64,000 nt of DNA from Hemicentrotus pulcherrimus (taxonomy: Eukaryota > Echinodermata > Echinoidea > Camarodonta > Strongylocentrotidae). The translations under genes and the position numbers were made by a program. The stretch's first letter is position 1; each line of letters opens with the position of its first letter. Below, one piece after another: positions 1 to 64,000 of this stretch. The stretch is taken from assembly GCA_003118195.1 (NCBI GenBank), contig BEXV01000831.1, positions 56,057 through 120,056 of the forward strand, given 5' to 3'. The notes under the pieces were generated by a model that did no database searches, was not told the origin of the DNA, and was given only the letters and a program-made list of their open reading frames with translations.

Positions 1-664
1 CCCCCCCTGCGTACGCCCCTGCGTGTATCGTACGGTAATCACACTCCCTTGGTTAGCTGCCTTCTTCTCTTATATTACCTTTGCAGTTGCATACAAGTTT
101 CTATATTGATAATAGTGAAGAGGAACAGGAAAATAGCGATCTTGGAAATTGTGTTTGGAATGAAATAATACTATTGTACGGTCTTAGTGTAGGCCTATGA
201 TGTTGTGAATAACCAACACAGAAATCATTTTCCCCGTGTATTGAATCAAATTTGTGTTGCTTCGATCTTCGATCTACTACTGCTATGTTTAGAAGACGCC
301 CACGTGACACATTATCAATTCTGCCATCAATGAGCAATATTTTCTGACATATTAATATAATTATTGTATTGTGTATTTACCGAATTCAGTCTTCACTTCT
401 CCTCTCTCTCCTCTCTTTGATCATGCAATGTTCTCTTGGGGGGGGGGGGCAGCAATTGCCCCCATGCACTCCACCTTCTTTTATTCGATGTTCAAATGCA
501 GGTATTTCGTTTTTGTAGCTGAGACAATTTAGTCTGAGATTTGAGAGAATGGCGATATTTAGATGTTGGAACCTTTTTTGACAAACTATAATGTTACACA
601 GGCACATAAAACATTCTGTACTCTCGCTTATATGCGTCCCGTCCCGTCCGCTACTCACCATCGC

Positions 665-668
<4 letters not shown>

Positions 669-714
<46 letters not shown>
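669..714. repeat. (CT)n microsatellite
   Basis: About 23 uninterrupted CT dinucleotides. The ORF reading through it (563-778) is an artefact of the repeat. Confidence 0.95.
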
Positions 715-718
<4 letters not shown>

Positions 719-2439
719 CTTTTCCCTCTATCATTTTTTTTTCTTATAAAAGACAACTCAATGAAGTTTACCGCATGATGAACTCATACTCAATAGGCCA
801 ACAACACGCCAACATCGACTATGATATAAAGTGTACCAATGAAATTATGCCGATTCCTTCTATGTCGTGTATATACATATTCTTGGCGATAGTAGTAACA
901 ATTCGGTCAGACTTAAATATTTTTTCCATGTGGATATACGTTGCTTTCATTCTTGAGCTTATTGCTGTCTAAAATGTATAAAGCCTTTCATTAATGAACT
1001 TCATACAAAGTGAATTCTAAAATCCAAATTCGAGGTGATTATTATTTGTGTGTATATATTGAATTTATAATGACTGAAAATTATTTTTAAATGGTATCAA
1101 AATGTGATTCTGATGATTGTATGTAAATATATGTAGATATCATATTTATGAAAAAGCGTTTTGACGTATTTGTTTTGTTGTCCTTATCGTGTTCGTGCTA
1201 TGATTGTTTCGTTTACATGACGAATCGCATCTACCTGCTTTATGATGTGTAATGGGTGGGCAAATGGTTGTAATATTCGTCGAGAGCAGTAAACTTCCGC
1301 ACACTTTTCTTTTGAAGAAAAATCAATATCGGCAAACTAAAGCATTGATACAGCTGTCATCGTGTGACGACTGCTCTAATTTCTTTTGGTCAAGAATATT
1401 TCCAACAAAATAATAGACACATTATACATAGATTAAGGCAGCATTTCACTGACCTTAACCTGGGCCCTTTAACACAGAGCACAGTAATCATTTCTACGGT
1501 CAAGTGATTGGACGTCACGATGGTCAGTTGCAAAATAGCAATCAATTGATTACTTATCTTTGTGTTATGGGGTCCAGGTTATTCAACAAAGACTGCAATC
1601 TTATCTATTTAATGTTTCTTTTGAATGCGATATATTGTTGGTGCAAATGTTTTGCTTCATGTTTTGTCAATAAACAAGGAGTTTTTGTGGATCTCCAATG
1701 CATTCGATACGAGTTTCTTCATTCTTTCTTTATCTTTTTGTTCTTGAAGTTAGAGGATAAGTATTAGAAAAAATTCAACACAATTCTATTCAATCTAATT
1801 CTTTCCAAATCTGATTAAAATGACAATAATAAACGCAGAATACATTGAAAAAAAAAACTAAACATACTTCAACTAAAATAAAATATACACTAGGAAATGT
1901 TAATAGCTAGACAATAAACAAAAAATATTTAAATGCAGGGGGGAGGGGGCAAACAAAAAGCCAAAACAAAAGCAGACGGTACATATTATATGTAACGTAT
2001 AAATATGTAAATGTATTGTAAATATGGAATGTTTTGTGGTCAATCCTTTAAAAAGATTGCTGAAATAAGACAAGATGTATCCATCGCCTAATAGCATGCT
2101 CTCGGGACATTTAATAACTTCACCTGCACAAGATCTACATCCCTTGTTCTGCTTTTCTACAATTCATTCAGTAAATGTTCTACTTTGATTGATTCCAAGT
2201 GATTTCATACTTTATCGCATTATATTTATCACCGTATATATCTCTTCTTTCTCTGCTCTAGTTCTCTCTCTCTCTCCTTTTCTCCCGCTGTCATCTCTAT
2301 CTTTCCCTTTATCTTCCTTTGTCTGTCTCTCTCTCACTCTCTCTCTCTCTCCTTATCTATCTCCCTCTGTAACCTCTAATGGATTCTTCCTATGTATCTA
2401 TCCATTGTTATTATTGAACATGGACCCATTTTTCATCCC

Positions 2440-2512
2440 TCGGAGAAGACTTAAAGCCGTTGGTCCCCTGGTTGTTTACTTACAAGCATACACATGCTTT
2501 CATAGCAGTCAA
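2440..2512 (+). repeat. SINE fragment (3' part)
   Basis: Shares GACTTAAAGCC.TTGGTCCCCTGGTTGTTTAC-type sequence with the fuller element at 18,484-18,655; the tRNA-like head is absent. Confidence 0.6.
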
Positions 2513-5506
2513 GTAAGACAAACCATCAACTGTCACCATTAAATAAGACATTTGTTGATACATGTATTCTAGAAAGTATGTCATTTATTTGTCATGTGCA
2601 AACCGATCAGTAGAACAGGAAATAAATACATATACATAATTATCAATAAATGTAACAACCTCAATTTTGAATGAAAAAAATGAAATATGCAAAGCTAAAA
2701 ACACGTCAGTATAATTTCATTAAACGGGGAATGTACACCATAAATTATTTGACAGAAGAAAAACAAAGAAATATGAACGAAACAAAAGGAAACGAAATCT
2801 AATCATCTATGTACATATATTGATGAACATCTCAACATGTCCCAACTCTTACCCTCGTACATCATTCAGAAAATATATGTCCTCTATCATTTTGAAAGTC
2901 TTTTCTCCATGGTAACGCGACTTGATGACTGCTCAGAGATACCTAGAACAAAGATGGCTCATTATTTACAGGTAACGACTAATTGATAAATAAAAAACAA
3001 AAACAACTGCAAATCATGTTAACAAATATATATATATATATTTCTATCCTTCAAACTGCCAAGGACATCTAAATAGCCACCACACCATTATCAGCGACCT
3101 CTTCAAAATCAATCTTTAGAGCTCTGCCTCTTGGACATAATTTCTTTCTTGATCATGTCTCATCCTCATCATGGTTTCTACCGAGTTCAAAGGTTCCATT
3201 GAAGAAAAATTGAAGAAAAATTGAATGTAAACACAAGCCATTGTGGAATCATGTATGATATAAAACGTACTCAAAGCGGTAAAGCAAAAACTCAATGAAA
3301 ATCCTTCAACATTCAAGTTCATAATGGCATGAATTATATCCATTGTGTGTGATCTCTCAGCCAACGCTCAAGAAATTAGTTGCATCCCGCCAAATTGGGG
3401 AAAATGATCCCTCCCATAGACAAATGAGAGCTTTATCATTCTATGGTATTTTTTAATCTTTCAAATATAACTTTAGATTAAACATTTGCGATCTTATATT
3501 ATTTCTTTATTTGATTTTTTTTATAATAAAGAGAAATTCTGAGGCAAATTGAAAATTCAGAAAAACATTTATTTGTAAAGTCACATTTGGAATTAGAAAA
3601 AATTACAGATACGTTGATATTTATTGAGGTTTGATTTCAGAAAAATATTCAAGCAGACCACAAAATGTTACACCGTCATTAAAATATTTGCATTTACTGT
3701 GCAAACTGCTGAGCATGGGTTTGATAATGTACTTGTATTAACAAAAATTATGTTATGAATTGCAAGTTTAATCTATAGTGACAAGCTCTTTGGAAATAAC
3801 ACAAGTGAGCACATTGAACACCATCGCAAATATTTATGGAAACCAAGTCTAGGGCAAATTCAATACTCTATTGTACATGTACATCCAATAGAAATCATGT
3901 TTGGATTGCGTAATACCTAAATGTTATGTTTGCACATTTCAATAGGTAATGCACAAGGGTGTTGAAATTGCCTTAGGTTGATTTTTCAAAAGTAGTTGCA
4001 ATTGTGTTATTGCAGAAATATTTGGCAAATTACATTGTTCCGGTGAAAGGAGAGTATACCAACTAATTGTATATCAATCAAACATTACATGATATAGACA
4101 TGTAGAAAGTGGGACTACGGGTCATTTTCATCTCATTAAAATCAGAAAGATTGAGCCTCCGATTAATTCACAGAGAAGTTAATTTATTGATGAAGATAAG
4201 GTTGAAACGACAATGCTCTTATTGGGGGAAATTGTAAATGCCAAAATAACCAAATACCTATTTAGGCAATCACGCTAACTTGACCGTTTAAGATACATGT
4301 TCAAGTTGGGACATCAGATAGCAAGGCTATAAAAAAAGAAATGAACAACGATGGACTGACTGTAAATCAAGGTGCAATTATAATTGTTATTATTATGATG
4401 TCTGAAAATTCACACACATTCTTCTATACACAGAAAGAATTACAGTTACATGGCAATGAAGATTTTCAGTCATCACAAGATTATTTCAATGCCATCAACT
4501 TTGTGCAATGGCTGAATATGACGTAACAGAGGAGCTATTATTTCATAACATCCAATGCAATTTTAATATACCCCACACATGCTTTATATCGACTCTCTTT
4601 GAAAATAAATATTGTTCCTATTTTCGCAGAAAGCTATCAAACCCGTAACAAAGCAATACACACTCAAAGCAAAATACAAACAAAATATATCATTCTTATT
4701 TACCAGAAAATAAATTAGGAGCTATACTTTCACATTTCTTAAAACACTGGACAATATTCTTTCTCATAGCCATCAAGTAAGGGCAGCCTTCTGAGCAGAT
4801 CAGAATTGTTGCTACACTTTTCCTAAAGGAAATCGTGATTGAAACGTTTACCCTATAAATCTGTAACTAAAACTCTAAAACAAGACAAGATCTACATATT
4901 ACTTTGTAGATTGATATTGGTTAAGGTTCAAATGAACCAGAGTCAAGAAATATAAGCTTGTGTTTTGTACAAATAAGCGATTTTGCTAACATGTGCAAAG
5001 TAGTATGTTTTTGTTGAAACCCTGCCGAGTGGTAAAGTGTATGACGTAGACGTCGTGTTTTGGTTCTCCTGGCTACAGTGACGCTCATCTTCATGAGTAG
5101 CACTTTTTATTGCTTAGGGTTACTTATCTTGCTATGCACTGTATAATACACATGATGTCGTCAAGGATGGCTACAATCACAGCATTCAATACACAGAGTT
5201 TGTGCAAACTTGGTTCAAGTTGGTTTGTTTGCGAGAAAATATAAGAATGTGCACTAGCTTATGTCCGACTGAAAACCAGTTGGCCAATGTGTGTAAATGG
5301 CTCTGGTTACAACAAGGCAGTATTAAACTCATATGTGGGTAGTATGTCCTCTGTGATGCTAGTCTATGCTTGACCCAAATGATTTCCGCATTCTCGTGGC
5401 ATCTTTATAGAATTCAGCAAAACTCTGAACCCAGTACTTTGTGTATTTGAATCCAGTGCCATTCGTTGCATCTATCACGTCTGAGTTTGCAGGGTTAGGG
5501 ATGCTG

Positions 5507-5812
5507 CTAGTCCTTGCTTGATTGTGATGGCTTGCGCAACCTCATGGCATATGGAGATTGGCGCGACGTCGACGAGGCGGCTCCTTGTTGCAGGACTTCC
5601 ACTCTGCTTTGTGGTGTCTGGGGATCCTCAGATGCCTGTTGCTGCGGCTGCTGCTGCTGCTGTTGTGGCTGAGCCTGCAGAGTTGTGGTTGCCGGTGTCT
5701 GTTGTTGCTGCTGTCGCTGTTGTTGTTGTTGTGAGGATGGCTTAGACGTTGGTTGTGCAATGGAGATAGAGACAGGTGTTGTCGTTGTAGCAGGAGTTGT
5801 AACCACACGAAC
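5507..5812 (-). CDS. domino: domino exon 50: C-terminus and stop
   Basis: 101 codons and TAG at 5,507-5,509. Gln/Thr/Pro-rich, ending in a basic tail ([16 protein letters not shown]). Acceptor TTTCTCAG. The 3' UTR continues leftwards; I could not fix a polyadenylation site. Confidence 0.82.
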   Translation of the reverse strand, partial: VRVVTTPATTTTPVSISIAQPTSKPSSQQQQQRQQQQQTPATTTLQAQPQQQQQQPQQQASEDPQTPQSRVEVLQQGAASSTSRQSPYAMRLRKPSQSSKD

Positions 5813-8800
5813 CTGAGAAACGTAAAAACAGTCAATGATTACTTGATGGCCACAAAAATTAGTACAACAAAGATCAATACCACAAGAGAGAGTAGTTTTA
5901 TAAACCAGTGTGTATCATGTAAATATATTAACATGTTTCATGATTTTTTTTTAATTTAATCAATCATGGATCGAAGCAATCACTATTATCAAACAGGCCA
6001 ACACTAACAATCCACAAGCATTTGAACATCAGTTTGTTCACAATAAAAGCAGTGTCCCAAGTCTGGTGCCAGACAACGTAAAAGACATTTATCAGAGGAT
6101 ATAGACCAGGAGTTTGATTTCTGAGGCTGTAAGCACCATGCACACTATTGATAAGCAGAACAGGCGACTCTAGTCTGAAAGCCTCAAATTAACATTTGCT
6201 GGAACAAAACAATGGACACTCAATTTACATCAAGTTGTCTTCATACAGAAATAGATTCCAAGGTCAACTGTTAGCATGTCCACATCATATTCTCAATCAA
6301 TGCGCACCCTTAGAAATGTAGTTTGACTCCATGCTTTGTGCATGCATGCACATTCAAAACATTCCCTACTGATCAATCTAACAAGTTTGGTAGTCATTCA
6401 GTCAGTCACCTTTATGGGCTCACCTGCTGTGTAGCTGGTGTGGTCTGTTGAGCGGCTCCTTTATTCTGACCCGCTGAAGAACTCTCCTCCTGGACGACCA
6501 CAGTCTGAGAGACCACCATGTGAGCCGGGGACGATTGGCTTTGAATCTGGGCCTGGGCCTGGGCTTGGGCTTGGGCTTTTGCTTGGGCCTGGGCTTGAGC
6601 AAGCTGCTGTGCCTGGACCAGTCTTGCAAGCTGAGGGGTCCTGTTTGGTGTGCTCTGCTGCTGGACCTGTGTCCTAGGAGTGACCACAGAGGTGACCAGT
6701 TGAGTGACCAGCTGCTGGGGTTGTTTCTGAGCTTGAGTCAGGGAGGCCTGCGAGACTGTCACCTTCCCAGCTGATGATAGGACTGCACCTGGGGATTACA
6801 AGACAAATTACAAGACAAATTACAAGTTATTTCCTTTGTCACCACAGTTACACTTGCCAAGGATATGTCCATACGTAAATACAGCGGAACCTTGGTATAA
6901 CGAGGTCCTTGGGACTATGGAAATTACCTGTTATATCAGGGTTTAAAAAAACAAAACAATGTAAAGAGCCGGGACTAGCACAATCACCTTGTCATAACAG
7001 ATACCTCGTTATAATCAGAGCTCTTTCTGACGAGGTTCCACTGCACATCTTCATCAGGTTTGAAGAGCAAAGTTATCTCAACAAAGCCGATACAACTTAT
7101 TTCTTGTTTTTATTGCATCATTTAGTGAAATTATCCTTTAGAGCCCTGGACAGTAATAGATTGCCACTTCATAATTGTTAAAGACTTCATACATACAATT
7201 AACATGACATTTTATCAAAGAAAAGATATAGGAACATCCAAATGGACATTTGAAAATATTCCAGTGGTCACGTGGCTAACCAACTGTTCCCCTAGAAAGT
7301 TTGCATAACTGGCCCATAAGACTTTCGTTTCGTCTTCAGCGACTACTACAGCCGAGCTTTAATAGTTTTCAAAAAATTGCTCATTCAACCTAGCAATTAT
7401 ATCCAATTCTGACTTGGATTAGAGTTCATTCATATTCTTTTCCCACCACTTCACTCTGAGACACATGATGTTTTGCTTGCCTGGAGGTATGATGGTGACC
7501 GGTTTGCCCTGCTGCTGTATCGACAGTGTCTGAGGCACTTGCCTACCTGGTGGAATGATGGTCACTGGTTTGCCCTGTTGTATCGACAGCGTCTGAGGGA
7601 CTCTCTTGACCTGCTGCTGTAGTTGCTGTCTGACGGTTGGCATGGGTTGACCCTGCAGCTGACCGGTCGGTATCCTCTGTACCTGAACGGTGCCCGTCTG
7701 ATGCTGACCTCTGGGTGCCGTAACCTGCTGGACACGAACCTGCTGCCCTCCTATCGTTCCAACCTGAATAATTGAATATTGATTGTGTGAAGTGTTAATA
7801 TCTAATAATCAGCTAAGATAGTCCCCTTATGATCATCGTACAGTCAGGGTATGCCCCTGTTGGACAGTCCTTCCAGATCTACATGCATCTAAGAAGGAAT
7901 TCTTTTACGTTGATAATAACTCTCAGATGGGGCAAGAACAAGAATTTGAAGGAATATGACTTGGTCAGGAGGGTAATGGGCATATTATGGGTTTTTATAT
8001 ATATATATATATATATATACCTTCAGATTTATGTGTGTTAAGCCCTGCATAATTCCGCTGGGGGTTCTTTAAATTCGGAAACTGTTCCAATGGCAGGTAC
8101 TAGCAATTACTTCTATGCTTGTTTTTTTCAATTCACATTATCATTCTCAAAATACTTGTGAAGTCTCAAATTGAAGCTGAACAGCATGTGTGTATCATGT
8201 AGAGAGCCAAAGGACATAGCTGGTTGATTATTACCGAACGTACATCAGTTAGTGCACAGTAAAAGCAGTGTCCCAAGTCTGGTGCCAGACAACGTATAAG
8301 ACATCTGTCTGAGGATATAGACCAGGAGTTTGATTTCTGAGGCTGTAAGCACCATGCACACTATTGATAAGCAGAACAGGCGACTCTAGTCTGAAAGCCT
8401 CATATATTTGCTGGAAATGTTCAAATGTGAATAATGTAAGCAAGTGAAAAGGCTATCATGCAATTGCTTCTGTGCTTGCATCTTAATTCAAATAACAGTT
8501 CTCAATTTAGTTGTTTATGTTTTTATAATAAAGTTGAACAGCATAGACATAACATCCAATGTGCCAAAACTAAAGGCCATAGCTAGTCGATTACGAGCTA
8601 GTCGATTACCAGCTAGTTGATTACCAGCTCGTCGATTACCAGCTAGTTGATTAGAGACCTAGTCGATTACGAGCTAGTCGATTACCAGCTAGTTGATTAC
8701 CAGCTCGTCGATTACCAGCTAGTTGATTAGAGACCTAGTCGATTACGAGCTAGTCGATTACCAGCTAGTTGATTACCAGCTCGTCGATTACCAGCTAGTT

Positions 8801-11800
8801 GATTAGAGACCTAGTCGATTACAAGCTAGTCGATTACCAGCTAGTTGATTACCAGCTCGTCGATTACCAGCTAGTTGATTAGAGACCTAGTCGATTACGA
8901 GCTAGTCGATTACCAGCTAGTTGATTACCAGCTCGTCGATTACCAGCTAGTTGATTAGAGACCTAGTTGATTACAGCTATTTGGTTACAAGCTAGTTGAT
9001 TACCTGCTACTTAATTACGAGCAAGTTGATTACGACCTAGTTGATCTAGCTAGTTGATCTAGCTAGTTGATTACGAGCTAATTGATTTTGAGCTAGTTGG
9101 ATTATGAGCTAGTAACTGCAGCAGAAGTTGCTTTAGACTGATCAGTCATGTCACAGAGCTCTAAATAATCTCCTTCCACAGAGATTGTACGAGAGAGAGA
9201 GCCAATTATAGGGAGCTCCATGATTTAACCTTCGACCTTGATCCCAATCATGTTTATGCATGTATCAGAACTCTCTCTCTCTCTGTACGCCATACTAAAG
9301 CCCAAGTACGACCTCTCATAGCATTAACTGACCTGTTGTAGACTGGCTACTTGTTGAACCAAGGTTTGCTGAGCAGTCTGAGTGCCACCTCGCTGGACGG
9401 TAGCTTGACCTGATGACACCCTGACCTGTTGACCCGAGGTCACAACTTGAGGCTGACCTTGAACCTGAGCAAGGATCTGTAAATAAACAAACAGTTACAC
9501 TTTTATTTCTCCCTACCACATATAGCTTAAAACAAGCCAACGTAAGTGCCGCTCTATTTTTACTAGCAAATTTGCAGGGATTTTGCAGTCGCATGGAAGT
9601 CCGGTTAAAACAGGCAAAACGGTATATGACTCCGACTTCACTGTCAATACGACTAAGATTGAGATAATGGAGTTAAACCTTTCTATAATGATTTAAATTT
9701 ATAAAAAATACAGACCTTTGGTATCTTCCAATATATGACCCTGCTCTAAATTATGAGAAATTCTTAAAAATTACTGACAATACACGCAATCATGGCTTGG
9801 AAAAAGAAGCAACTTTTATTTCAGCGTGCCAAGTTTTTCAGAGAGAACATCTCCAAGTCCTGGCATTTATCAATACTGGTATATTTCTTTCAACTAATAA
9901 ATATGATTTACAAGCTTCTGTTAACAGCAAAAAGTAAGGTTCAGAGAAGTATGGCTGGAATAAATTCTTTGTTGACTTACCAGCTTCTGTTGCTTCATCT
10001 GCAGTATCTGCTGAAGGTTGACCTTTGAAAGCTGTGTCGTCGTGGTCCCTGATCCACCAGCCGTGGGGATAGCAAGAGCCTTCATACCCCCGGCTACAGA
10101 CACCACCTGACCCTTAGCTCCTGCCTGGCCCAGGGTAGTGACACCGGTGACCGTTACCCCGCTGACGGTGATGCCTTTGAGCTGGGTGACAGAGGTGACA
10201 GGGATGGTGGAGATGCCTTTGATCTTCTGGGCTTGAAGCTGCTGCGCTTGGTGGTGCTTCAGTAAGGCAGCTATCTCGGCCTGGGAGGTGTTGAGGGTGG
10301 GACCCTTGCGCTGAGCAAGCTGAAAGAAAGGGGGAGTACGAACTTAAGTTAGACACATAATCAAGACCACAACAACAATGAGAGAAGCTGTTGTTAAAAC
10401 CAGCAAATTTTAACTGACTTTGATATTATTTACGAGCACAAGCACTAGTAAAGATGATAATGATGACTTTGGATTCACCACGATAATGCAACACAGAACA
10501 AGATTCAAAACAAAGGAAAAGTACAGTGATTCCATTTTAAATCAGAATTTATGTAATTCCCTTTTATCTTTGCACTGATAGTTGAATGAGGTATCATTCA
10601 TTCTCAACACTTCTATCTTGATAACCATTGTTCTCACAAGAGCAAAATCAATAGCAAAGGAGGAAGAAAATAAGGTGAGAGACAGAGACATAAAGGGAGA
10701 GAGAGGGGAAAAGTAAGACACGAGAGTCGCACACCTAGACACAAAGAAAAATGGGGGAAGAAAAGGAATGAAACAGTAACGTAAAGAGAGAGATTGGGAG
10801 AGACGAGGAAAGCACACACCTGCTGTCTTTGTGCCTGTGTCAGCTGGACATGAGTGACCCCTGTAATGGCTTGTGTAGTGATCCCAGTAGCCTTCTGGAT
10901 CGTGGTAAGCTGTCCTGAGGTAGCTTGAGCCTGGGCCTGAGCTTGGGCTTGAACTGCTTGGGCCTGGGCCTGGGCTTGCTGGAGCTTCCTCAATTCAGCC
11001 TGGTGAGAGAAAGGGACATGAAATAGGCATGAAGACTATGACATTGGCACTATCTTGTGTGTGTGCGTTATTGGGTTTTTACAAACGTGTATCAATCAGA
11101 TATGATTATTTACGTCTGGGGAGTGACTTTAAACGTCACCATCCAAAAGACGTGACTCAGTTTCAAACCTGCGTCCCCGGCTGAATCACTATCGTGGGGA
11201 AGTCTAAGGTAGTTTAATCTGTAAGTTACAAACTGCATCAAACATTTTAATGTACTTGAAGATTGTAAAAAATTGATATCCCTTTTTAAGAGTTTAAGAC
11301 TAATTTCAAAGACACAATAATTACCAAAGTTAATTTTGTACAGTATTCCATTATATTGTATAATTTATACATGGCACAAATTGACCAAATCTGTAACTTT
11401 TCCTGTTATACACAAATACAATCTTCAAGAAAAGACTGAACAAAATGACTTTATAGATGCCTGAAAGGCTAAATAGCTCTTTGGAGGCTTCAGAGAAAAA
11501 CTGAACGAACATCAGTTTCAATGTTCACAGTAAAAGCAGTGTCCCAAGTCTGGTGCCAGTCAACGTATAAGACATTTGCCTGAGGATATAGACCAGGAGT
11601 TTGATTTATGAGGCTGTAAGCACCATGCACACTATTGATAAGCAGAACAGGCGACTCTAGTCTGAAAGCCTCATACTAAATTTGCTGGAAGTCTTCAAAT
11701 GTAAATAATGTAAGCAAGTGAATGGTAATCATTCAATCAAGTGTCCATTCAAGTTTTTGAAAATTGTAACTTTTATCACACAAACTGAAAAGAGCAGGCT

Positions 11801-14800
11801 ACTGTAGCCTACAGTACACACATTTCAAGTCATCAAGAAATTCATGTGACAATGAGCGTTAAATCCCTGTGGTGCGTACCTTGAGTTGATTAGTGGCTGC
11901 TTGTTGCTGGGTGGTCTGAGTAATGGTTCCAGTTGTTGCCTGCCCGCTACCACCACTCTGTGCCTGCTGGACCTGTTGCTGCAACTGTTGTAGCTGTTGC
12001 TGCTTGATCTTCATGAGAGCTAGCTGACTGAACTGGCCCAGGTTCTTCATGCTCAGCTGCGTACCTCCTGTCATAGAGAAGTTCAAATGAATGTGTCAAT
12101 ATACAGAGCGAACATTTTAATTTGTTTTATAATGATGATGGTATACAATGATCTAGTGTTGCGCAAGATTGTTACTGCAACTGTTGTAGCTGTTGCTGCT
12201 TGATCTTTATGAGAGCTAGCTGACTGAACTGGCCAAGGTTCTTCATGCTCAGCTGCGTACCTCCTGTCATAGAGAAGTTCAAATGGATGTGTCAATACAC
12301 AGAGCGTACATTTTACTTTGTTATAAAGATGAGGGAATACAACGATCTAATACTGTGCCAGATTGAGTCTTTCCTAAGTTTACCAACACAGGAGCTATAA
12401 TTTTCCCCGTGTTATAATGATGATGGAATACCGTATTTGGATGCTTCGCGGCAGCTCCGTTAAACGGGCCCTTCTTTGACTTTTGCAATGCATTGGCACG
12501 AACTTAGATCAAGATCTATCAGCAGATGTTATTTTTTTAAGTTTATTTTCGTCTTCATGTCGACAATGTGTGGAAATGTCCTGTATCATAGTGGTATAGC
12601 TATTGTACCGTTCGTACGTAGTCCCATATGTGCAAATTTGTCCTGGTTTTGACTTACTCTTTTTTTTTTTTTTTTCACTCTTCGCCGTAAAGGTCGCACC
12701 CCGACTTTTTGATATTTTCCCTTCCGAAAATACTGCGGCGTTTACGCCAGCAAATACGGTAGAATGATCTAGAGTTGCGTAAGATCGAGTCTTTCCTAAG
12801 TTTGCCAATACTGCAGCTAACATTTTACTTTGTTGGAATGATGATGAATGCAATGATCTAATGTTGTGGGTGATCGAGTCTTTCCTGAGTTTGCTAACAC
12901 TGGATCGTATATCGAATATACCCCTTCACTTTCTAAGCTCTGGATTGCGAATTTCAAAATGATATGAAATGTTGACAAATGAGGAACTAAATAATTTGCT
13001 CTTCATCGTATTGCTTTTGTGTGCCATCAACTTTAAAAACATGTATTACAAATCAAATTGAAAAGCTTCAACTAATGTGTCTTTTTAAGTTGTCTGATAA
13101 TAGTTAACTTCACGATTCCATATATCCATTTGAAGTTCTAAAAGAAACAAGATTTTCTGTGCCTAAACTTATTAGATATGATCAAACAATCAGTGGTTGG
13201 GACCACCTTTGGTACTTAGAGAGGGTTAAATGATTTCCTGGGACTCGAGAACAAGTCCATGTAGCGAGTCGAAGGTGTACCCCAGGATTTTGTTTAGTCA
13301 TTCGTTTGGAGGTAGTCCCATACCCCCGTGCCCCAAGGAGCTATACCATCTGTATAAAACGTCAGCATAGCATACCCGCGGCAAAGACCATCAAGAATAG
13401 CTTTGCTACAGGCTTGAATACAGGAACCACCTGGGCCCATTTTCATAAAACCTTACTAAGCCAGTTGATTAAGGTTTTATCAATACGAGCCCTGGGAAGT
13501 GTTTCAAAAAGACTAAGATGGACCTCAAGTTGGACTTTACTATGGCAGGCAGTTCATGCCACTGTCTCCCCTCACCATTATAATCTTCAGATATTATCTT
13601 TTCCTTCAATAATGAATTATAAAAAAAATGCAAATTATGTAGATTTGTGACCATGATTTGTATGTCCCTTGAGAGATAAATGACAGTAAATGGTGAGAGC
13701 AAACAGTGGCATGAACGGCCTGACATAGTAAAGTCCAACTTAAAGTTCATCTTAGTCTTTGTGAAACATCCCCTAGCTCCCACAGGTAACACATATCAAT
13801 ACCTTGCAATGAGACTGTTGGTGTGACCCTTGTCTGTTGACCCGTGGTCATGATGGAAGAGACCGAAGAGACGACGATCTGAGGAGATGATGTGCCTAGG
13901 GTCCTGACCTGACTAGTCACATTGGGTAAGGTGAGCTGGGGTACAGATGTACGTATGCCCTGGGACCGTACTACCTGAGCAGCTAGGGTACCAGATACCT
14001 GATGAGAGGGAAATAATCAATGATGATTAACTTACATCACTATTTATGTAGACTACAGCTCACAGTTACATTCCAGGCAAAATTATTTCCACACGGTATT
14101 CTGCTAGCTCTTTCGGGTACTCTAACAAAATAAAATTCAGTGTTTCCTAAATATCTTCAATTAAATCACACAGAAACAGCCCTTTTAGAGTTTTTTCTTC
14201 TTTTTCAGATCAGTATTTTAATGGGCCATTGTCTCTCTCGATGAACCTCCAATGAAAGCTGAATCATTTTACAATCATTGCCTGTTTTTTCTGGCATTTA
14301 TCAGCTCCCAAAGTCATCTTTTCTGAAGCTTTTATTCGGGACAGTTTTTCATCAATTAAGCTGGTTCCTTCAGGCCCGCAGAGTCCTATTAAACATGAAG
14401 ATTTGTGTCTCCTTGGTACAATGTTTGACAACTTCGTATTATTGGTAGAGATGTTGATGGGATGTTTTAATACTCACCCTTATGGGCTGTGTGACTGTTG
14501 TACCAAGGGCTGTCCTGCTTATTGTACCAGACTGCTGTTAGAAAGATAAAGATATCAAAAACTCCATTCAAACACACAAGTATGGCATTCATCTTCAAAC
14601 AATATTTTTTTTTACAGACAAGGAATTCAGGCATTAGAGAGAAGAATTAAAGACTTTCACCCAAAAAGAGAGTAAATTTCTGACGTTTTAAAATGAATTT
14701 GTAGGTCAGGGTATTCTTAAAATGATTGGCTAACATTTTTAGGAATTTAAAAATATCTAATTCCGTTACTTGAAAATGGTATAAACATGCAAGGTATAAA

Positions 14801-17800
14801 CATGCAAGGTATGATTTTAAAATATGGCTCTGAGAGTCTCAAGTCATAAAACCTTTGGGAAGTATTTGAAAACTCGAGTAAGTCTCTATTTAAAAGGTCT
14901 CAGAGACGTGATATTATACAAAATCGTGGATTGCGTTGAACTTACAGCTTTTCAGTCTAAACAATGGTAGTTTTCAGGGTTTTTGAGTATTAATACATGT
15001 ACCCATACACATGTTTCATTTAGTTTGAGAATTTTTTAGATCGGCTATTCGCAAAGCTAGCCAATCACTTTAAGGTTTAAATGAAATGGATAACGATAGG
15101 AAAGACATGCTCATATTATACACATGGAGTTGCATTATAGAAAAACTTAAATTTAAATTAATTCCAACTTGTTTAATATTGAGACCTTACATTACACTGA
15201 ATATATGTCTTGTTTGTATCAGGGAAGTCAATAGGGAGCAATAAATACATCTTTCAGAAAAGTACCATGTATTTTTAGGTCTGTGGTTTCTTGTGAGGTC
15301 TGAGGATATATTGTTCATTTGTCACTTATTTCAGGTATCTGCATACATGGCTACTGCTGTAAAATCAGAAAATTTCATGACATGAAACATTTGCAAATCT
15401 GAACCTCTCATAAAATTCACCAACATTCCATGCACTCAAAAATGTCTGACTTATACAGTATTATCTTAGTCCTGTGGATTTCCTACAGGCATTCTTACCA
15501 AGACAGTGGCGCCGGCAGCTGTACCCACTGGCTGGGCAGTCACCTGTGTGGCTGTGCCTTGTTGCTGTGCCTGTTGCTGCTTAGTGGCAGCCAAGAGACG
15601 CTGTTGCTGCTGCTGTTCCTGTTGCAGCTATATATATCGAGAGAAAGGAATATTTAACGGTAAGTCAATGAGCATTGATCACTGAAGCAAGTTAGTCATC
15701 TTGACCTACCCATGATTTTTATATACAAAGAAACCTGTCTATAAAGACCACCCATTGTAGACAAGAAAAATGGTCTTTATAGGCAGATGGTCTTGTTCCT
15801 TTAACACATGTTTCAATGAGAAACCATTTTCAAGGGAAACAAACAATGTGGTCTTTGTAGGCAGGTGGTCACTAATGCAGGTTTGACTGTATCAAGGTGA
15901 CAAAAGGTTTCAACAGACATCGAAACATGACTTCAATTCATTAAAGGGATGGCCTGCTGGAAATCCATGCGTGTTGAATGTCATTCGCTTGTCCTATATT
16001 GCACGCAAATGTGGAGCGATCATTTTGAAGCAGCGAAAAATTAGCGTTGAGGGTGGGGTGGGTTGCTTTCATGTTCGTTATTCTTCGTGTAAATGCGAGC
16101 TGCATAGGGAATTATGTGTCCGTTTTACCGATTATATACGCAGAACCCTGATTACTGTTCGAGTCGGGCCAAGCTCGAAACCACCACGATCAGCGACTTT
16201 CCGATCCCTTTAAGGAGTGATATACCAAGACCCTTGTTGTCTACTCTATTTCATACCAAAACATATCCTAGATTCAATCAATATAGATGCCTGAAAGGCT
16301 AAAGAGCACTTTGGAGGCTTCAGTTTGTTCACAGTAAAATCAGTGTCCCAAGTCTGGTGCCAGACAACATACAAGACATTTGTCTGAGGATATAGACCAG
16401 GAGTATGATTTCTGAGGCTGTAAGCACCATGCACACTATTGATAAGCAAAACAGGCGACTCTAGTCTGAAAGCCTCAGATATATTATATACATATTGAAA
16501 AGATGTCTAACCTTTTTCTCTCTGGCAAGCTTTTGCTGAGCCTGTAGAGCTGCAAGCTGTAAAGAAGAGAAAAAGAAGAGAAAGAGATAATACATATGAA
16601 AACTTAAATCTCCAGGTAAAAAGCAACCTTTTACAATGCATGAGAAAGATTCAATAAGTTCTACAGTGACAGCTTGACATGTGCATGCATGTCAGAGAGA
16701 ATGAACATCCTATCAATACTACTCGACACCTGGGACATACAAATATCAGATTACATTGAACAGGCACGGCAATGGGGCTTTTTAAATGCTACACAATTTG
16801 TTTTAAAGGGATTGGGTATAATCAGACAAGCGTTGGCTTGTAAGCGTCATGGGATTCCTGACTGACCTAAAGGTTTATAATTATGATTGCAGCAGGAGCT
16901 AAATCCAGGATTTTGTTAAGAATCCGAGGCTAAGATACACAACACCTTTAAACAATGTCTATAAGATTTGCTCTTACAGCCATGAGAATTGCTCACAGCC
17001 TTGAAAACAATAAACGCAGCCTTTTCTAGGGTTTACAAAGCTACACTTTTCTATACTACTGTATGTTCTTCTCCACATCAGACACGCACTAAATCTTTTT
17101 CACATGAGACTTCAAGACGCTTGAAACCAGAAGACTTCCATACCTTCTTTTCTCTGGCTATCCTCTCAGCTCTCTTCAGGGCTACTTCGCTGGGTACCAT
17201 AGGCTTGTCATAGTTGATCCCAGACTCGGCCAGTATTGCACTGTGCTTAGGATTCTTCAGCAGTGGGTTGTTTAGTCTGAAAAATAATATCCATATATGC
17301 AATCATATTGCTACTATGGTCATAAACAATACAAAAATAATATTTTTTTGATGTTAAGGCGATTTGTCGCTGGTTCAATGAGACGCATACTTGCAAAAAT
17401 AATATCTGTGATTTATACAGCTCTTTTCCATTTACAAGTGTCCCAAGTCTGGTGCCAGACAACGTATAAGACATTTGTCAGAGGATATAGACCAGGAGTT
17501 TGATTTCTGAGGCTGTAAGCACCATGCACACTATTGATAAGCAGAACAGGCGACTCTAGTCTGAAAGCCTCAAATCAAAATTTGTTGGTTCAATATGCCG
17601 CATGCTTGCAAAAATAATATCTGTGATTTATACAGCTCTTCTTCAATTTACAAGAAATTTATGAAAATGAGAAACTTGTCCAAACTTTATTAAACATCGC
17701 TCACAAAAAAATTATCAACACTAAATTATTACTCTGGTCACAGGACTCAATCATCATTCAGCACAATGCTATGCCTAAGGGAAAACAAGTGGAAAATTAA

Positions 17801-20800
17801 TATACCCTAAAACGAAACCACCAATTTGCTGCCTAAATGACAAAGGAAATCAGCACAATGCTATGCCTAAGGGAAAACGAGTGGAAAATTAATATACCCT
17901 AAAGCGAAACCACGAATTGGCTGCCTAAATGACAAAGGAAACCTGAATAACATGTTACCGTATAGCATTATAAACAACTTACACTTGTTTGAGGAATGGT
18001 TGGCGTTTGTTGATGGCCATCTTGATACCATCAAACTTGGATGAGTAGAGCATGGTATGAGATGAGTTTCCATCCTGGGCATGGAGTTGACTTGACTTCA
18101 TCGGACGATTGTTCTTCGTCTGCATGTAAGACAACATTTGCAAATTAATGACTACGTTTACCAATGCTGCCTCTATGTATCTCTGAGAATGTAAGTACAG
18201 AAACTGTGACATCATTAAAAATCTATTTTTAGAATTTTCCAATTTGAACTTCATTTTCCAAAAGAGCATTAAAAGTAATGTCCAAATGTTGAAAACAAAT
18301 TGAATATGTTAAGCACTAGCTAGGATATGACCATCTGAATAAATAAGAGTTCATTAGGAATCACTGTTATTTTGCTCTGGTTGATAACATTCAGACTTTA
18401 AATGACTTCAGTCCACATTTTCAAAAACAAGAGAAAACTAATCAAGGATGATCAGCCGAAAGATAGTTTGTTTTGGCAAAATCATGACGATAGAGCAGTG
18501 GTATTGAAACCGGGAGGTCCCGGGTTCAAAACCAAGTCAATGCACTGATTGCGCTCGTGCCATTTGGTAAGGCATTTACCCCATTTCCTATCCCCTCAGA
18601 GAGGACTTAAAGCCATAGGTCCCCTGGTTGTTTACTTGTGAGCATATATATGCTTCCTAATTCCACGGGCTTGAAAATGAAAGAAGCATGCTTAAAGTCA
18701 TCCCACATGCACAAGGATACAAGCTACCTGTTAACAAAATACCAGAACAAAGATGGTTTTACTCACACTCACCCTGTAGATACCCTTAGACTTCTTCTGC
18801 TTCTTGGGGTTTGTGTCGTAGAGGATCTTGCCCTCCTCTCTGGGGATGATGACACTCTCGTAGCGGTTGCAGCACTGCTTGGGCGAGCGGAAGGTGCGGC
18901 TGCAGGCATTGACGATGTCACTCACCAGGTCCCAGTTGATGATGTGGCCTGGGACCAGAGGCTGCAGGGTTAAGGGAAGCTCCAGGAGGGTCTGTACCGC
19001 CTGCAGGATGGTAAAATGAAACAAAGACATTCTGTTATATTCTGATACCTTTATAAGCTTTCCCTGTTATAAACAAATAAAATCTGCAAGAAAAGACTGT
19101 ATGAAATGACATAATAGATCCCTGAAAAGCTAAATAATAATAATACAGCATTTGTAATGCCCAATCGATCTAGTATACCATTCTTAGACGCAGAGGGAGA
19201 TTATTACCCTGGCTTTAGCACGGCCGCCATCACGGCGCTCTAGCATTTCAAAGAATTAATTCCTGCCAGGTACCCATTCACATCACCTGGGTTGAGAGTG
19301 GCAAATGTAGATAAATGTCTTGCCAAAGGACATCAGTGCCGCACCGGGACTCGAACCTTGTGATAGCTCTTTTAGGGCTTCAGAGAATTACAGAATGAAC
19401 ATTGGTTTGTTCGCAGTAAAAGCAGTGTCCCAAGTCTGGTGCCAGACAACCTATAAGACATTTGTCTGAGGATATAGACCAGGAATTTGATTTCTGAGTC
19501 TGTAAGCAACATGCACACTATTGATAAGCACAACAGGCGACTCTAGTCTGAAAGCCTCAGATCAATATTTGCTGGAAATGTTCACATATAAATGATGTTC
19601 GCAAGTGAATAGTAATCATGCTCATTTTAACAATACCAGAAATCAGTTTACTCACAACAAAAGCTGCGATGAATTGGGATGGGTATGATCACATAGGAAA
19701 TATCATGCTCATGAATGACTAAACATCTTCAATCTCTTTTGTGTCTTCCTTAGAACACAATTCACTCCTTGTAATTAGTATATCAGGATAAAACGGTCAT
19801 ACAGGTTGCACCATGTCTAGACATACAGGCCAAATATACTAGGCCAAGTCAAATATACTAGAGCGAGTCCAAGGTATTTGGTCATTTTGTGCTGCATACA
19901 GTACCAAGTATTGTGGATACGACACAACGCAAAATGACGCTGATATTTGACCAGGTGGTCATTATAACATCAAAAAATCAGTCCTAGCAAGTGATATCAC
20001 GTGACAAGCTGTGCATCTGTAAGGGGTATCTAATATACTAAAATCTTGGATATGGTTTGTAACGTTACAGGGATCGGCCATTAAAGCCTGTCTGCACTAG
20101 TTTGGCCAGGAGGGATTAGACCTTACTGCACGGTCACTTACAGGTCAAATCAGCTCTCAATTAACACAAGAAAAAGGGGATCATGGGGGGCCAATGGGTA
20201 CCGCTTAGGCATTGTTTGCTATATAGAGGGAGCAAGTAGCTACAAGTAGTGCAGACAGGCTTTAAAACGAGCTGATGAACACAACAGTTTTAGTCTGACC
20301 AAACGTACCTGAAGCAATGCCCAGTCCTCATTGATGAGCCATTCCAGCTTGTCCAGTGAAGTGGTCTCAATGGTCGCGGGTCGATGGACGACAGGCATGG
20401 GCTTGACGACCGGCTTACCGGCCAGAGCACGCATCTTCTGCTGCTTGGCCTCGCGTCGCATCCTGATGAGGGCTGCCGAGGGTCGGTTGAAGAGGGACTG
20501 AGGGGGCGCAGGCAGCACCGGAGTCTGCTGCACGGTCTCTGACTTCTGGTGGTGATGATGGTGGTGATGGTGACCGTGACTCTTGATCTTACGAGCAGGG
20601 ACAACTGCAGGACAGGGTCAAATCATAGGATATCTCTTGAAGATTCATCTTCTTTATATCCAACACAATTTTAATTCACAATGTTCATGAGCTTTTTGTC
20701 TGGACCACTTTTCATCTTAATAATAAGTTAACCAGATGCATTGAATTCATATGAAATAATTGTAAGACAAACTATTAAACATCGTTGCAATAAACACTTG

Positions 20801-23800
20801 ATGCACATTGACCATGCGTCCCAGATGATGAGAGTCATACACAATTGAACATACGTTATCTTTAACGCATCTAATATTCTAAATGTAGATGTATTTTAAG
20901 AGTAACTGATCAATTTACCAGCCTGATTTTCTAAAATAAATAAACAGTATACAGAGAGAATGATTAAAAGACAAAAATATTCTTAGATTAACCATCATGG
21001 AACTGTTTGCACTCATTTATTTTCAAAAGTGCTACCATTGATGTAAAGCTAGAACATCACTGGGCCTACAACTCATGCAAGGAAACAAAGAACCCCCAGC
21101 AACCGTAATCAACAATTTTGGGAACCCCCTCGCGAATGCCGTTCACAATTTGTCGCCAAAGGTCACAGCCCAGTGAGATAGGGATTTTACTAACCTGCAC
21201 CTTGTTCCACTTTAATCTTCTTGGTTTCCTTCTTATGGAAGACGGAAGGCAGCTGAGATTCAGTCATGATGGACGGCTCATAGCCCAAACACATCACATG
21301 GTCAACGTATACATCATTGTCATCTTGTGGAGGAGTGGGAGGAGCCCAGATCTGAGAATGAGAAGGAACATGAACAATAATTACAGGTTCAATTATTATT
21401 GAATTATCAGAGTCATGATAGATGGTTCATAGCCTTAGCACATCACATGGTCAACGTATACATCATTGTCATCTTGAGGCGAAGTGGGAGGAGCCCAGAT
21501 CTGAGAATTAGAAGGCACAAACGGTAAAGAATCATTACAGATCCAATTATTATCAAAGTATCCAAGTCATATAGCCTTAGCACATCACATGGTCAATGTA
21601 TACATCATTGTCATCTTGTGGAGGAGTGGGAGGAGCCCAGATCTGAAAATTTGGGGCAATATGATTAGCACTATATTCTCTTTCCACAAAGATATGTTGA
21701 AAGAATGTCTGAGAGGTATAGAATTATAAAAATGGGTGGCAACTTCTACATGAAGTCCATTTCTTCACAAAGGTTACTGTATGCAGTCTCGTAAAAAGGA
21801 TAAACATGTTGGATATCTCAAACTGAAAGACCATATCTATTCAGTGAACATTTTTACATATTCTTCTGAGTGTCCTCTATGTACAGGTATCAATAAACCA
21901 TGTTGCTATCACACTGCAAGTCATCAAAGATAGCATTACAAATGCAGAAAGATTGATGCCTTTCTGATCAATACTAGTGTCTAATCTCAAAATAAATCAA
22001 ATTTTGTGCACATTATCTAAAGAACATATAGAAATCAACAATAGGGTCTGCTACTCACCGGCATTATTTCATCTTTCTGCGAGATGTAAACCTGATAATA
22101 AAAAGAAGAAAAGAATATATAAAATTATTGTTTCAATGTCACAAGAAAGGAATGAGAGATGAGTAATTCGATCATGAATCATGAGATTATAAATTAAGCA
22201 TGTTGTCATCTCCTAAAGGGATTTATCATGAATTGTACTCAATTGTTTGGACCTTATCGAAGCTGTGTGTCTGATGTAGGTCAGTCAGTAGGGTAGTCAG
22301 TAGGGTAGTCAGTAGAGTAGTCAGTAGGGTAGTCACATCATTATTTATACTGCTCTACCAGAGGGCCTTGCAATTATTGGCCAAGCATTGTGTCTATTTA
22401 ATACACCTGGGCCCCCGTCTAATAAGGAGATGATATCAAAGCCAAACTTTAGTACTGGTAATGCAATTGCATTGTGAAAGAAAAGGTGTGGAAAGGATCA
22501 GAAACAGTTGATCATGTAGCATGTAAGTATTGGTGAGCACTGCAAGGGTCTGGAGTCATCAAAATCATAATAAATTTGACCGAGTCTTTGTAAAGTAACA
22601 AGCACTGTTCACAGAAAGCTATATATGGGACAACATACATGGTGTCGGGGTTGGTACTACCTTGATTTCCTTGTCTTTCTATGCTCATTACTCAGCCAGT
22701 ATACATTTTCTTCCAAAATTGTTTGGCACATGTTATTTATTTGTAATCTTGAACATTCAGTGTAAATTTTGTTTGATTCTGTGAGAATTTATTTTCTTTT
22801 TTTTTAACAGTACTGGAGTTTCTCTTTAATCACAACTTATTTGCGATTTATATTAATCACAGCTATGTACATAAAATATAAGGGACTGCAAACCTCATTT
22901 ATCATTCTTGATTGAAATCACAATACACTTACGCCACTTATAATATTTCACAGTACATGGGCATACTCATGTAGCTGGACACCACATCACAAAAAAATTA
23001 AAGAGTTGATATCAAACGCAGATAAGTTGCGATTGATATCAATCGTACCTATGTACATAAGAGATAGGAGATGGCAAACTTGTCATTGATTGGAGGACTT
23101 ACGATTGATTTGGATCAACCGTAACTCTTTATAAGACGGGGCCCCGGGTCGAAAGGGACAAATGGACATGCAGGTAAAACATGGTGTCCAAGGATGCAAC
23201 AGAGCGAGGTTGGATTAAACCTAGGACCTCTTGTATGAGAGTAAAGAGCCTTCACCAATATACCATAGTACTCCTTCTGACTCTAGTGCAAGATTCTTCA
23301 AATTAAATGTCAAGAGCAATTAGGTTGAAGTGTTGATCAATGTTATGTACAGAGGACATTCTGCAGCTGTGTTGCTGGGGAACAGGCAACCATTTCTTTT
23401 CCCTGATATGCCTTGGCCATTCTACAACTCATGTTCTTTTTATAAATGTAATGCTTCCTGGGCGAAATTTATTTAAACACATTTGTGGCTTACACCCAGT
23501 AAATATGATCGATTGATCGATCTGTATTGAAAAAACAAGGACAAACAAAAAAGTTCAGACAAGAATATCTCTGCAGTCAATTTTCTACATCAACATCCTG
23601 GACCATACTCTTTAGTACTGAACCATAACTCAGGACCCAATTTCAATTTCAATTTGAACTTAAACCCTAACCCAGTATCTTTGACAAAATGAAGCTCGGT
23701 GGAAATGTTACCGTAGCAAAAGTATGGCCCTTGCACAATAAGCGAGTTCGTAATTAGGATTTGCGCATGTGCAGATAAAGGTCATTCGGACCCAAATTGT

Positions 23801-26800
23801 AAAACCATTTGAGACGAATACCTGTATCGTGCTAATGAAAGTTATGTAATAAGTATTCATATATGAACCAACAGTACATTTATCTGATACACAGGTGGAA
23901 GTATTCTTCTCAAGAGACAAACAAAAGGTATTCATGAAGCACCTCCATCACTTTGGCAGTGATTATTCTAAAATGCAGAGGTGGGAAGTATCCATCGTGT
24001 CTAAGATCTGTGGATATTTTGGGGTCACGCGGTCCAGAGCTATTTACGAACTCGCTTATTGGAGTCATTCTACTACTTCAAGCTACAGCAGACTAACTTG
24101 TCTATGCTAGCAGGGGTTACAGATCGCCAGGTATTGTAAAACTTCTCTGGAAATTGCTGGATCATTCTTAACATTTTCCAAAAACAGACTTCGCAAACCA
24201 CCTTAGTTGTCTTTTAGGTCATTAAACATTATGTTTATTCCTTTATCATTAAAAACGGAGATGCAAGCAGGGGTTACAGATCTCCCGGTATTGTAAAACT
24301 TCTCTGGTAATTGCTGGATCATTCTTAAATTTTTCCAAAAACAAATTTCGCCAACGTCCTTAGTTGTCCTTTAGGTCATTAAACATTTTTGTTAATCTTT
24401 TATCATTAAAATGCTGCTCGATTCCCTCATGTAAAGAATCTTTTTTTTTTTTCCTTCTTTTTTTCCCTTCTATCATTAAAATGCTGCTCGATTCCCTCAT
24501 GTAAAGAATCTTTTTTTTTTTTTTTTTTTTNCCAAGATTTGGCCAAATTTCTTATCATTTTGATGATTCCAGAACCTTGCAATACACACATATACTAGAT
24601 GATCAACCTTTTCTGATAGATTCCACACCGTTTCTTTCACAATGCAATCACATGACCAGAACTCAACTTTATCTTTAACGAGTTTCTACTGTATGTATAT
24701 AAAGGGGCCTGCCAACTATACAATAAATCACTTTGGGCTAAGGATTACATCAATTATTTCTGTACCAAGATATTGTATACCTAATTTTCCTTATAATATT
24801 ATTGTTGAATTGAAAAAGAAATGATGGTTCTTCTCTGGTTCATAGGACTCTAAATTTGATTGTAAATTTATGATAATGTTCATTCATAAGACTAAGTCCC
24901 CATTATGGGTATTTTTGTTGTACTTCAGATTTTGCACTTACCATGAGAAACCACATCTCCATAAATCAAACCACCTAGACCCATGTTACATCTAGTTCTA
25001 AACTTATTTTGGGGGCACCCCTCCCCGTCACAACATGACTAGGGCACCCTTTATTTAGGTGTAAATTATTCAAGTTGGACTTAACTATGGCAGGCTGTTC
25101 ATGACACTGTTTTCTCCTACCATTATGATCTTTAGATAGTATTGTTTCCTTCATTAATTAATCATCAAAAAATGGAGATTCTGTACATTTGTGACTATTA
25201 TTTATATGTCCCTTGAGAGACCATTGCCAGTAAATGGTGACAGCTAACTGTGGCATGAACGGCCTGCAATAGTAGAGTCCAAATTAAATTAAATCTTAGT
25301 CTTTGTGAAACACCCCCTGTTGTGTTTTCTCAAACATATTGAAGAGTTGATTATTTATCATTGGTTCCCAATATTATAATTCATTGTGATAGATGATTCA
25401 ACCAACTTATTTCTTTTTGAACAAGTTTTATCCCTTACGATGTGAAATTATCCTTTCCTATCGTGATGTGTGCAGAAAAGAAGTCAGTAACCGATTGATG
25501 CCTTTCATTTCAAATTGAGGGGACTTGTGGAGGTTTACAACATTATTAGCCAGACAAAATTTCAATTGTTCCATATCGTTCTAGAAACCTGGAAGAAATC
25601 AAGAAGTGCTTTAAAAATGTAATGCTATATCCTTTGTCCTTTTTGGGTCTCTCTCTCTACTTCAGATTTTATTCCCGCTACATGTGTACTTAACTAGATT
25701 GAATCTGCTGCTCATGGCACAAACAGGATTAAAAAGGAATTAACAGATTCATTATTCACCCTTTCTGTTCCAACCCAAGAGCAGCAGATCCCATTCAAAT
25801 ATACTATTTAGTACAAATGTGTAACTGATAAAAGTCCAAGTCTGAAGTAGAGACATGTATGTTCAAGGGGAAGTCCACCCGTTAATTAGTTGGTTTAAAT
25901 AAAAACAGATAAATTAGGAGCAATAGATTCATAAGTTTGCGGAAAATCCAATAAAAAAATTGGTTATACATGTTTTGAAGTTGTAAACAATGAAACACAT
26001 ATTGGCAACTCTGCGATTCATTTTTGGAGTTCTTCTCCGACTTTGCTCTGTACTGAATATTAAATAAAATTCCGTTGTTTTAGTCACTGATGAAGGAATA
26101 GATTTGTTTTATACAGAGGTTGTGTTGAACAATGAAATTGAATTCATGATTTTCTTTTTTTAGCTCAGAGCAAATGGAAGGACCTTGCAAGATTCATCAC
26201 AAGAGTTGCAAATTTGTAGTTGATCAATTGATACTTCAAAATACTGGTGTAGATGGCTTTCTTATGTAAAATCAGAGTTTGGTCAAACTTTTAGATTAGT
26301 TCCTATAACTTTTTTCCCCGTTTCCATTTCAACCAAATAAATATCCAGGTGGACTTCCATCTAAATTGTGAAGGTTTTTCCCACAGATGACATCTAGGGC
26401 CAAATTTTAACTTCCAGCAGTATAAATTAGGATAGTTCTTTGCAATCCTAGTGGCAAAAAGTGGTTTAAATCTGAAAGGCAGATTTTAAACAGAATTTTG
26501 ACATAATTTGCTCTAATTATCATGTCACATCAGGATTATTTGTTCCTTTTTTAGTAATCAAAGGCGTCAAACAAATAGCAAGACCTACAGATTTTTCCAG
26601 AAATTAAATTCCAACCGACTTAAAAATACAGGAGTGTAGACATGGCTCCACATTGCATAATGTAATATCCCTCTTGTATCCACAGGGGTGAGTTTGTATG
26701 GCACAGGCTTAGTGTTTTCATTTTCACAAATACAAAGGACAAAACCAAAAATATATAGATAAAAATTCCAGATTTTTTTTTAATCCAGTCATTTTTGGTT

Positions 26801-29800
26801 GATTTTTTTCTCTAAAATTTCAATAAGTCCATGCCATTTTCCACAAACACCCATTATCCATCCCCCTGTGGATGCATGGAGATAATTTGAAGTGTGTATG
26901 TTTTAAGGGTATTTCCATTGGAGCATGTTTGTCCAATCTTTTCTTTTAGTTTTGTTTGTTTGTCTGGAAACCAAGTTGGCGGTGGAATGGACTGAATTAA
27001 AAAAATGGTTATCAAAGCTTCAAAATAACGATATTGCATGTTCTTCATACTTTCATATGTCAAATGGTATTGAATTCTAAGCATCAGCTTAATTTATTTT
27101 TCTTTTTGCTCGTTTCGGTTTCCCTTTCCTGTTCTTAGTCACCAAGCCTGGTATCCAACAAAACACACCACACGCAGACACAAGAAAGACACAACACACC
27201 GTAGTAGTTAGAATTTCTTCACTTGTATGTCAACGCCAAGTTGTTATCTTGTCACGGAAATTTAGATTATCTTCATAATTGTACAAAATTCAACTTTTAA
27301 ACAAAAATATGCAGTTTACATTTGGTAACAAATAATAATAATATCACAAATAAGCAAATTGTTTCAAATATCAATGACTGAGCAATAGACATGACACGCT
27401 TCGGATATGGACAAAATAGAAGTCATCAATGCAAGCTAACAATGCTCCTACCTATGTGTAGAGAAAAATAAATCTTTGCCATATCTATGTATTGTCATCA
27501 ATACAGTACTTTCATATGATTGGTGATCAGGGAGAACTAGAAGCAGAAGCAAGGCCCCTATGTTCCATGTACAAAGCTAGCTGCTAGCTGTCTTGCAATT
27601 AATATTTCACACACTTAGTGATATCTCTCTGGTAACTACTCAGGTGGATTTAACGCTATCCAAGCAATTCACAAACACATTCCGACAAAATTAGTACAGG
27701 TCTAAATGGAATAGTTCATACAATCTGTTGAGTGTGATAACATCTATAAATTCTTTCAAGTGCTTCACTTAAAAACACTCCCCCCAAAAAGTCTCTGAGA
27801 AAACTGAACAATGATTGTGTTCACCAAACGTGCATTGGTGAACATCTGAATGCAGCTCAACTTGGCACTTGGACCAACTAGTACAAAACAAATCTTAACT
27901 TATTAGAATTCAAATTAGAGAAATAAGTCAACTTGTTTCAGCAAAATAACCACCACAAAAAAAAANNNNNNNNNNNNNNNNNNNNNNNNNNNNNNNNNNN
28001 NNNNNNNNNNNNNNNNNNNNNNNNNNNNNNNNNNNNNNNNNNNNNNNNNNNNNNNNNNNNNNNNNNNNNNNAATTGATTTGTTTTATAGGCTGTAAAAAA
28101 TATATTGATGAATAGTTGAATACATTCTCAATACTCTCCCAATCCATAAAAACAGAGATAAGAGAAATGTTTTCAACATTCTCTCCAGATTTGCGTTTTT
28201 GAACCTTGAAGCTGTCAAAAACCTTTCTTTGGAAAGTTCACAAATCATTTTGCCACATACATCCCAACGCACTAGCGTATACATGAGACTGCAAACCTCT
28301 TCAAAGAAAACACATGATTAGAGTTAGGGATTTAGGACCATAATTACACAATTATTACTGACTTCAAAATTGTATCGGAAATCTGGACTGTCTTGAGTCT
28401 GATCAAAAAAGACATGAACTATAAAAAAAAAAATGAAAGTTCTTTCATATGATATCAAATTGTTTCTCCATTGGTACTTGATATTCTTTTCAAATGTTTT
28501 CAAATGTTATCTAGACGGGCCAGATCTATTTATCAGCAATGTGAAAAACAAAGGTTGTTCATGCAAACTGAACCCTGTGAATTATATAAATGCATGTTAA
28601 TTAGACTCAATTCAGCATTAGCTTTGAAATCGCCCCGACATTTCAACTGCATATAATTCTATGTGAACATGGATTGAATGATGTTATGTTGTAAAATGAC
28701 AAGGAGGACCCAGTCCATAACCATGCTGATATCAATGAATGCTCTAAAGGAGTTATACAAAGTTTGGAAGTCAGGTTCTCAGGGTCAAGTAGCTTATTGC
28801 CTTTCTCTACATAAATGTGAGTCATTAAATTGATTGTTTAATAACGAGATGTGCACAGATACAAGAGAACAGACTCATGTATCAATTTACCGATTTGACA
28901 GGGCTCATCTTTGAAAAAGATGACATTTTACACCACTTGTAGAACCTCTGTTCACAGAATCATTGTCTTATTAATACTAGCTAGTTAGAATCAAAATATA
29001 TACTATCAAAGGAGTTAGTTCATGCATTGATGAATGCTTGATATTGCAAGCTCTCTTTGCCTGAACTGGAGTATAATATTATGATAAGAGCTATCATATA
29101 TAGAGACACAGAGGCTGACAAAGAGCTGTAGATTTGGTGCAGGAACAAGGCATTGCATCTCTTTGAAGTATATGTACTTGCAACAGCCTGCAATACAAGA
29201 TGCAGCCATGAAGTTCCTAAGGCCACCCTGTGGTAGGTCGCCTTCGTCAAAATGACACATGATAAGGTAGTGGTGCAGACTTTACACCACCATCTCAAGA
29301 TGTACACACCTTTTCGATCCCATCACTTTGGAAAAATTGCCTTTGGATATTTTCCAGACATACCATGTTCTCACTGCAATGAATGGGGATGTGTTGCAGA
29401 AAGGCAAGAATCCTAGCCAAGAAGGATGGCACAACCTGCAATGCTGAGCAGCAACGACAGGTACCTCAACAGATAACACTAACTTTGGAGGAGTATCAAC
29501 TGACATCTGAAGAGCGCAGTGTTCGCTTCATACTTGAAGAATGGGCGCCTGAATCAGAGTTTGCCGGTCTAGGTGAGCGCTTTGCTCCGATTACCGAAGA
29601 AGATTCAGGAGTCTTCTTGGTGCTGCCCCTTCCGCCGGATCTTGGACTGGCACGCACGGGTGTGGAAACGCTCCCGACATTCGGCGAGGACGAGGGCTTA
29701 ACCCGAGACCTGGTCCGGACGGTATCACCGGTGTTACGAGACCTGGTCCTGGCTGCTGGGGTGTCGATGTCAAGATTCAGCGGCTTCTCGCCAGGAAGAG

Positions 29801-32800
29801 TCAGGTTCATGATTTCCCGTACTCTCCTCGTAGGCTTAGGAGGCAATGATAACTCCATACGCTCCTCTTCACCGTCTTCATTATAGTCTACCTTACTTGA
29901 CAATTCATCCTCTGAACCTTCCACATTTGTTGTCATCTCACCTTGATTACCTCCATCCTCATCATCTCTATTGATCTTACTCAGGTCTAATAATGGAATC
30001 CTTACAAAAACTCTATTTAGCATATTCATTTCACTCGTACTACCCTGTTCTTTGTCCTTATTCTCCTGTTCTTCACCCTTGTCACTTTGTTCTTTGGCCT
30101 CTTCACCCTCTGATTTGGATATATTCTCAGTAGGCTTTTTGACAGTCTCATCGTCACCCTTGTTTTCAACAACCACCTCCTTGATTTCCTGTTGAGTTGC
30201 CACTTCCATCACACCATCAACAGGTTGGGCACAATGCTTGTCAGCCTTGCCATCATTCATTCCCACATTACTCGCTAAGGTTTCTTCTACAGCTTGCTTA
30301 CTGGAATTATCTTTGGTATCAATGACAGGTATGGCCTCGGGACTACTACTATCTATTCGAACATAAGGACTAGAGACAACTATTTCAGGCATTTTCTCCA
30401 CAATTTGTGGTAGTTCTGCCTTTTCTACATGAACAAGGGACTCTGCAGAAAGGACGGGCATTGGTTTTTCCTCTTCGACAGGTTCAGCTTCTTTCAAAGA
30501 TTCCGTTGCCTGTTCAGTGTTATTACTGGATTCCATTAGCACATCTGGAGCTTCACTAGTTGAAGCTTCATCCAGTTTCTCCTCACCAGTGTGTTCCTCT
30601 TCTTCAACCACATTCTTTGTTGCAGAATCTTGATTTACCTCAGAATCTTGATTATCTATTAGAGTTGGACAAGAAGCACTATCAGGAATTTCATTTTCTG
30701 TGTGCAAGGTTTGGTCAACGTTAGAGTCTGTCTGGATTTCTTCTTCAACCACTGGCATTACCTCCGTTTCTTCCATGTCACCCTCTGCTGTTATTGGTGC
30801 ATCATCTACAACTACTTCCATTTCAGTATCCTGTGTGTTCTCAATCTCACAATTCGAGATAACACCAGCATCAAGAGGACCAACATCTTTTGATTCAACC
30901 AAAGGTGCCGCTGTGGGTCCAATGGCCTCGATGTTGGCCGTATCTTGGTCCATTATATTCTCAACCTTGGATTCCTCAGACTCATCAGCCATTTCAGGAG
31001 TGTCTGGAATCATTTCTGGTACTTCATTTCCTTTGGGGGTAATGCCAGAGGTTTGCGGAGTCCTTTCCGGCTCTACCGCATCTGCAATATCATCTTCATT
31101 TTGCTTTCCATCTTTATCTACTGGTACGATACTCAGAGGCATTTCCTCTGGAGCAGCTGCGGGTTGTGGACCTGGTGATTTGTCTACACTGATAACATCT
31201 GGTGTCGATTCTTTGTCTTCTGGTACGATTCTTACAGGCACTTCCTCCGTGGCAGCTGCGGGTTGTGGACTTGGTGATTTGTCTGGTATTGTTTCATCCG
31301 CTATACATTCATTTACTAGACATTCATTGTCCTTGGGAGAATCGACCAACATTTTTGCAACATCATTCTTTTCTTTAACTAATTCCTGTTCTCCTACCAG
31401 TTCATCAACTGTGCTTGATTCAATTTCATTTGCAGAATCAGTCACTGGATGATGATTAATGGATGCAGTCTCTGAATTCGATCTAATGTCGCTGGCATTT
31501 TCTTCATGAGTTGGTAACGATATATCTGGTGCATTTTTCTTCTTGAACTTCTTAGCCAAGTCGGCAAAGAGATTTCTGGTATTGATTTTCTCCAGAACAT
31601 TACCCACAACTGTCCCTCCTCCAGATGCAGGGCGAATGGCATCTTTGATTCTCTCTTTAATTCTCATAGTTGTATCCACAATGTCAAAGATATTACGAGT
31701 CCTTTTCTCTACGTCTTTTGATGCCGACTGGTCATGATCCAGTGTATGGTTCATGTTTTCTGTGTGCAATTTATCCTGTGAATGCCCTGCTATATGATTA
31801 TTCTGCTCACTAGATTCATCAGCTACATCGGTCTGCCACGAGGATGTTTCAACAACAGGTTCTAGGTTTCCACTAACCTTACTTCCCTCCGAAACAGAAC
31901 CGCTTCTTATATGTCTCCTCCTAGATCTGGTTTTGAGATTGCTAAAAATAGATCCCCTATCAGAGCTACGCAATTTTCCTTTGCTCTCTACTCCTGGATC
32001 GGAGCCACTAGACTTCCTTTTAGGTAGAATCCTTTCAGGACTCTTCACACTATCCGCACTTCTAATCCTTGGCCGACCAACAGGACGAGGAGAGACTTTA
32101 CGAGAGGTGTCTTCTTGAGAAGTGTCCCTTCTCTTTTCCCTTTCAGCCATTCGAATTGCCCTGTCCCCACCCCTTGGGGAAGGCAGCCTATCCGACCCAC
32201 TTCCACTACTAGTCCTACTCCTGGTCCTCCTCAACAAGTCCCCGTCCGTTCCCGATGCCCCACTACTAGCCCTACTACGTACTCTTCTAGATTGCCTTTC
32301 AACAGGCGGCGGGGACCCACCTCTACTACTGGTCCTACTACCCTCCCTACTCCCACCACTAGTCCTACGACTCTTCTCTCTACTATCTCTACGAGTCTGC
32401 CGGGTTTCCCGGACACCTTTCTCACCAGTCCCCTTGGACTTTTCATTACGCTTGGTATTCTTGGAACTCTTATGCACCTGATTTTCAGAGTCCTCCCTGG
32501 AGTAGGTGTACAGGACTTCGTCCTCTTCCAGTTCTGCCTCTCGCTCCTCTTGTTCCTTCAAACCTTGGAGTCGACCGAGTTCCCATTCCCTCTTGGCAGC
32601 TTCCACTTGCTCCTGTAAATGTAGATGGAAAAAGGGGAAACACAATACATAGATTTCACAAGAGAGAGGTAAAACAGTTCCATAATTAACACCTCGTTAA
32701 TTCTGAGAATGGATAGGTATAGTAATTCACTTTAAAACTTATTTAAAATGTGTCATTCCATGTTATGCCCGTAACATCTGGTCTGCCATTTTGTGTATAA

Positions 32801-35800
32801 AGTATATGAAATACATTTTACCTACGCGTAGAACTAAGCACACCACATCATCTCAAGATAACTTGGCCTAACAATCTGGAGGGTGCATTTCACTACAATT
32901 TCAAAAAAGTTCAAAAATGGACCGTCATATTCCAAAAATGAATTACATCCAAACAAGAATCCACAATAAAACGAGCGTTATTTTCAAATTAGCATGAGGT
33001 TCAGATAGATAAACGGTTTCGCATCAAGGTTTATCAGAGACTCTAGTCTGTTGAGTTGTGCTATCATCACAACCAAACATGCCATAAATCTGGAAATCTA
33101 GTCACCTAGACAAGAGGGGGAAATACTTTTGAGCTGAGATGGTGACCAAACATCTGCTGCAGCAACATTTGCTACGGGAGGTGAAACAGTTCCGAAATTG
33201 ACAGCTCATTAATTTTGAAAATGGATAGGTATAGTACCTCCTTTTAGAACTTATTTTAAATTTCCCATCTTGGATATTCCTCACGGAAAGTATCTTACCT
33301 CCGCTTCTTTGAGCTGCTCAGCTGTGATTGGCTCAAGGGTGTCCTCGAGGTAGACAACAGCATACCGCTCAATGGGAGTCAGCTATGGTAGAGAGAGTGA
33401 GAGAGAGAGAGAGAGTGAGAGAGAGAGAGAGAGAGATAATGCATGGTTTCATCAGGGATTACAAGAAGGAAATCTGATGAGTTAAAAAGCATTTTATTCA
33501 AATATTTCATTAATCCTTACGGTACATGGTAACTTTAATTAGGGGCTATTGACTATTTATGAGTATTATTCACCATGCTTGAATTTGGAATGTAAAAATA
33601 AAATGCAACATTTTTACTTCACCTTCCAACTTCCACAAAGATGAAGGTTCTATCCTGCTAGTATTATAGCCAGTGCTTAAGTTGATGAATGTTATAAAGC
33701 TATCTTATCTCTTGAAATATTACATTCCTCAATCAAAGTTAAGATATGAAACAACCTTGTGCATACAACTCAGCTACCAGCATATTCCGCAAATGAATTA
33801 CATCCAAACAAGAATGTACAATATGACGAGCATTATTTTCAAAGTTGCTTGTGGTTCAGATAGATAAACGGTTTCGCATCAAGGTTATCAGAGACTCTAG
33901 TCTGTTGCGTTGTGCTATCATCATAACCAACATGCTATAATTCTGCAAGTCCAGTCAGCTGGCGAGAGGTGGAAATATCATCAGCTGAGTGAGAGGTTGA
34001 CCGATATCTGCTGCGACATTTACTACGGGCTTCATTTTGCCAGCGATATACAGTAAGGGATAGGAGACCAATCAAGTTTTAGGGAGGGCTAGCGCTAGGT
34101 AGTGTTTGGTCCAAGGGTTGAAGTAAGCAAGGGAATTGAACGTGGAGCAAATGTGACCAGAGCATGCGGTACAAAACCACAGAGGCTTGGTCATCACCAA
34201 AAACTTGACAAGACATACCTGATTGTCCAGCTGTGTTAGCTCCTTCTCCAGCTTGGAGGACTCGTCGTTGCCCTTGCCCTCCTCTCCCTCGTAAGGTATG
34301 TCCTCGTCAAACTCAGCCAGCTCTGCATCCTGCTCTGCATGTGCCCTGGAGGCTGCTATCACATCGGTGTCATCCTCTGCACGAGCCAAGGCCTGTAACA
34401 GTTCATCATAATCAATAAGTATAAAAAAAGACAATGGTTGAAAAAAGTGATGACGATGATGATGAATGAGACAATTATGATTATTACTGGATGTGTTCAC
34501 ATTGCACATAAAGTCAAACCTGCTAAAGAAACCACCTGTCTACGACAAGCACATTTTATATTAACCTTGAAAATGGTTTCTCATTGAAACATGTTCTAAA
34601 GGAACCACCTGTCTACAAAGACCACTTTTTATGTTTCCCTTGGGAGGTCAATGTAGACAGGTTTGACTGTATCCACCAATTAAGGTGCTCAAGGTGATTC
34701 AATATTAACCTGGCTCTAGCTAGGCTACTGATTTTTTCACCACAGTAAAATAGATTTCATTTTTCTTCCATTTTGCCCGGGATTTCTTCATTACCTGGAT
34801 CTTAGAGACAAACAGAAGCACGTACAGTGACCTAGTAAATCTGCGGAATACTTTATTTCAGATTATGGTTCAGATAGATCAACGGTTTCGCATCAAGGGT
34901 TATCAGAGACTCTAGTCTGTTGCGTTGTGCTATCATCATAACCACCTAATAACTATCATTAAATACTCATTACTAGGGATGCTTTGAAATCTTTAAAAAG
35001 ACAAATACTTTAATCATTCCAATGATAGCCTTCACCTTTTCCAACTCTGTCTGCGAGAGAGGTTTGTCCGCCTTGGCCTCTTGCTCAGGTTCCTTGGGTT
35101 GCTCAGCTTCCTGGGGCTCTGCTTTGTCCACTTCAATCAGGTCATCCAGCATTCCAGCACTCTTAGACACATCAAAGATATCTTTGATGGTATGCTGAAA
35201 AGAAGAAGATAACAGTTACCATCTGCTCCATTTTTCTACAAAATTAATATTCCTAGTCCACTATAATAACAACTGTTCCTTTATTGTAGAGACACATCAA
35301 AGGTATCTTGGATGAAATGCTGAGAAGAAAAAGACGCCAGAGTTACCAACTGCTCCTTTTTTTCTACAAAGTTAATATCGCATGTCCAAAATGGTAAAAG
35401 AACCGAACTGTATCTATATTGTAGAGACAATTTGAATATCTTGGATGATATACCAACAAGAAAAAGACACCAATTACCAACTACTCCATTTTTCTAATAT
35501 AAAATATGATTTGCTTGTCTAACATGGTAAAGAACTGAACTGTGCCAACATTGTAGAGGACACTTCCCTACAGAGCCATTATATGTTGTCTCATCAAAAA
35601 ATGGGTTGGAAAGTAAATCAAAAGATGCTGAATGCTTTAAACTTCACTATCATTTCAGAAATATCAGGAGGGCAATATGACCCTGCTCTATCCATTTGAA
35701 TACTTTTTTCTTTCTTGGAATATATACCTTCTTGAAGAAAGCGGTGGTGAAGTTTCCTCCTTCGATGGAGACATCAATGAGCAGCCTCTTCTGGTTGGAT

Positions 35801-38800
35801 TTCTTCAGGATGTTCTCTTCGATAGACATCTCACTGATCAATCTGAACAAAGACATAGAAGGGCAAAATTTACCTTACCAAACATCTTCTTGTTTTTAAT
35901 TAAACCAAAAGTGACATGCCTTTCTAGATCAAATAACTTGGATTTATAAGGTAGCATGTATTACATAGGCAAGAGCGGTTCAGATATAATAAACGGTTTC
36001 GCATCAAGGGTTATCAGAGACTCTAGTCTGTTGCGTTGTGCTATCATCATAAACATAATGCCTCTAACACAGTTTGCTTGTTTCCATGCAGCTGACCTAT
36101 TCACACAGCATATCTCCAACACTTGTAGTTGTACCTCAGGTGACTTGAAATATGCTCTAGCAACAATCTCTTTGGGCTTTCATTAGTTGGATTAGGTTTG
36201 AAATTTCATTTTCGGTAAGGTTTAGGTATTGCTAAATGTTTGGTCCAATTCAATTACAATTAAATTCAATAATGGTGTTTATCAAGTTCAATGCATCACA
36301 GCTAAAAAGCTGAACTGAGCTTGTTTACATTTTCATGAGTACATATTTCACATGACTTCATACACATCCAGGGTTGAATTTAGAAATTTGGTTTGTGTAG
36401 GCAACCGAACAATGAGTAATTGTCATCAGTGGATGCATAATAGAACCAGACCTGAAGCAGTACTGACCAATCAATCAGGTAGAGTGTTCACACTGACCTG
36501 TATATATGTACGTCCCTGGTCTGACCGATGCGGTGACATCTGTCCTGAGCCTGAGCGTCCATGGTCGGATTCCAATCACTGTCGTAGAAGATGACCGCAT
36601 TGGCACCAGTCAGGTTAACCCCCATTCCACCGCTACGCGTTGACAGGATGAAGCAGAAGATACGAGGGTCCTTGTTGAATCTCTCCATCATTATCTGATA
36701 TTGTGAGCAAGAATGAGTATGGACGTTTAGTCTATGCAAATGTTATGTGAATGAGGCACAATTGAATTTTAGATTAACAGGGAAAGCCCATGCTGATGAG
36801 CTTGCACTTCTTACTTTATGCTTTAAGATTTAGCACAAAGCTGTACACATAGGCCTCATCACACCATTGAATAACGTTATCATCCTGGTTTTTTGTTTAT
36901 ATGATAACATACACCTAGAATCAACAGTGCTTTCTCAACTTCATCCAAAGGCACTAACCTTAAAACTTTAAACTTGTGAATCTCTATCACCATATTTACA
37001 TTCTGAACCACAAAATCAGGGAAGGTAAGATTAAATTTCTCATTAAATACTGAAAGTTACATGTTAAACTTGAATAGTGATACAAACCACAGATCTTTTC
37101 CCTATTCCAAATGAAATATCAAAGAGTTGACATCAATCGCAACTTTATTGATATCAATCACAACTTTGTACATAAGAGATGGGAGACTGCAACTTGCAAT
37201 TGATTGGAGGACTTGCAATTGATTTGGATCAATCGCTACTCTTTGTAAGACAGGGCCCAGGTATGCTGCATTTATGTCAGCAGTGTCACATTCCACATTG
37301 GTATGACTGGCTTCTAATCTTACCTGTCTCTGCTCTACTTTGGTTGTACCGTCCAGCCTGAGGTAGATATGCCCATGGTAGTTGAGGAATCGTTCCAGGA
37401 TGTCCAGCATCTTGGTCATCTGAGTGAAGATGAGTACCCTGGAGCCCTCCGTCTTCAGCTTCCTCAGTAACACGTCCATAGTCTGCAGCTTACCTGTAAA
37501 GACACATCATGACCAAAGCTTGACTATTTGTTGCTTACCTGCACACAACAGAGCCATCAATATACAGAGTTTGGCCAACTTGGTTTCACTGGGTAACAAC
37601 ATGGCTCAGTGTTTTGTTTCTGCTTGCCAACAAAGCAGTAGTCGCCATATTGTGTCCAACTCGAACCGGGTTGGCCAAACTCTTGTGTATAGATGGCTCT
37701 GGCACAAACAGCCCCCTCACCCCATCTCTGGTATAAAAGGTCTCTGCTATGAATGGTGGGCACAAAACTCAATCTTAATAGATGTTGAGAGTAAAAGTAT
37801 CACTGCATACTCTGTTTGCTTTGAATGACATTAGATTTTTTTTTTTTCATCAATATTCTTATTAGGGATGCAGCCATGTACAAGTTTCTCAAACTTTATG
37901 TTGCATCCCCAGACATGTTTGATTAGTAACTGTGTCTAAATAAATAATACAAATACAATATTATGCAAACTAGATGACTCTGGAGGTCACTCATTGGCAT
38001 AAGCATCTCTAAAGCATGGTTTTATTATTGACTTTTATTATTAAATACATACAGAAATATAACAAGGCATCAACAGTGCTTCAGGAATTAGGTAAATATA
38101 CTTATACAAAATGTCACGTGAGTTCTCAATTAATGCTACGAAGCATCTTAGGGTTTAATATGACAAGGCATCTTTATGCATAATGTAGCAGTTAAATGTG
38201 GTTTGATATTCTCACAAAGTATAATATAAAGTATATAACAAAATTCATAACCAATATGACTAAGGCAATAACAGACAAGTAGCATGTGGTTCAGATAGTA
38301 ATAACGGTTTCGCATCAAGGTTATCAGAGACTCTAGTCTGTTGCGTTGTGCTATCATCACAACCAACATGCCATAAATCTGGAAGTCCAGTATTCCCTGG
38401 ACAAGAGGGGGGAAATATCTGCTGTACTTACCACAGTCATATTGGATGAGTCTGAGTTCTGGCATGTCCAATCTCATGAGATTCTCTATAGGATGTAGGC
38501 ACCATGACTTGGGTTTGAGTTCAGATGACAGCGTGTCCACCAGGATTCGTTCGCTGTTGAGCACTGAAGGCGGAGTATGGGATGTGTGCATTGTAATGAG
38601 CGGTGCCGTCACAACAGGAACCACAAAGGTGTACCTGATTAACACAAAGAAAAAGAAGTTTTAAACAGAAGTTCTGACTCAAAATCTCACCTCAAAGATC
38701 TCCCTATAGTTCATTATACAAATATTCACTTATAAATATATCCAGTTATAAATATATTACATGAATTGTAAAATTAACTGCTTAACTGTAAATTGTAAGA

Positions 38801-41800
38801 ATATGCTCTTTAATATTTCACAGCCAGGATCAAGTCAGAAGTTTCAAACAGTCCATTATGTTGGCTATTGCTGCTAAATGTGTAACTATATCAATGTGTC
38901 ACAAATTAACCAGAAGCACATGACATACTTGTCCTATTTGATCAGCATTGAAATTGAACATCTCCAAGCATCGTCTTCTCAAGAAAAAACATTTGGCACA
39001 TATTAAGTATTTCTGAGGAATTACAAGGAATATTCAGGCAAAATAATAATAATTACAGTGCTTATATAGCGCGTAACACTTACATTGTCAGAAGTCTCTA
39101 AGCGCTCTACAATAATGCAGCATAATTACCCTGGCTTTAGCAGTGCAGCTGTTACGTTACGTGCGCTGCGTTTCAAGGAATAAATTCCTACCAGGTACCC
39201 ATTTACTTCACCTGGGTGGAGTGTGGCAAATGTAGATCAATATCTTGCCAAAGGACATTAGTGCAGCGGCAGGACTCGAACCGCGGACCTTGTGATTGAC
39301 AGTCCAGCGACGTATCCACTCGACCACAACACCTCTACCTTCACTTGTGACCTAAATCTGTTGACTTGTCATTACATTAAATGATAGGGAACATACATGT
39401 ATATGACATTATCACCAATAACAAAGAATTATTTTTTTTCACAAATAAATGTCTAAATTCATTGTCCAGCATACCTTTTGTTAATCTGCTGCAGCTCCTC
39501 CAGATAGTCCTCTGGGGTATGGAGGATACTCCTGAGGTTTCTCGTCTTCTTGTATGCCACCTCCACCCTTCTCAGTGCATCCCCTATAAGGGCGTGATAG
39601 CAGTGGACATTACCCACGCCGTTGCTGAAGGGTCTCCTCTTACCAGCAGGTTTGGAGGTATGGTAGAGAGACACGGCCGTGAAGAGGTCTTGACCGTACA
39701 CAGGTTTGGCACTGCAGCGCTGCTGGTTGAAGGTAGCGATGCGAGAGAGACAGGCCTTGCGATCATCGGCTCTGGCTTTATCTAGGGATTCCTGGATAGA
39801 TGAGACATACAAGACTTGGGGTTACACACCTCGATTACACTGAATCATTTCATCATTCCTGGTCCCGGTCTTATGAACTTATATACTCCAGGTAGGATGC
39901 GACTGTCATTGTTGGTCAAACAGTTTTTGAGCGTCAAGTAACGCCCGACTGGAATGCTACCCAAGGAGTGGAGATTGAACACACAGTGTGTGGGGGCAAG
40001 CACTTAATCAAATAACCGGGGTCATAGTATATCTGCAAAGTGCTTAGAGACATTGTATTTAGCGCTATATAAAAGCTGAATATTGTTACATGAGAGATAT
40101 CGGACCGCAAACTTGTGATTGATTTGGATCAATTGTAACTCTTTATAAGAGAGGGCCCTGATGTAGCAGCAAATGATTTTGATACCAGTCTACCTTGTTC
40201 TTACAATACACTGAATGGACAACAAATGTTTCCCATCCTGAGGACCACATGGAGCAGATTCACATGAACCACATGAAGCTCCGGCGGCTCGTGTGTGGGA
40301 ACATTATCTTGGCCAGGACAGTTGGAATTCAGTAAATGTGGTTGAACTGAGCCAAGTGCCCCGGCCTGAGCTCTGTACATACCAGAGCTACCGTGAAACA
40401 AAACTTTGAGTATGGCTAACACACTTATCATCTTTCATATAGGAAATGTAAGTCTTTTGTGGTATATGAATACTTTACTAGATAGCAAACTGACCGAGTT
40501 GGTTAAATATATTATCAAAACCATGTGTGGAAAAAAGAGGAAGGAAATAAGTGTTTGTACTGGGTACATGTGTACATGCATGAATAAGGATTACAAGGGC
40601 CGTTTACCAGATAAAGCGGTGATGATTTCCTTTTCTTTTCTGCTTTCTTGAACTTCTCAGCTGCTTCTTTCAATTCTCTTGATTCTTTGGACTCCTCCTT
40701 TACTGTGGACACTGCAATGATATAAAGATAATACTGTTTTCTATATATTCCAAACATCTTCATTCTCCCCAATCGTCACCATCATTATTAAAGTTCTCTG
40801 AGGAGTAAATATATACATATAATGCTTTCTGACACAGTTATAGTGAATGGGAGCCTAACCGATCCAATATTTTAAATGTTGAAAACACAGTTGTTAACTG
40901 CTTTGTTAAAGCTGGTTCAATCAAAGCACCTTTAAAGCCACTTCGCAGAAGATAGAAGAAAATTATATTTAATGTCTCTAGTGTCAGAACTTTTACTTCA
41001 AAATATAGCTTTGCGTTAAATGTTATCAGTGCCTACGCTTTAACATATCCACATTATGATTCTATGTTAGACACTTTCTGAACACATGCATGAGGAACAC
41101 AGAGCATTCAAGATGACTATGAAAAGGGTAAATATATTGAGAGAATGACATGCATTAAGGCTAAAGATGATGTGCGCATGAAATGAAAGCAAGCTGTGCA
41201 AAGATGAAGATATATTGGAAACATTGCAGTCAAAAGAAATGGACACCTCACCAATCAATCTGTTCGAAGACATAAAAGAGCAAAATGTACTTTGCCAAAC
41301 ATAATTTTGTTTAAAAAAACAAAGTGCCTAGCATATCTGGATCAAATACCTGGGGTAATAATATGTGCCGAGCCTAGAAACAAAGTATTAGGTGCAATAT
41401 AAATGTGAGCTATTATTATTATAATGTATTACATAGGCATGAGAGTGGTTCAGATAAAATAAACGGTTTCGCATCAAGGGTTATCAGAGACTCTAGTCTG
41501 TTGCGTTGTGCTATCATCATAACCGAAATGCCTCTTACACAGTTTGCATGATTTCCTGTAGCTGACTTCACAAAGCACATTTGCTACAAAGTAATAGCCT
41601 ACAATGCCCAATTTGCAGCAACATCGCAACATTTCTGTCGATAAGCTTTTTATGCAGTAACACAGCGATACATTCAGTGACTTAGGTTGCAAGCACCATT
41701 ATTCTATAATCAAAAGATTTATTGTATTCATATAGATAAGGCAAGAAGGAGCTGATAGGTGATCATTGGAAGCACAGAATTCTTCCATTCTGAACGAGGT

Positions 41801-44800
41801 AGAAGATTTTAATGTAACGTAGAGGTCAAGATTTCTGTGCGTAATTTAAATGTGTGAACAGCTCCACATGGTCCCCTTTATTGGATACCTTTTCTACAAT
41901 AAATGGCTTAGAATGTGCATAATACTAAATAACACAATGTAATTTTAGATGGACGTAACAAGACAAACAAAATCTGTAGTTATATACCATCAAACCTACT
42001 GTCAATGTCACAGGCATGAATGAATATAGCTTTATTTCTAAACATTTAAAGAGGTTAGTTCTTCAGCGCAACCCAGAGCAAGCATTGTTAATAAAGAATG
42101 TTAATATTGACCAGCTCGCTGTGTACCTTCAGATGGTTGCAACTTGATATGTTTAAGTCTTATTACAGGTGTCTTTAGAGGGGTAAGAGGAGAAAAGTGG
42201 ACAGAATCTGACAGAGATGGAGGGGAAAGCGAGGAAGAAACAGAGAGGCTTGATGGCTCTGCAGGATAATGGAGCAAAAGGCAAAGACAGTGGCCTGATT
42301 AAAAAGCACTATGCCAACACACAATCAAAGCGGGAGGACACAAATACAGTAAAAATACATAAAACAAAATGAAATTGGCACTTTTTATATTGTAAGTCAT
42401 GTGGGAAGCTCTATTATAGACATTGCATCATAAGAAGACATATCAGAAACAAAGAAATTGTCCACAGAAAGAAAAGGAGATGGATAATATTACAAACGAT
42501 GCAATACAGAGGAACATTCAGCAAAGTAAAGTCCTTGCAAGGAAGCAACCCACCATGCCAAGCTCTGTCAATGTGATATTGATCACTGCAATTTCATAAA
42601 GTATCTCACCTTTGGGTGATACAGTAGCAATACTAGTCTTCACAGATGGACTTGAAGCCCTGACTACTTTTGGAGATGACGTTGGACTAGCAGCATTGGT
42701 CGTCCTGTCAGAGGCCAAAGACACTGCAACAACAGTCTTTGTTGAAGGACTTGATGTCTTAACAGGAGTAGGGCTTGACGCATTGACAGTCCTTGCTGCC
42801 TGCACAATAGTTACAGATGGACTACTTGGTCTCGACGATGAGCTTGCGCATGTTATAGTTTGTGTGGCAGGTGTTGTATGCACACTAGCTCCTTTGGCAT
42901 TGATAACAACTTGTTGCGGCTGTTGTTGCTGTTGCAGCACAATTTGTCTCTGCTGTAGCTGAAGAGGCGACTGGGCTGCGGTGACCTTTGAAAGTTGCGA
43001 GGCTACGGCCTGAGCCTGACTAGGGCTCACGCCCTGTGCCGTCAATTGTCTTTGTATCGACTGGTGCAGTTGTTGAGCAGCTTGTAGCTGGGCTGCAGTG
43101 TGGGAGAGAACCATCTGAGGGGTGCCAGCTCTCTGGACAACCTGGGTTGTGGAGTTAGCTGAACGCTGGGCATTCACAAGGTTGGCTTGCGTCGTAAGGT
43201 GGACCGCGGGTCTGATGATTTGCTGTCCCCCCGATGTTTGAATGATCTGCACAATACCACCTGTTCAATGAATATATGAAAGAGTATTAGTTCATTTATT
43301 AAATATTTCATAGCTCTAAAACCAATTCACAAAATAAGCAGTATTCACATTCTGATGGAGTGGGCCCTACTACAATTCATTATCAATATAAATCAAGTAG
43401 CAACACCACATTATGTATCTGAATTAACTACCCCTGAGTCTAATTGACACACAGTCCCAGGGAATTGGAAACAGATCTTTTATTCTATGAGGATGATAGC
43501 ACCCAACGAATCATGGTCAGACTGATGGATGCGCTATACCTCATCGAGGAAATGTAGATATATTTATTTTTACTCATACAAAGCAGTAAGATTTTAATAT
43601 CAAAGTAACAGAATAATTTGTTGGCTGCACAAGAAGGCTGGTAAGAGATATAGTTAACTAAATTATTCATAGCCTATCAATTTCTTTTAAAGTATGAATA
43701 AAATTGATCTCCTGACAATGTGACATATTAGAGCTTACATTTAAAAGTATTCAACAAAGGCCCTAATTCAACCAGTCCACCTTTCATTTTTGAGTTACAA
43801 AAACACAAGAAACATCAAATTTACAAGGGGTATGAATAACTTTTTTGTTAAATGAACGTATTTTCACTGGCAGTAACAGCATTCTTGTGGGCAGCCGAAC
43901 AAATCTTTTAGCTAAATGCCATAAAATGACAAACACTGTTGGTCCTATTGGATGGAATACTTCACTTTATTTTTGAATTATTCTATTAGATTACCTTGTG
44001 GAAGTTGTCGTATTTGACCTGCAAGTAACCTTTGACCCGTTTGCTGCGTTGAGCCTGATGACCCTGATTGCAGCTGTACTGTGATGGGTTGGGTAGTGAT
44101 TAGCTGAGCTCGACCATTGGTCCCAACTCCAGACACCTATGGAAAGAAGAGAAAGTTATGAAATGAAAAAGCATGCGTTTTTTTCTCCAACAACCAAAAT
44201 CTTTCCAACTTCAGTCAGTTTTTTTTATACAAAAAATAAAAAAATAAATGATTCAAATCAGTGATCATAATAAAATTACAATTTTTTTCTTAACCAACCA
44301 CTATAGAATCTACACACCCAATGCTCCAAACTTTTTATGGGGGCATCGTTATGGTTGTACACGCTGGTAACTGTTTTGTGGGCTCCCTATTCTATTTCTT
44401 CCGAAGGTGCCCAAACATTGCCCTTCAAATTTTATTACATGTAGGGTCTTGTGCTTTTTCTCACATTAACTTTCACAATTCCCCAAATTTCAAAAAAAGA
44501 AAAGGATGTTACATTGTAAAATTTTGATGTACATGTATTAGTATCGAAGACAGCAGATGGCTTTAAGTGAATGTAATCAGTTGGAGCTAATTATATCACA
44601 CAAGGGTACATTCACAAAGCTTCTCATACACTGAGCCCTTTCTTACCCTTACCTGCTGTTGCTGTAATAGCACCCTGCGTTGACCGAGCTGGGATCCAAC
44701 ACTGCCACCGACGGTACCCGTGTAACCAGGTAGCTGCTGCAGAGGTGTACCGCTGGGCACGGGTTGAGGGTTCTGGGACACCAACGTCAGGGTGCCCGGT

Positions 44801-47800
44801 GACCTGGGATTGCTGATCGCCGTCAGTGTGACGGGTGGTGTGCCCGGACGCCCCTGGGCCTGGAGGATCTGCGAAGTGCCCACAGCTGTACCTGTCGACA
44901 ATAACATTTTTGAATTTGTTATTTATTTGACATGGTTTATTTCATTACAAAACATTCGCGGCCCGAGAGCCAAATTGCATTTTCTTTTTACAAAGTATAC
45001 ATCAGTGACAAATTAAAATTACATGTAAAACTAATCCATGATAAATCTGGAGGATTCATGACTTTTGTATACCGTCATTTTACATACCTCCCCTTTCTCA
45101 ATGAAGACAGGTAAAGGATACAACAAAAGATAACCACCCAGTACTGCAAAACTGTTGATAACTTGAGTAAGATTGAATAAACATGTTTATTAGAGCCTAT
45201 TAAAATCTCAAGTTCCCTAAGATACTTGATGGGTTCTCCGGAGTGAGCCCTCTCTTCATTTGTTTGCATTTCTTCAGAAGCCTTAATCAGACAGTACGAA
45301 TACAATGTGGTTCCTTTCACGTGCTGTAAACACAATGAAGCCAACAAAGGGGGGATGCATCATATCAAGGCAAATTTACAGATGTTTCATTAATAGCAAC
45401 ATCTGAATGTGGTTTTTAAGCCTTTGTTTTTTTATTATACAATTGATTTGCACCATCTTCAAAAATGTGCCTCAGGAATATTCAGTATTTAACACACTTC
45501 TTAAAATTAAGTATTCTGCATGAAATGATCTCCCAAATCTACGAATTTGTTCAATGAATATATTTCCAAACAAACTAACTTCATAGTGAGATTAAATGAA
45601 AATGTTTACCCTCTTTTTGAGCTTGTAGAGCCATAGGAGATGGGTAGACATGAATTACTTTTAACATGCTGTTTATTCATGCAGCCCAAGTTTAAAGTTA
45701 AAGTAAGTCATGATAAATCATGTGGAATCATGACTTGTGCATACCTTAATTTTACATATCTACCCTCTCCCAATAAGAACAGGCAAAGAATACAACAAAA
45801 GATAACTACTGAAAACTGTTGATTACTATTGATATATGTTGGTAACTGTTTGTAATTTCTTCTGCACTGTAAATAAACAGCAAAATATACAGAGTATTGG
45901 TTATTTCTTCTCTATTATGCAATGTAAAAATGAGTTACCTTGAGGCGGTGTTGATGCTCTTGGTTGCAAACTAACCCCCGAGGCTGACCTTACAAGGACT
46001 TGTGTTAGTCCAGGAGGCCCTGGTGTACCATTGATATTAGGAGATGCTACCCTCACCATTGATGGGGAACCACGCCCATGTATATGGAGTGCTGAAGGAG
46101 AGGCACGGTCACTGGGGCGGTTCACTAAGGACGGACTTGGTCTTGCTGATATCAAAGAGAGACAGAAATGGATTGCATTACATTAATATTAGACATCCAG
46201 ATAGTGCTAGTAAAATGTTAAAATACTTAAAGTTAAACTTAAGTACTGGTAAAAAAAGAAAATAAATTCTCACAGAATCTAACGAAACTTACACTGAATG
46301 GTCAAGATTACAAATAAATGTCATGTGCCAAACAATTTTGGAAGAAAATGTATACTGGCCGAGTAATGAGCAAAGAAAGATAAGGAAATCAGGGTAGTAC
46401 CAACCCCGACACCATGTGTGTTGTCTCATATAAACCTTTCTGTGTAAGTGATCGTTACTTGACCAAGACTCTGCCAAATTTATGATGATTTTGATGACTC
46501 CAGAACCTTGCATTACACACCATTACTTACATGCTTTATGATAACTTTTCTGATCCATTCCACACCTTTTCTTTTACAATGCAATCGCATTACCAGAACA
46601 CAAGTTTCTCTTAAAGTTACATTACAGGTTCTCCTGAGTGACCCTCTATTTATTCTCTTTTATCTAAAAGCCTTGATCAGACAGTACGAATACAATGTGG
46701 TTCCTTTCACGTGCTGTTAACACACTGAAGCCAACAAAAGGGGGGATGCATCATATCAAGGCAAATTTATCGATGTTTGATCCAGTGGCAACATCGTAAC
46801 TCCATGAATGTGGTTTTTAGTATATTTATTCATTAATTAATTTGCACTATCTTCCAAAATGTGACGCAGGTACATTCAGGATTTAACGAGCACTCCCAAA
46901 AATAAATAGTCCAAATGAAATAACCTCCCAAACATTTGTCCCATGAATATATTTCAAAAAACAAACTGCCCGTATATCTTACACCCTAGAGTAAGATGGA
47001 ATAAAAATGTGTACCTTCTTTTTGAGCTTGCAGAGCCATAGGCGACGGGTAGAGCTTTCCAGGTTTGACCTTGACCCTTGGTGGTCTTGATGGTGGGGCT
47101 GGGGCACTGTCGATCTCTTCAATCAGCTTCCTAGGTGTCTGTAGCTGACATGTCCTGTGGGCTGCATAGGCTGGCAGCGAGATCTCCAGGTCCGCTATGC
47201 ACAGGTTCAACGCTCGTAAGCTCACTTGCTGTGAAGCCATGGAGGAAGTAAGGACAAGAGGAAACAAGAATAAATGAAAAAGTTCATCCAAAATTGTATG
47301 TATTTAGAAGCAGGTCCCCAAAGACAGAATAAAAATAAGAAGCGAGAGTAGGAAAAGATGTTTGACATAATCCAACACATGCGAGGAAGAGCCCAACTGC
47401 ATCAAACCATATTTTCAATTATTAAGAGGGAGGGGGGAATATATTTTCAGAAGGTAAACTGGCTAAAAGATTTTTAACACTGTTTATTCATCAATGCTTT
47501 CATGAAGATACGAGCAGTGTTTCACTAAGCTTAAAATATTTTTGTGAATGTCAACTCGAGAACTAGTCTGATTGAGTTGGGCCCTTCTTCAATCTATTAT
47601 CAATATAAATCAAGAAGCAACAACATATTATGTATCTGAATTAACTACCCAAGAGTCTAATTGACACACAGTCTCAAGGAATTGGAAACAGATCTTTTAT
47701 TCTATGAGGATGATAGCACCCAACGAATCATGGTCAGACTGATGGATGCGCTATACCTCAAATACAACATTGACAACTTAAAAGTTATCAAAATTGAGCA

Positions 47801-50800
47801 TTCTTCATCACTTCACCTTGGGACTAGAATAATTGATCAAACCTATTGACATAGCAGCTCTATGACTAGGGTAATTAATCAAGAACTAGTGCACCAGAGG
47901 GCGGACATCAAATACTAGATATACAATTTCACTCTCATTGGTCATAGAAACAACAATGCTTTGTCCTACCAGGTATAAAAATGAATTCTATACATAGTCA
48001 GGGATGCCAGTTAGAATTGATCAGAGGGACTGAAAATCACCTAGAATAAGCTATTTTGTACACAAAATAGGGGAACTAAGATCTAAAAATAACTCGCCAG
48101 GGTCTGAATTCAGGATATTGCCTGAAAACTGGCATCCTGAATTATTAGGGCAGCACACTACAAATTTGAAGAGGGTAGCTGCTGGAAATAAAGTGCATCT
48201 CCTTATTAGTAAATGATAATGGTAACTTCTTTCTTCCTTGAATAGTATAAGAGAAAGCAGTACCTGTAGAGGGTTGTACTCCATGACTCTGTGGACCAGT
48301 GAAGCAGTGTAGTAGAGGAGACCAACCATGATGAATGGAGAAACTATCGCCCTCTCTTCAAACAGATCAGGATGGTTGCAGACTTTACGGAGCTGCATCA
48401 GAACGTTGATCACACTCATGAAGTGTCCAGTGCTGAGGGTTTCTTTGGTTCTGAATAAAAAAGGCAAACAAATGAAAAACCATCAATATCAATCCATCAC
48501 CTGCAACGACAAACAGTGCCCCTCAAGCTGAGGAGAACGATTGAAGGGTCAATAATGTAAATATTTTGAACACCTACACAAGGCGCATTAACTCCTCTGG
48601 CACGACATTATCCTAATTGAGATATTCGGGAAACTGTGAAAATAGAGCCTATCAAAGTCTAAAGTTACCTGAGTTACAAGACAGGTTCTCTCGAGTTAGC
48701 CCTCGCTTCATTGAAGCCAACAAAGGGGGGGATGCATCATATCAAGGCAAATTTACAGATGTTTGATCAGTTGCAAAATCTAAATTCCGTAACTTACTTT
48801 CTCTGAGCCATGAAATCATCATAGAGGAACCTCTGTCTCTTGGAGAGCCTGCAACGGATCACATGCTCATACTTCTGAGGGAGCTGCTTCTCTACTTGAC
48901 TCTTCAGTCTGCGCAGTAAGAATGGCCTCAACACCTACAAATACACAGAAATAGATATGTGAAGCATTGAGCATACATGTAACAGAATACAATGAAGGAA
49001 TTTAAGTGTATCTCCAGATTAACCATCAACCAATAAGGAGTCCATAAGCCATCTTGGTATCTTTAGTAAAGTTAACCCTCAGGCTAACCATTCTGAAGCC
49101 ATATTAGAAACAACAGATACTGATTTGTACAATCTAATTCCCGATAAAATTTAAAGTATCTATTTTTCTAAAAAGAGAATGTGCTACCTGATACTTTTGT
49201 GAAGTCTGCAAGTGCAGACACTTACACGACTTTCCCAATCTCCAGCCTCCACCTCAATTGAACGTGGCAGGCTCTTTAGAGTGAGCCCTCTCTTCATTAG
49301 TTTGATTTTCTTTAAAAGCCTTGATCAGACAGTACGAATACAATGTGGTTCCTTTCACGTGCTGTTAACACACTGAAGCCAACAAAGGGGGGATGCATCA
49401 TATCAAGGTAAATTTGCTGTTGTTAGATCGTTTGAACTCCATAAATGTGGTTTTGAGACTTAGTATTTGTATTATGAAATCTATTGCAACTATCTTCCAA
49501 AGTATCAAATTGAACTTTCTAAGATACTTATTAGTATAATAAAGTCCAGATACCAATGGCCATGCAGTATGCAATGTCCAATAACAATATGATCTTGATG
49601 GCTTACCTTGTGCAACCTGCGGATGATGCCCTCGTTGTACTCCTGGGTGCCTTCAATCATGCCTCCCAGGGGGTTGGAGAACCATTCCTTGAACTCTCGG
49701 TGGGACTGGAAGACATGAGGCATGAGGAAATGCATGAGAGACCAGAGCTCCATAAGGTTGTTCTGCAGGGGTGTACCGGTGAGGAGAAGTCTACGCTGAC
49801 TGCTGAAGTTGAGCAAGGTCTGCCATCTGTACAGGGAACAAACAAAACAAGGAAGATGTAGGCAATTATTAAAAGCTGTTTGCACTAGTTCGGCCAGAAG
49901 GGATTAGACCTCCCTGCACGGTCATTGAATGGTGGTTATCACATCAAATAAGCTCTCAATTAACATAAGTAAAAGGGGATAATGGGGGACCAATGGTCAC
50001 TTATTAAGCATTGTTTGCTTTATAGAGGGCGCAAGTAGCTATAAGTAGTGCAAGGGGCTTTAACAAAACACTCCTACAAAAGCATGATATGGAAAAGATA
50101 CTTTCAAGCAACAATAAAAGACCATCAACAAGTCTTGATGAACAAAATATTTCAGTAATGATTGATACTGGATACCTCTTTCACATAAAGGAAGCATACG
50201 CCTGAATCACTTGTGTTTCACCAACATGAGTATTATATGAACGTTCTTTCTGTCACATATATAATCCTCAACGACATGTGAACTATTGGTAGATAACATG
50301 ATACTTTCTATACATCAATAGCTTGACCATGACAAGTTGAAAATGGCAGTTCAAACCATCACAAAATACACATTATAGAAAGAAGGGACGTTACTTGTCG
50401 TCTCTCTGAAGTTAAATCAAACAGTACACTGTGACCAAAGAATAGTGGCTCACCTTTGAGACTTGAAATTCTTGATGTTCTGGGCCTCATCAAGGACGAG
50501 GTACTTCCACTTTTTCCTTCGGAATGACTGGTGGTCCTGAATGACTAACTTGTAAGATGTGATGCAGACATGGAAGGCATTTGATTTGGTCCAACCCTGT
50601 TCCAGAACGACATAAAAACAATTGTTGTCTAATTATAATGATGTGAGCAGATGCTGCAGAAGATATTCACATTCAATGGATATCTGTAAGTTGTTCTACC
50701 TATGGAACATACAAGCAACATAATGATGGCAGTTTTGCAATATTCTTTTTGGTACCTATCTTTTAAACATTGATTCATTTCCATTTCTGGATTACCTATT

Positions 50801-53800
50801 AAACACTCACATGTCACGCTTTCCATTTCTTTTCATGGATTCTGTTAATCTTTAGAATGTGGGAATGCTATAATTCAAGTTCAGCAAAAGAGAGCAAAAC
50901 CTGAGAATGAGAAGATTCCATTTTGATTTACGAAATGTTGTACGAGTTAACAAGCACGGAACAGCTTGACAACCCCTGCCACTTCAATGTATCATTGCAA
51001 TCGATCTTTACTTAGAAGGCCAGAAAAGCAATTTTTGGTTTAATGGTATCTAAAAGAAATATATAAATATGGGACAATATCAAGTCAGTACGGAATGTAT
51101 AAAGTTTGCGTTGAAAGCAATGCTTTTTGAGAGATTACATGAAGAACATTCAGGATACTTGACTTACCGTTCTCTTGAGCTTTCTCTCTTTCTGGCTGCC
51201 ATAGTACGTGAGAATCTTGAAAGCAGGACACCACTTCTTAAGCTCCATCTCCCAGTTGAGCATCACGCTTGTAGGAACGACTATGAGATGCGGTCCCCAA
51301 CATCCTGCAAAACAACAGATTTTAGACAACTGTGAAAAAGGAAGCCAGAATTTCTGGACTCATCAAAAGGAATCATCCTCTCTCATGAATGCACAAACGG
51401 AACAGGCTTGAAGTAGTAAAATATTTCAATATTGACTATCTTGGAGATTAAAAGTACAATTTTGATTGTTTGGTACCTCTCCTAACTTATTTGTCACGAC
51501 TAACGTTTACATGTAAGTAATAACTGGTGCATACCTCACATTTGTTTTCTTTAAATGTCTATCTCATGGAATTCAAAACTACTACAAAATGTATGACTTT
51601 CAAACACAATCGTTACACCTGCCTCTAGCAAAACACATTAAAAGTAGAACTATTTCATGTTAGAAGATGTGAAATGAAGTTTGATATAATTAAATACTTG
51701 AGAGGTAGAAGGGCTCAACTCCACAACAACATATCTTCATTTTTGTCTTCATTTTTTTTTTTGGGGGGGGGAGGGTTAAGTTATAGAAACAAGTATCTAA
51801 TAGTGCATATTTATTTATTTATGATTTCATAAAGATATAAGCACTAGCAAAAAAATGATGAAGTTTGGCCCTTCTTCGATTTATTGATTTATTTATGTAT
51901 CTGAATTAACTACCCCTGAGTCTAATTGACACACAGTCTCAGGGAATTGGAAACAGATCTTTTATTCTATGAGGATGATAGCACCCAACGAATCATGGTC
52001 AGACTGATGGATGCGCTATACCTCAAACACAATATTGACAACTTGAAATCTAACAAAAGTGAGCATTCTTCATCACTTCATCTTGGACTAGAACAATTGA
52101 TCAAACTTAGAGTTACACCGCAGCACTTTGACCTGGATAATTAGTTCAAACTAGTGCACCAGCAGCGGATGTCAGATACTAAATATACATTTCACTGCTC
52201 ATGTATTTCTCATTGGTGAAAGAACAAATCTGTATGGTTGCAAATTTTCCAATCCTCTTAGTTCCTCCCCACAAAAATACTGTCATCCCGTGGATGGCAA
52301 TGAGGAACAACAAAAAATAGCTACCTTCATCACAGGCAAGATGGGCAAGTAATGCAATGGTCTGGATAGTCTTTCCCAATCCCATCTCATCGGCCAGGAT
52401 ACCATTGAGTTTCTTCTCCAGCATGGTGACCAGCCAGTCCAGTCCTATATGCTGGTATTCACGTAGGGTGTGGCGCAGCAGGAAGGGCACTTTGGTTTTG
52501 ACCTACGATTCAAAAGGAAGAGGACATTTAATAAATCAAAAGTTACTGAAGATTTTCAATGAAAATTGAAGTATAATTTGCACGATGAAAAGTAACTTTT
52601 CATAAGCAGTAACTGTGAAGAATGACTATGTGCGCATGCGCGAAGAGCAGGATCTCATGTAATCTCTTCAACGAGACATACAAAGTAAAATTTGTGGTTA
52701 CTATACATGGCATGCTTGACTATTGAGCTCATCAGCTACGAGTACAACTAGCTGTTTTCAACACAACACACTTCAGTTCTAAGAGAATTCCCAAATATAT
52801 GTTTTACATTTTAATAGTAGCTTTTATGTTGAAAGCAGATTGTGGGAATGCTGCAAATGAGCAATTAAATAAATAGGTAATCCATGTCTATATACATTTC
52901 TTTTCTTTTCAGTCAAGCTTTATATTCCATAATATGTACTAAATTTTGATAGTGCAAAACAGACTAGAAAGATATAAACACTGGTTATAACTAAGCTCGA
53001 AATATTTTTGCCGTTGACCCAAAACTATTTTGATGAACTTGGGCCCTTCTTCAATCTATTATCAATATAAATCAAGTAGCAACACCACATTATGTATCTG
53101 AATTAACTACCCCTGAGTCTAATTGACACACAGTCTCAGGGAATTGGAAACAGATCTTTTATTCTATGAGAATGATAGCACCCAACGAATCATGGTCAGA
53201 CTGATGGATGCGCTATACCTCAAATACAACATTGACAACTTAAAAGTTAACAAAATTGAGCATTCTTCATCACTTCATCTTGAACTAGAACAATTGATCA
53301 AACCTAGTAACACAGCAGCATTTGACTAGGATAATTAATTTCTAAAATACTAGAGTAGTGGAATATCAAATACTAAATATACATTTCACTGCATGTCTCC
53401 TTTGTCAAAGAAATGACAATCCTTTGTTTCAAGTTAAAACTTGAATTCTATGAATGGAACTCAATTAACCTTTGTAATCCCAAAGTTTAACTTAAAGCCA
53501 AACTTTAGTACTGGTAATGGGATTGAATTATAGAAAAGATGTGAAAAGGATAAGAAACAGTTGATCATGTAGCATGTAATTATTGGTGTGCACTGCAAGG
53601 TTCTGGAGTCATCAAAATCATAATAAATTTGACAGAGTCTTGGTAAAGTAACACGCACTGTACACAGAAAGCTATATATGAGACCACACACATGGAGTCG
53701 GGGTTGGTACTACCTTACTTTCCTTGTCTTTCTATGCTCTTAACTCAGCCAGTATACATTTTCTTTCAAAATTGTTTGGCACATGTCATTTATTTGTAAT

Positions 53801-56800
53801 CTTGAACATTCAGTGTAAGTTTCGTTAGATTCTGTGAGAATTAATTTTCTTTTTTTTACCAGAACTGGAGTTTATCTTTAATTCTGAAAGTGCAAACACG
53901 AATAGAAAGAACTAGAGTTCAAAGATGATTTCAAAGACCAGTCCTTCCAGTCAGCCCCTAATTTCAGTGCTCTTACCTGTGTATCTGAGAGGGTGTATCC
54001 CGTTGGTTGTAAGCTCTGAGCGGCAGCAGCAATGTCAGTGATCTCCATGTTGGGACCAGCTTCTTCAGATGTTCCCTGTAGAAGAGAAGTGACACACAAG
54101 CATGCAATGAATACACAAGATGCCCTTTGGTGGATCTCTCATCATGTAGTATATTCCTTGCATTGGACCAATGCGGTATGATCACTTTTTGATTATGATT
54201 AATCAAATATCTCTCTCAGTACCAACTAATCTTACTCATTTTTATTTCCAGTTTTTGTATTAGTAACACTTTGACCCTTAGAGAGCTACAATTGGGGGTC
54301 TCCAATCCATCACCAATTGTAAACACTAGTCATATTAACTATTTTTTTCCAGATGTACAAGATGATTCCATTGCAAACTGTTCCATCATTCAACAGAAAA
54401 ATATAATATCTAGTGGGCTTGTGATATCTACAAGTTGAGAGGAGCTATTTCTTATCAGATTTAATTAAAACTACCAAAAGTTAAAGATAAAGTTGGAGTT
54501 CTGGTCATGCAATTGCATTGTGAAAGATACAGTGTGGAATCGTAAGAAAAAGTAACAAGCACTGTTCACCAAAAATGTGTATGGGACTTCACAAACATGT
54601 GCCATAAAAGTCGGGCCACATTTTTAAGCTGATACTTGTCATATCTAGAATACCGTATTTGCCGGTGATAACGCCGCACCCTTGTATAGGCCGCACCCCC
54701 GATTTTGACCTTTAAAAAAAAAAAAAAAAAAAAANNNNNNNNNNNNNNNNNNNNNNNNNNNNNNNNNNNNNNNNNNNNNNNNNNNNNNNNNNNNNNNNNN
54801 NNNNNNNNNNNNNNNNNNNNNNNNNNNNNNNNNNNNNNNNNNNNNNNNNNNNNNNNNNNNNNNNNNNNNNNNNNNNNNNNNNNNNNNNNNNNNNNNNNNN
54901 NNNNNNNNNNNNNNNNNNNNNNNNNNNNNNNNNNNNNNNNNNNNNNNNNNNNNNNNNNNNNNNNNNNNNNNNNNNNNNNNNNNNNNNNNNNNNNNNNNNN
55001 NNNNNNNNNNNNNNNNNNNNNNNNNNNNNNNNNNNNNNNNNNNNNNNNNNNNNNNNNNNNNNNNNNNNNNNNNNNGGATGCGTTAAACGGCCCCTTATTT
55101 TACTTTTGCAATGCATTGGCACGAACTTTGATCAAGATCTATCGGCAGATGTTGTTTTTGGAAGATTATATGAGTCTTCATGTCAACAATGCAAGGTAAA
55201 GTTGTCGGTAAGATGTGTGGAAATGTCCTGTTTCATAGTGGTATAGTTATTGTTCATTTTGTAGTCCCATATGTGCAAATTTGTGCTGGTTTTGACTTGA
55301 TTTTTTTTTCTTTTTTTACTCTGTTGCCGTATATATGCCGCACCCCGACTTTTTGATTTTTTCTCTCCCAAAAATACTGCGGCATTTACACCGGCAAATA
55401 CGGTATATGGAGGCGTTTGATGAGCCATGCTTTTGGGGGAACAGTTTTACCTGATGTTCTTCCACACTAGCATAATAACAATGCTAACGCTCACATATTA
55501 TTTTTCACCTCTCCCCAAAACTCAATTCTAGTGAACTGGCGAAGAGACCAGTGAGGCCTGAAAATCTTGCAAATCAGAATACTCACCTGTGATGCTTTTT
55601 CTGGAAGGTCTTCATTTTCTTTCTCAGGGTTGATAAGATATTCCATTCCAACGTCCTTGAGCTCATCTTTATCCTGATCATCCTCCTCCTCCTCCTCTGT
55701 TTCCTCTAACTCTTCCTCTTCAGATGATGAATCTACATCAATTGTAACAACAACAAAATATATCATTCTCTTCCCTATATATTTATTTGTTTCAATTTTT
55801 GTATTACCTGTCAAACAATCACATACGTCATACTTTCCTGGGCCCCGTCTTACAAAGAGTTGATATCAATCTTGCGATCGATCAGAGGACTTGAGATTGA
55901 TTTGGATCAATCGCAACTCTTTGTAAGACGATGCCCTGGTCTGTTCTTGAAATTCTGTTAATGTTGAGAATGTGGGAATGCTATAATTCAAGTTCCACAA
56001 TAGAGAGCAAAACCTGAGAATGAGAAGATTCCATTTTGATTTACGAAGTGTTTTACGAGTTAACAAGCACGGAACAGCATGACAACCCCTGCCACTCCGA
56101 TGTATCATTGCATTACAATCGATCTTTACTTAGAAGGCAGGAAAAGCAAATTAGGTTTGAATGATGGTATCCAAAAGGAAAATATTTATATATATGGGAA
56201 ATATTCAGGCCCGTACACAACATGCCAAGTTTGTGTTGAATGAAGACAGAAATATAAATAGAAAAGCCAACCAGTGTCAGACTTACCTTCGAATTAATAT
56301 GGTCTCTTTTCAAATAAATAGGGTGCTTTTTAAAATAATTATTAAGTGCCTCTCAAGACCCGGTTCAAACTTTGCTTCTTTGGCTTGAGGAAAACAGCAT
56401 GCCCTTGCTACCCGCTCCCCCCTCCCTACAAAAAAAAAAATACTGACCTTGTGACGAATCTTCTTCATCATCATCCTCCTCCTCACTTTCATCTTCATCT
56501 GCATCAGAGAAGTCAAAGTCCTCTGCATAAGCTCCTTGATATCGCTTCAAAAGTTCTTCCATCGGGATCTCACCATCAGCAGCCAGATCGTCCAGCTCGG
56601 CCTTGTGGTCGACCGTGCCTTCCGTTTCTTCTTGCTCATCAAGGGTCTTCTCATCATCATCTGAGTGGGTGCAAAGAAAAAGTTGATGTTACTTCAAAAT
56701 TCACATTCATCCACTACCAAATCTTAGCTCTTTGCTAAAATAGTAAAAATCAGTCTATAGCGACCGCCCAAGGAAAACACAGAAAGTGGTCTTTGTAGAC

Positions 56801-59800
56801 AGGTTGGCATTGGCCCTTCTTCAATTCATTATCAATATAAATCAAGTAGCAACTCCACATTATGTATCTGAATTAACTACCCCTGAGTCTAATTGACACA
56901 CAGTCTCAGGGAATTGGAAACAGATCTATTATTCTTTGAGGATGATAGCACCCAAAGAATCAAAGTCAGACTGATGGATGCGCTATACCTCAAACACAAC
57001 AGTGGACAACTAGAAATTGAACAAAAATTGAAATAAAACGAGAGCGTAAACCTTGAATAAAACTTACAAATTATTTCTTCTTCATCTGCTGATAATTCAA
57101 AGTCCTTGTCATCTTTACTCTCAGAGATCTTGGATTCAGGTGCAGTCTGTGTGGATAAAAGGATTTTTTTTGTTAAAATATTAAAAACCATTGTCTTGCT
57201 TTGCTAATATTAAGAAAACTATGCGTTCTTTCCTTCTCCGTTAATTTATTTTAATCTAATAATAAAATTTCTATAAGCACTTTCTAAAAACGGCAACCTA
57301 TTTCCTAACCTAAATGACTTGAAAATGTTAGCTCATTCTAAGCCCCATTTATATCCCTTTATCACTATTAATCACTCCCAATAGTTCCATGTCTAGATGC
57401 ACTCTCAACTCTCAGTATATCAAGAAAGAGTGACACATACACATCAGCACTTTAACATGGCATGTCGACTAGACTCACCACTTCTACAAGGGAAGCAGCA
57501 TCAGGCTGATCCTCTTCCTGTTTCTTGGTCGCCTTCTCTCCTGCCTTTTCCCTAGAGCTCTTCTTCTTCTCTTCCTCCTACTGCTGTGCTTCCTGTAGAG
57601 AGCTGAGCAGCTCTTCTATAGGAAGCTCACTCTCCCTCTGCAGCAGCTCAATCTCACTCACACCACCGGCCACCTCACCCGCCTTGGCAGCCTGCTTCTC
57701 CTCCACGTCTATCGTCTCTTCGTCATCGCTGTCATCTCCCTGAGGTTCAAATTCAATGTCTGCAGGAGAGGGCAACAATGGGAAGTAGGAAGTGTGAATA
57801 TGAATGCTTGGGATAATATTTGTAAAAGGGCAGAGAAATGCTGATGGCGCAGCCTTTATAATTTTCATAATGGTTGATCATGGAGTAAATGGGAATTAGG
57901 TAGGATTAATTATGCTTCTTCATAATCAACAAGTTGAACCACCCTTCTCAGTAGGAACATTATTACACCATATGAGGATGAGGTATGTCATTTCTTGGTT
58001 TGATTTAATTTTTCTGACATTTTCAATTTCACAACAGAACTTTAAACCAGATTAAAAATGTCATACATTTTATTAGAATAATTCATAATCGATGAAAAGT
58101 GATCTAATTATAAATTAAGATTACATGTGCCATGAACCATTGCTGTATATGCTACGGAAATACAAAGTAAGTACAGAAGCAGTCATGACCTGGGAGTTTA
58201 TATAGCCATTTGCTCGATGCAGGGTGTGAAGACCGAGACTAATCACACCATCTTGTCGAATATGGCATAATCCAGCATGATCCCAATATAATCTTCTGTT
58301 CCTTTATATGAATTCATACATTAATATTTTTCATCCTGCAAAATTTGTTTTCCTCACACAACTTTAAACCAGATTAAAGATCAGTCATCAATTTTAATAG
58401 AAAACAGGTACAGTCAAACCTGTCCAGAGCGACCGCCCGCGAAAAGTGTCCTTTGTAGTCAAGTGGTCACTAAAGCAGGTTTGACTGTATTCTTAACATA
58501 CAGAAAGCTTACCATCAACCATGCGATCAGACCTTGGACTAGACACTGAGGAAGCTTGAGCAGAAGACGCTGCCGTGCTGGTGTTGAGTCCCTCCGTGAG
58601 CCAAGATGAATACTTCTCTGTCTGACCGACGATGAAGTCCAGCTGAAGGTCCAAAGCCTTCTTCCTTCGTTCATCTAATCTGCTCTGCTGTTTATATTGC
58701 ACAACCTAAAGTCAAATACAGAAGGGAGCCCAATTAGAACTGTATAAGACACTAATTTGATTTCAGTATTCGAATCAAGTTCACATGAAAAAAGAATTTC
58801 ATAGCTTCCTTTCAATTGATGAACATAAACACAGTTTCAATACATTTAAATTAATATATTTCAATAATCCATTATTGATGAAAAGTGATCTCATTGTAAA
58901 TTTAGATTACGTGTGACATGAATCATTGCTGTAAATGCTACAAGAATACAAAGCGAGTACAGAAGCAGTCATGACCTGGGAGTTAATCTTGCCATGTGCT
59001 CGATGCCGGGTGTGTAGACTGAGACTAATCACACCATCTTGTCGAATATGGCATAATCCTAATTTAGTCCATCTGCTGCTTTATATAAATTCATACATTC
59101 ATATTTTTCATCTTGCAAAGTAACTACCTGGAAGTCAATTATTCATTATGGAAGAAAATTTGCCCAAGATCAGCCCACAATAATGAACAAAACATAAAAT
59201 CACAGATCAATAATAAAATGTTAGCCCCTTACTTTTTCTATATTAGCCCAGAAAGCTTTGATTTCTTTGGCAATGTTCCCTGCTATCCGCTTGAGTTTCT
59301 GCACCTCCTCCTTGCCAGCTTTCATCTCCCTGGCCTCTTGGTCCTGGTGGTGCTTGGCTACAGCTCGAGCCAACTGTAGCAAGAACAATGGTATAACTTT
59401 TAGTTACTGTCTACATACACACAGTTTATAATTGGTAGAATAGCACTGATGAAACAATAAACATGATCATGAAAATTTTTGTATCGTAAGAAACGACATG
59501 TATGCCTTATACGGTTTCTACTTCAGGTTGGGTATGGGGGCTTGGGGAGTGTGTAAATGTCAGTGGCTAAGATGAAGTGAAGGTTCTGCATAGGAAACTG
59601 TCCCAAGTCTGGTGCCAAACAACGTATAAGACATTTGTCAGAGGATATAGACCAGGAGTTTGATTTCTGAGGCTGTAAGCACCATGCACACTATTGATAA
59701 GCAGAACAGGCGACTCTAGTCTGAAAGCCTCAAACTAATTTTTTCGAAAGTGCTAAAGAAAAGGTAGTACTCCAGTTAATATACACAAACTGAAGAACAT

Positions 59801-62800
59801 ATAATGCATATTTGATTTATTTTTTAAAAAAAGGAATTCCTACGTGAATGGAAAAATTACACAGCTTGATATTTGACATCCAAACTGAACACACTTTTTT
59901 AAGTCAAGTTCTCTATATGGGTGCAGTGGGAAACCCCCATTTCATTCACATCATTGGCAGGTCGTTGCAGAGTGCTACTACGTACCTTTCTAGCGGCATT
60001 TTTCTTCCACCTCCTCTCCTGAGCAAAGTCCGCAGCAAGCCACTGCATCTCCTCTAACAGGTAGTCCCAGTGTGCCTTGTGTCGTGGAGGCTCCTGTACC
60101 CTGGGAAGACGCTTGGCAGACCACAGCCCGTCTCTTCTCAGCTCGGCTATTCTTTGCATTACCTGGGCTTCCTGTTACACATGGCATCACCAAGCAAATG
60201 GAAAACACAAAGAGAGATAGTCAGTGCTAGGAGAAACAAACGCAATTGCCCCTCAAACCCCAATATGATGCAATGATACAAATTAAACAATACTGAGAAT
60301 GTGGGAATGCTATAATTCAGGTTCTGCACAAGACAGCACAACCTGAGAATGAGAAGATTCCATTTTAATTTATGAAGTGTTTTACGAGTTAACGAGCACG
60401 GAACAGCTTGACAACCCCTGCCACTCCGATGTGTGTCCACTACTGTTTGTCCCTACCTTCAGTATCCAGTGTATCCCGATTCATGACATGTACAGTCTTT
60501 GAAGAAATGACAATGTTCACACAACAAGCTATATTGCACAGCTTGCAAAAGCTTTGATCTAATTTAGGCTACAGAAATTATCTAAAATATCAATAACAAT
60601 CTGTGAAAATAACAATACATATTTTTCAACATATTTTTTAACAAGTAGTTAGATCCATGTTCCGAAACAAATTTCAACAAGACAATTTCGGTCAATTTCT
60701 TTTTTCTTCTGTATGACAGAAATTTCCTTTCACAACCCTGATCATTACCTGTTTCGCCCTTTCTACGATCATCTCCTGAGAACCGATGGTGTAGTCATAG
60801 ACTGCAGAGAGGGCTCCCTGCCTGGTCCCCTGTCTGTCTCTTGATAGCGGTGGGAGAAGAGGAGATCTGACCAGACTCTTGTTACTTGAGAGCTGACCTA
60901 ATGCCGATGGTCCACTTATGCCACTTATATTGCGTTGCAGGGGCGAGGCGAGACCTGGACGAAACAAAAATGAAGGCTTTAAAGTTGAGGAATGTCTTCC
61001 TATCAATAAGATACAATGCATTCATCTTGCTACAAAATCCACCTGTTTAACAATGTCTGAAGGCTGAAGTAGAACTGTCCCAAGTCTGGTGCCAAACAAC
61101 GTATAAGACATTTGTCTGAGGATATAGACCAGGAGTTTGATTTCTGAGGCTGTAAGCACCATGCACACTATTGATAAGCAGAACAGGCGACTCTAGTCTG
61201 AAAGCCTCAGATCAACATGAGCAAAAGATTGCATGAATAAATTCTTTATAAACTGGTTCTCTCATGCACTGAAAGAAGAATGTGTTAAAACTAAACAAAC
61301 AAGACCCACTTCAATATTGAAGAAAAAAGGGCTTTCAAAAGAAACAAATATCATTTTAACAAACTCAAGACCCATAGCAAATTAATTCCTTCGATAGTCT
61401 TTTTCATAATGCAAATAATTCCCATATTCATCATCATTACAAATGGGGGGGGGGGCATTTCACAAATCTTGTCATCAGTGACAAATGATAATTTGTGTTA
61501 TAAGCTACTGAAATCCTTGCTTCTGATTGGTTATCAGCAGATTTGTCACTGATTTTCGTTACTTGTCGTTGAAAAAAGGCTTTGTCAAACGCCCTCCAGA
61601 TGTTTGGAAGATATATATCACTCAGTTGTTGGACCATAGTAACTTACCAACTGAGCCTTTAACATCAGAAGCATCAGCAGCCACCTTGGTGACCAACGGT
61701 GCTTCCTCACCACCAGACTTGATGCCTAGTGTTGGTGTAGCAGGGATCACAGTTATTGAAGGCAGTGTTCTTGAAGGAGCTGAAACACAAAGATTATTGG
61801 AACCAATTTTTAGTCAAGCTAAATACCACACATGAAAAGTTAGCATTGCCAATTTCTCAAACATTCACGGTAATATGATCACCAAAAGATAGAGATATTA
61901 CAATATTTCACTTCAATCTGCATTACGAAGCAAACATTAAACTAATTGAGAAAGTTGTAACACGATATGATAAGCAATGATTATGGCATACCTAATGAGG
62001 ATGTTTCACTCTTGGCCAGCACTCCTGAACCACCGATACTCAGTTTGACGGAGCGCTCTTCACCGTCCTCGTCAAGACCCGCTTGACCGCTGCTCCGTTT
62101 CCGAGATTCACCGGCCGAGAGTATGGAGGAGCCTCCCGATCCCGGCTGACCCTTCCTGCTGCCATCTTCTTCATCGATGCGTTTCTTCAGCTGGGCTGCT
62201 GCATCCTGGGGAAGCTGGGCCGAGACGGTTGCAGGCGTAATAAGAGAGGCATTGCTGATCGACGATGTACTTGCTTTGACCTGGTGGAATGAAATCCAGA
62301 GGATAAAAATGTTACTTTGGTCGACATTTCAAATAACTTCAATGAAGAAATAATATTTATTATTCAAGGATGCAATCATCATTGAAATTTCAACATCTTT
62401 TCGTAAGCAGGGGTTTTGAGCATATCAGAAAACGTCTGTCCAAGGGACATAGAGGGGCAATCCGATGTCACACAGAGGTGAATAATCTTTTCCTTCTTTT
62501 TGTTCCATCTTACTCGCGAAAGAAAGAAAATGTTATCTTACTCAGCTGTTTAACTTTAGCATACCTCACTAATCTGATCCTGAATACGCTCTTCTAGTTG
62601 TCTGCTTTTCAAATACGATGCCAACTGTAGATCTGGTTGCTTCTTTTTCCAGATCAAAAAGTCCATCATATTGTGACTTTGCTGTAGGAAAAACAGCTCT
62701 GTCAATTTGTCTACATAAGAGTTTTGCACATCTTTCATTGTTTTTCTCTTCTCCTCAAGAGTTTTTCTTCGAAGCTCAACCACCTCAGTAGGTGGTTGAT

Positions 62801-63607
62801 TGGTCGCTACACTCATGATTGATTGGATGGGTTTAGTAGGACTGGACTGAAGAGGGTTTGTCCGTGAAGGGCTGAAAGGGAAGGATGGTGCGATAGTACT
62901 GGCCCTTTGAACGCTAGAGGGACCACCTGACGATAGGCCACCGAAAGGGTTACGAGGACTGTTCTGGCCTTGCTCATCAGCATGTGATTTTGGTATGCTA
63001 CCATCTGGGAATATTCTGCTAGATAACCCTGGAGCCAAATGATGTACCGCCCGAACAGGCTGTTGAGAGGGAGAAGAGAGAGGTTGTGAAACAATCGACT
63101 CGATGACAGGAGAACCACTAGGTGGATAGTAGCCAGCAGCACCTGAAAATGCTAATGAATACGCATTCCCTGCTGGTCTCTCCTTCAAGTGACCAGGCTC
63201 TCGTCTTTCGTCGAGTGAACTCCTGGCAGGTGATAGAAGTTGCCTCTGTGATGCTCCAACCGATCTAGTAGCAGCTGAATGAGCCAAGTAATCTGCAACC
63301 GAGATGAGCTCTGGGGCCACAACCTGAAGCTGCTGACCCTGGACATGAACTGCATGAACTGAAGGACTTCTTTGGAGTGGCACTTCACTGGTTCCTTCAA
63401 CTGCACTTAAGGAAGGGTTTGAATACGTTACAGGATCAATCCGTCCCTGCGGTCCAGCGGAACGCCCTCCATGTAGCACTGCTTCATTTTCAAGTTTCTG
63501 TAGTTGAGTTGAAGTGTCTGGGCACGAGTCCTGTCCTTGGCCGACTGCTCTTGATGGTGTTTGATGACCTAATCTTCCCCCTCTTTGCATTGTCCCTTTT
63601 AATAGCC
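5507..63607 (-). CDS. domino: Domino-type SWR1-class remodelling ATPase (SRCAP/EP400 orthologue), long A-like form, 50 exons
   Basis: Multi-exon gene. Proteins of this family (Drosophila Domino, human SRCAP and EP400) are the ATPase scaffolds of SWR1/TIP60-p400 complexes, which exchange H2A for H2A.Z in nucleosomes in the nucleus. Seen here, in order: low-complexity N-terminus, HSA domain, acidic region, SNF2 lobe 1 ([19 protein letters not shown]), an insertion of over 600 aa, SNF2 lobe 2 ([23 protein letters not shown]), charged linker, EP400-like [10 protein letters not shown] segment, SANT domain and Gln-rich tail. I placed 50 exons with GT-AG junctions; all phases join, giving 10,254 nt from the ATG at 63,590 to the TAG ending at 5,507 (about 3,417 aa). 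An acceptor 17 nt before that ATG and an open frame through it mean the true start may lie in an exon beyond the window. One in-frame TAG at 57,578-57,580 interrupts exon 8 unless an upstream donor is used. The introns carry snoRNAs. Confidence 0.9.
6050..6186 (-). ncRNA. H/ACA snoRNA family A, copy 1
   Basis: 137-nt unit on the host strand. Hairpin 1 has lower stem UGAGGCU/AGCCUCA with an internal guide loop (left CAGACUAGAGUC, right GCUUAC). Then box H AAAUCA, 14 nt from the upper stem. Hairpin 2 has upper stem CAGACAA/UUGUCUG and lower stem about UCCUGGUCU/AGACUUGGG, then ACA 14 nt from the upper stem and 3 nt from the 3' end. This spacing is diagnostic of H/ACA pseudouridylation guides. 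Here it sits between exons 50 and 49. Predicted target: U of GAGC-UU-GACUCUAG in large-subunit rRNA (rRNA recalled from memory). Confidence 0.85.
6424..7763 (-). CDS. domino: domino exons 48-49: Gln-rich tail, alternative donors
   Basis: Exon 48 starts at the acceptor beside 7,763. It contains a tandem duplication of [19 protein letters not shown]. The first copy ends at a GT donor (exon 7,547-7,763), the second at a GC donor (7,481-7,763); the two differ by 66 nt, so either keeps frame. Exon 49 is 6,424-6,788, with [24 protein letters not shown] repeats. An H/ACA snoRNA lies in each neighbouring intron. Confidence 0.8.
6882..7043. mobile_element. MITE with CAGYGGAACCTYG ends
   Basis: Inverted ends CAGCGGAACCTTGGTATAAC and CAGTGGAACCTCGTCAGAAA (reverse strand), with internal TACCTCGTTATAA. 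A short non-autonomous DNA transposon; the CAGTGGAACCT end is typical of Tc1/pogo-like elements as I recall. In the intron between exons 49 and 48. Confidence 0.65.
7996..8019. repeat. (AT)n microsatellite
   Basis: Twelve AT units inside the intron between exons 48 and 47. Confidence 0.9.
8266..8402 (-). ncRNA. H/ACA snoRNA family A, copy 2
   Basis: Full 137-nt copy in the intron between exons 48 and 47. All stems, box H, ACA and both guide arms are kept. Confidence 0.84.
8578..9115. repeat. minisatellite, 15-bp unit with 76-bp higher-order repeat
   Basis: Units of the type AGCTAGTCGATTACC. Four 15-mers and one 16-mer (with AGAGACCTAGT) form a 76-bp block repeated about five times almost without change, then a decayed tail. 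In the intron between exons 48 and 47, next to an H/ACA snoRNA copy. Confidence 0.93.
9333..12067 (-). CDS. domino: domino exons 44-47: Gln/Ala-rich tail
   Basis: Exons 11,880-12,067, 10,820-10,999, 9,981-10,319 and 9,333-9,476. Exon 44: [20 protein letters not shown]. Exon 45: alternating AQAQ repeats. Exon 46: [20 protein letters not shown] and [12 protein letters not shown]. Exon 47: [18 protein letters not shown]. All in one frame with GT-AG borders. The AQ repeats resemble the polyQ transcription-factor-like tail of Domino-A. Confidence 0.83.
11537..11673 (-). ncRNA. H/ACA snoRNA family A, copy 3
   Basis: Full copy in the intron between exons 45 and 44. Guide arms are unchanged; a single change sits in the hairpin 2 upper stem. 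Confidence 0.82.
12172..12310 (-). pseudogene. partial duplicate of exon 44
   Basis: Repeats the acceptor and first about 90 bp of exon 44 plus upstream intron. The acceptor is kept (exon edge at 12,263) but no donor follows. Sequence is nearly identical to the real exon, so the duplication looks recent. Confidence 0.8.
12428..12762. mobile_element. element with CCGTATTTG.. inverted ends
   Basis: Bounded by TACCGTATTTGG and, inverted, TACCGTATTTGCTGGCGTAA. Shares an internal block (TTTTGCAATGCATTGGCACG) with 54,650-55,405. Non-coding; in the intron between exons 44 and 43. Confidence 0.6.
13494..13773. mobile_element. MITE with about 70-bp terminal inverted repeats
   Basis: The two ends, containing AAGACTAAGATG, TTGGACTTTACTATG and GTTCATGCCACTG, are inverted copies of each other around a short AT-rich centre. 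A hairpin-forming MITE. A second, end-trimmed copy is at 25,071-25,317. Confidence 0.85.
13803..16556 (-). CDS. domino: domino exons 40-43: start of Gln-rich tail
   Basis: Exons 16,512-16,556 ([15 protein letters not shown]), 15,499-15,627 (Gln-rich, [18 protein letters not shown]), 14,478-14,534 ([19 protein letters not shown]) and 13,803-13,998 (Thr/Val/Ser-rich). Phases join to exon 44 with one nucleotide carried over. The region corresponds to the low-complexity C-terminus of EP400/Domino-A and has no known fold. Confidence 0.83.
15726..15892. mobile_element. MITE with CAAACCTG ends
   Basis: Begins AAACCTGTCTATAAAGACCAC and ends with the inverse, AGGTTTGACTGTAT. Related copies at 34,511-34,672, 58,409-58,490 and a fragment near 56,750. 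Confidence 0.75.
16341..16477 (-). ncRNA. H/ACA snoRNA family A, copy 4
   Basis: Full copy in the intron between exons 41 and 40, its 5' end only 34 nt after the exon 40 donor. Guides intact; a few changes in hairpin 2. Confidence 0.82.
17144..18119 (-). CDS. domino: domino exons 38-39: post-SANT conserved region
   Basis: Exons 17,983-18,119 and 17,144-17,276, phase 0/2/0. Encode [20 protein letters not shown], then [20 protein letters not shown] and [14 protein letters not shown]400 reads NNRPLRTSQIYAQDENATHT and [19 protein letters not shown]. One H/ACA snoRNA copy lies in the intron between them. Confidence 0.92.
17436..17572 (-). ncRNA. H/ACA snoRNA family A, copy 5
   Basis: Full copy in the intron between exons 39 and 38. 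ACA is kept; the three bases after it differ from copies 1-3. Flanking sequence containing CAAAAATAATATCTGTGATT is duplicated on both sides. Confidence 0.82.
18484..18655 (+). mobile_element. tRNA-derived SINE
   Basis: The head resembles a tRNA, with a B-box-like GGTTCAAAACC after GGAGGTCCCG, followed by an unrelated body (CAGAGAGGACTTAAAGCCAT..). In the intron between exons 38 and 37. Confidence 0.6.
18773..19000 (-). CDS. domino: domino exon 37: SANT/Myb-like domain
   Basis: 76 codons, phase 0. Contains [38 protein letters not shown], nearly identical to the EP400 SANT domain (NWDLVSDVVNSCSRIYRSSK). SRCAP lacks this domain, so its presence marks the A-like, p400-type end of the protein. 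Confidence 0.94.
19139..19375 (-). repeat. dispersed repeat related to the SINE at 39 kb
   Basis: Shares ATTACCCTGGCTTTAGCA, CAGGTACCCATTCACATCAC and TCTTGCCAAAGGACAT with 39,050-39,337. Ends near ACTCGAACC, the B-box of the tRNA-like part on the minus strand. Confidence 0.65.
19423..19559 (-). ncRNA. H/ACA snoRNA family A, copy 6 (diverged)
   Basis: Copy in the intron between exons 37 and 36. The 12-nt guide is intact, but the hairpin 1 lower stem has a mismatch (AGACUCA for AGCCUCA) and the base before the right arm is changed. It may be weakly active or decaying. Confidence 0.7.
20091..20264. mobile_element. MITE with TTAAAGCCTGTCTGCACTA ends
   Basis: Perfect inverted ends TTAAAGCCTGTCTGCACTA / TAGTGCAGACAGGCTTTAA, 174 bp, no coding capacity. 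A diverged copy is at 49,869-50,063. Confidence 0.85.
20309..20604 (-). CDS. domino: domino exon 36: His-run and pre-SANT region
   Basis: 296 nt, phase 1 to 0. Encodes a run of His residues, then [20 protein letters not shown] and [15 protein letters not shown]400 has PRSLFDRATPGLLKIRREGK and PEWLISEDWALLQ at the same place. Acceptor TCCTGCAG, donor GTACGT. Confidence 0.92.
21195..21351 (-). CDS. domino: domino exon 35: [10 protein letters not shown] segment
   Basis: 157 nt, phase 0 to 1. Encodes [35 protein letters not shown] followed by [11 protein letters not shown], a close match to EP400 [20 protein letters not shown]. Two broken tandem copies of its 5' half lie just upstream in the transcript (21,411-21,500 and 21,565-21,642). 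Confidence 0.9.
21411..21500 (-). pseudogene. broken duplicate of exon 35 (copy 2)
   Basis: Repeats the acceptor and first part of exon 35 ([20 protein letters not shown]), but the next codon is TAA and no donor follows. It is a tandem duplicate of the exon start with its acceptor (CTCAG|ATCTGG) preserved. Confidence 0.8.
21565..21642 (-). pseudogene. broken duplicate of exon 35 (copy 3)
   Basis: Second duplicate of the exon 35 start, encoding [20 protein letters not shown] and then TAA at the same place as copy 2. Acceptor TTTCAG is kept and the 3' half is lost. The shared TAA suggests copies 2 and 3 descend from one already-broken duplicate. Confidence 0.78.
22059..22091 (-). CDS. domino: domino exon 34: 33-nt microexon
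   Basis: [11 protein letters not shown], bordered by TTATTATCAG and GTGAGT, phase 0. It fills the place of VYEDVDGQTEVMP in EP400 between YTRED and the [10 protein letters not shown] segment. Missed by ORF finding because of its size. Confidence 0.8.
22437..22829 (+). mobile_element. about 390-bp MITE with AAACT..AGTACTG ends
   Basis: Ends AAAGCCAAACTTTAGTACTG and, inverted, AAAGAGAAACTCCAGTACTG. Other copies: 53,492-53,881 (same direction), 46,226-46,615 (opposite), with fragments near 24,560-24,660 and 54,482-54,545. TTAA flanks the 53-kb copy. Confidence 0.82.
23000..23145. mobile_element. MITE with AAAGAGTTGATAT / ACTCTTTATAAGAC ends
   Basis: Palindrome-like element with repeated ATTGATATCAATC and GATTTGGATCAA blocks, ending in a GGGGCCC-type border. 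Relatives at 37,121-37,258, 55,840-55,936 and part at 40,085-40,159. Confidence 0.78.
23737..24062. mobile_element. MITE with AATAAGCGAGTTCGTAA ends
   Basis: Starts AATAAGCGAGTTCGTAATTA and ends with the inverse TTTACGAACTCGCTTATT, about 325 bp apart. No coding capacity. Confidence 0.75.
24110..24530. repeat. local tandem duplications
   Basis: A block of about 145 bp starting GCAGGGGTTACAGATC occurs twice (24,110 and 24,267), followed by two copies of a shorter block containing ATGCTGCTCGATTCCCTCAT, each ending in a T run. A single N at 24,531 marks a sequencing limit. Confidence 0.85.
25071..25317. mobile_element. long-TIR MITE, trimmed copy
   Basis: Same family as 13,494-13,773; the left end lacks its outer part. 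Confidence 0.8.
27966..28071. other. assembly gap
   Basis: 106 N. The ORFs that cross it are meaningless. Confidence 0.99.
29496..32612 (-). CDS. domino: domino exon 33, read-through (B-like) terminal exon
   Basis: One 3,117-nt open frame from the exon 33 acceptor to a TAG at 29,496, about 1,038 codons, of which about 993 follow the internal donor. It starts with [20 protein letters not shown] (SRCAP: EQVEAARKDL), then a Ser/Arg-rich stretch with an AT-hook-like core [11 protein letters not shown], a long acidic middle with a duplicated PQPAAA.EE.P..IVP unit, and a basic Ser/Arg end (RTLRSSDVS). SRCAP also has a long disordered tail with AT-hooks. Drosophila domino makes A and B proteins with different C-termini by alternative splicing, and this exon has the layout expected of the B form. 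Total length by this route is about 3,361 aa. No RNA evidence is available here. Confidence 0.82.
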   Translation of the reverse strand, partial: EQVEAAKREWELGRLQGLKEQEEREAELEEDEVLYTYSREDSENQVHKSSKNTKRNEKSKGTGEKGVRETRQTRRDSREKSRRTSGGSREGSRTSSRGGSPPPVERQSRRVRSRASSGASGTDGDLLRRTRSRTSSGSGSDRLPSPRGGDRAIRMAEREKRRDTSQEDTSRKVSPRPVGRPRIRSADSVKSPERILPKRKSSGSDPGVESKGKLRSSDRGSIFSNLKTRSRRRHIRSGSVSEGSKVSGNLEPVVETSSWQTDVADESSEQNNHIAGHSQDKLHTENMNHTLDHDQSASKDVEKRTRNIFDIVDTTMRIKERIKDAIRPASGGGTVVGNVLEKINTRNLFADLAKKFKKKNAPDISLPTHEENASDIRSNSETASINHHPVTDSANEIESSTVDELVGEQELVKEKNDVAKMLVDSPKDNECLVNECIADETIPDKSPSPQPAAATEEVPVRIVPEDKESTPDVISVDKSPGPQPAAAPEEMPLSIVPVDKDGKQNEDDIADAVEPERTPQTSGITPKGNEVPEMIPDTPEMADESEESKVENIMDQDTANIEAIGPTAAPLVESKDVGPLDAGVISNCEIENTQDTEMEVVVDDAPITAEGDMEETEVMPVVEEEIQTDSNVDQTLHTENEIPDSASCPTLIDNQDSEVNQDSATKNVVEEEEHTGEEKLDEASTSEAPDVLMESSNNTEQATESLKEAEPVEEEKPMPVLSAESLVHVEKAELPQIVEKMPEIVVSSPYVRIDSSSPEAIPVIDTKDNSSKQAVEETLASNVGMNDGKADKHCAQPVDGVMEVATQQEIKEVVVENKGDDETVKKPTENISKSEGEEAKEQSDKGEEQENKDKEQGSTSEMNMLNRVFVRIPLLDLSKINRDDEDGGNQGEMTTNVEGSEDELSSKVDYNEDGEEERMELSLPPKPTRRVREIMNLTLPGEKPLNLDIDTPAARTRSRNTGDTVRTRSRVKPSSSPNVGSVSTPVRASPRSGGRGSTKKTPESSSVIGAKRSPRPANSDSGAHSSSMKRTLRSSDVS
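32478..32612 (-). CDS. domino: domino exon 33, spliced (A-like) version
   Basis: 45 codons from the acceptor (TTTACAG, ending at 32,613) to an internal donor CAG|GTGCAT whose GT is at 32,476-32,477. Ends in [14 protein letters not shown], matching the EP400 ELLTYTREDAYSMEY segment. In phase 0 it joins the microexon [11 protein letters not shown] at 22,059-22,091, reproducing the EP400 order YTRED...VYED...[15 protein letters not shown]. Without this splice the frame continues into the B-like tail. Confidence 0.78.
32998..33074 (-). ncRNA. box C/D snoRNA family 1, copy a
   Basis: About 77 nt on the host strand. Terminal stem GGUU/AACC, box C GUGAUGA (AUGAUGA in most copies), D' CUGA preceded by the guide CAGACUAGAGUCU, weak C' (UUGAUGC), box D CUGA. 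Lies between exons 33 and 32. The D'+5 rule points to the U in GACUCUAGUCUG of large-subunit rRNA (yeast Um2421-like, snR78/U52 type; recalled, not checked). Confidence 0.82.
33299..35194 (-). CDS. domino: domino exons 30-32: post-ATPase linker
   Basis: Exons 35,036-35,194 (53 aa), 34,219-34,392 (58 aa) and 33,299-33,382 (28 aa), all phase 0. Motifs: [45 protein letters not shown], and [18 protein letters not shown]. These match the RAEDEEDIRAA and LTPIERYA segments shared by SRCAP and EP400. Confidence 0.92.
33391..33437. repeat. (GA)n microsatellite
   Basis: Mostly GA units with two GTGA interruptions, immediately upstream of exon 32 in the transcript. Confidence 0.92.
33853..33928 (-). 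ncRNA. box C/D snoRNA family 1, copy b
   Basis: Same boxes and guide, between exons 32 and 31. The flanks match those of copy a for tens of bases. Confidence 0.83.
34511..34672. mobile_element. MITE with CAAACCTG ends, second copy
   Basis: Begins AGTCAAACCTGCTAAAGAAA, ends ACAGGTTTGACTGTAT; same family as 15,726-15,892. Confidence 0.75.
34867..34943 (-). ncRNA. box C/D snoRNA family 1, copy c
   Basis: Complete C, D', C' and D boxes and terminal stem GGUU/AACC, between exons 31 and 30. Confidence 0.84.
35161..35560. repeat. about 130-bp tandem triplication covering the exon 30 acceptor
   Basis: Three successive diverging copies of a block with ACATCAAAG.TATCTT.GATG.., GAAAAAGA and TTTTTCTACAAA.TTAATAT. 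The first includes the real start of exon 30; the other two lie in the intron and are non-coding. Confidence 0.75.
35728..37493 (-). CDS. domino: domino exons 27-29: SNF2 lobe 2 (helicase C)
   Basis: Exons 37,324-37,493, 36,498-36,694 and 35,728-35,842. They encode [83 protein letters not shown], and [12 protein letters not shown]. Motifs IV-VI, including both arginines of the QDRCHRIGQ motif, are present. Human EP400 has lost some of these, so the catalytic core here is SRCAP-like. Confidence 0.95.
35977..36054 (-). ncRNA. box C/D snoRNA family 1, copy d
   Basis: Between exons 29 and 28. Boxes and D' guide are intact; the region before box D differs from other copies and the terminal stem has one change. 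Confidence 0.8.
37121..37258. mobile_element. MITE of the AAAGAGTTGATAT family, copy 2
   Basis: Same ends and inner ATTGATATCAATC block as 23,000-23,145. Confidence 0.75.
38288..38364 (-). ncRNA. box C/D snoRNA family 1, copy e
   Basis: Between exons 27 and 26, beginning 67 nt after the exon 26 donor. All boxes and the D' guide are intact. Confidence 0.82.
38432..40711 (-). CDS. domino: domino exons 24-26: end of insertion, entry to lobe 2
   Basis: Exons 40,608-40,711, 39,475-39,791 and 38,432-38,634. Contains the Lys/Glu helix [20 protein letters not shown], then [20 protein letters not shown], matching the RxxxxxxRCSQAPVYGRDL segment of EP400. The end, [12 protein letters not shown], leads into lobe 2. 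The region re-enters the conserved fold after the insertion. Confidence 0.9.
39050..39337 (-). mobile_element. tRNA-derived SINE on the minus strand
   Basis: On the minus strand the head reads GTTGTGGTCGAGTGGATACG (A-box like) and GGTTCGAGTCCTGCC (B box), followed by a body ending in CGCTATATAAGCAC. In the intron between exons 26 and 25. Confidence 0.72.
40224..40370 (-). ncRNA. possible single-copy H/ACA snoRNA
   Basis: GC-rich island between exons 25 and 24. 3' hairpin lower stem UUCCCA/UGGGAA runs straight into ACA plus UUU, with an inner helix GGAGC/GCUCC. A 5' hairpin (GGCC/GGCC, CAGUU/AACUG) is followed by AGAUAA. The ACA distance (about 21 nt) is longer than usual, so this is only a candidate. 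Confidence 0.35.
41447..41524 (-). ncRNA. box C/D snoRNA family 1, copy f
   Basis: Between exons 24 and 23. Shares flank TGTATTACATAGGCA with copy d. Boxes and guide intact. Confidence 0.82.
42610..47228 (-). CDS. domino: domino exons 19-23: inter-lobe insertion
   Basis: Exons 47,015-47,228, 45,939-46,145, 44,653-44,891, 43,995-44,136 and 42,610-43,260. The large insertion between the ATPase lobes defines the INO80/SWR1 class and binds RuvBL1/2 rings and ARP subunits. Here it is rich in Pro, Gln, Ser, Thr and Val. Exon 23 ends in repeated SSP.VK-type units ([15 protein letters not shown]). Phases 0/1/1/0/1/1 join correctly. Confidence 0.88.
43411..43542 (-). ncRNA. H/ACA snoRNA family B, copy 1
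   Basis: 132-nt unit. Hairpin 1 has lower stem GAGG/CCUC and upper stem GCAUCC/GGGUGC. Box H is AGAAUA in the other copies. Hairpin 2 has lower stem AUCUG/CAGAU and upper stem CCCUGAG/CUCAGGG (one mismatch in this copy), then ACA about 15 nt from the upper stem and 3 nt from the end. Here box H reads AGAAUA as well. Lies between exons 23 and 22. I could not assign a target. Confidence 0.72.
45281..45370 (-). ncRNA. box C/D snoRNA family 2, copy 1
   Basis: About 90 nt. Terminal stem CCUUGAU/AUUAAGG (one wobble-type change), box C AUGAUGC, box D CUGA preceded by the guide UGUAUUCGUACUGU. The guide complements CAGUACGAAUACA, a metazoan large-subunit rRNA segment recalled from domain V; D+5 gives the U in CAGU (yeast Um2724-like, snR67 type). 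Lies between exons 21 and 20. Confidence 0.75.
45606..45650 (-). pseudogene. duplicated end of exon 19
   Basis: Near-copy of the last about 45 bp of exon 19 with its donor region, located in the intron between exons 21 and 20, upstream in the transcript of C/D family 2 copy 1. No acceptor is seen. Confidence 0.7.
46226..46615 (-). mobile_element. about 390-bp MITE, inverted copy
   Basis: Same family as 22,437-22,829, opposite direction, in the intron between exons 20 and 19. Confidence 0.8.
46671..46761 (-). ncRNA. box C/D snoRNA family 2, copy 2
   Basis: Perfect terminal stem CCUUGAU/AUCAAGG, same boxes and guide, between exons 20 and 19. It is the probable parent of copy 1, whose flank includes an exon 19 fragment. 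Confidence 0.78.
47628..47759 (-). ncRNA. H/ACA snoRNA family B, copy 2
   Basis: Between exons 19 and 18. Boxes kept; the hairpin 2 upper stem carries several changes. Flanks are shared with copies 3 and 4. Confidence 0.7.
48264..51304 (-). CDS. domino: domino exons 14-18: rest of SNF2 lobe 1
   Basis: Exons 51,168-51,304, 50,454-50,596, 49,607-49,826, 48,798-48,934 and 48,264-48,450. They carry motif Ia ([20 protein letters not shown]), motif [18 protein letters not shown], motif [23 protein letters not shown], then [20 protein letters not shown] and [12 protein letters not shown]. All catalytic motifs of lobe 1 are intact, so the ATPase looks active. Human EP400 has degenerate versions of several of these; this protein follows the SRCAP pattern. 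Confidence 0.94.
48711..48747 (-). pseudogene. box C/D snoRNA family 2, truncated copy 4
   Basis: Keeps the 5' stem and box C part but lacks the guide and box D; the break joins directly to the usual downstream flank. It lies in the short intron between exons 18 and 17. Confidence 0.72.
49319..49408 (-). ncRNA. box C/D snoRNA family 2, copy 3
   Basis: Perfect terminal stem, boxes and guide, between exons 17 and 16. Confidence 0.78.
49869..50063. mobile_element. MITE of the TTAAAGCCTGTCTGCACTA family, diverged copy
   Basis: Ends TTAAAAGCTGTTTGCACTA and, inverted, TTAAAGCCCCTTGCACTA; same interior as 20,091-20,264. Confidence 0.78.
50855..50985 (-). ncRNA. H/ACA snoRNA family C, copy 1
   Basis: 131-nt unit. 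Hairpin 2 has lower stem GGAAU/AUUCC and upper stem UCAGGUU/AACUUGA (a G-U pair where copy 3 has G-C), with ACA 14 nt from the upper stem and 3 nt from the end. Hairpin 1 lower stem GGAGUG/CACUUC in copies 2-3 is altered here. Lies between exons 15 and 14. Confidence 0.68.
51893..52024 (-). ncRNA. H/ACA snoRNA family B, copy 3
   Basis: Between exons 14 and 13. All stems, box H AGAAUA and ACA intact. Confidence 0.75.
52325..52502 (-). CDS. domino: domino exon 13: SNF2 lobe 1, Walker A
   Basis: Encodes [19 protein letters not shown] followed by [20 protein letters not shown], with motif I lysine present (GLGKT). It is closer to SRCAP/Domino (DEMGLGKT) than to human EP400, where the matching stretch reads DEAGLGKT. 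Acceptor CGTAG, donor GTAGCT, phase 1 at the end. Confidence 0.95.
53090..53221 (-). ncRNA. H/ACA snoRNA family B, copy 4
   Basis: Between exons 13 and 12. All elements intact except one change in the hairpin 1 lower stem side. Confidence 0.74.
53492..53881 (+). mobile_element. about 390-bp MITE, third copy
   Basis: Flanked by TTAA on both sides; ends TTAAAGCCAAACTTTAGTAC and, inverted, TTAAAGATAAACTCCAGT. Confidence 0.8.
53977..54075 (-). CDS. domino: domino exon 12: linker before the ATPase
   Basis: A 33-codon exon, phase 0 on both sides, containing [20 protein letters not shown]. This matches the segment preceding the ATPase lobe in SRCAP/EP400 (ITDVTAVAEAILPKG type). Acceptor CTACAG, donor GTAAGA. 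Confidence 0.82.
54650..55405. mobile_element. element with CCGTATTTGCCGG inverted ends, interrupted by a gap
   Basis: Begins TACCGTATTTGCCGGTGATA and ends TACACCGGCAAATACGGTA; relative of 12,428-12,762. Its centre is lost in 341 N (54,735-55,075). Confidence 0.65.
54735..55075. other. assembly gap
   Basis: 341 N after a run of A, in the intron between exons 12 and 11. Confidence 0.99.
55587..57759 (-). CDS. domino: domino exons 8-11: acidic region, in-frame TAG in exon 8
   Basis: Exons 57,479-57,759, 57,068-57,146, 56,448-56,660 and 55,587-55,732. Long Asp/Glu runs, with [13 protein letters not shown], the duplicated motif ELPIEELL / [11 protein letters not shown] and [17 protein letters not shown]. 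In SRCAP/Swr1 the matching segment contacts H2A.Z-H2B. As sequenced, exon 8 has CAG CAG TAG at 57,578-57,580 with the frame open on both sides. A consensus GTGAGT donor in phase 0, whose GT is at 57,660-57,661, would trim 183 nt and remove the stop without changing frame. Confidence 0.82.
55840..55936. mobile_element. short MITE of the AAAGAGTTGATAT family
   Basis: Compact inverted repeat: GGCCCCGTCTTACAAAGAGT at one end, ACTCTTTGTAAGACGATGCC at the other. Confidence 0.78.
55968..56098 (-). ncRNA. H/ACA snoRNA family C, copy 2
   Basis: Between exons 11 and 10. Hairpin 1 stem GGAGUG/CACUUC intact, H-like box AAAUCA, hairpin 2 stems intact with one G-U pair, ACA correctly spaced. Confidence 0.72.
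56860..56991 (-). ncRNA. H/ACA snoRNA family B, copy 5
   Basis: Between exons 10 and 9. Hairpin 2 and ACA intact; the hairpin 1 terminal loop and box H neighbourhood are more diverged. Confidence 0.7.
58141..58267 (-). ncRNA. H/ACA-like snoRNA family D, copy 1
   Basis: 127-nt unit between exons 8 and 7. Hairpin 1 has upper stem GGUGUG/CACACC with a conserved loop; box H-like AUAUAA; ACA plus GCA at the 3' end. The second hairpin is less clear to me than in families A-C. Confidence 0.5.
58409..58490. mobile_element. short MITE with CAAACCTG ends
   Basis: TACAGTCAAACCTGTCC to AGCAGGTTTGACTGTA; smallest member of the 15,726-15,892 family. Confidence 0.75.
58513..59373 (-). CDS. domino: domino exons 6-7: post-HSA helix
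   Basis: Exons 59,233-59,373 (47 aa) and 58,513-58,705 (193 nt). Exon 6 is a charged helix ending in [14 protein letters not shown], exon 7 contains [20 protein letters not shown]. The second motif is the SRCAP/Domino version of this region; human EP400 diverges here. It follows the HSA domain directly and probably forms the actin/ARP module helix. The donor GTAAGC leaves phase 1, completed by exon 8. Confidence 0.88.
58927..59053 (-). ncRNA. H/ACA-like snoRNA family D, copy 2
   Basis: 127 nt between exons 7 and 6. Hairpin 1 lower stem UGCCAU/AUGGCA followed directly by box H AGAUUA, upper stem GGUGUG/CACACC, ACA plus GCA at the end. Confidence 0.55.
59596..59732 (-). ncRNA. H/ACA snoRNA family A, copy 7
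   Basis: Full copy in the intron between exons 6 and 5, ending ACA plus three bases. About 70 nt of sequence beyond its 3' end is shared with the partial copy at the window edge. Confidence 0.83.
59986..60171 (-). CDS. domino: domino exon 5: HSA domain
   Basis: This 62-codon exon reads [20 protein letters not shown] and continues to [23 protein letters not shown]. It is a near-complete match to the EP400/SRCAP HSA domain, which binds actin and actin-related proteins in SWR1-class complexes. Acceptor AACAG, donor GTACGT, phase 0 on both sides. Confidence 0.93.
60297..60427 (-). ncRNA. H/ACA snoRNA family C, copy 3
   Basis: Between exons 5 and 4. Both hairpins intact, box H AAAUUA, ACA plus UUC at the 3' end. 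The best-preserved copy of the family. Confidence 0.74.
60749..62280 (-). CDS. domino: domino exons 2-4: disordered N-terminal linker
   Basis: Exons at 61,992-62,280 (289 nt), 61,648-61,779 (132 nt) and 60,749-60,954 (206 nt), phases 0/1/1/0, all with GT-AG borders. The encoded sequence is rich in Ser, Gly, Ala and Lys with no recognised fold. Exon 4 ends in a short helix ([11 protein letters not shown]) that leads into the HSA domain. The intron between exons 3 and 4 holds one H/ACA snoRNA copy. Confidence 0.8.
61073..61209 (-). ncRNA. H/ACA snoRNA family A, copy 8
   Basis: Full copy in the intron between exons 4 and 3, with all boxes and guides intact. Confidence 0.84.
62565..63607 (-). 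CDS. domino: domino exon 1 in this window: low-complexity N-terminus
   Basis: About 342 codons from the ATG at 63,590, rich in Ser, Pro and Gln, then a charged helix (residues about 265-340) with [12 protein letters not shown] and [11 protein letters not shown]. This matches the conserved EP400 N-terminal segment ending in LIELFFLQ...GNMMDFLAFKKK. The acceptor (CTTACAG) is at 63,608-63,610 and the donor GTATGC begins at 62,564. The frame is open between the acceptor and the ATG, so the start codon is provisional. Confidence 0.85.
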
Positions 63608-63961
63608 CTGTAAGAACAAATGCACAGAACAGATGTTAATTTAAACTCATCAATAATACAATGTATTCATGACTTGTCAACTAAACAGAGTACATCACAT
63701 GCTGCTAACTTTTAAAGTAAAGATACGTTTTTTCTTGTTGGATATTAACAATAAAAAGGCATGGATGTTTTGGTGGGAGATATCAAAATGATTACTCTTG
63801 ACATGAGAGAATGTTTTGTGAAAGAAAATATTTTTGACTTCTGTTTTTAGACCAATTTTTTTTACATTCAAATGAGAGAATAATAAAATGTATGAATAAC
63901 TGTAGGTTGGGGAGTGTGTACATGTCAGTGGCTAAGATGGAAGTGAAGGTTCTGCATAGGA

Positions 63962-64000
63962 ATCTGTCCCAAGTCTGGTGCCAGACAACGTATAAGACAT
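63962..64000 (-). ncRNA. H/ACA snoRNA family A, copy 9 (cut by window end)
   Basis: The 3' hairpin start and ACA box are present; the rest lies past the window. It is upstream of exon 1, so it implies a further 5' intron and exon of the host gene. Confidence 0.7.

Follow-up and report, generated by a model that had tools for sequence, protein, structure and literature searches.

Insects and nematodes, as well as some loci of vertebrates, have multi-copy intronic snoRNAs within one host gene. For two neighbouring positions of the yeast large-subunit rRNA, PMC8307265 names the guides: Psi2416 is guided by snR11 and Um2421 by snR78. In human 28S rRNA, Psi3899 was found to be modified at 100% and Um3904 at 96% (PMC6182160), and SNORD52 has been linked to Um3925/3904 (PMC5597630). 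A limited look at the literature, consisting of the accessible portions of PMC6182160, PMC5597630, PMC13201660 and PMC12288042, gave no statement that names a guide for human Psi3899 or ties SNORA3/SNORA45 to it.

The DNA analysed here, a stretch of 64,000 nucleotides referred to as the window, holds two families of putative guides, H/ACA family A and C/D family 1 (C/D 1), that have a 12-mer in common. Family A would be a box H/ACA RNA of which the hairpin 1 pocket is predicted to direct Psi formation at the first U of GAGC-UU-GACUC. C/D 1 would be the counterpart of SNORD52 and snR78, with a predicted 2'-O-methylation of the U of GACU, five nucleotides downstream. Both RNAs would be excised from introns of a gene of the SRCAP/EP400 type. 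The whole explanation, i.e., intronic multi-copy guides for two neighbouring modifications of the large-subunit rRNA, is given a probability of about 0.9.

Putative guide copies and their host gene

The boxes, the spacing between box and arm, the sequence, the strand and the best target in the scanned part of 28S rRNA were all computed. The H box AAATCA and a 3' GGGACA are present in all nine A copies, in line with the H/ACA pattern of ANANNA plus ACA, and the right arm of the predicted pocket begins 14 nt ahead of the H box in each of them. All six copies of C/D 1 carry the C box RUGAUGA, the C' box UGAUGCG and CUGA as both D' and D, which places them among the C/D RNAs, and the guide CAGACUAGAGUCU stands directly ahead of the D' CUGA in every copy. 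The terminal stem GGTT/ACC was found in five of the six; copy 4 has GTTT instead of GGTT.

Sequence models of each family (E up to 1) were run over 91,881 bases of the contig. This search returned eight A copies in the window, a ninth split by the window edge and the six C/D 1 copies; no further copy of either family was found in these bases. The initial annotation had confined the families to 6050-41524, a span that does contain all of C/D 1 and six of the eight complete A copies but leaves A copies 7 and 8 outside. All 15 guide copies are on the strand of the host gene, a count in which related copies are not independent.

The host was recognised by Pfam matches in four of the ten reading frames given. 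EP400_N, SNF2 helicase and EP400-like C-terminal blocks follow one another in order on one strand, which identifies a gene of the SRCAP/EP400 type. Its helicase exon scored 145 bits with SRCAP versus 41 bits with EP400, and the EP400_N block had no PDB match. The gene probably reaches beyond the recognised blocks at both ends.

Table 1. Positions of the guide copies and of the recognised host gene blocks in the window.
Feature	Position	Strand	Remarks
H/ACA A copy 1	6050..6186	-	guide 6166-6177
H/ACA A copy 2	8266..8402	-	guide 8382-8393
H/ACA A copy 3	11537..11673	-	guide 11653-11664
H/ACA A copy 4	16341..16477	-	guide 16457-16468
H/ACA A copy 5	17436..17572	-	guide 17552-17563
H/ACA A copy 6	19423..19559	-	guide 19539-19550; one lower-stem pair broken
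H/ACA A copy 7	59596..59732	-	guide 59712-59723
H/ACA A copy 8	61073..61209	-	guide 61189-61200
H/ACA A copy 9, 3' part (L010)	63962..64000	-	rest and guide (C830:120134-120145) beyond window
C/D 1 copy 1, SNORD52-type	32998..33074	-	guide 33039-33050
C/D 1 copy 2	33853..33928	-	guide 33893-33904
C/D 1 copy 3	34867..34943	-	guide 34908-34919
C/D 1 copy 4	35977..36054	-	guide 36019-36030; 5' flank GTTT, weaker terminal stem
C/D 1 copy 5	38288..38364	-	guide 38329-38340
C/D 1 copy 6	41447..41524	-	guide 41489-41500
Host gene, SRCAP/EP400 (domino-type)	18734..63635	-	recognised blocks
EP400_N block	within 62559-63635	-	Pfam
SNF2 blocks	within 52182-52502 and 49508-49903	-	
Helicase_C block	within 37105-37506	-	
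EP400-like exon	within 18734-19066	-	EP400 82.5 bits

Occurrence and predicted target of the shared 12-mer

The 12-mer CAGACTAGAGTC has 14 exact matches in the window, all on the minus strand, eight of which are in family A and six in C/D 1. When up to two mismatches were allowed, 15 matches were obtained, compared with a mean of 4.45 and a maximum of 9 in 100 shuffles. Genome-wide, the exact 12-mer was found 36 times, 15 of them within the contig of the window. The family A model gave nothing on the 21 other loci; the C/D 1 model gave scraps at L003 (14.3 bits) and L015 (9.8 bits), which were judged to be chance because the loci had been picked for carrying the 12-mer. Copies with an altered guide may exist elsewhere in the genome.

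The invariance of the 12-mer within each family, emphasised in the initial annotation, is true of all eight complete A copies and all six C/D 1 copies but is unexceptional, as most core columns are invariant too (120 of 134 in A, eight complete rows; 65 of 72 in C/D 1, six rows). Twelve core columns taken at random would all be invariant with a chance of 0.25 in A and 0.26 in C/D 1, and invariance was therefore rejected as special evidence. The improbable part is that two unrelated cores have a 12-mer in common, for which the expectation is 0.0005, and that this 12-mer is complementary to a strongly conserved segment of 28S rRNA.

The target scan was carried out on L025, 1750 nt of the 3' part of another eukaryote's 28S rRNA (RF02543 match, E 1.2e-248). 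This sequence is a eukaryotic 28S end inside a bacterial MAG record. The rRNA pattern search in genome contigs had a second match, L026, for which Rfam gave nothing at the gathering cut-off; in viral contigs, none of the three rRNA patterns was matched. The 28S rRNA of the species itself across the target (GAGCUUGACUCUAGUCUG) was not found: none of the 21 12-mers outside the contig stood in a 28S context by eye, and a DNA search with L025 gave four 28S-like fragments, all of them short (79-96% identity), and one of these stops right at GAGCTT.

On L025, hairpin 1 of family A forms 13 + 5 bp around U442 with an energy of -32.5 kcal/mol. The next-best site reached -13.3, and none of 200 shuffles paired as well. 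The U that the pocket selects at this best site is the first one of GAGC-UU-GACUC. The duplex of the D' guide of C/D 1 (-27.4) also has its best site on this segment and selects the U of GACU, five nucleotides downstream of the U selected by A; 0 of 200 shuffles reached this energy, the best of them coming to -26.5, a margin of 0.9 kcal/mol. The target lies within the RF02543 consensus UUGAGCUUGACUCUAGucuGgc, which is in upper case as far as CUAG. The initial annotation had claimed that the 12-mer complements a conserved large-subunit segment, that the two guides select these two uridines and that the sites are five nucleotides apart, like Psi2416 (snR11) and Um2421 (snR78) in yeast; all of this holds on L025, and the first point also in the RF02543 consensus. 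Its further claim, that both guides address one rRNA helix, has to be corrected, since the structure line of RF02543, read by eye, places Psi and Um in two adjacent helices with one unpaired G between them. The predicted A site matches yeast Psi2416 and human Psi3899, and the predicted C/D 1 site matches Um2421 and Um3904.

That both arm position and D' spacing land on uridines matching modified sites in yeast and human makes it very unlikely that, in one of the families, the 12-mer serves to bind some other RNA (an mRNA, for instance, or a folding site in pre-rRNA) instead of guiding rRNA modification. Such a use would fit with a scan confined to the 3' part of a single eukaryotic 28S. For hairpin 2 of family A and for families B and C, the scanned part of 28S offered no convincing target, a comparison for which no shuffles were run.

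Shared descent or gene conversion between the families might also have produced a 12-mer that is identical and contiguous in both. However, the likeness between the families extends no further than the 12-mer in either direction, which is roughly as far as the rRNA complementarity goes, and the Rfam consensuses of SNORD52 (whole 12-mer) and SNORA3/45 (CUAGAGUC) hold the guides as separate families. An origin of this kind is thus considered extremely improbable. The families appear to have the 12-mer in common because each must complement the same rRNA segment, and not through kinship.

Fold and preservation of the copies

The predicted pocket of family A forms only when both guide arms are held unpaired; in the free fold the guide is partly paired internally. 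With the guide held free, the GCC/GGU pocket used here (-13.1) competes with a rival pocket that has another upper stem (-13.4). The rival pairs the last guide base and would break the 14-nt spacing. The fold energy was no better than that of shuffles in the three copies folded (z -0.01, -0.32 and 0.37), and folding stability was rejected as support for the family. Covariation is nearly absent, with a two-sided change in one of the 39 predicted pairs. The lower stem is intact in seven of the nine copies, and the other two have one internal and one terminal mismatch, respectively.

A rival possibility is that most copies are recent non-functional duplicates in decay, with one or two per family at work. 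A copy 6 has a broken lower-stem pair, refolds and is possibly in decay, the terminal stem of C/D 1 copy 4 is weakened, and some A flanks are still duplicated, e.g., 8233-8464 and 11500-11737 (90.0% over 239 columns). Against this, the cores are 96.6% (A) and 96.2% (C/D 1) identical pairwise, compared with 33-38% in the 40-nt flanks (all pairs, ungapped). The guide, the boxes and the 14-nt spacing are kept in 9/9 A copies, and the guide and the boxes in 6/6 C/D 1 copies. Widespread decay is therefore considered rather unlikely, although the conservation of the cores could also stem from recent gene conversion and selection is thus not proven.

Proposed roles and comparison with described guides

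If the copies function as proposed, nine plus six of them would most likely raise the dosage of guides obtained from a host with less transcription than the ribosomal-protein genes that usually serve as hosts. As both duplexes would occupy the same 12 nt, the two guides would never be together on one pre-rRNA and would act in turn. It has also been considered that both guides were brought together and multiplied in one host gene so that one transcript fixes their ratio, which would determine how pseudouridylation and methylation are ordered or balanced at this rRNA junction and couple them to the output of the chromatin remodeller; this is regarded as unlikely.

The locus would tie two conserved rRNA modifications to predicted guides in a probable echinoderm, and would provide a natural example in which two guide RNPs take turns on the same 12 nt and have both expanded within a single transcription unit. 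Since a common complement is expected once both modifications exist, the locus is of modest general interest. The pairing itself is ordinary and resembles known yeast and vertebrate guides: it is unsurprising because two guide classes are known here in yeast, and probably in vertebrates judging by the Rfam consensuses. What is unusual is the multiplication, with nine A and six C/D 1 copies in one SRCAP/EP400-type gene. A search for literature on multi-copy snoRNA hosts found nothing, which says little given its narrowness, and nothing was found on EP400 together with SNORA49.

In the consensus of SNORA3/SNORA45 (RF00334), CUAGAGUC lies in the pocket region of hairpin 1, as in family A, and the right arm GCU of this consensus stands 14 nt ahead of the H box (by eye), again as in A. 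With pocket edges set by hand and no shuffles, this consensus also has its best L025 site at U442 (11 + 3 bp). On these hand-set edges, A agrees with SNORA3/SNORA45 in the guide of hairpin 1 and in the target predicted for it, with a longer antisense (13 + 5 bp). The model matches A weakly over its full length (1-131 of 131), at 22.4 bits, below the gathering score of 51; E was 0.014 when 181 bases were searched and 5 over the window, and a window scan with E up to 5 listed one of the eight complete A copies. A family B copy scores 23.7 bits on the same model, versus 22.4 for A. Family A differs from SNORA3/45 in hairpin 2, by eye, and in its nine copies. Its likeness to yeast snR11, the guide of Psi2416 (PMC8307265), concerns the predicted site and not the letters.

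The SNORD52 consensus (RF00276) has the same guide CAGACUAGAGUCUCUGA and D' box as C/D 1, and the predicted Um is that of SNORD52 and yeast snR78, the latter likened by site and not by letters. The six copies score 23.6-30.0 bits with the SNORD52 model, below the gathering score of 45. C/D 1 has a longer stretch from the C box to the guide, and its six copies lie within one SRCAP/EP400-type gene. Human SNORD52 has a different host gene. As in the multi-copy intronic loci of other animals, paralogous guides here would occupy successive introns on the host strand. Unlike those loci, this one combines two amplified guide classes, with targets that overlap, in a single chromatin-remodeller gene.

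A 12-mer shared by two snoRNA-like families

The 12-mer CAGACTAGAGTC was found by exact search at 14 places in the window, on the minus strand throughout: eight in family A (H/ACA-like copies) and six in C/D 1 (SNORD52-type copies). This confirms the initial annotation, which had placed it in eight complete A and six C/D 1 copies, while the span it gave for both families, 6050..41524, leaves out two complete A copies (see the table). A ninth A copy spans the window end, its guide lying at C830:120134 (the window is C830:56057-120056 within a 414-Mb assembly). The A element is 137 nt long and is built of a hairpin, AAATCA, a second hairpin and ACA; the C/D 1 element (~77 nt) carries ATGATGA or GTGATGA, CTGA, TGATGCG and CTGA. 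Mean pairwise core identity is 96.6% for A (nine copies) and 96.2% for C/D 1 (six copies), as against 33-38% in the 40-nt flanks on each side (ungapped comparison), and the core boundaries are sharp.

Two unrelated cores of these lengths are expected to have 0.0005 12-mers in common. The guide had also been called invariant, and it is indeed identical in all 14 copies; however, 120 of 134 columns in A (counted without the truncated ninth row) and 65 of 72 in C/D 1 are invariant, and 12 random columns would all be so with a probability of 0.25 (A) or 0.26 (C/D 1). Because most core columns are invariant in both families, this adds little extra evidence.

Further elements accompany the two families. 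For family B, nothing convincing was found as a target in the 28S part scanned (L025, described below); below the gathering scores, one copy matches SNORA3 (23.7 bits) and one SNORA18 (26.2 bits).

Additional A copies and other elements in the window
Feature	Coordinates	Strand	Remarks
A copies beyond 6050..41524	59596-59732; 61073-61209	(-)	complete copies
H/ACA-like family B, five copies	43411-43543; 47628-47760; 51893-52025; 53090-53222; 56860-56992	(-)	AGAATA + ACA by eye
H/ACA-like family C, three copies	50854-50990; 55965-56103; 60296-60432	(-)	
Conserved 60-80-nt element, four copies	45333-45408; 46723-46803; 48709-48785; 49371-49429	(-)	without clear C/D or H/ACA boxes
Longer element (~270 nt), two copies	58071-58342; 58857-59119	(-)	possible hairpins + ACA by eye
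Tandem array	8507-9113		15-base unit AGCTAGTTGATTACC and variants; next to A copy 2

Predicted sites in 28S rRNA

The assembly yielded no 28S sequence spanning the target: all 21 matches to the 12-mer outside this contig lie in non-28S contexts, and a 28S query returned four short fragments only. The RF02543 consensus and L025, the 3' part of a 28S rRNA from another eukaryote (RF02543 match, E 1.2e-248), were therefore used as targets. The record that contains L025 (BQJP01000067.1) bears the title of a bacterial MAG, and the eukaryotic rRNA in it is probably contamination. One 73-nt 28S fragment of the assembly, L027 (G000:C139:59435-59507), is 96% identical to L025 and lies within unrelated AT-rich DNA; it reads ...CCCTGATGAGCTT and departs from rRNA exactly after GAGCTT, directly before the guide target. 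The RF02543 consensus there reads ...CCUgUUGAGCUUGACUCUAGucuGgca, in upper case up to CUAG.

With the pocket edges set at GCC/GGU and energies taken as summed stacks, hairpin 1 of A pairs with L025 by 13 bp on the left and 5 bp on the right around U442 (-32.5 kcal/mol). The runner-up site reaches -13.3, and none of 200 shuffles is as good as U442 (mean -8.3, best -18.4). The D' guide of C/D 1 scores -27.4 at the segment also used by A, which none of 200 shuffles reaches (mean -19.1, best -26.5), a narrower margin than that of A. Counting five positions from D', with one U by D' unpaired, leads to U447. The predicted Psi and Um sites are thus five nucleotides apart on L025, as had been proposed. 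They had also been assigned to one rRNA helix; the RF02543 structure line puts them in two neighbouring helices with a single unpaired G between, and "one junction" is therefore the better wording.

Other results are neutral or count against this reading. None of the three A copies folded is more stable than its shuffles (z -0.01, -0.32 and 0.37), and the free fold pairs the guide partly with the right arm. With the guide held free, the GCC/GGU pocket scores -13.1 and keeps the 14-nt spacing, while a competing pocket, in which another upper stem takes the last guide base, scores -13.4 without that spacing. Two-sided change occurs in one of 39 consensus pairs. One A copy (guide at 19539) has lost a lower-stem pair, and one C/D 1 copy (guide at 36019) part of its terminal stem.

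Host gene and proposed action

Of the ten frames given, four contain coding blocks, on the strand that also carries the A and C/D 1 copies, with matches to EP400_N, SNF2 (two of them) and Helicase_C. One helicase exon resembles SRCAP most (145 bits, vs 41 for EP400), and a different exon has EP400 as its nearest match (82.5 bits); PDB gave no match for the EP400_N block. On these sequence matches we take the host to be an SRCAP/EP400 gene of the domino type, domino being of mixed character. The coding blocks and a crude splice-site scan suggest that the A and C/D 1 copies are intronic: a candidate downstream exon lies within 1500 nt for 13 of 14 copies, the exception being the C/D 1 copy with its guide at 41489. 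A run of N at ~54.7-55.1 kb inside the gene (X in translations), either an assembly gap or withheld sequence, would hide any snoRNA copies there. The animal's COX1 has in-frame TGA at 13 of 479 codons and reads AAA as Asn at conserved positions; this usage is that of the echinoderm/flatworm code, and in our judgement the animal is probably an echinoderm.

Intronic snoRNAs are released by splicing, debranching and trimming to the RNP. Processed in this way from the host introns, the A RNP would bring dyskerin to the first U, and fibrillarin would reach the second through the C/D 1 RNP. The two duplexes depend on an identical set of 12 rRNA bases, so that they would be mutually exclusive and have to act in turn. 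The high copy number most likely secures dosage, the host being transcribed only modestly; like modification and the order of action, this is an inference.

Comparison with known guides

According to PMC8307265, yeast 25S carries Psi2416 (snR11), Um2417 (snR66) and Um2421 (snR78), with Psi2416 and Um2421 flagged as common to human. PMC6182160 gives human 28S Psi3899 at 100% and Um3904 at 96%, and Um3904 (alternative number 3925) is assigned to SNORD52 in PMC5597630. A limited literature search, covering parts of the sources, gave no statement on the guide of human Psi3899. Yeast Um2417 adjoins Psi2416 (PMC8307265) and would fall on the second U of CUUGACU; the snR66 model matches C/D 1 weakly.

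The guide and D' box of C/D 1 are identical to those of SNORD52 letter for letter, so that its target U would correspond to human Um3904, and Psi3899 to the U five nucleotides upstream, an equation made through the guide rather than a human 28S alignment. The SNORD52 model is matched over its whole length by all six copies at 23.6-30.0 bits, below the gathering score of 45. SNORA3/SNORA45 is likewise matched whole by one A copy at 22.4 bits (gathering score 51). This score does not single out A: in a window-wide scan for SNORA3 (E up to 5) it is the sole complete A copy listed out of eight, and a copy of family B does better (23.7 bits). The SNORA3/45 consensus has CUAGAGUC placed as the guide is in A, its right arm GCU starts 14 nt ahead of the H box (read by eye), and on L025 it likewise pairs best at U442, with 11 + 3 bp in a scan with hand-chosen pocket edges and without shuffles. 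On these three agreements A is called a SNORA3/45-like guide, one that would work as that family does, rather than classed as a member.

The initial observation is thus correct and well reasoned, and the pair of guides was already known; what is new is that nine plus six copies sit in a single chromatin-remodeller gene, alongside two further H/ACA-like families.
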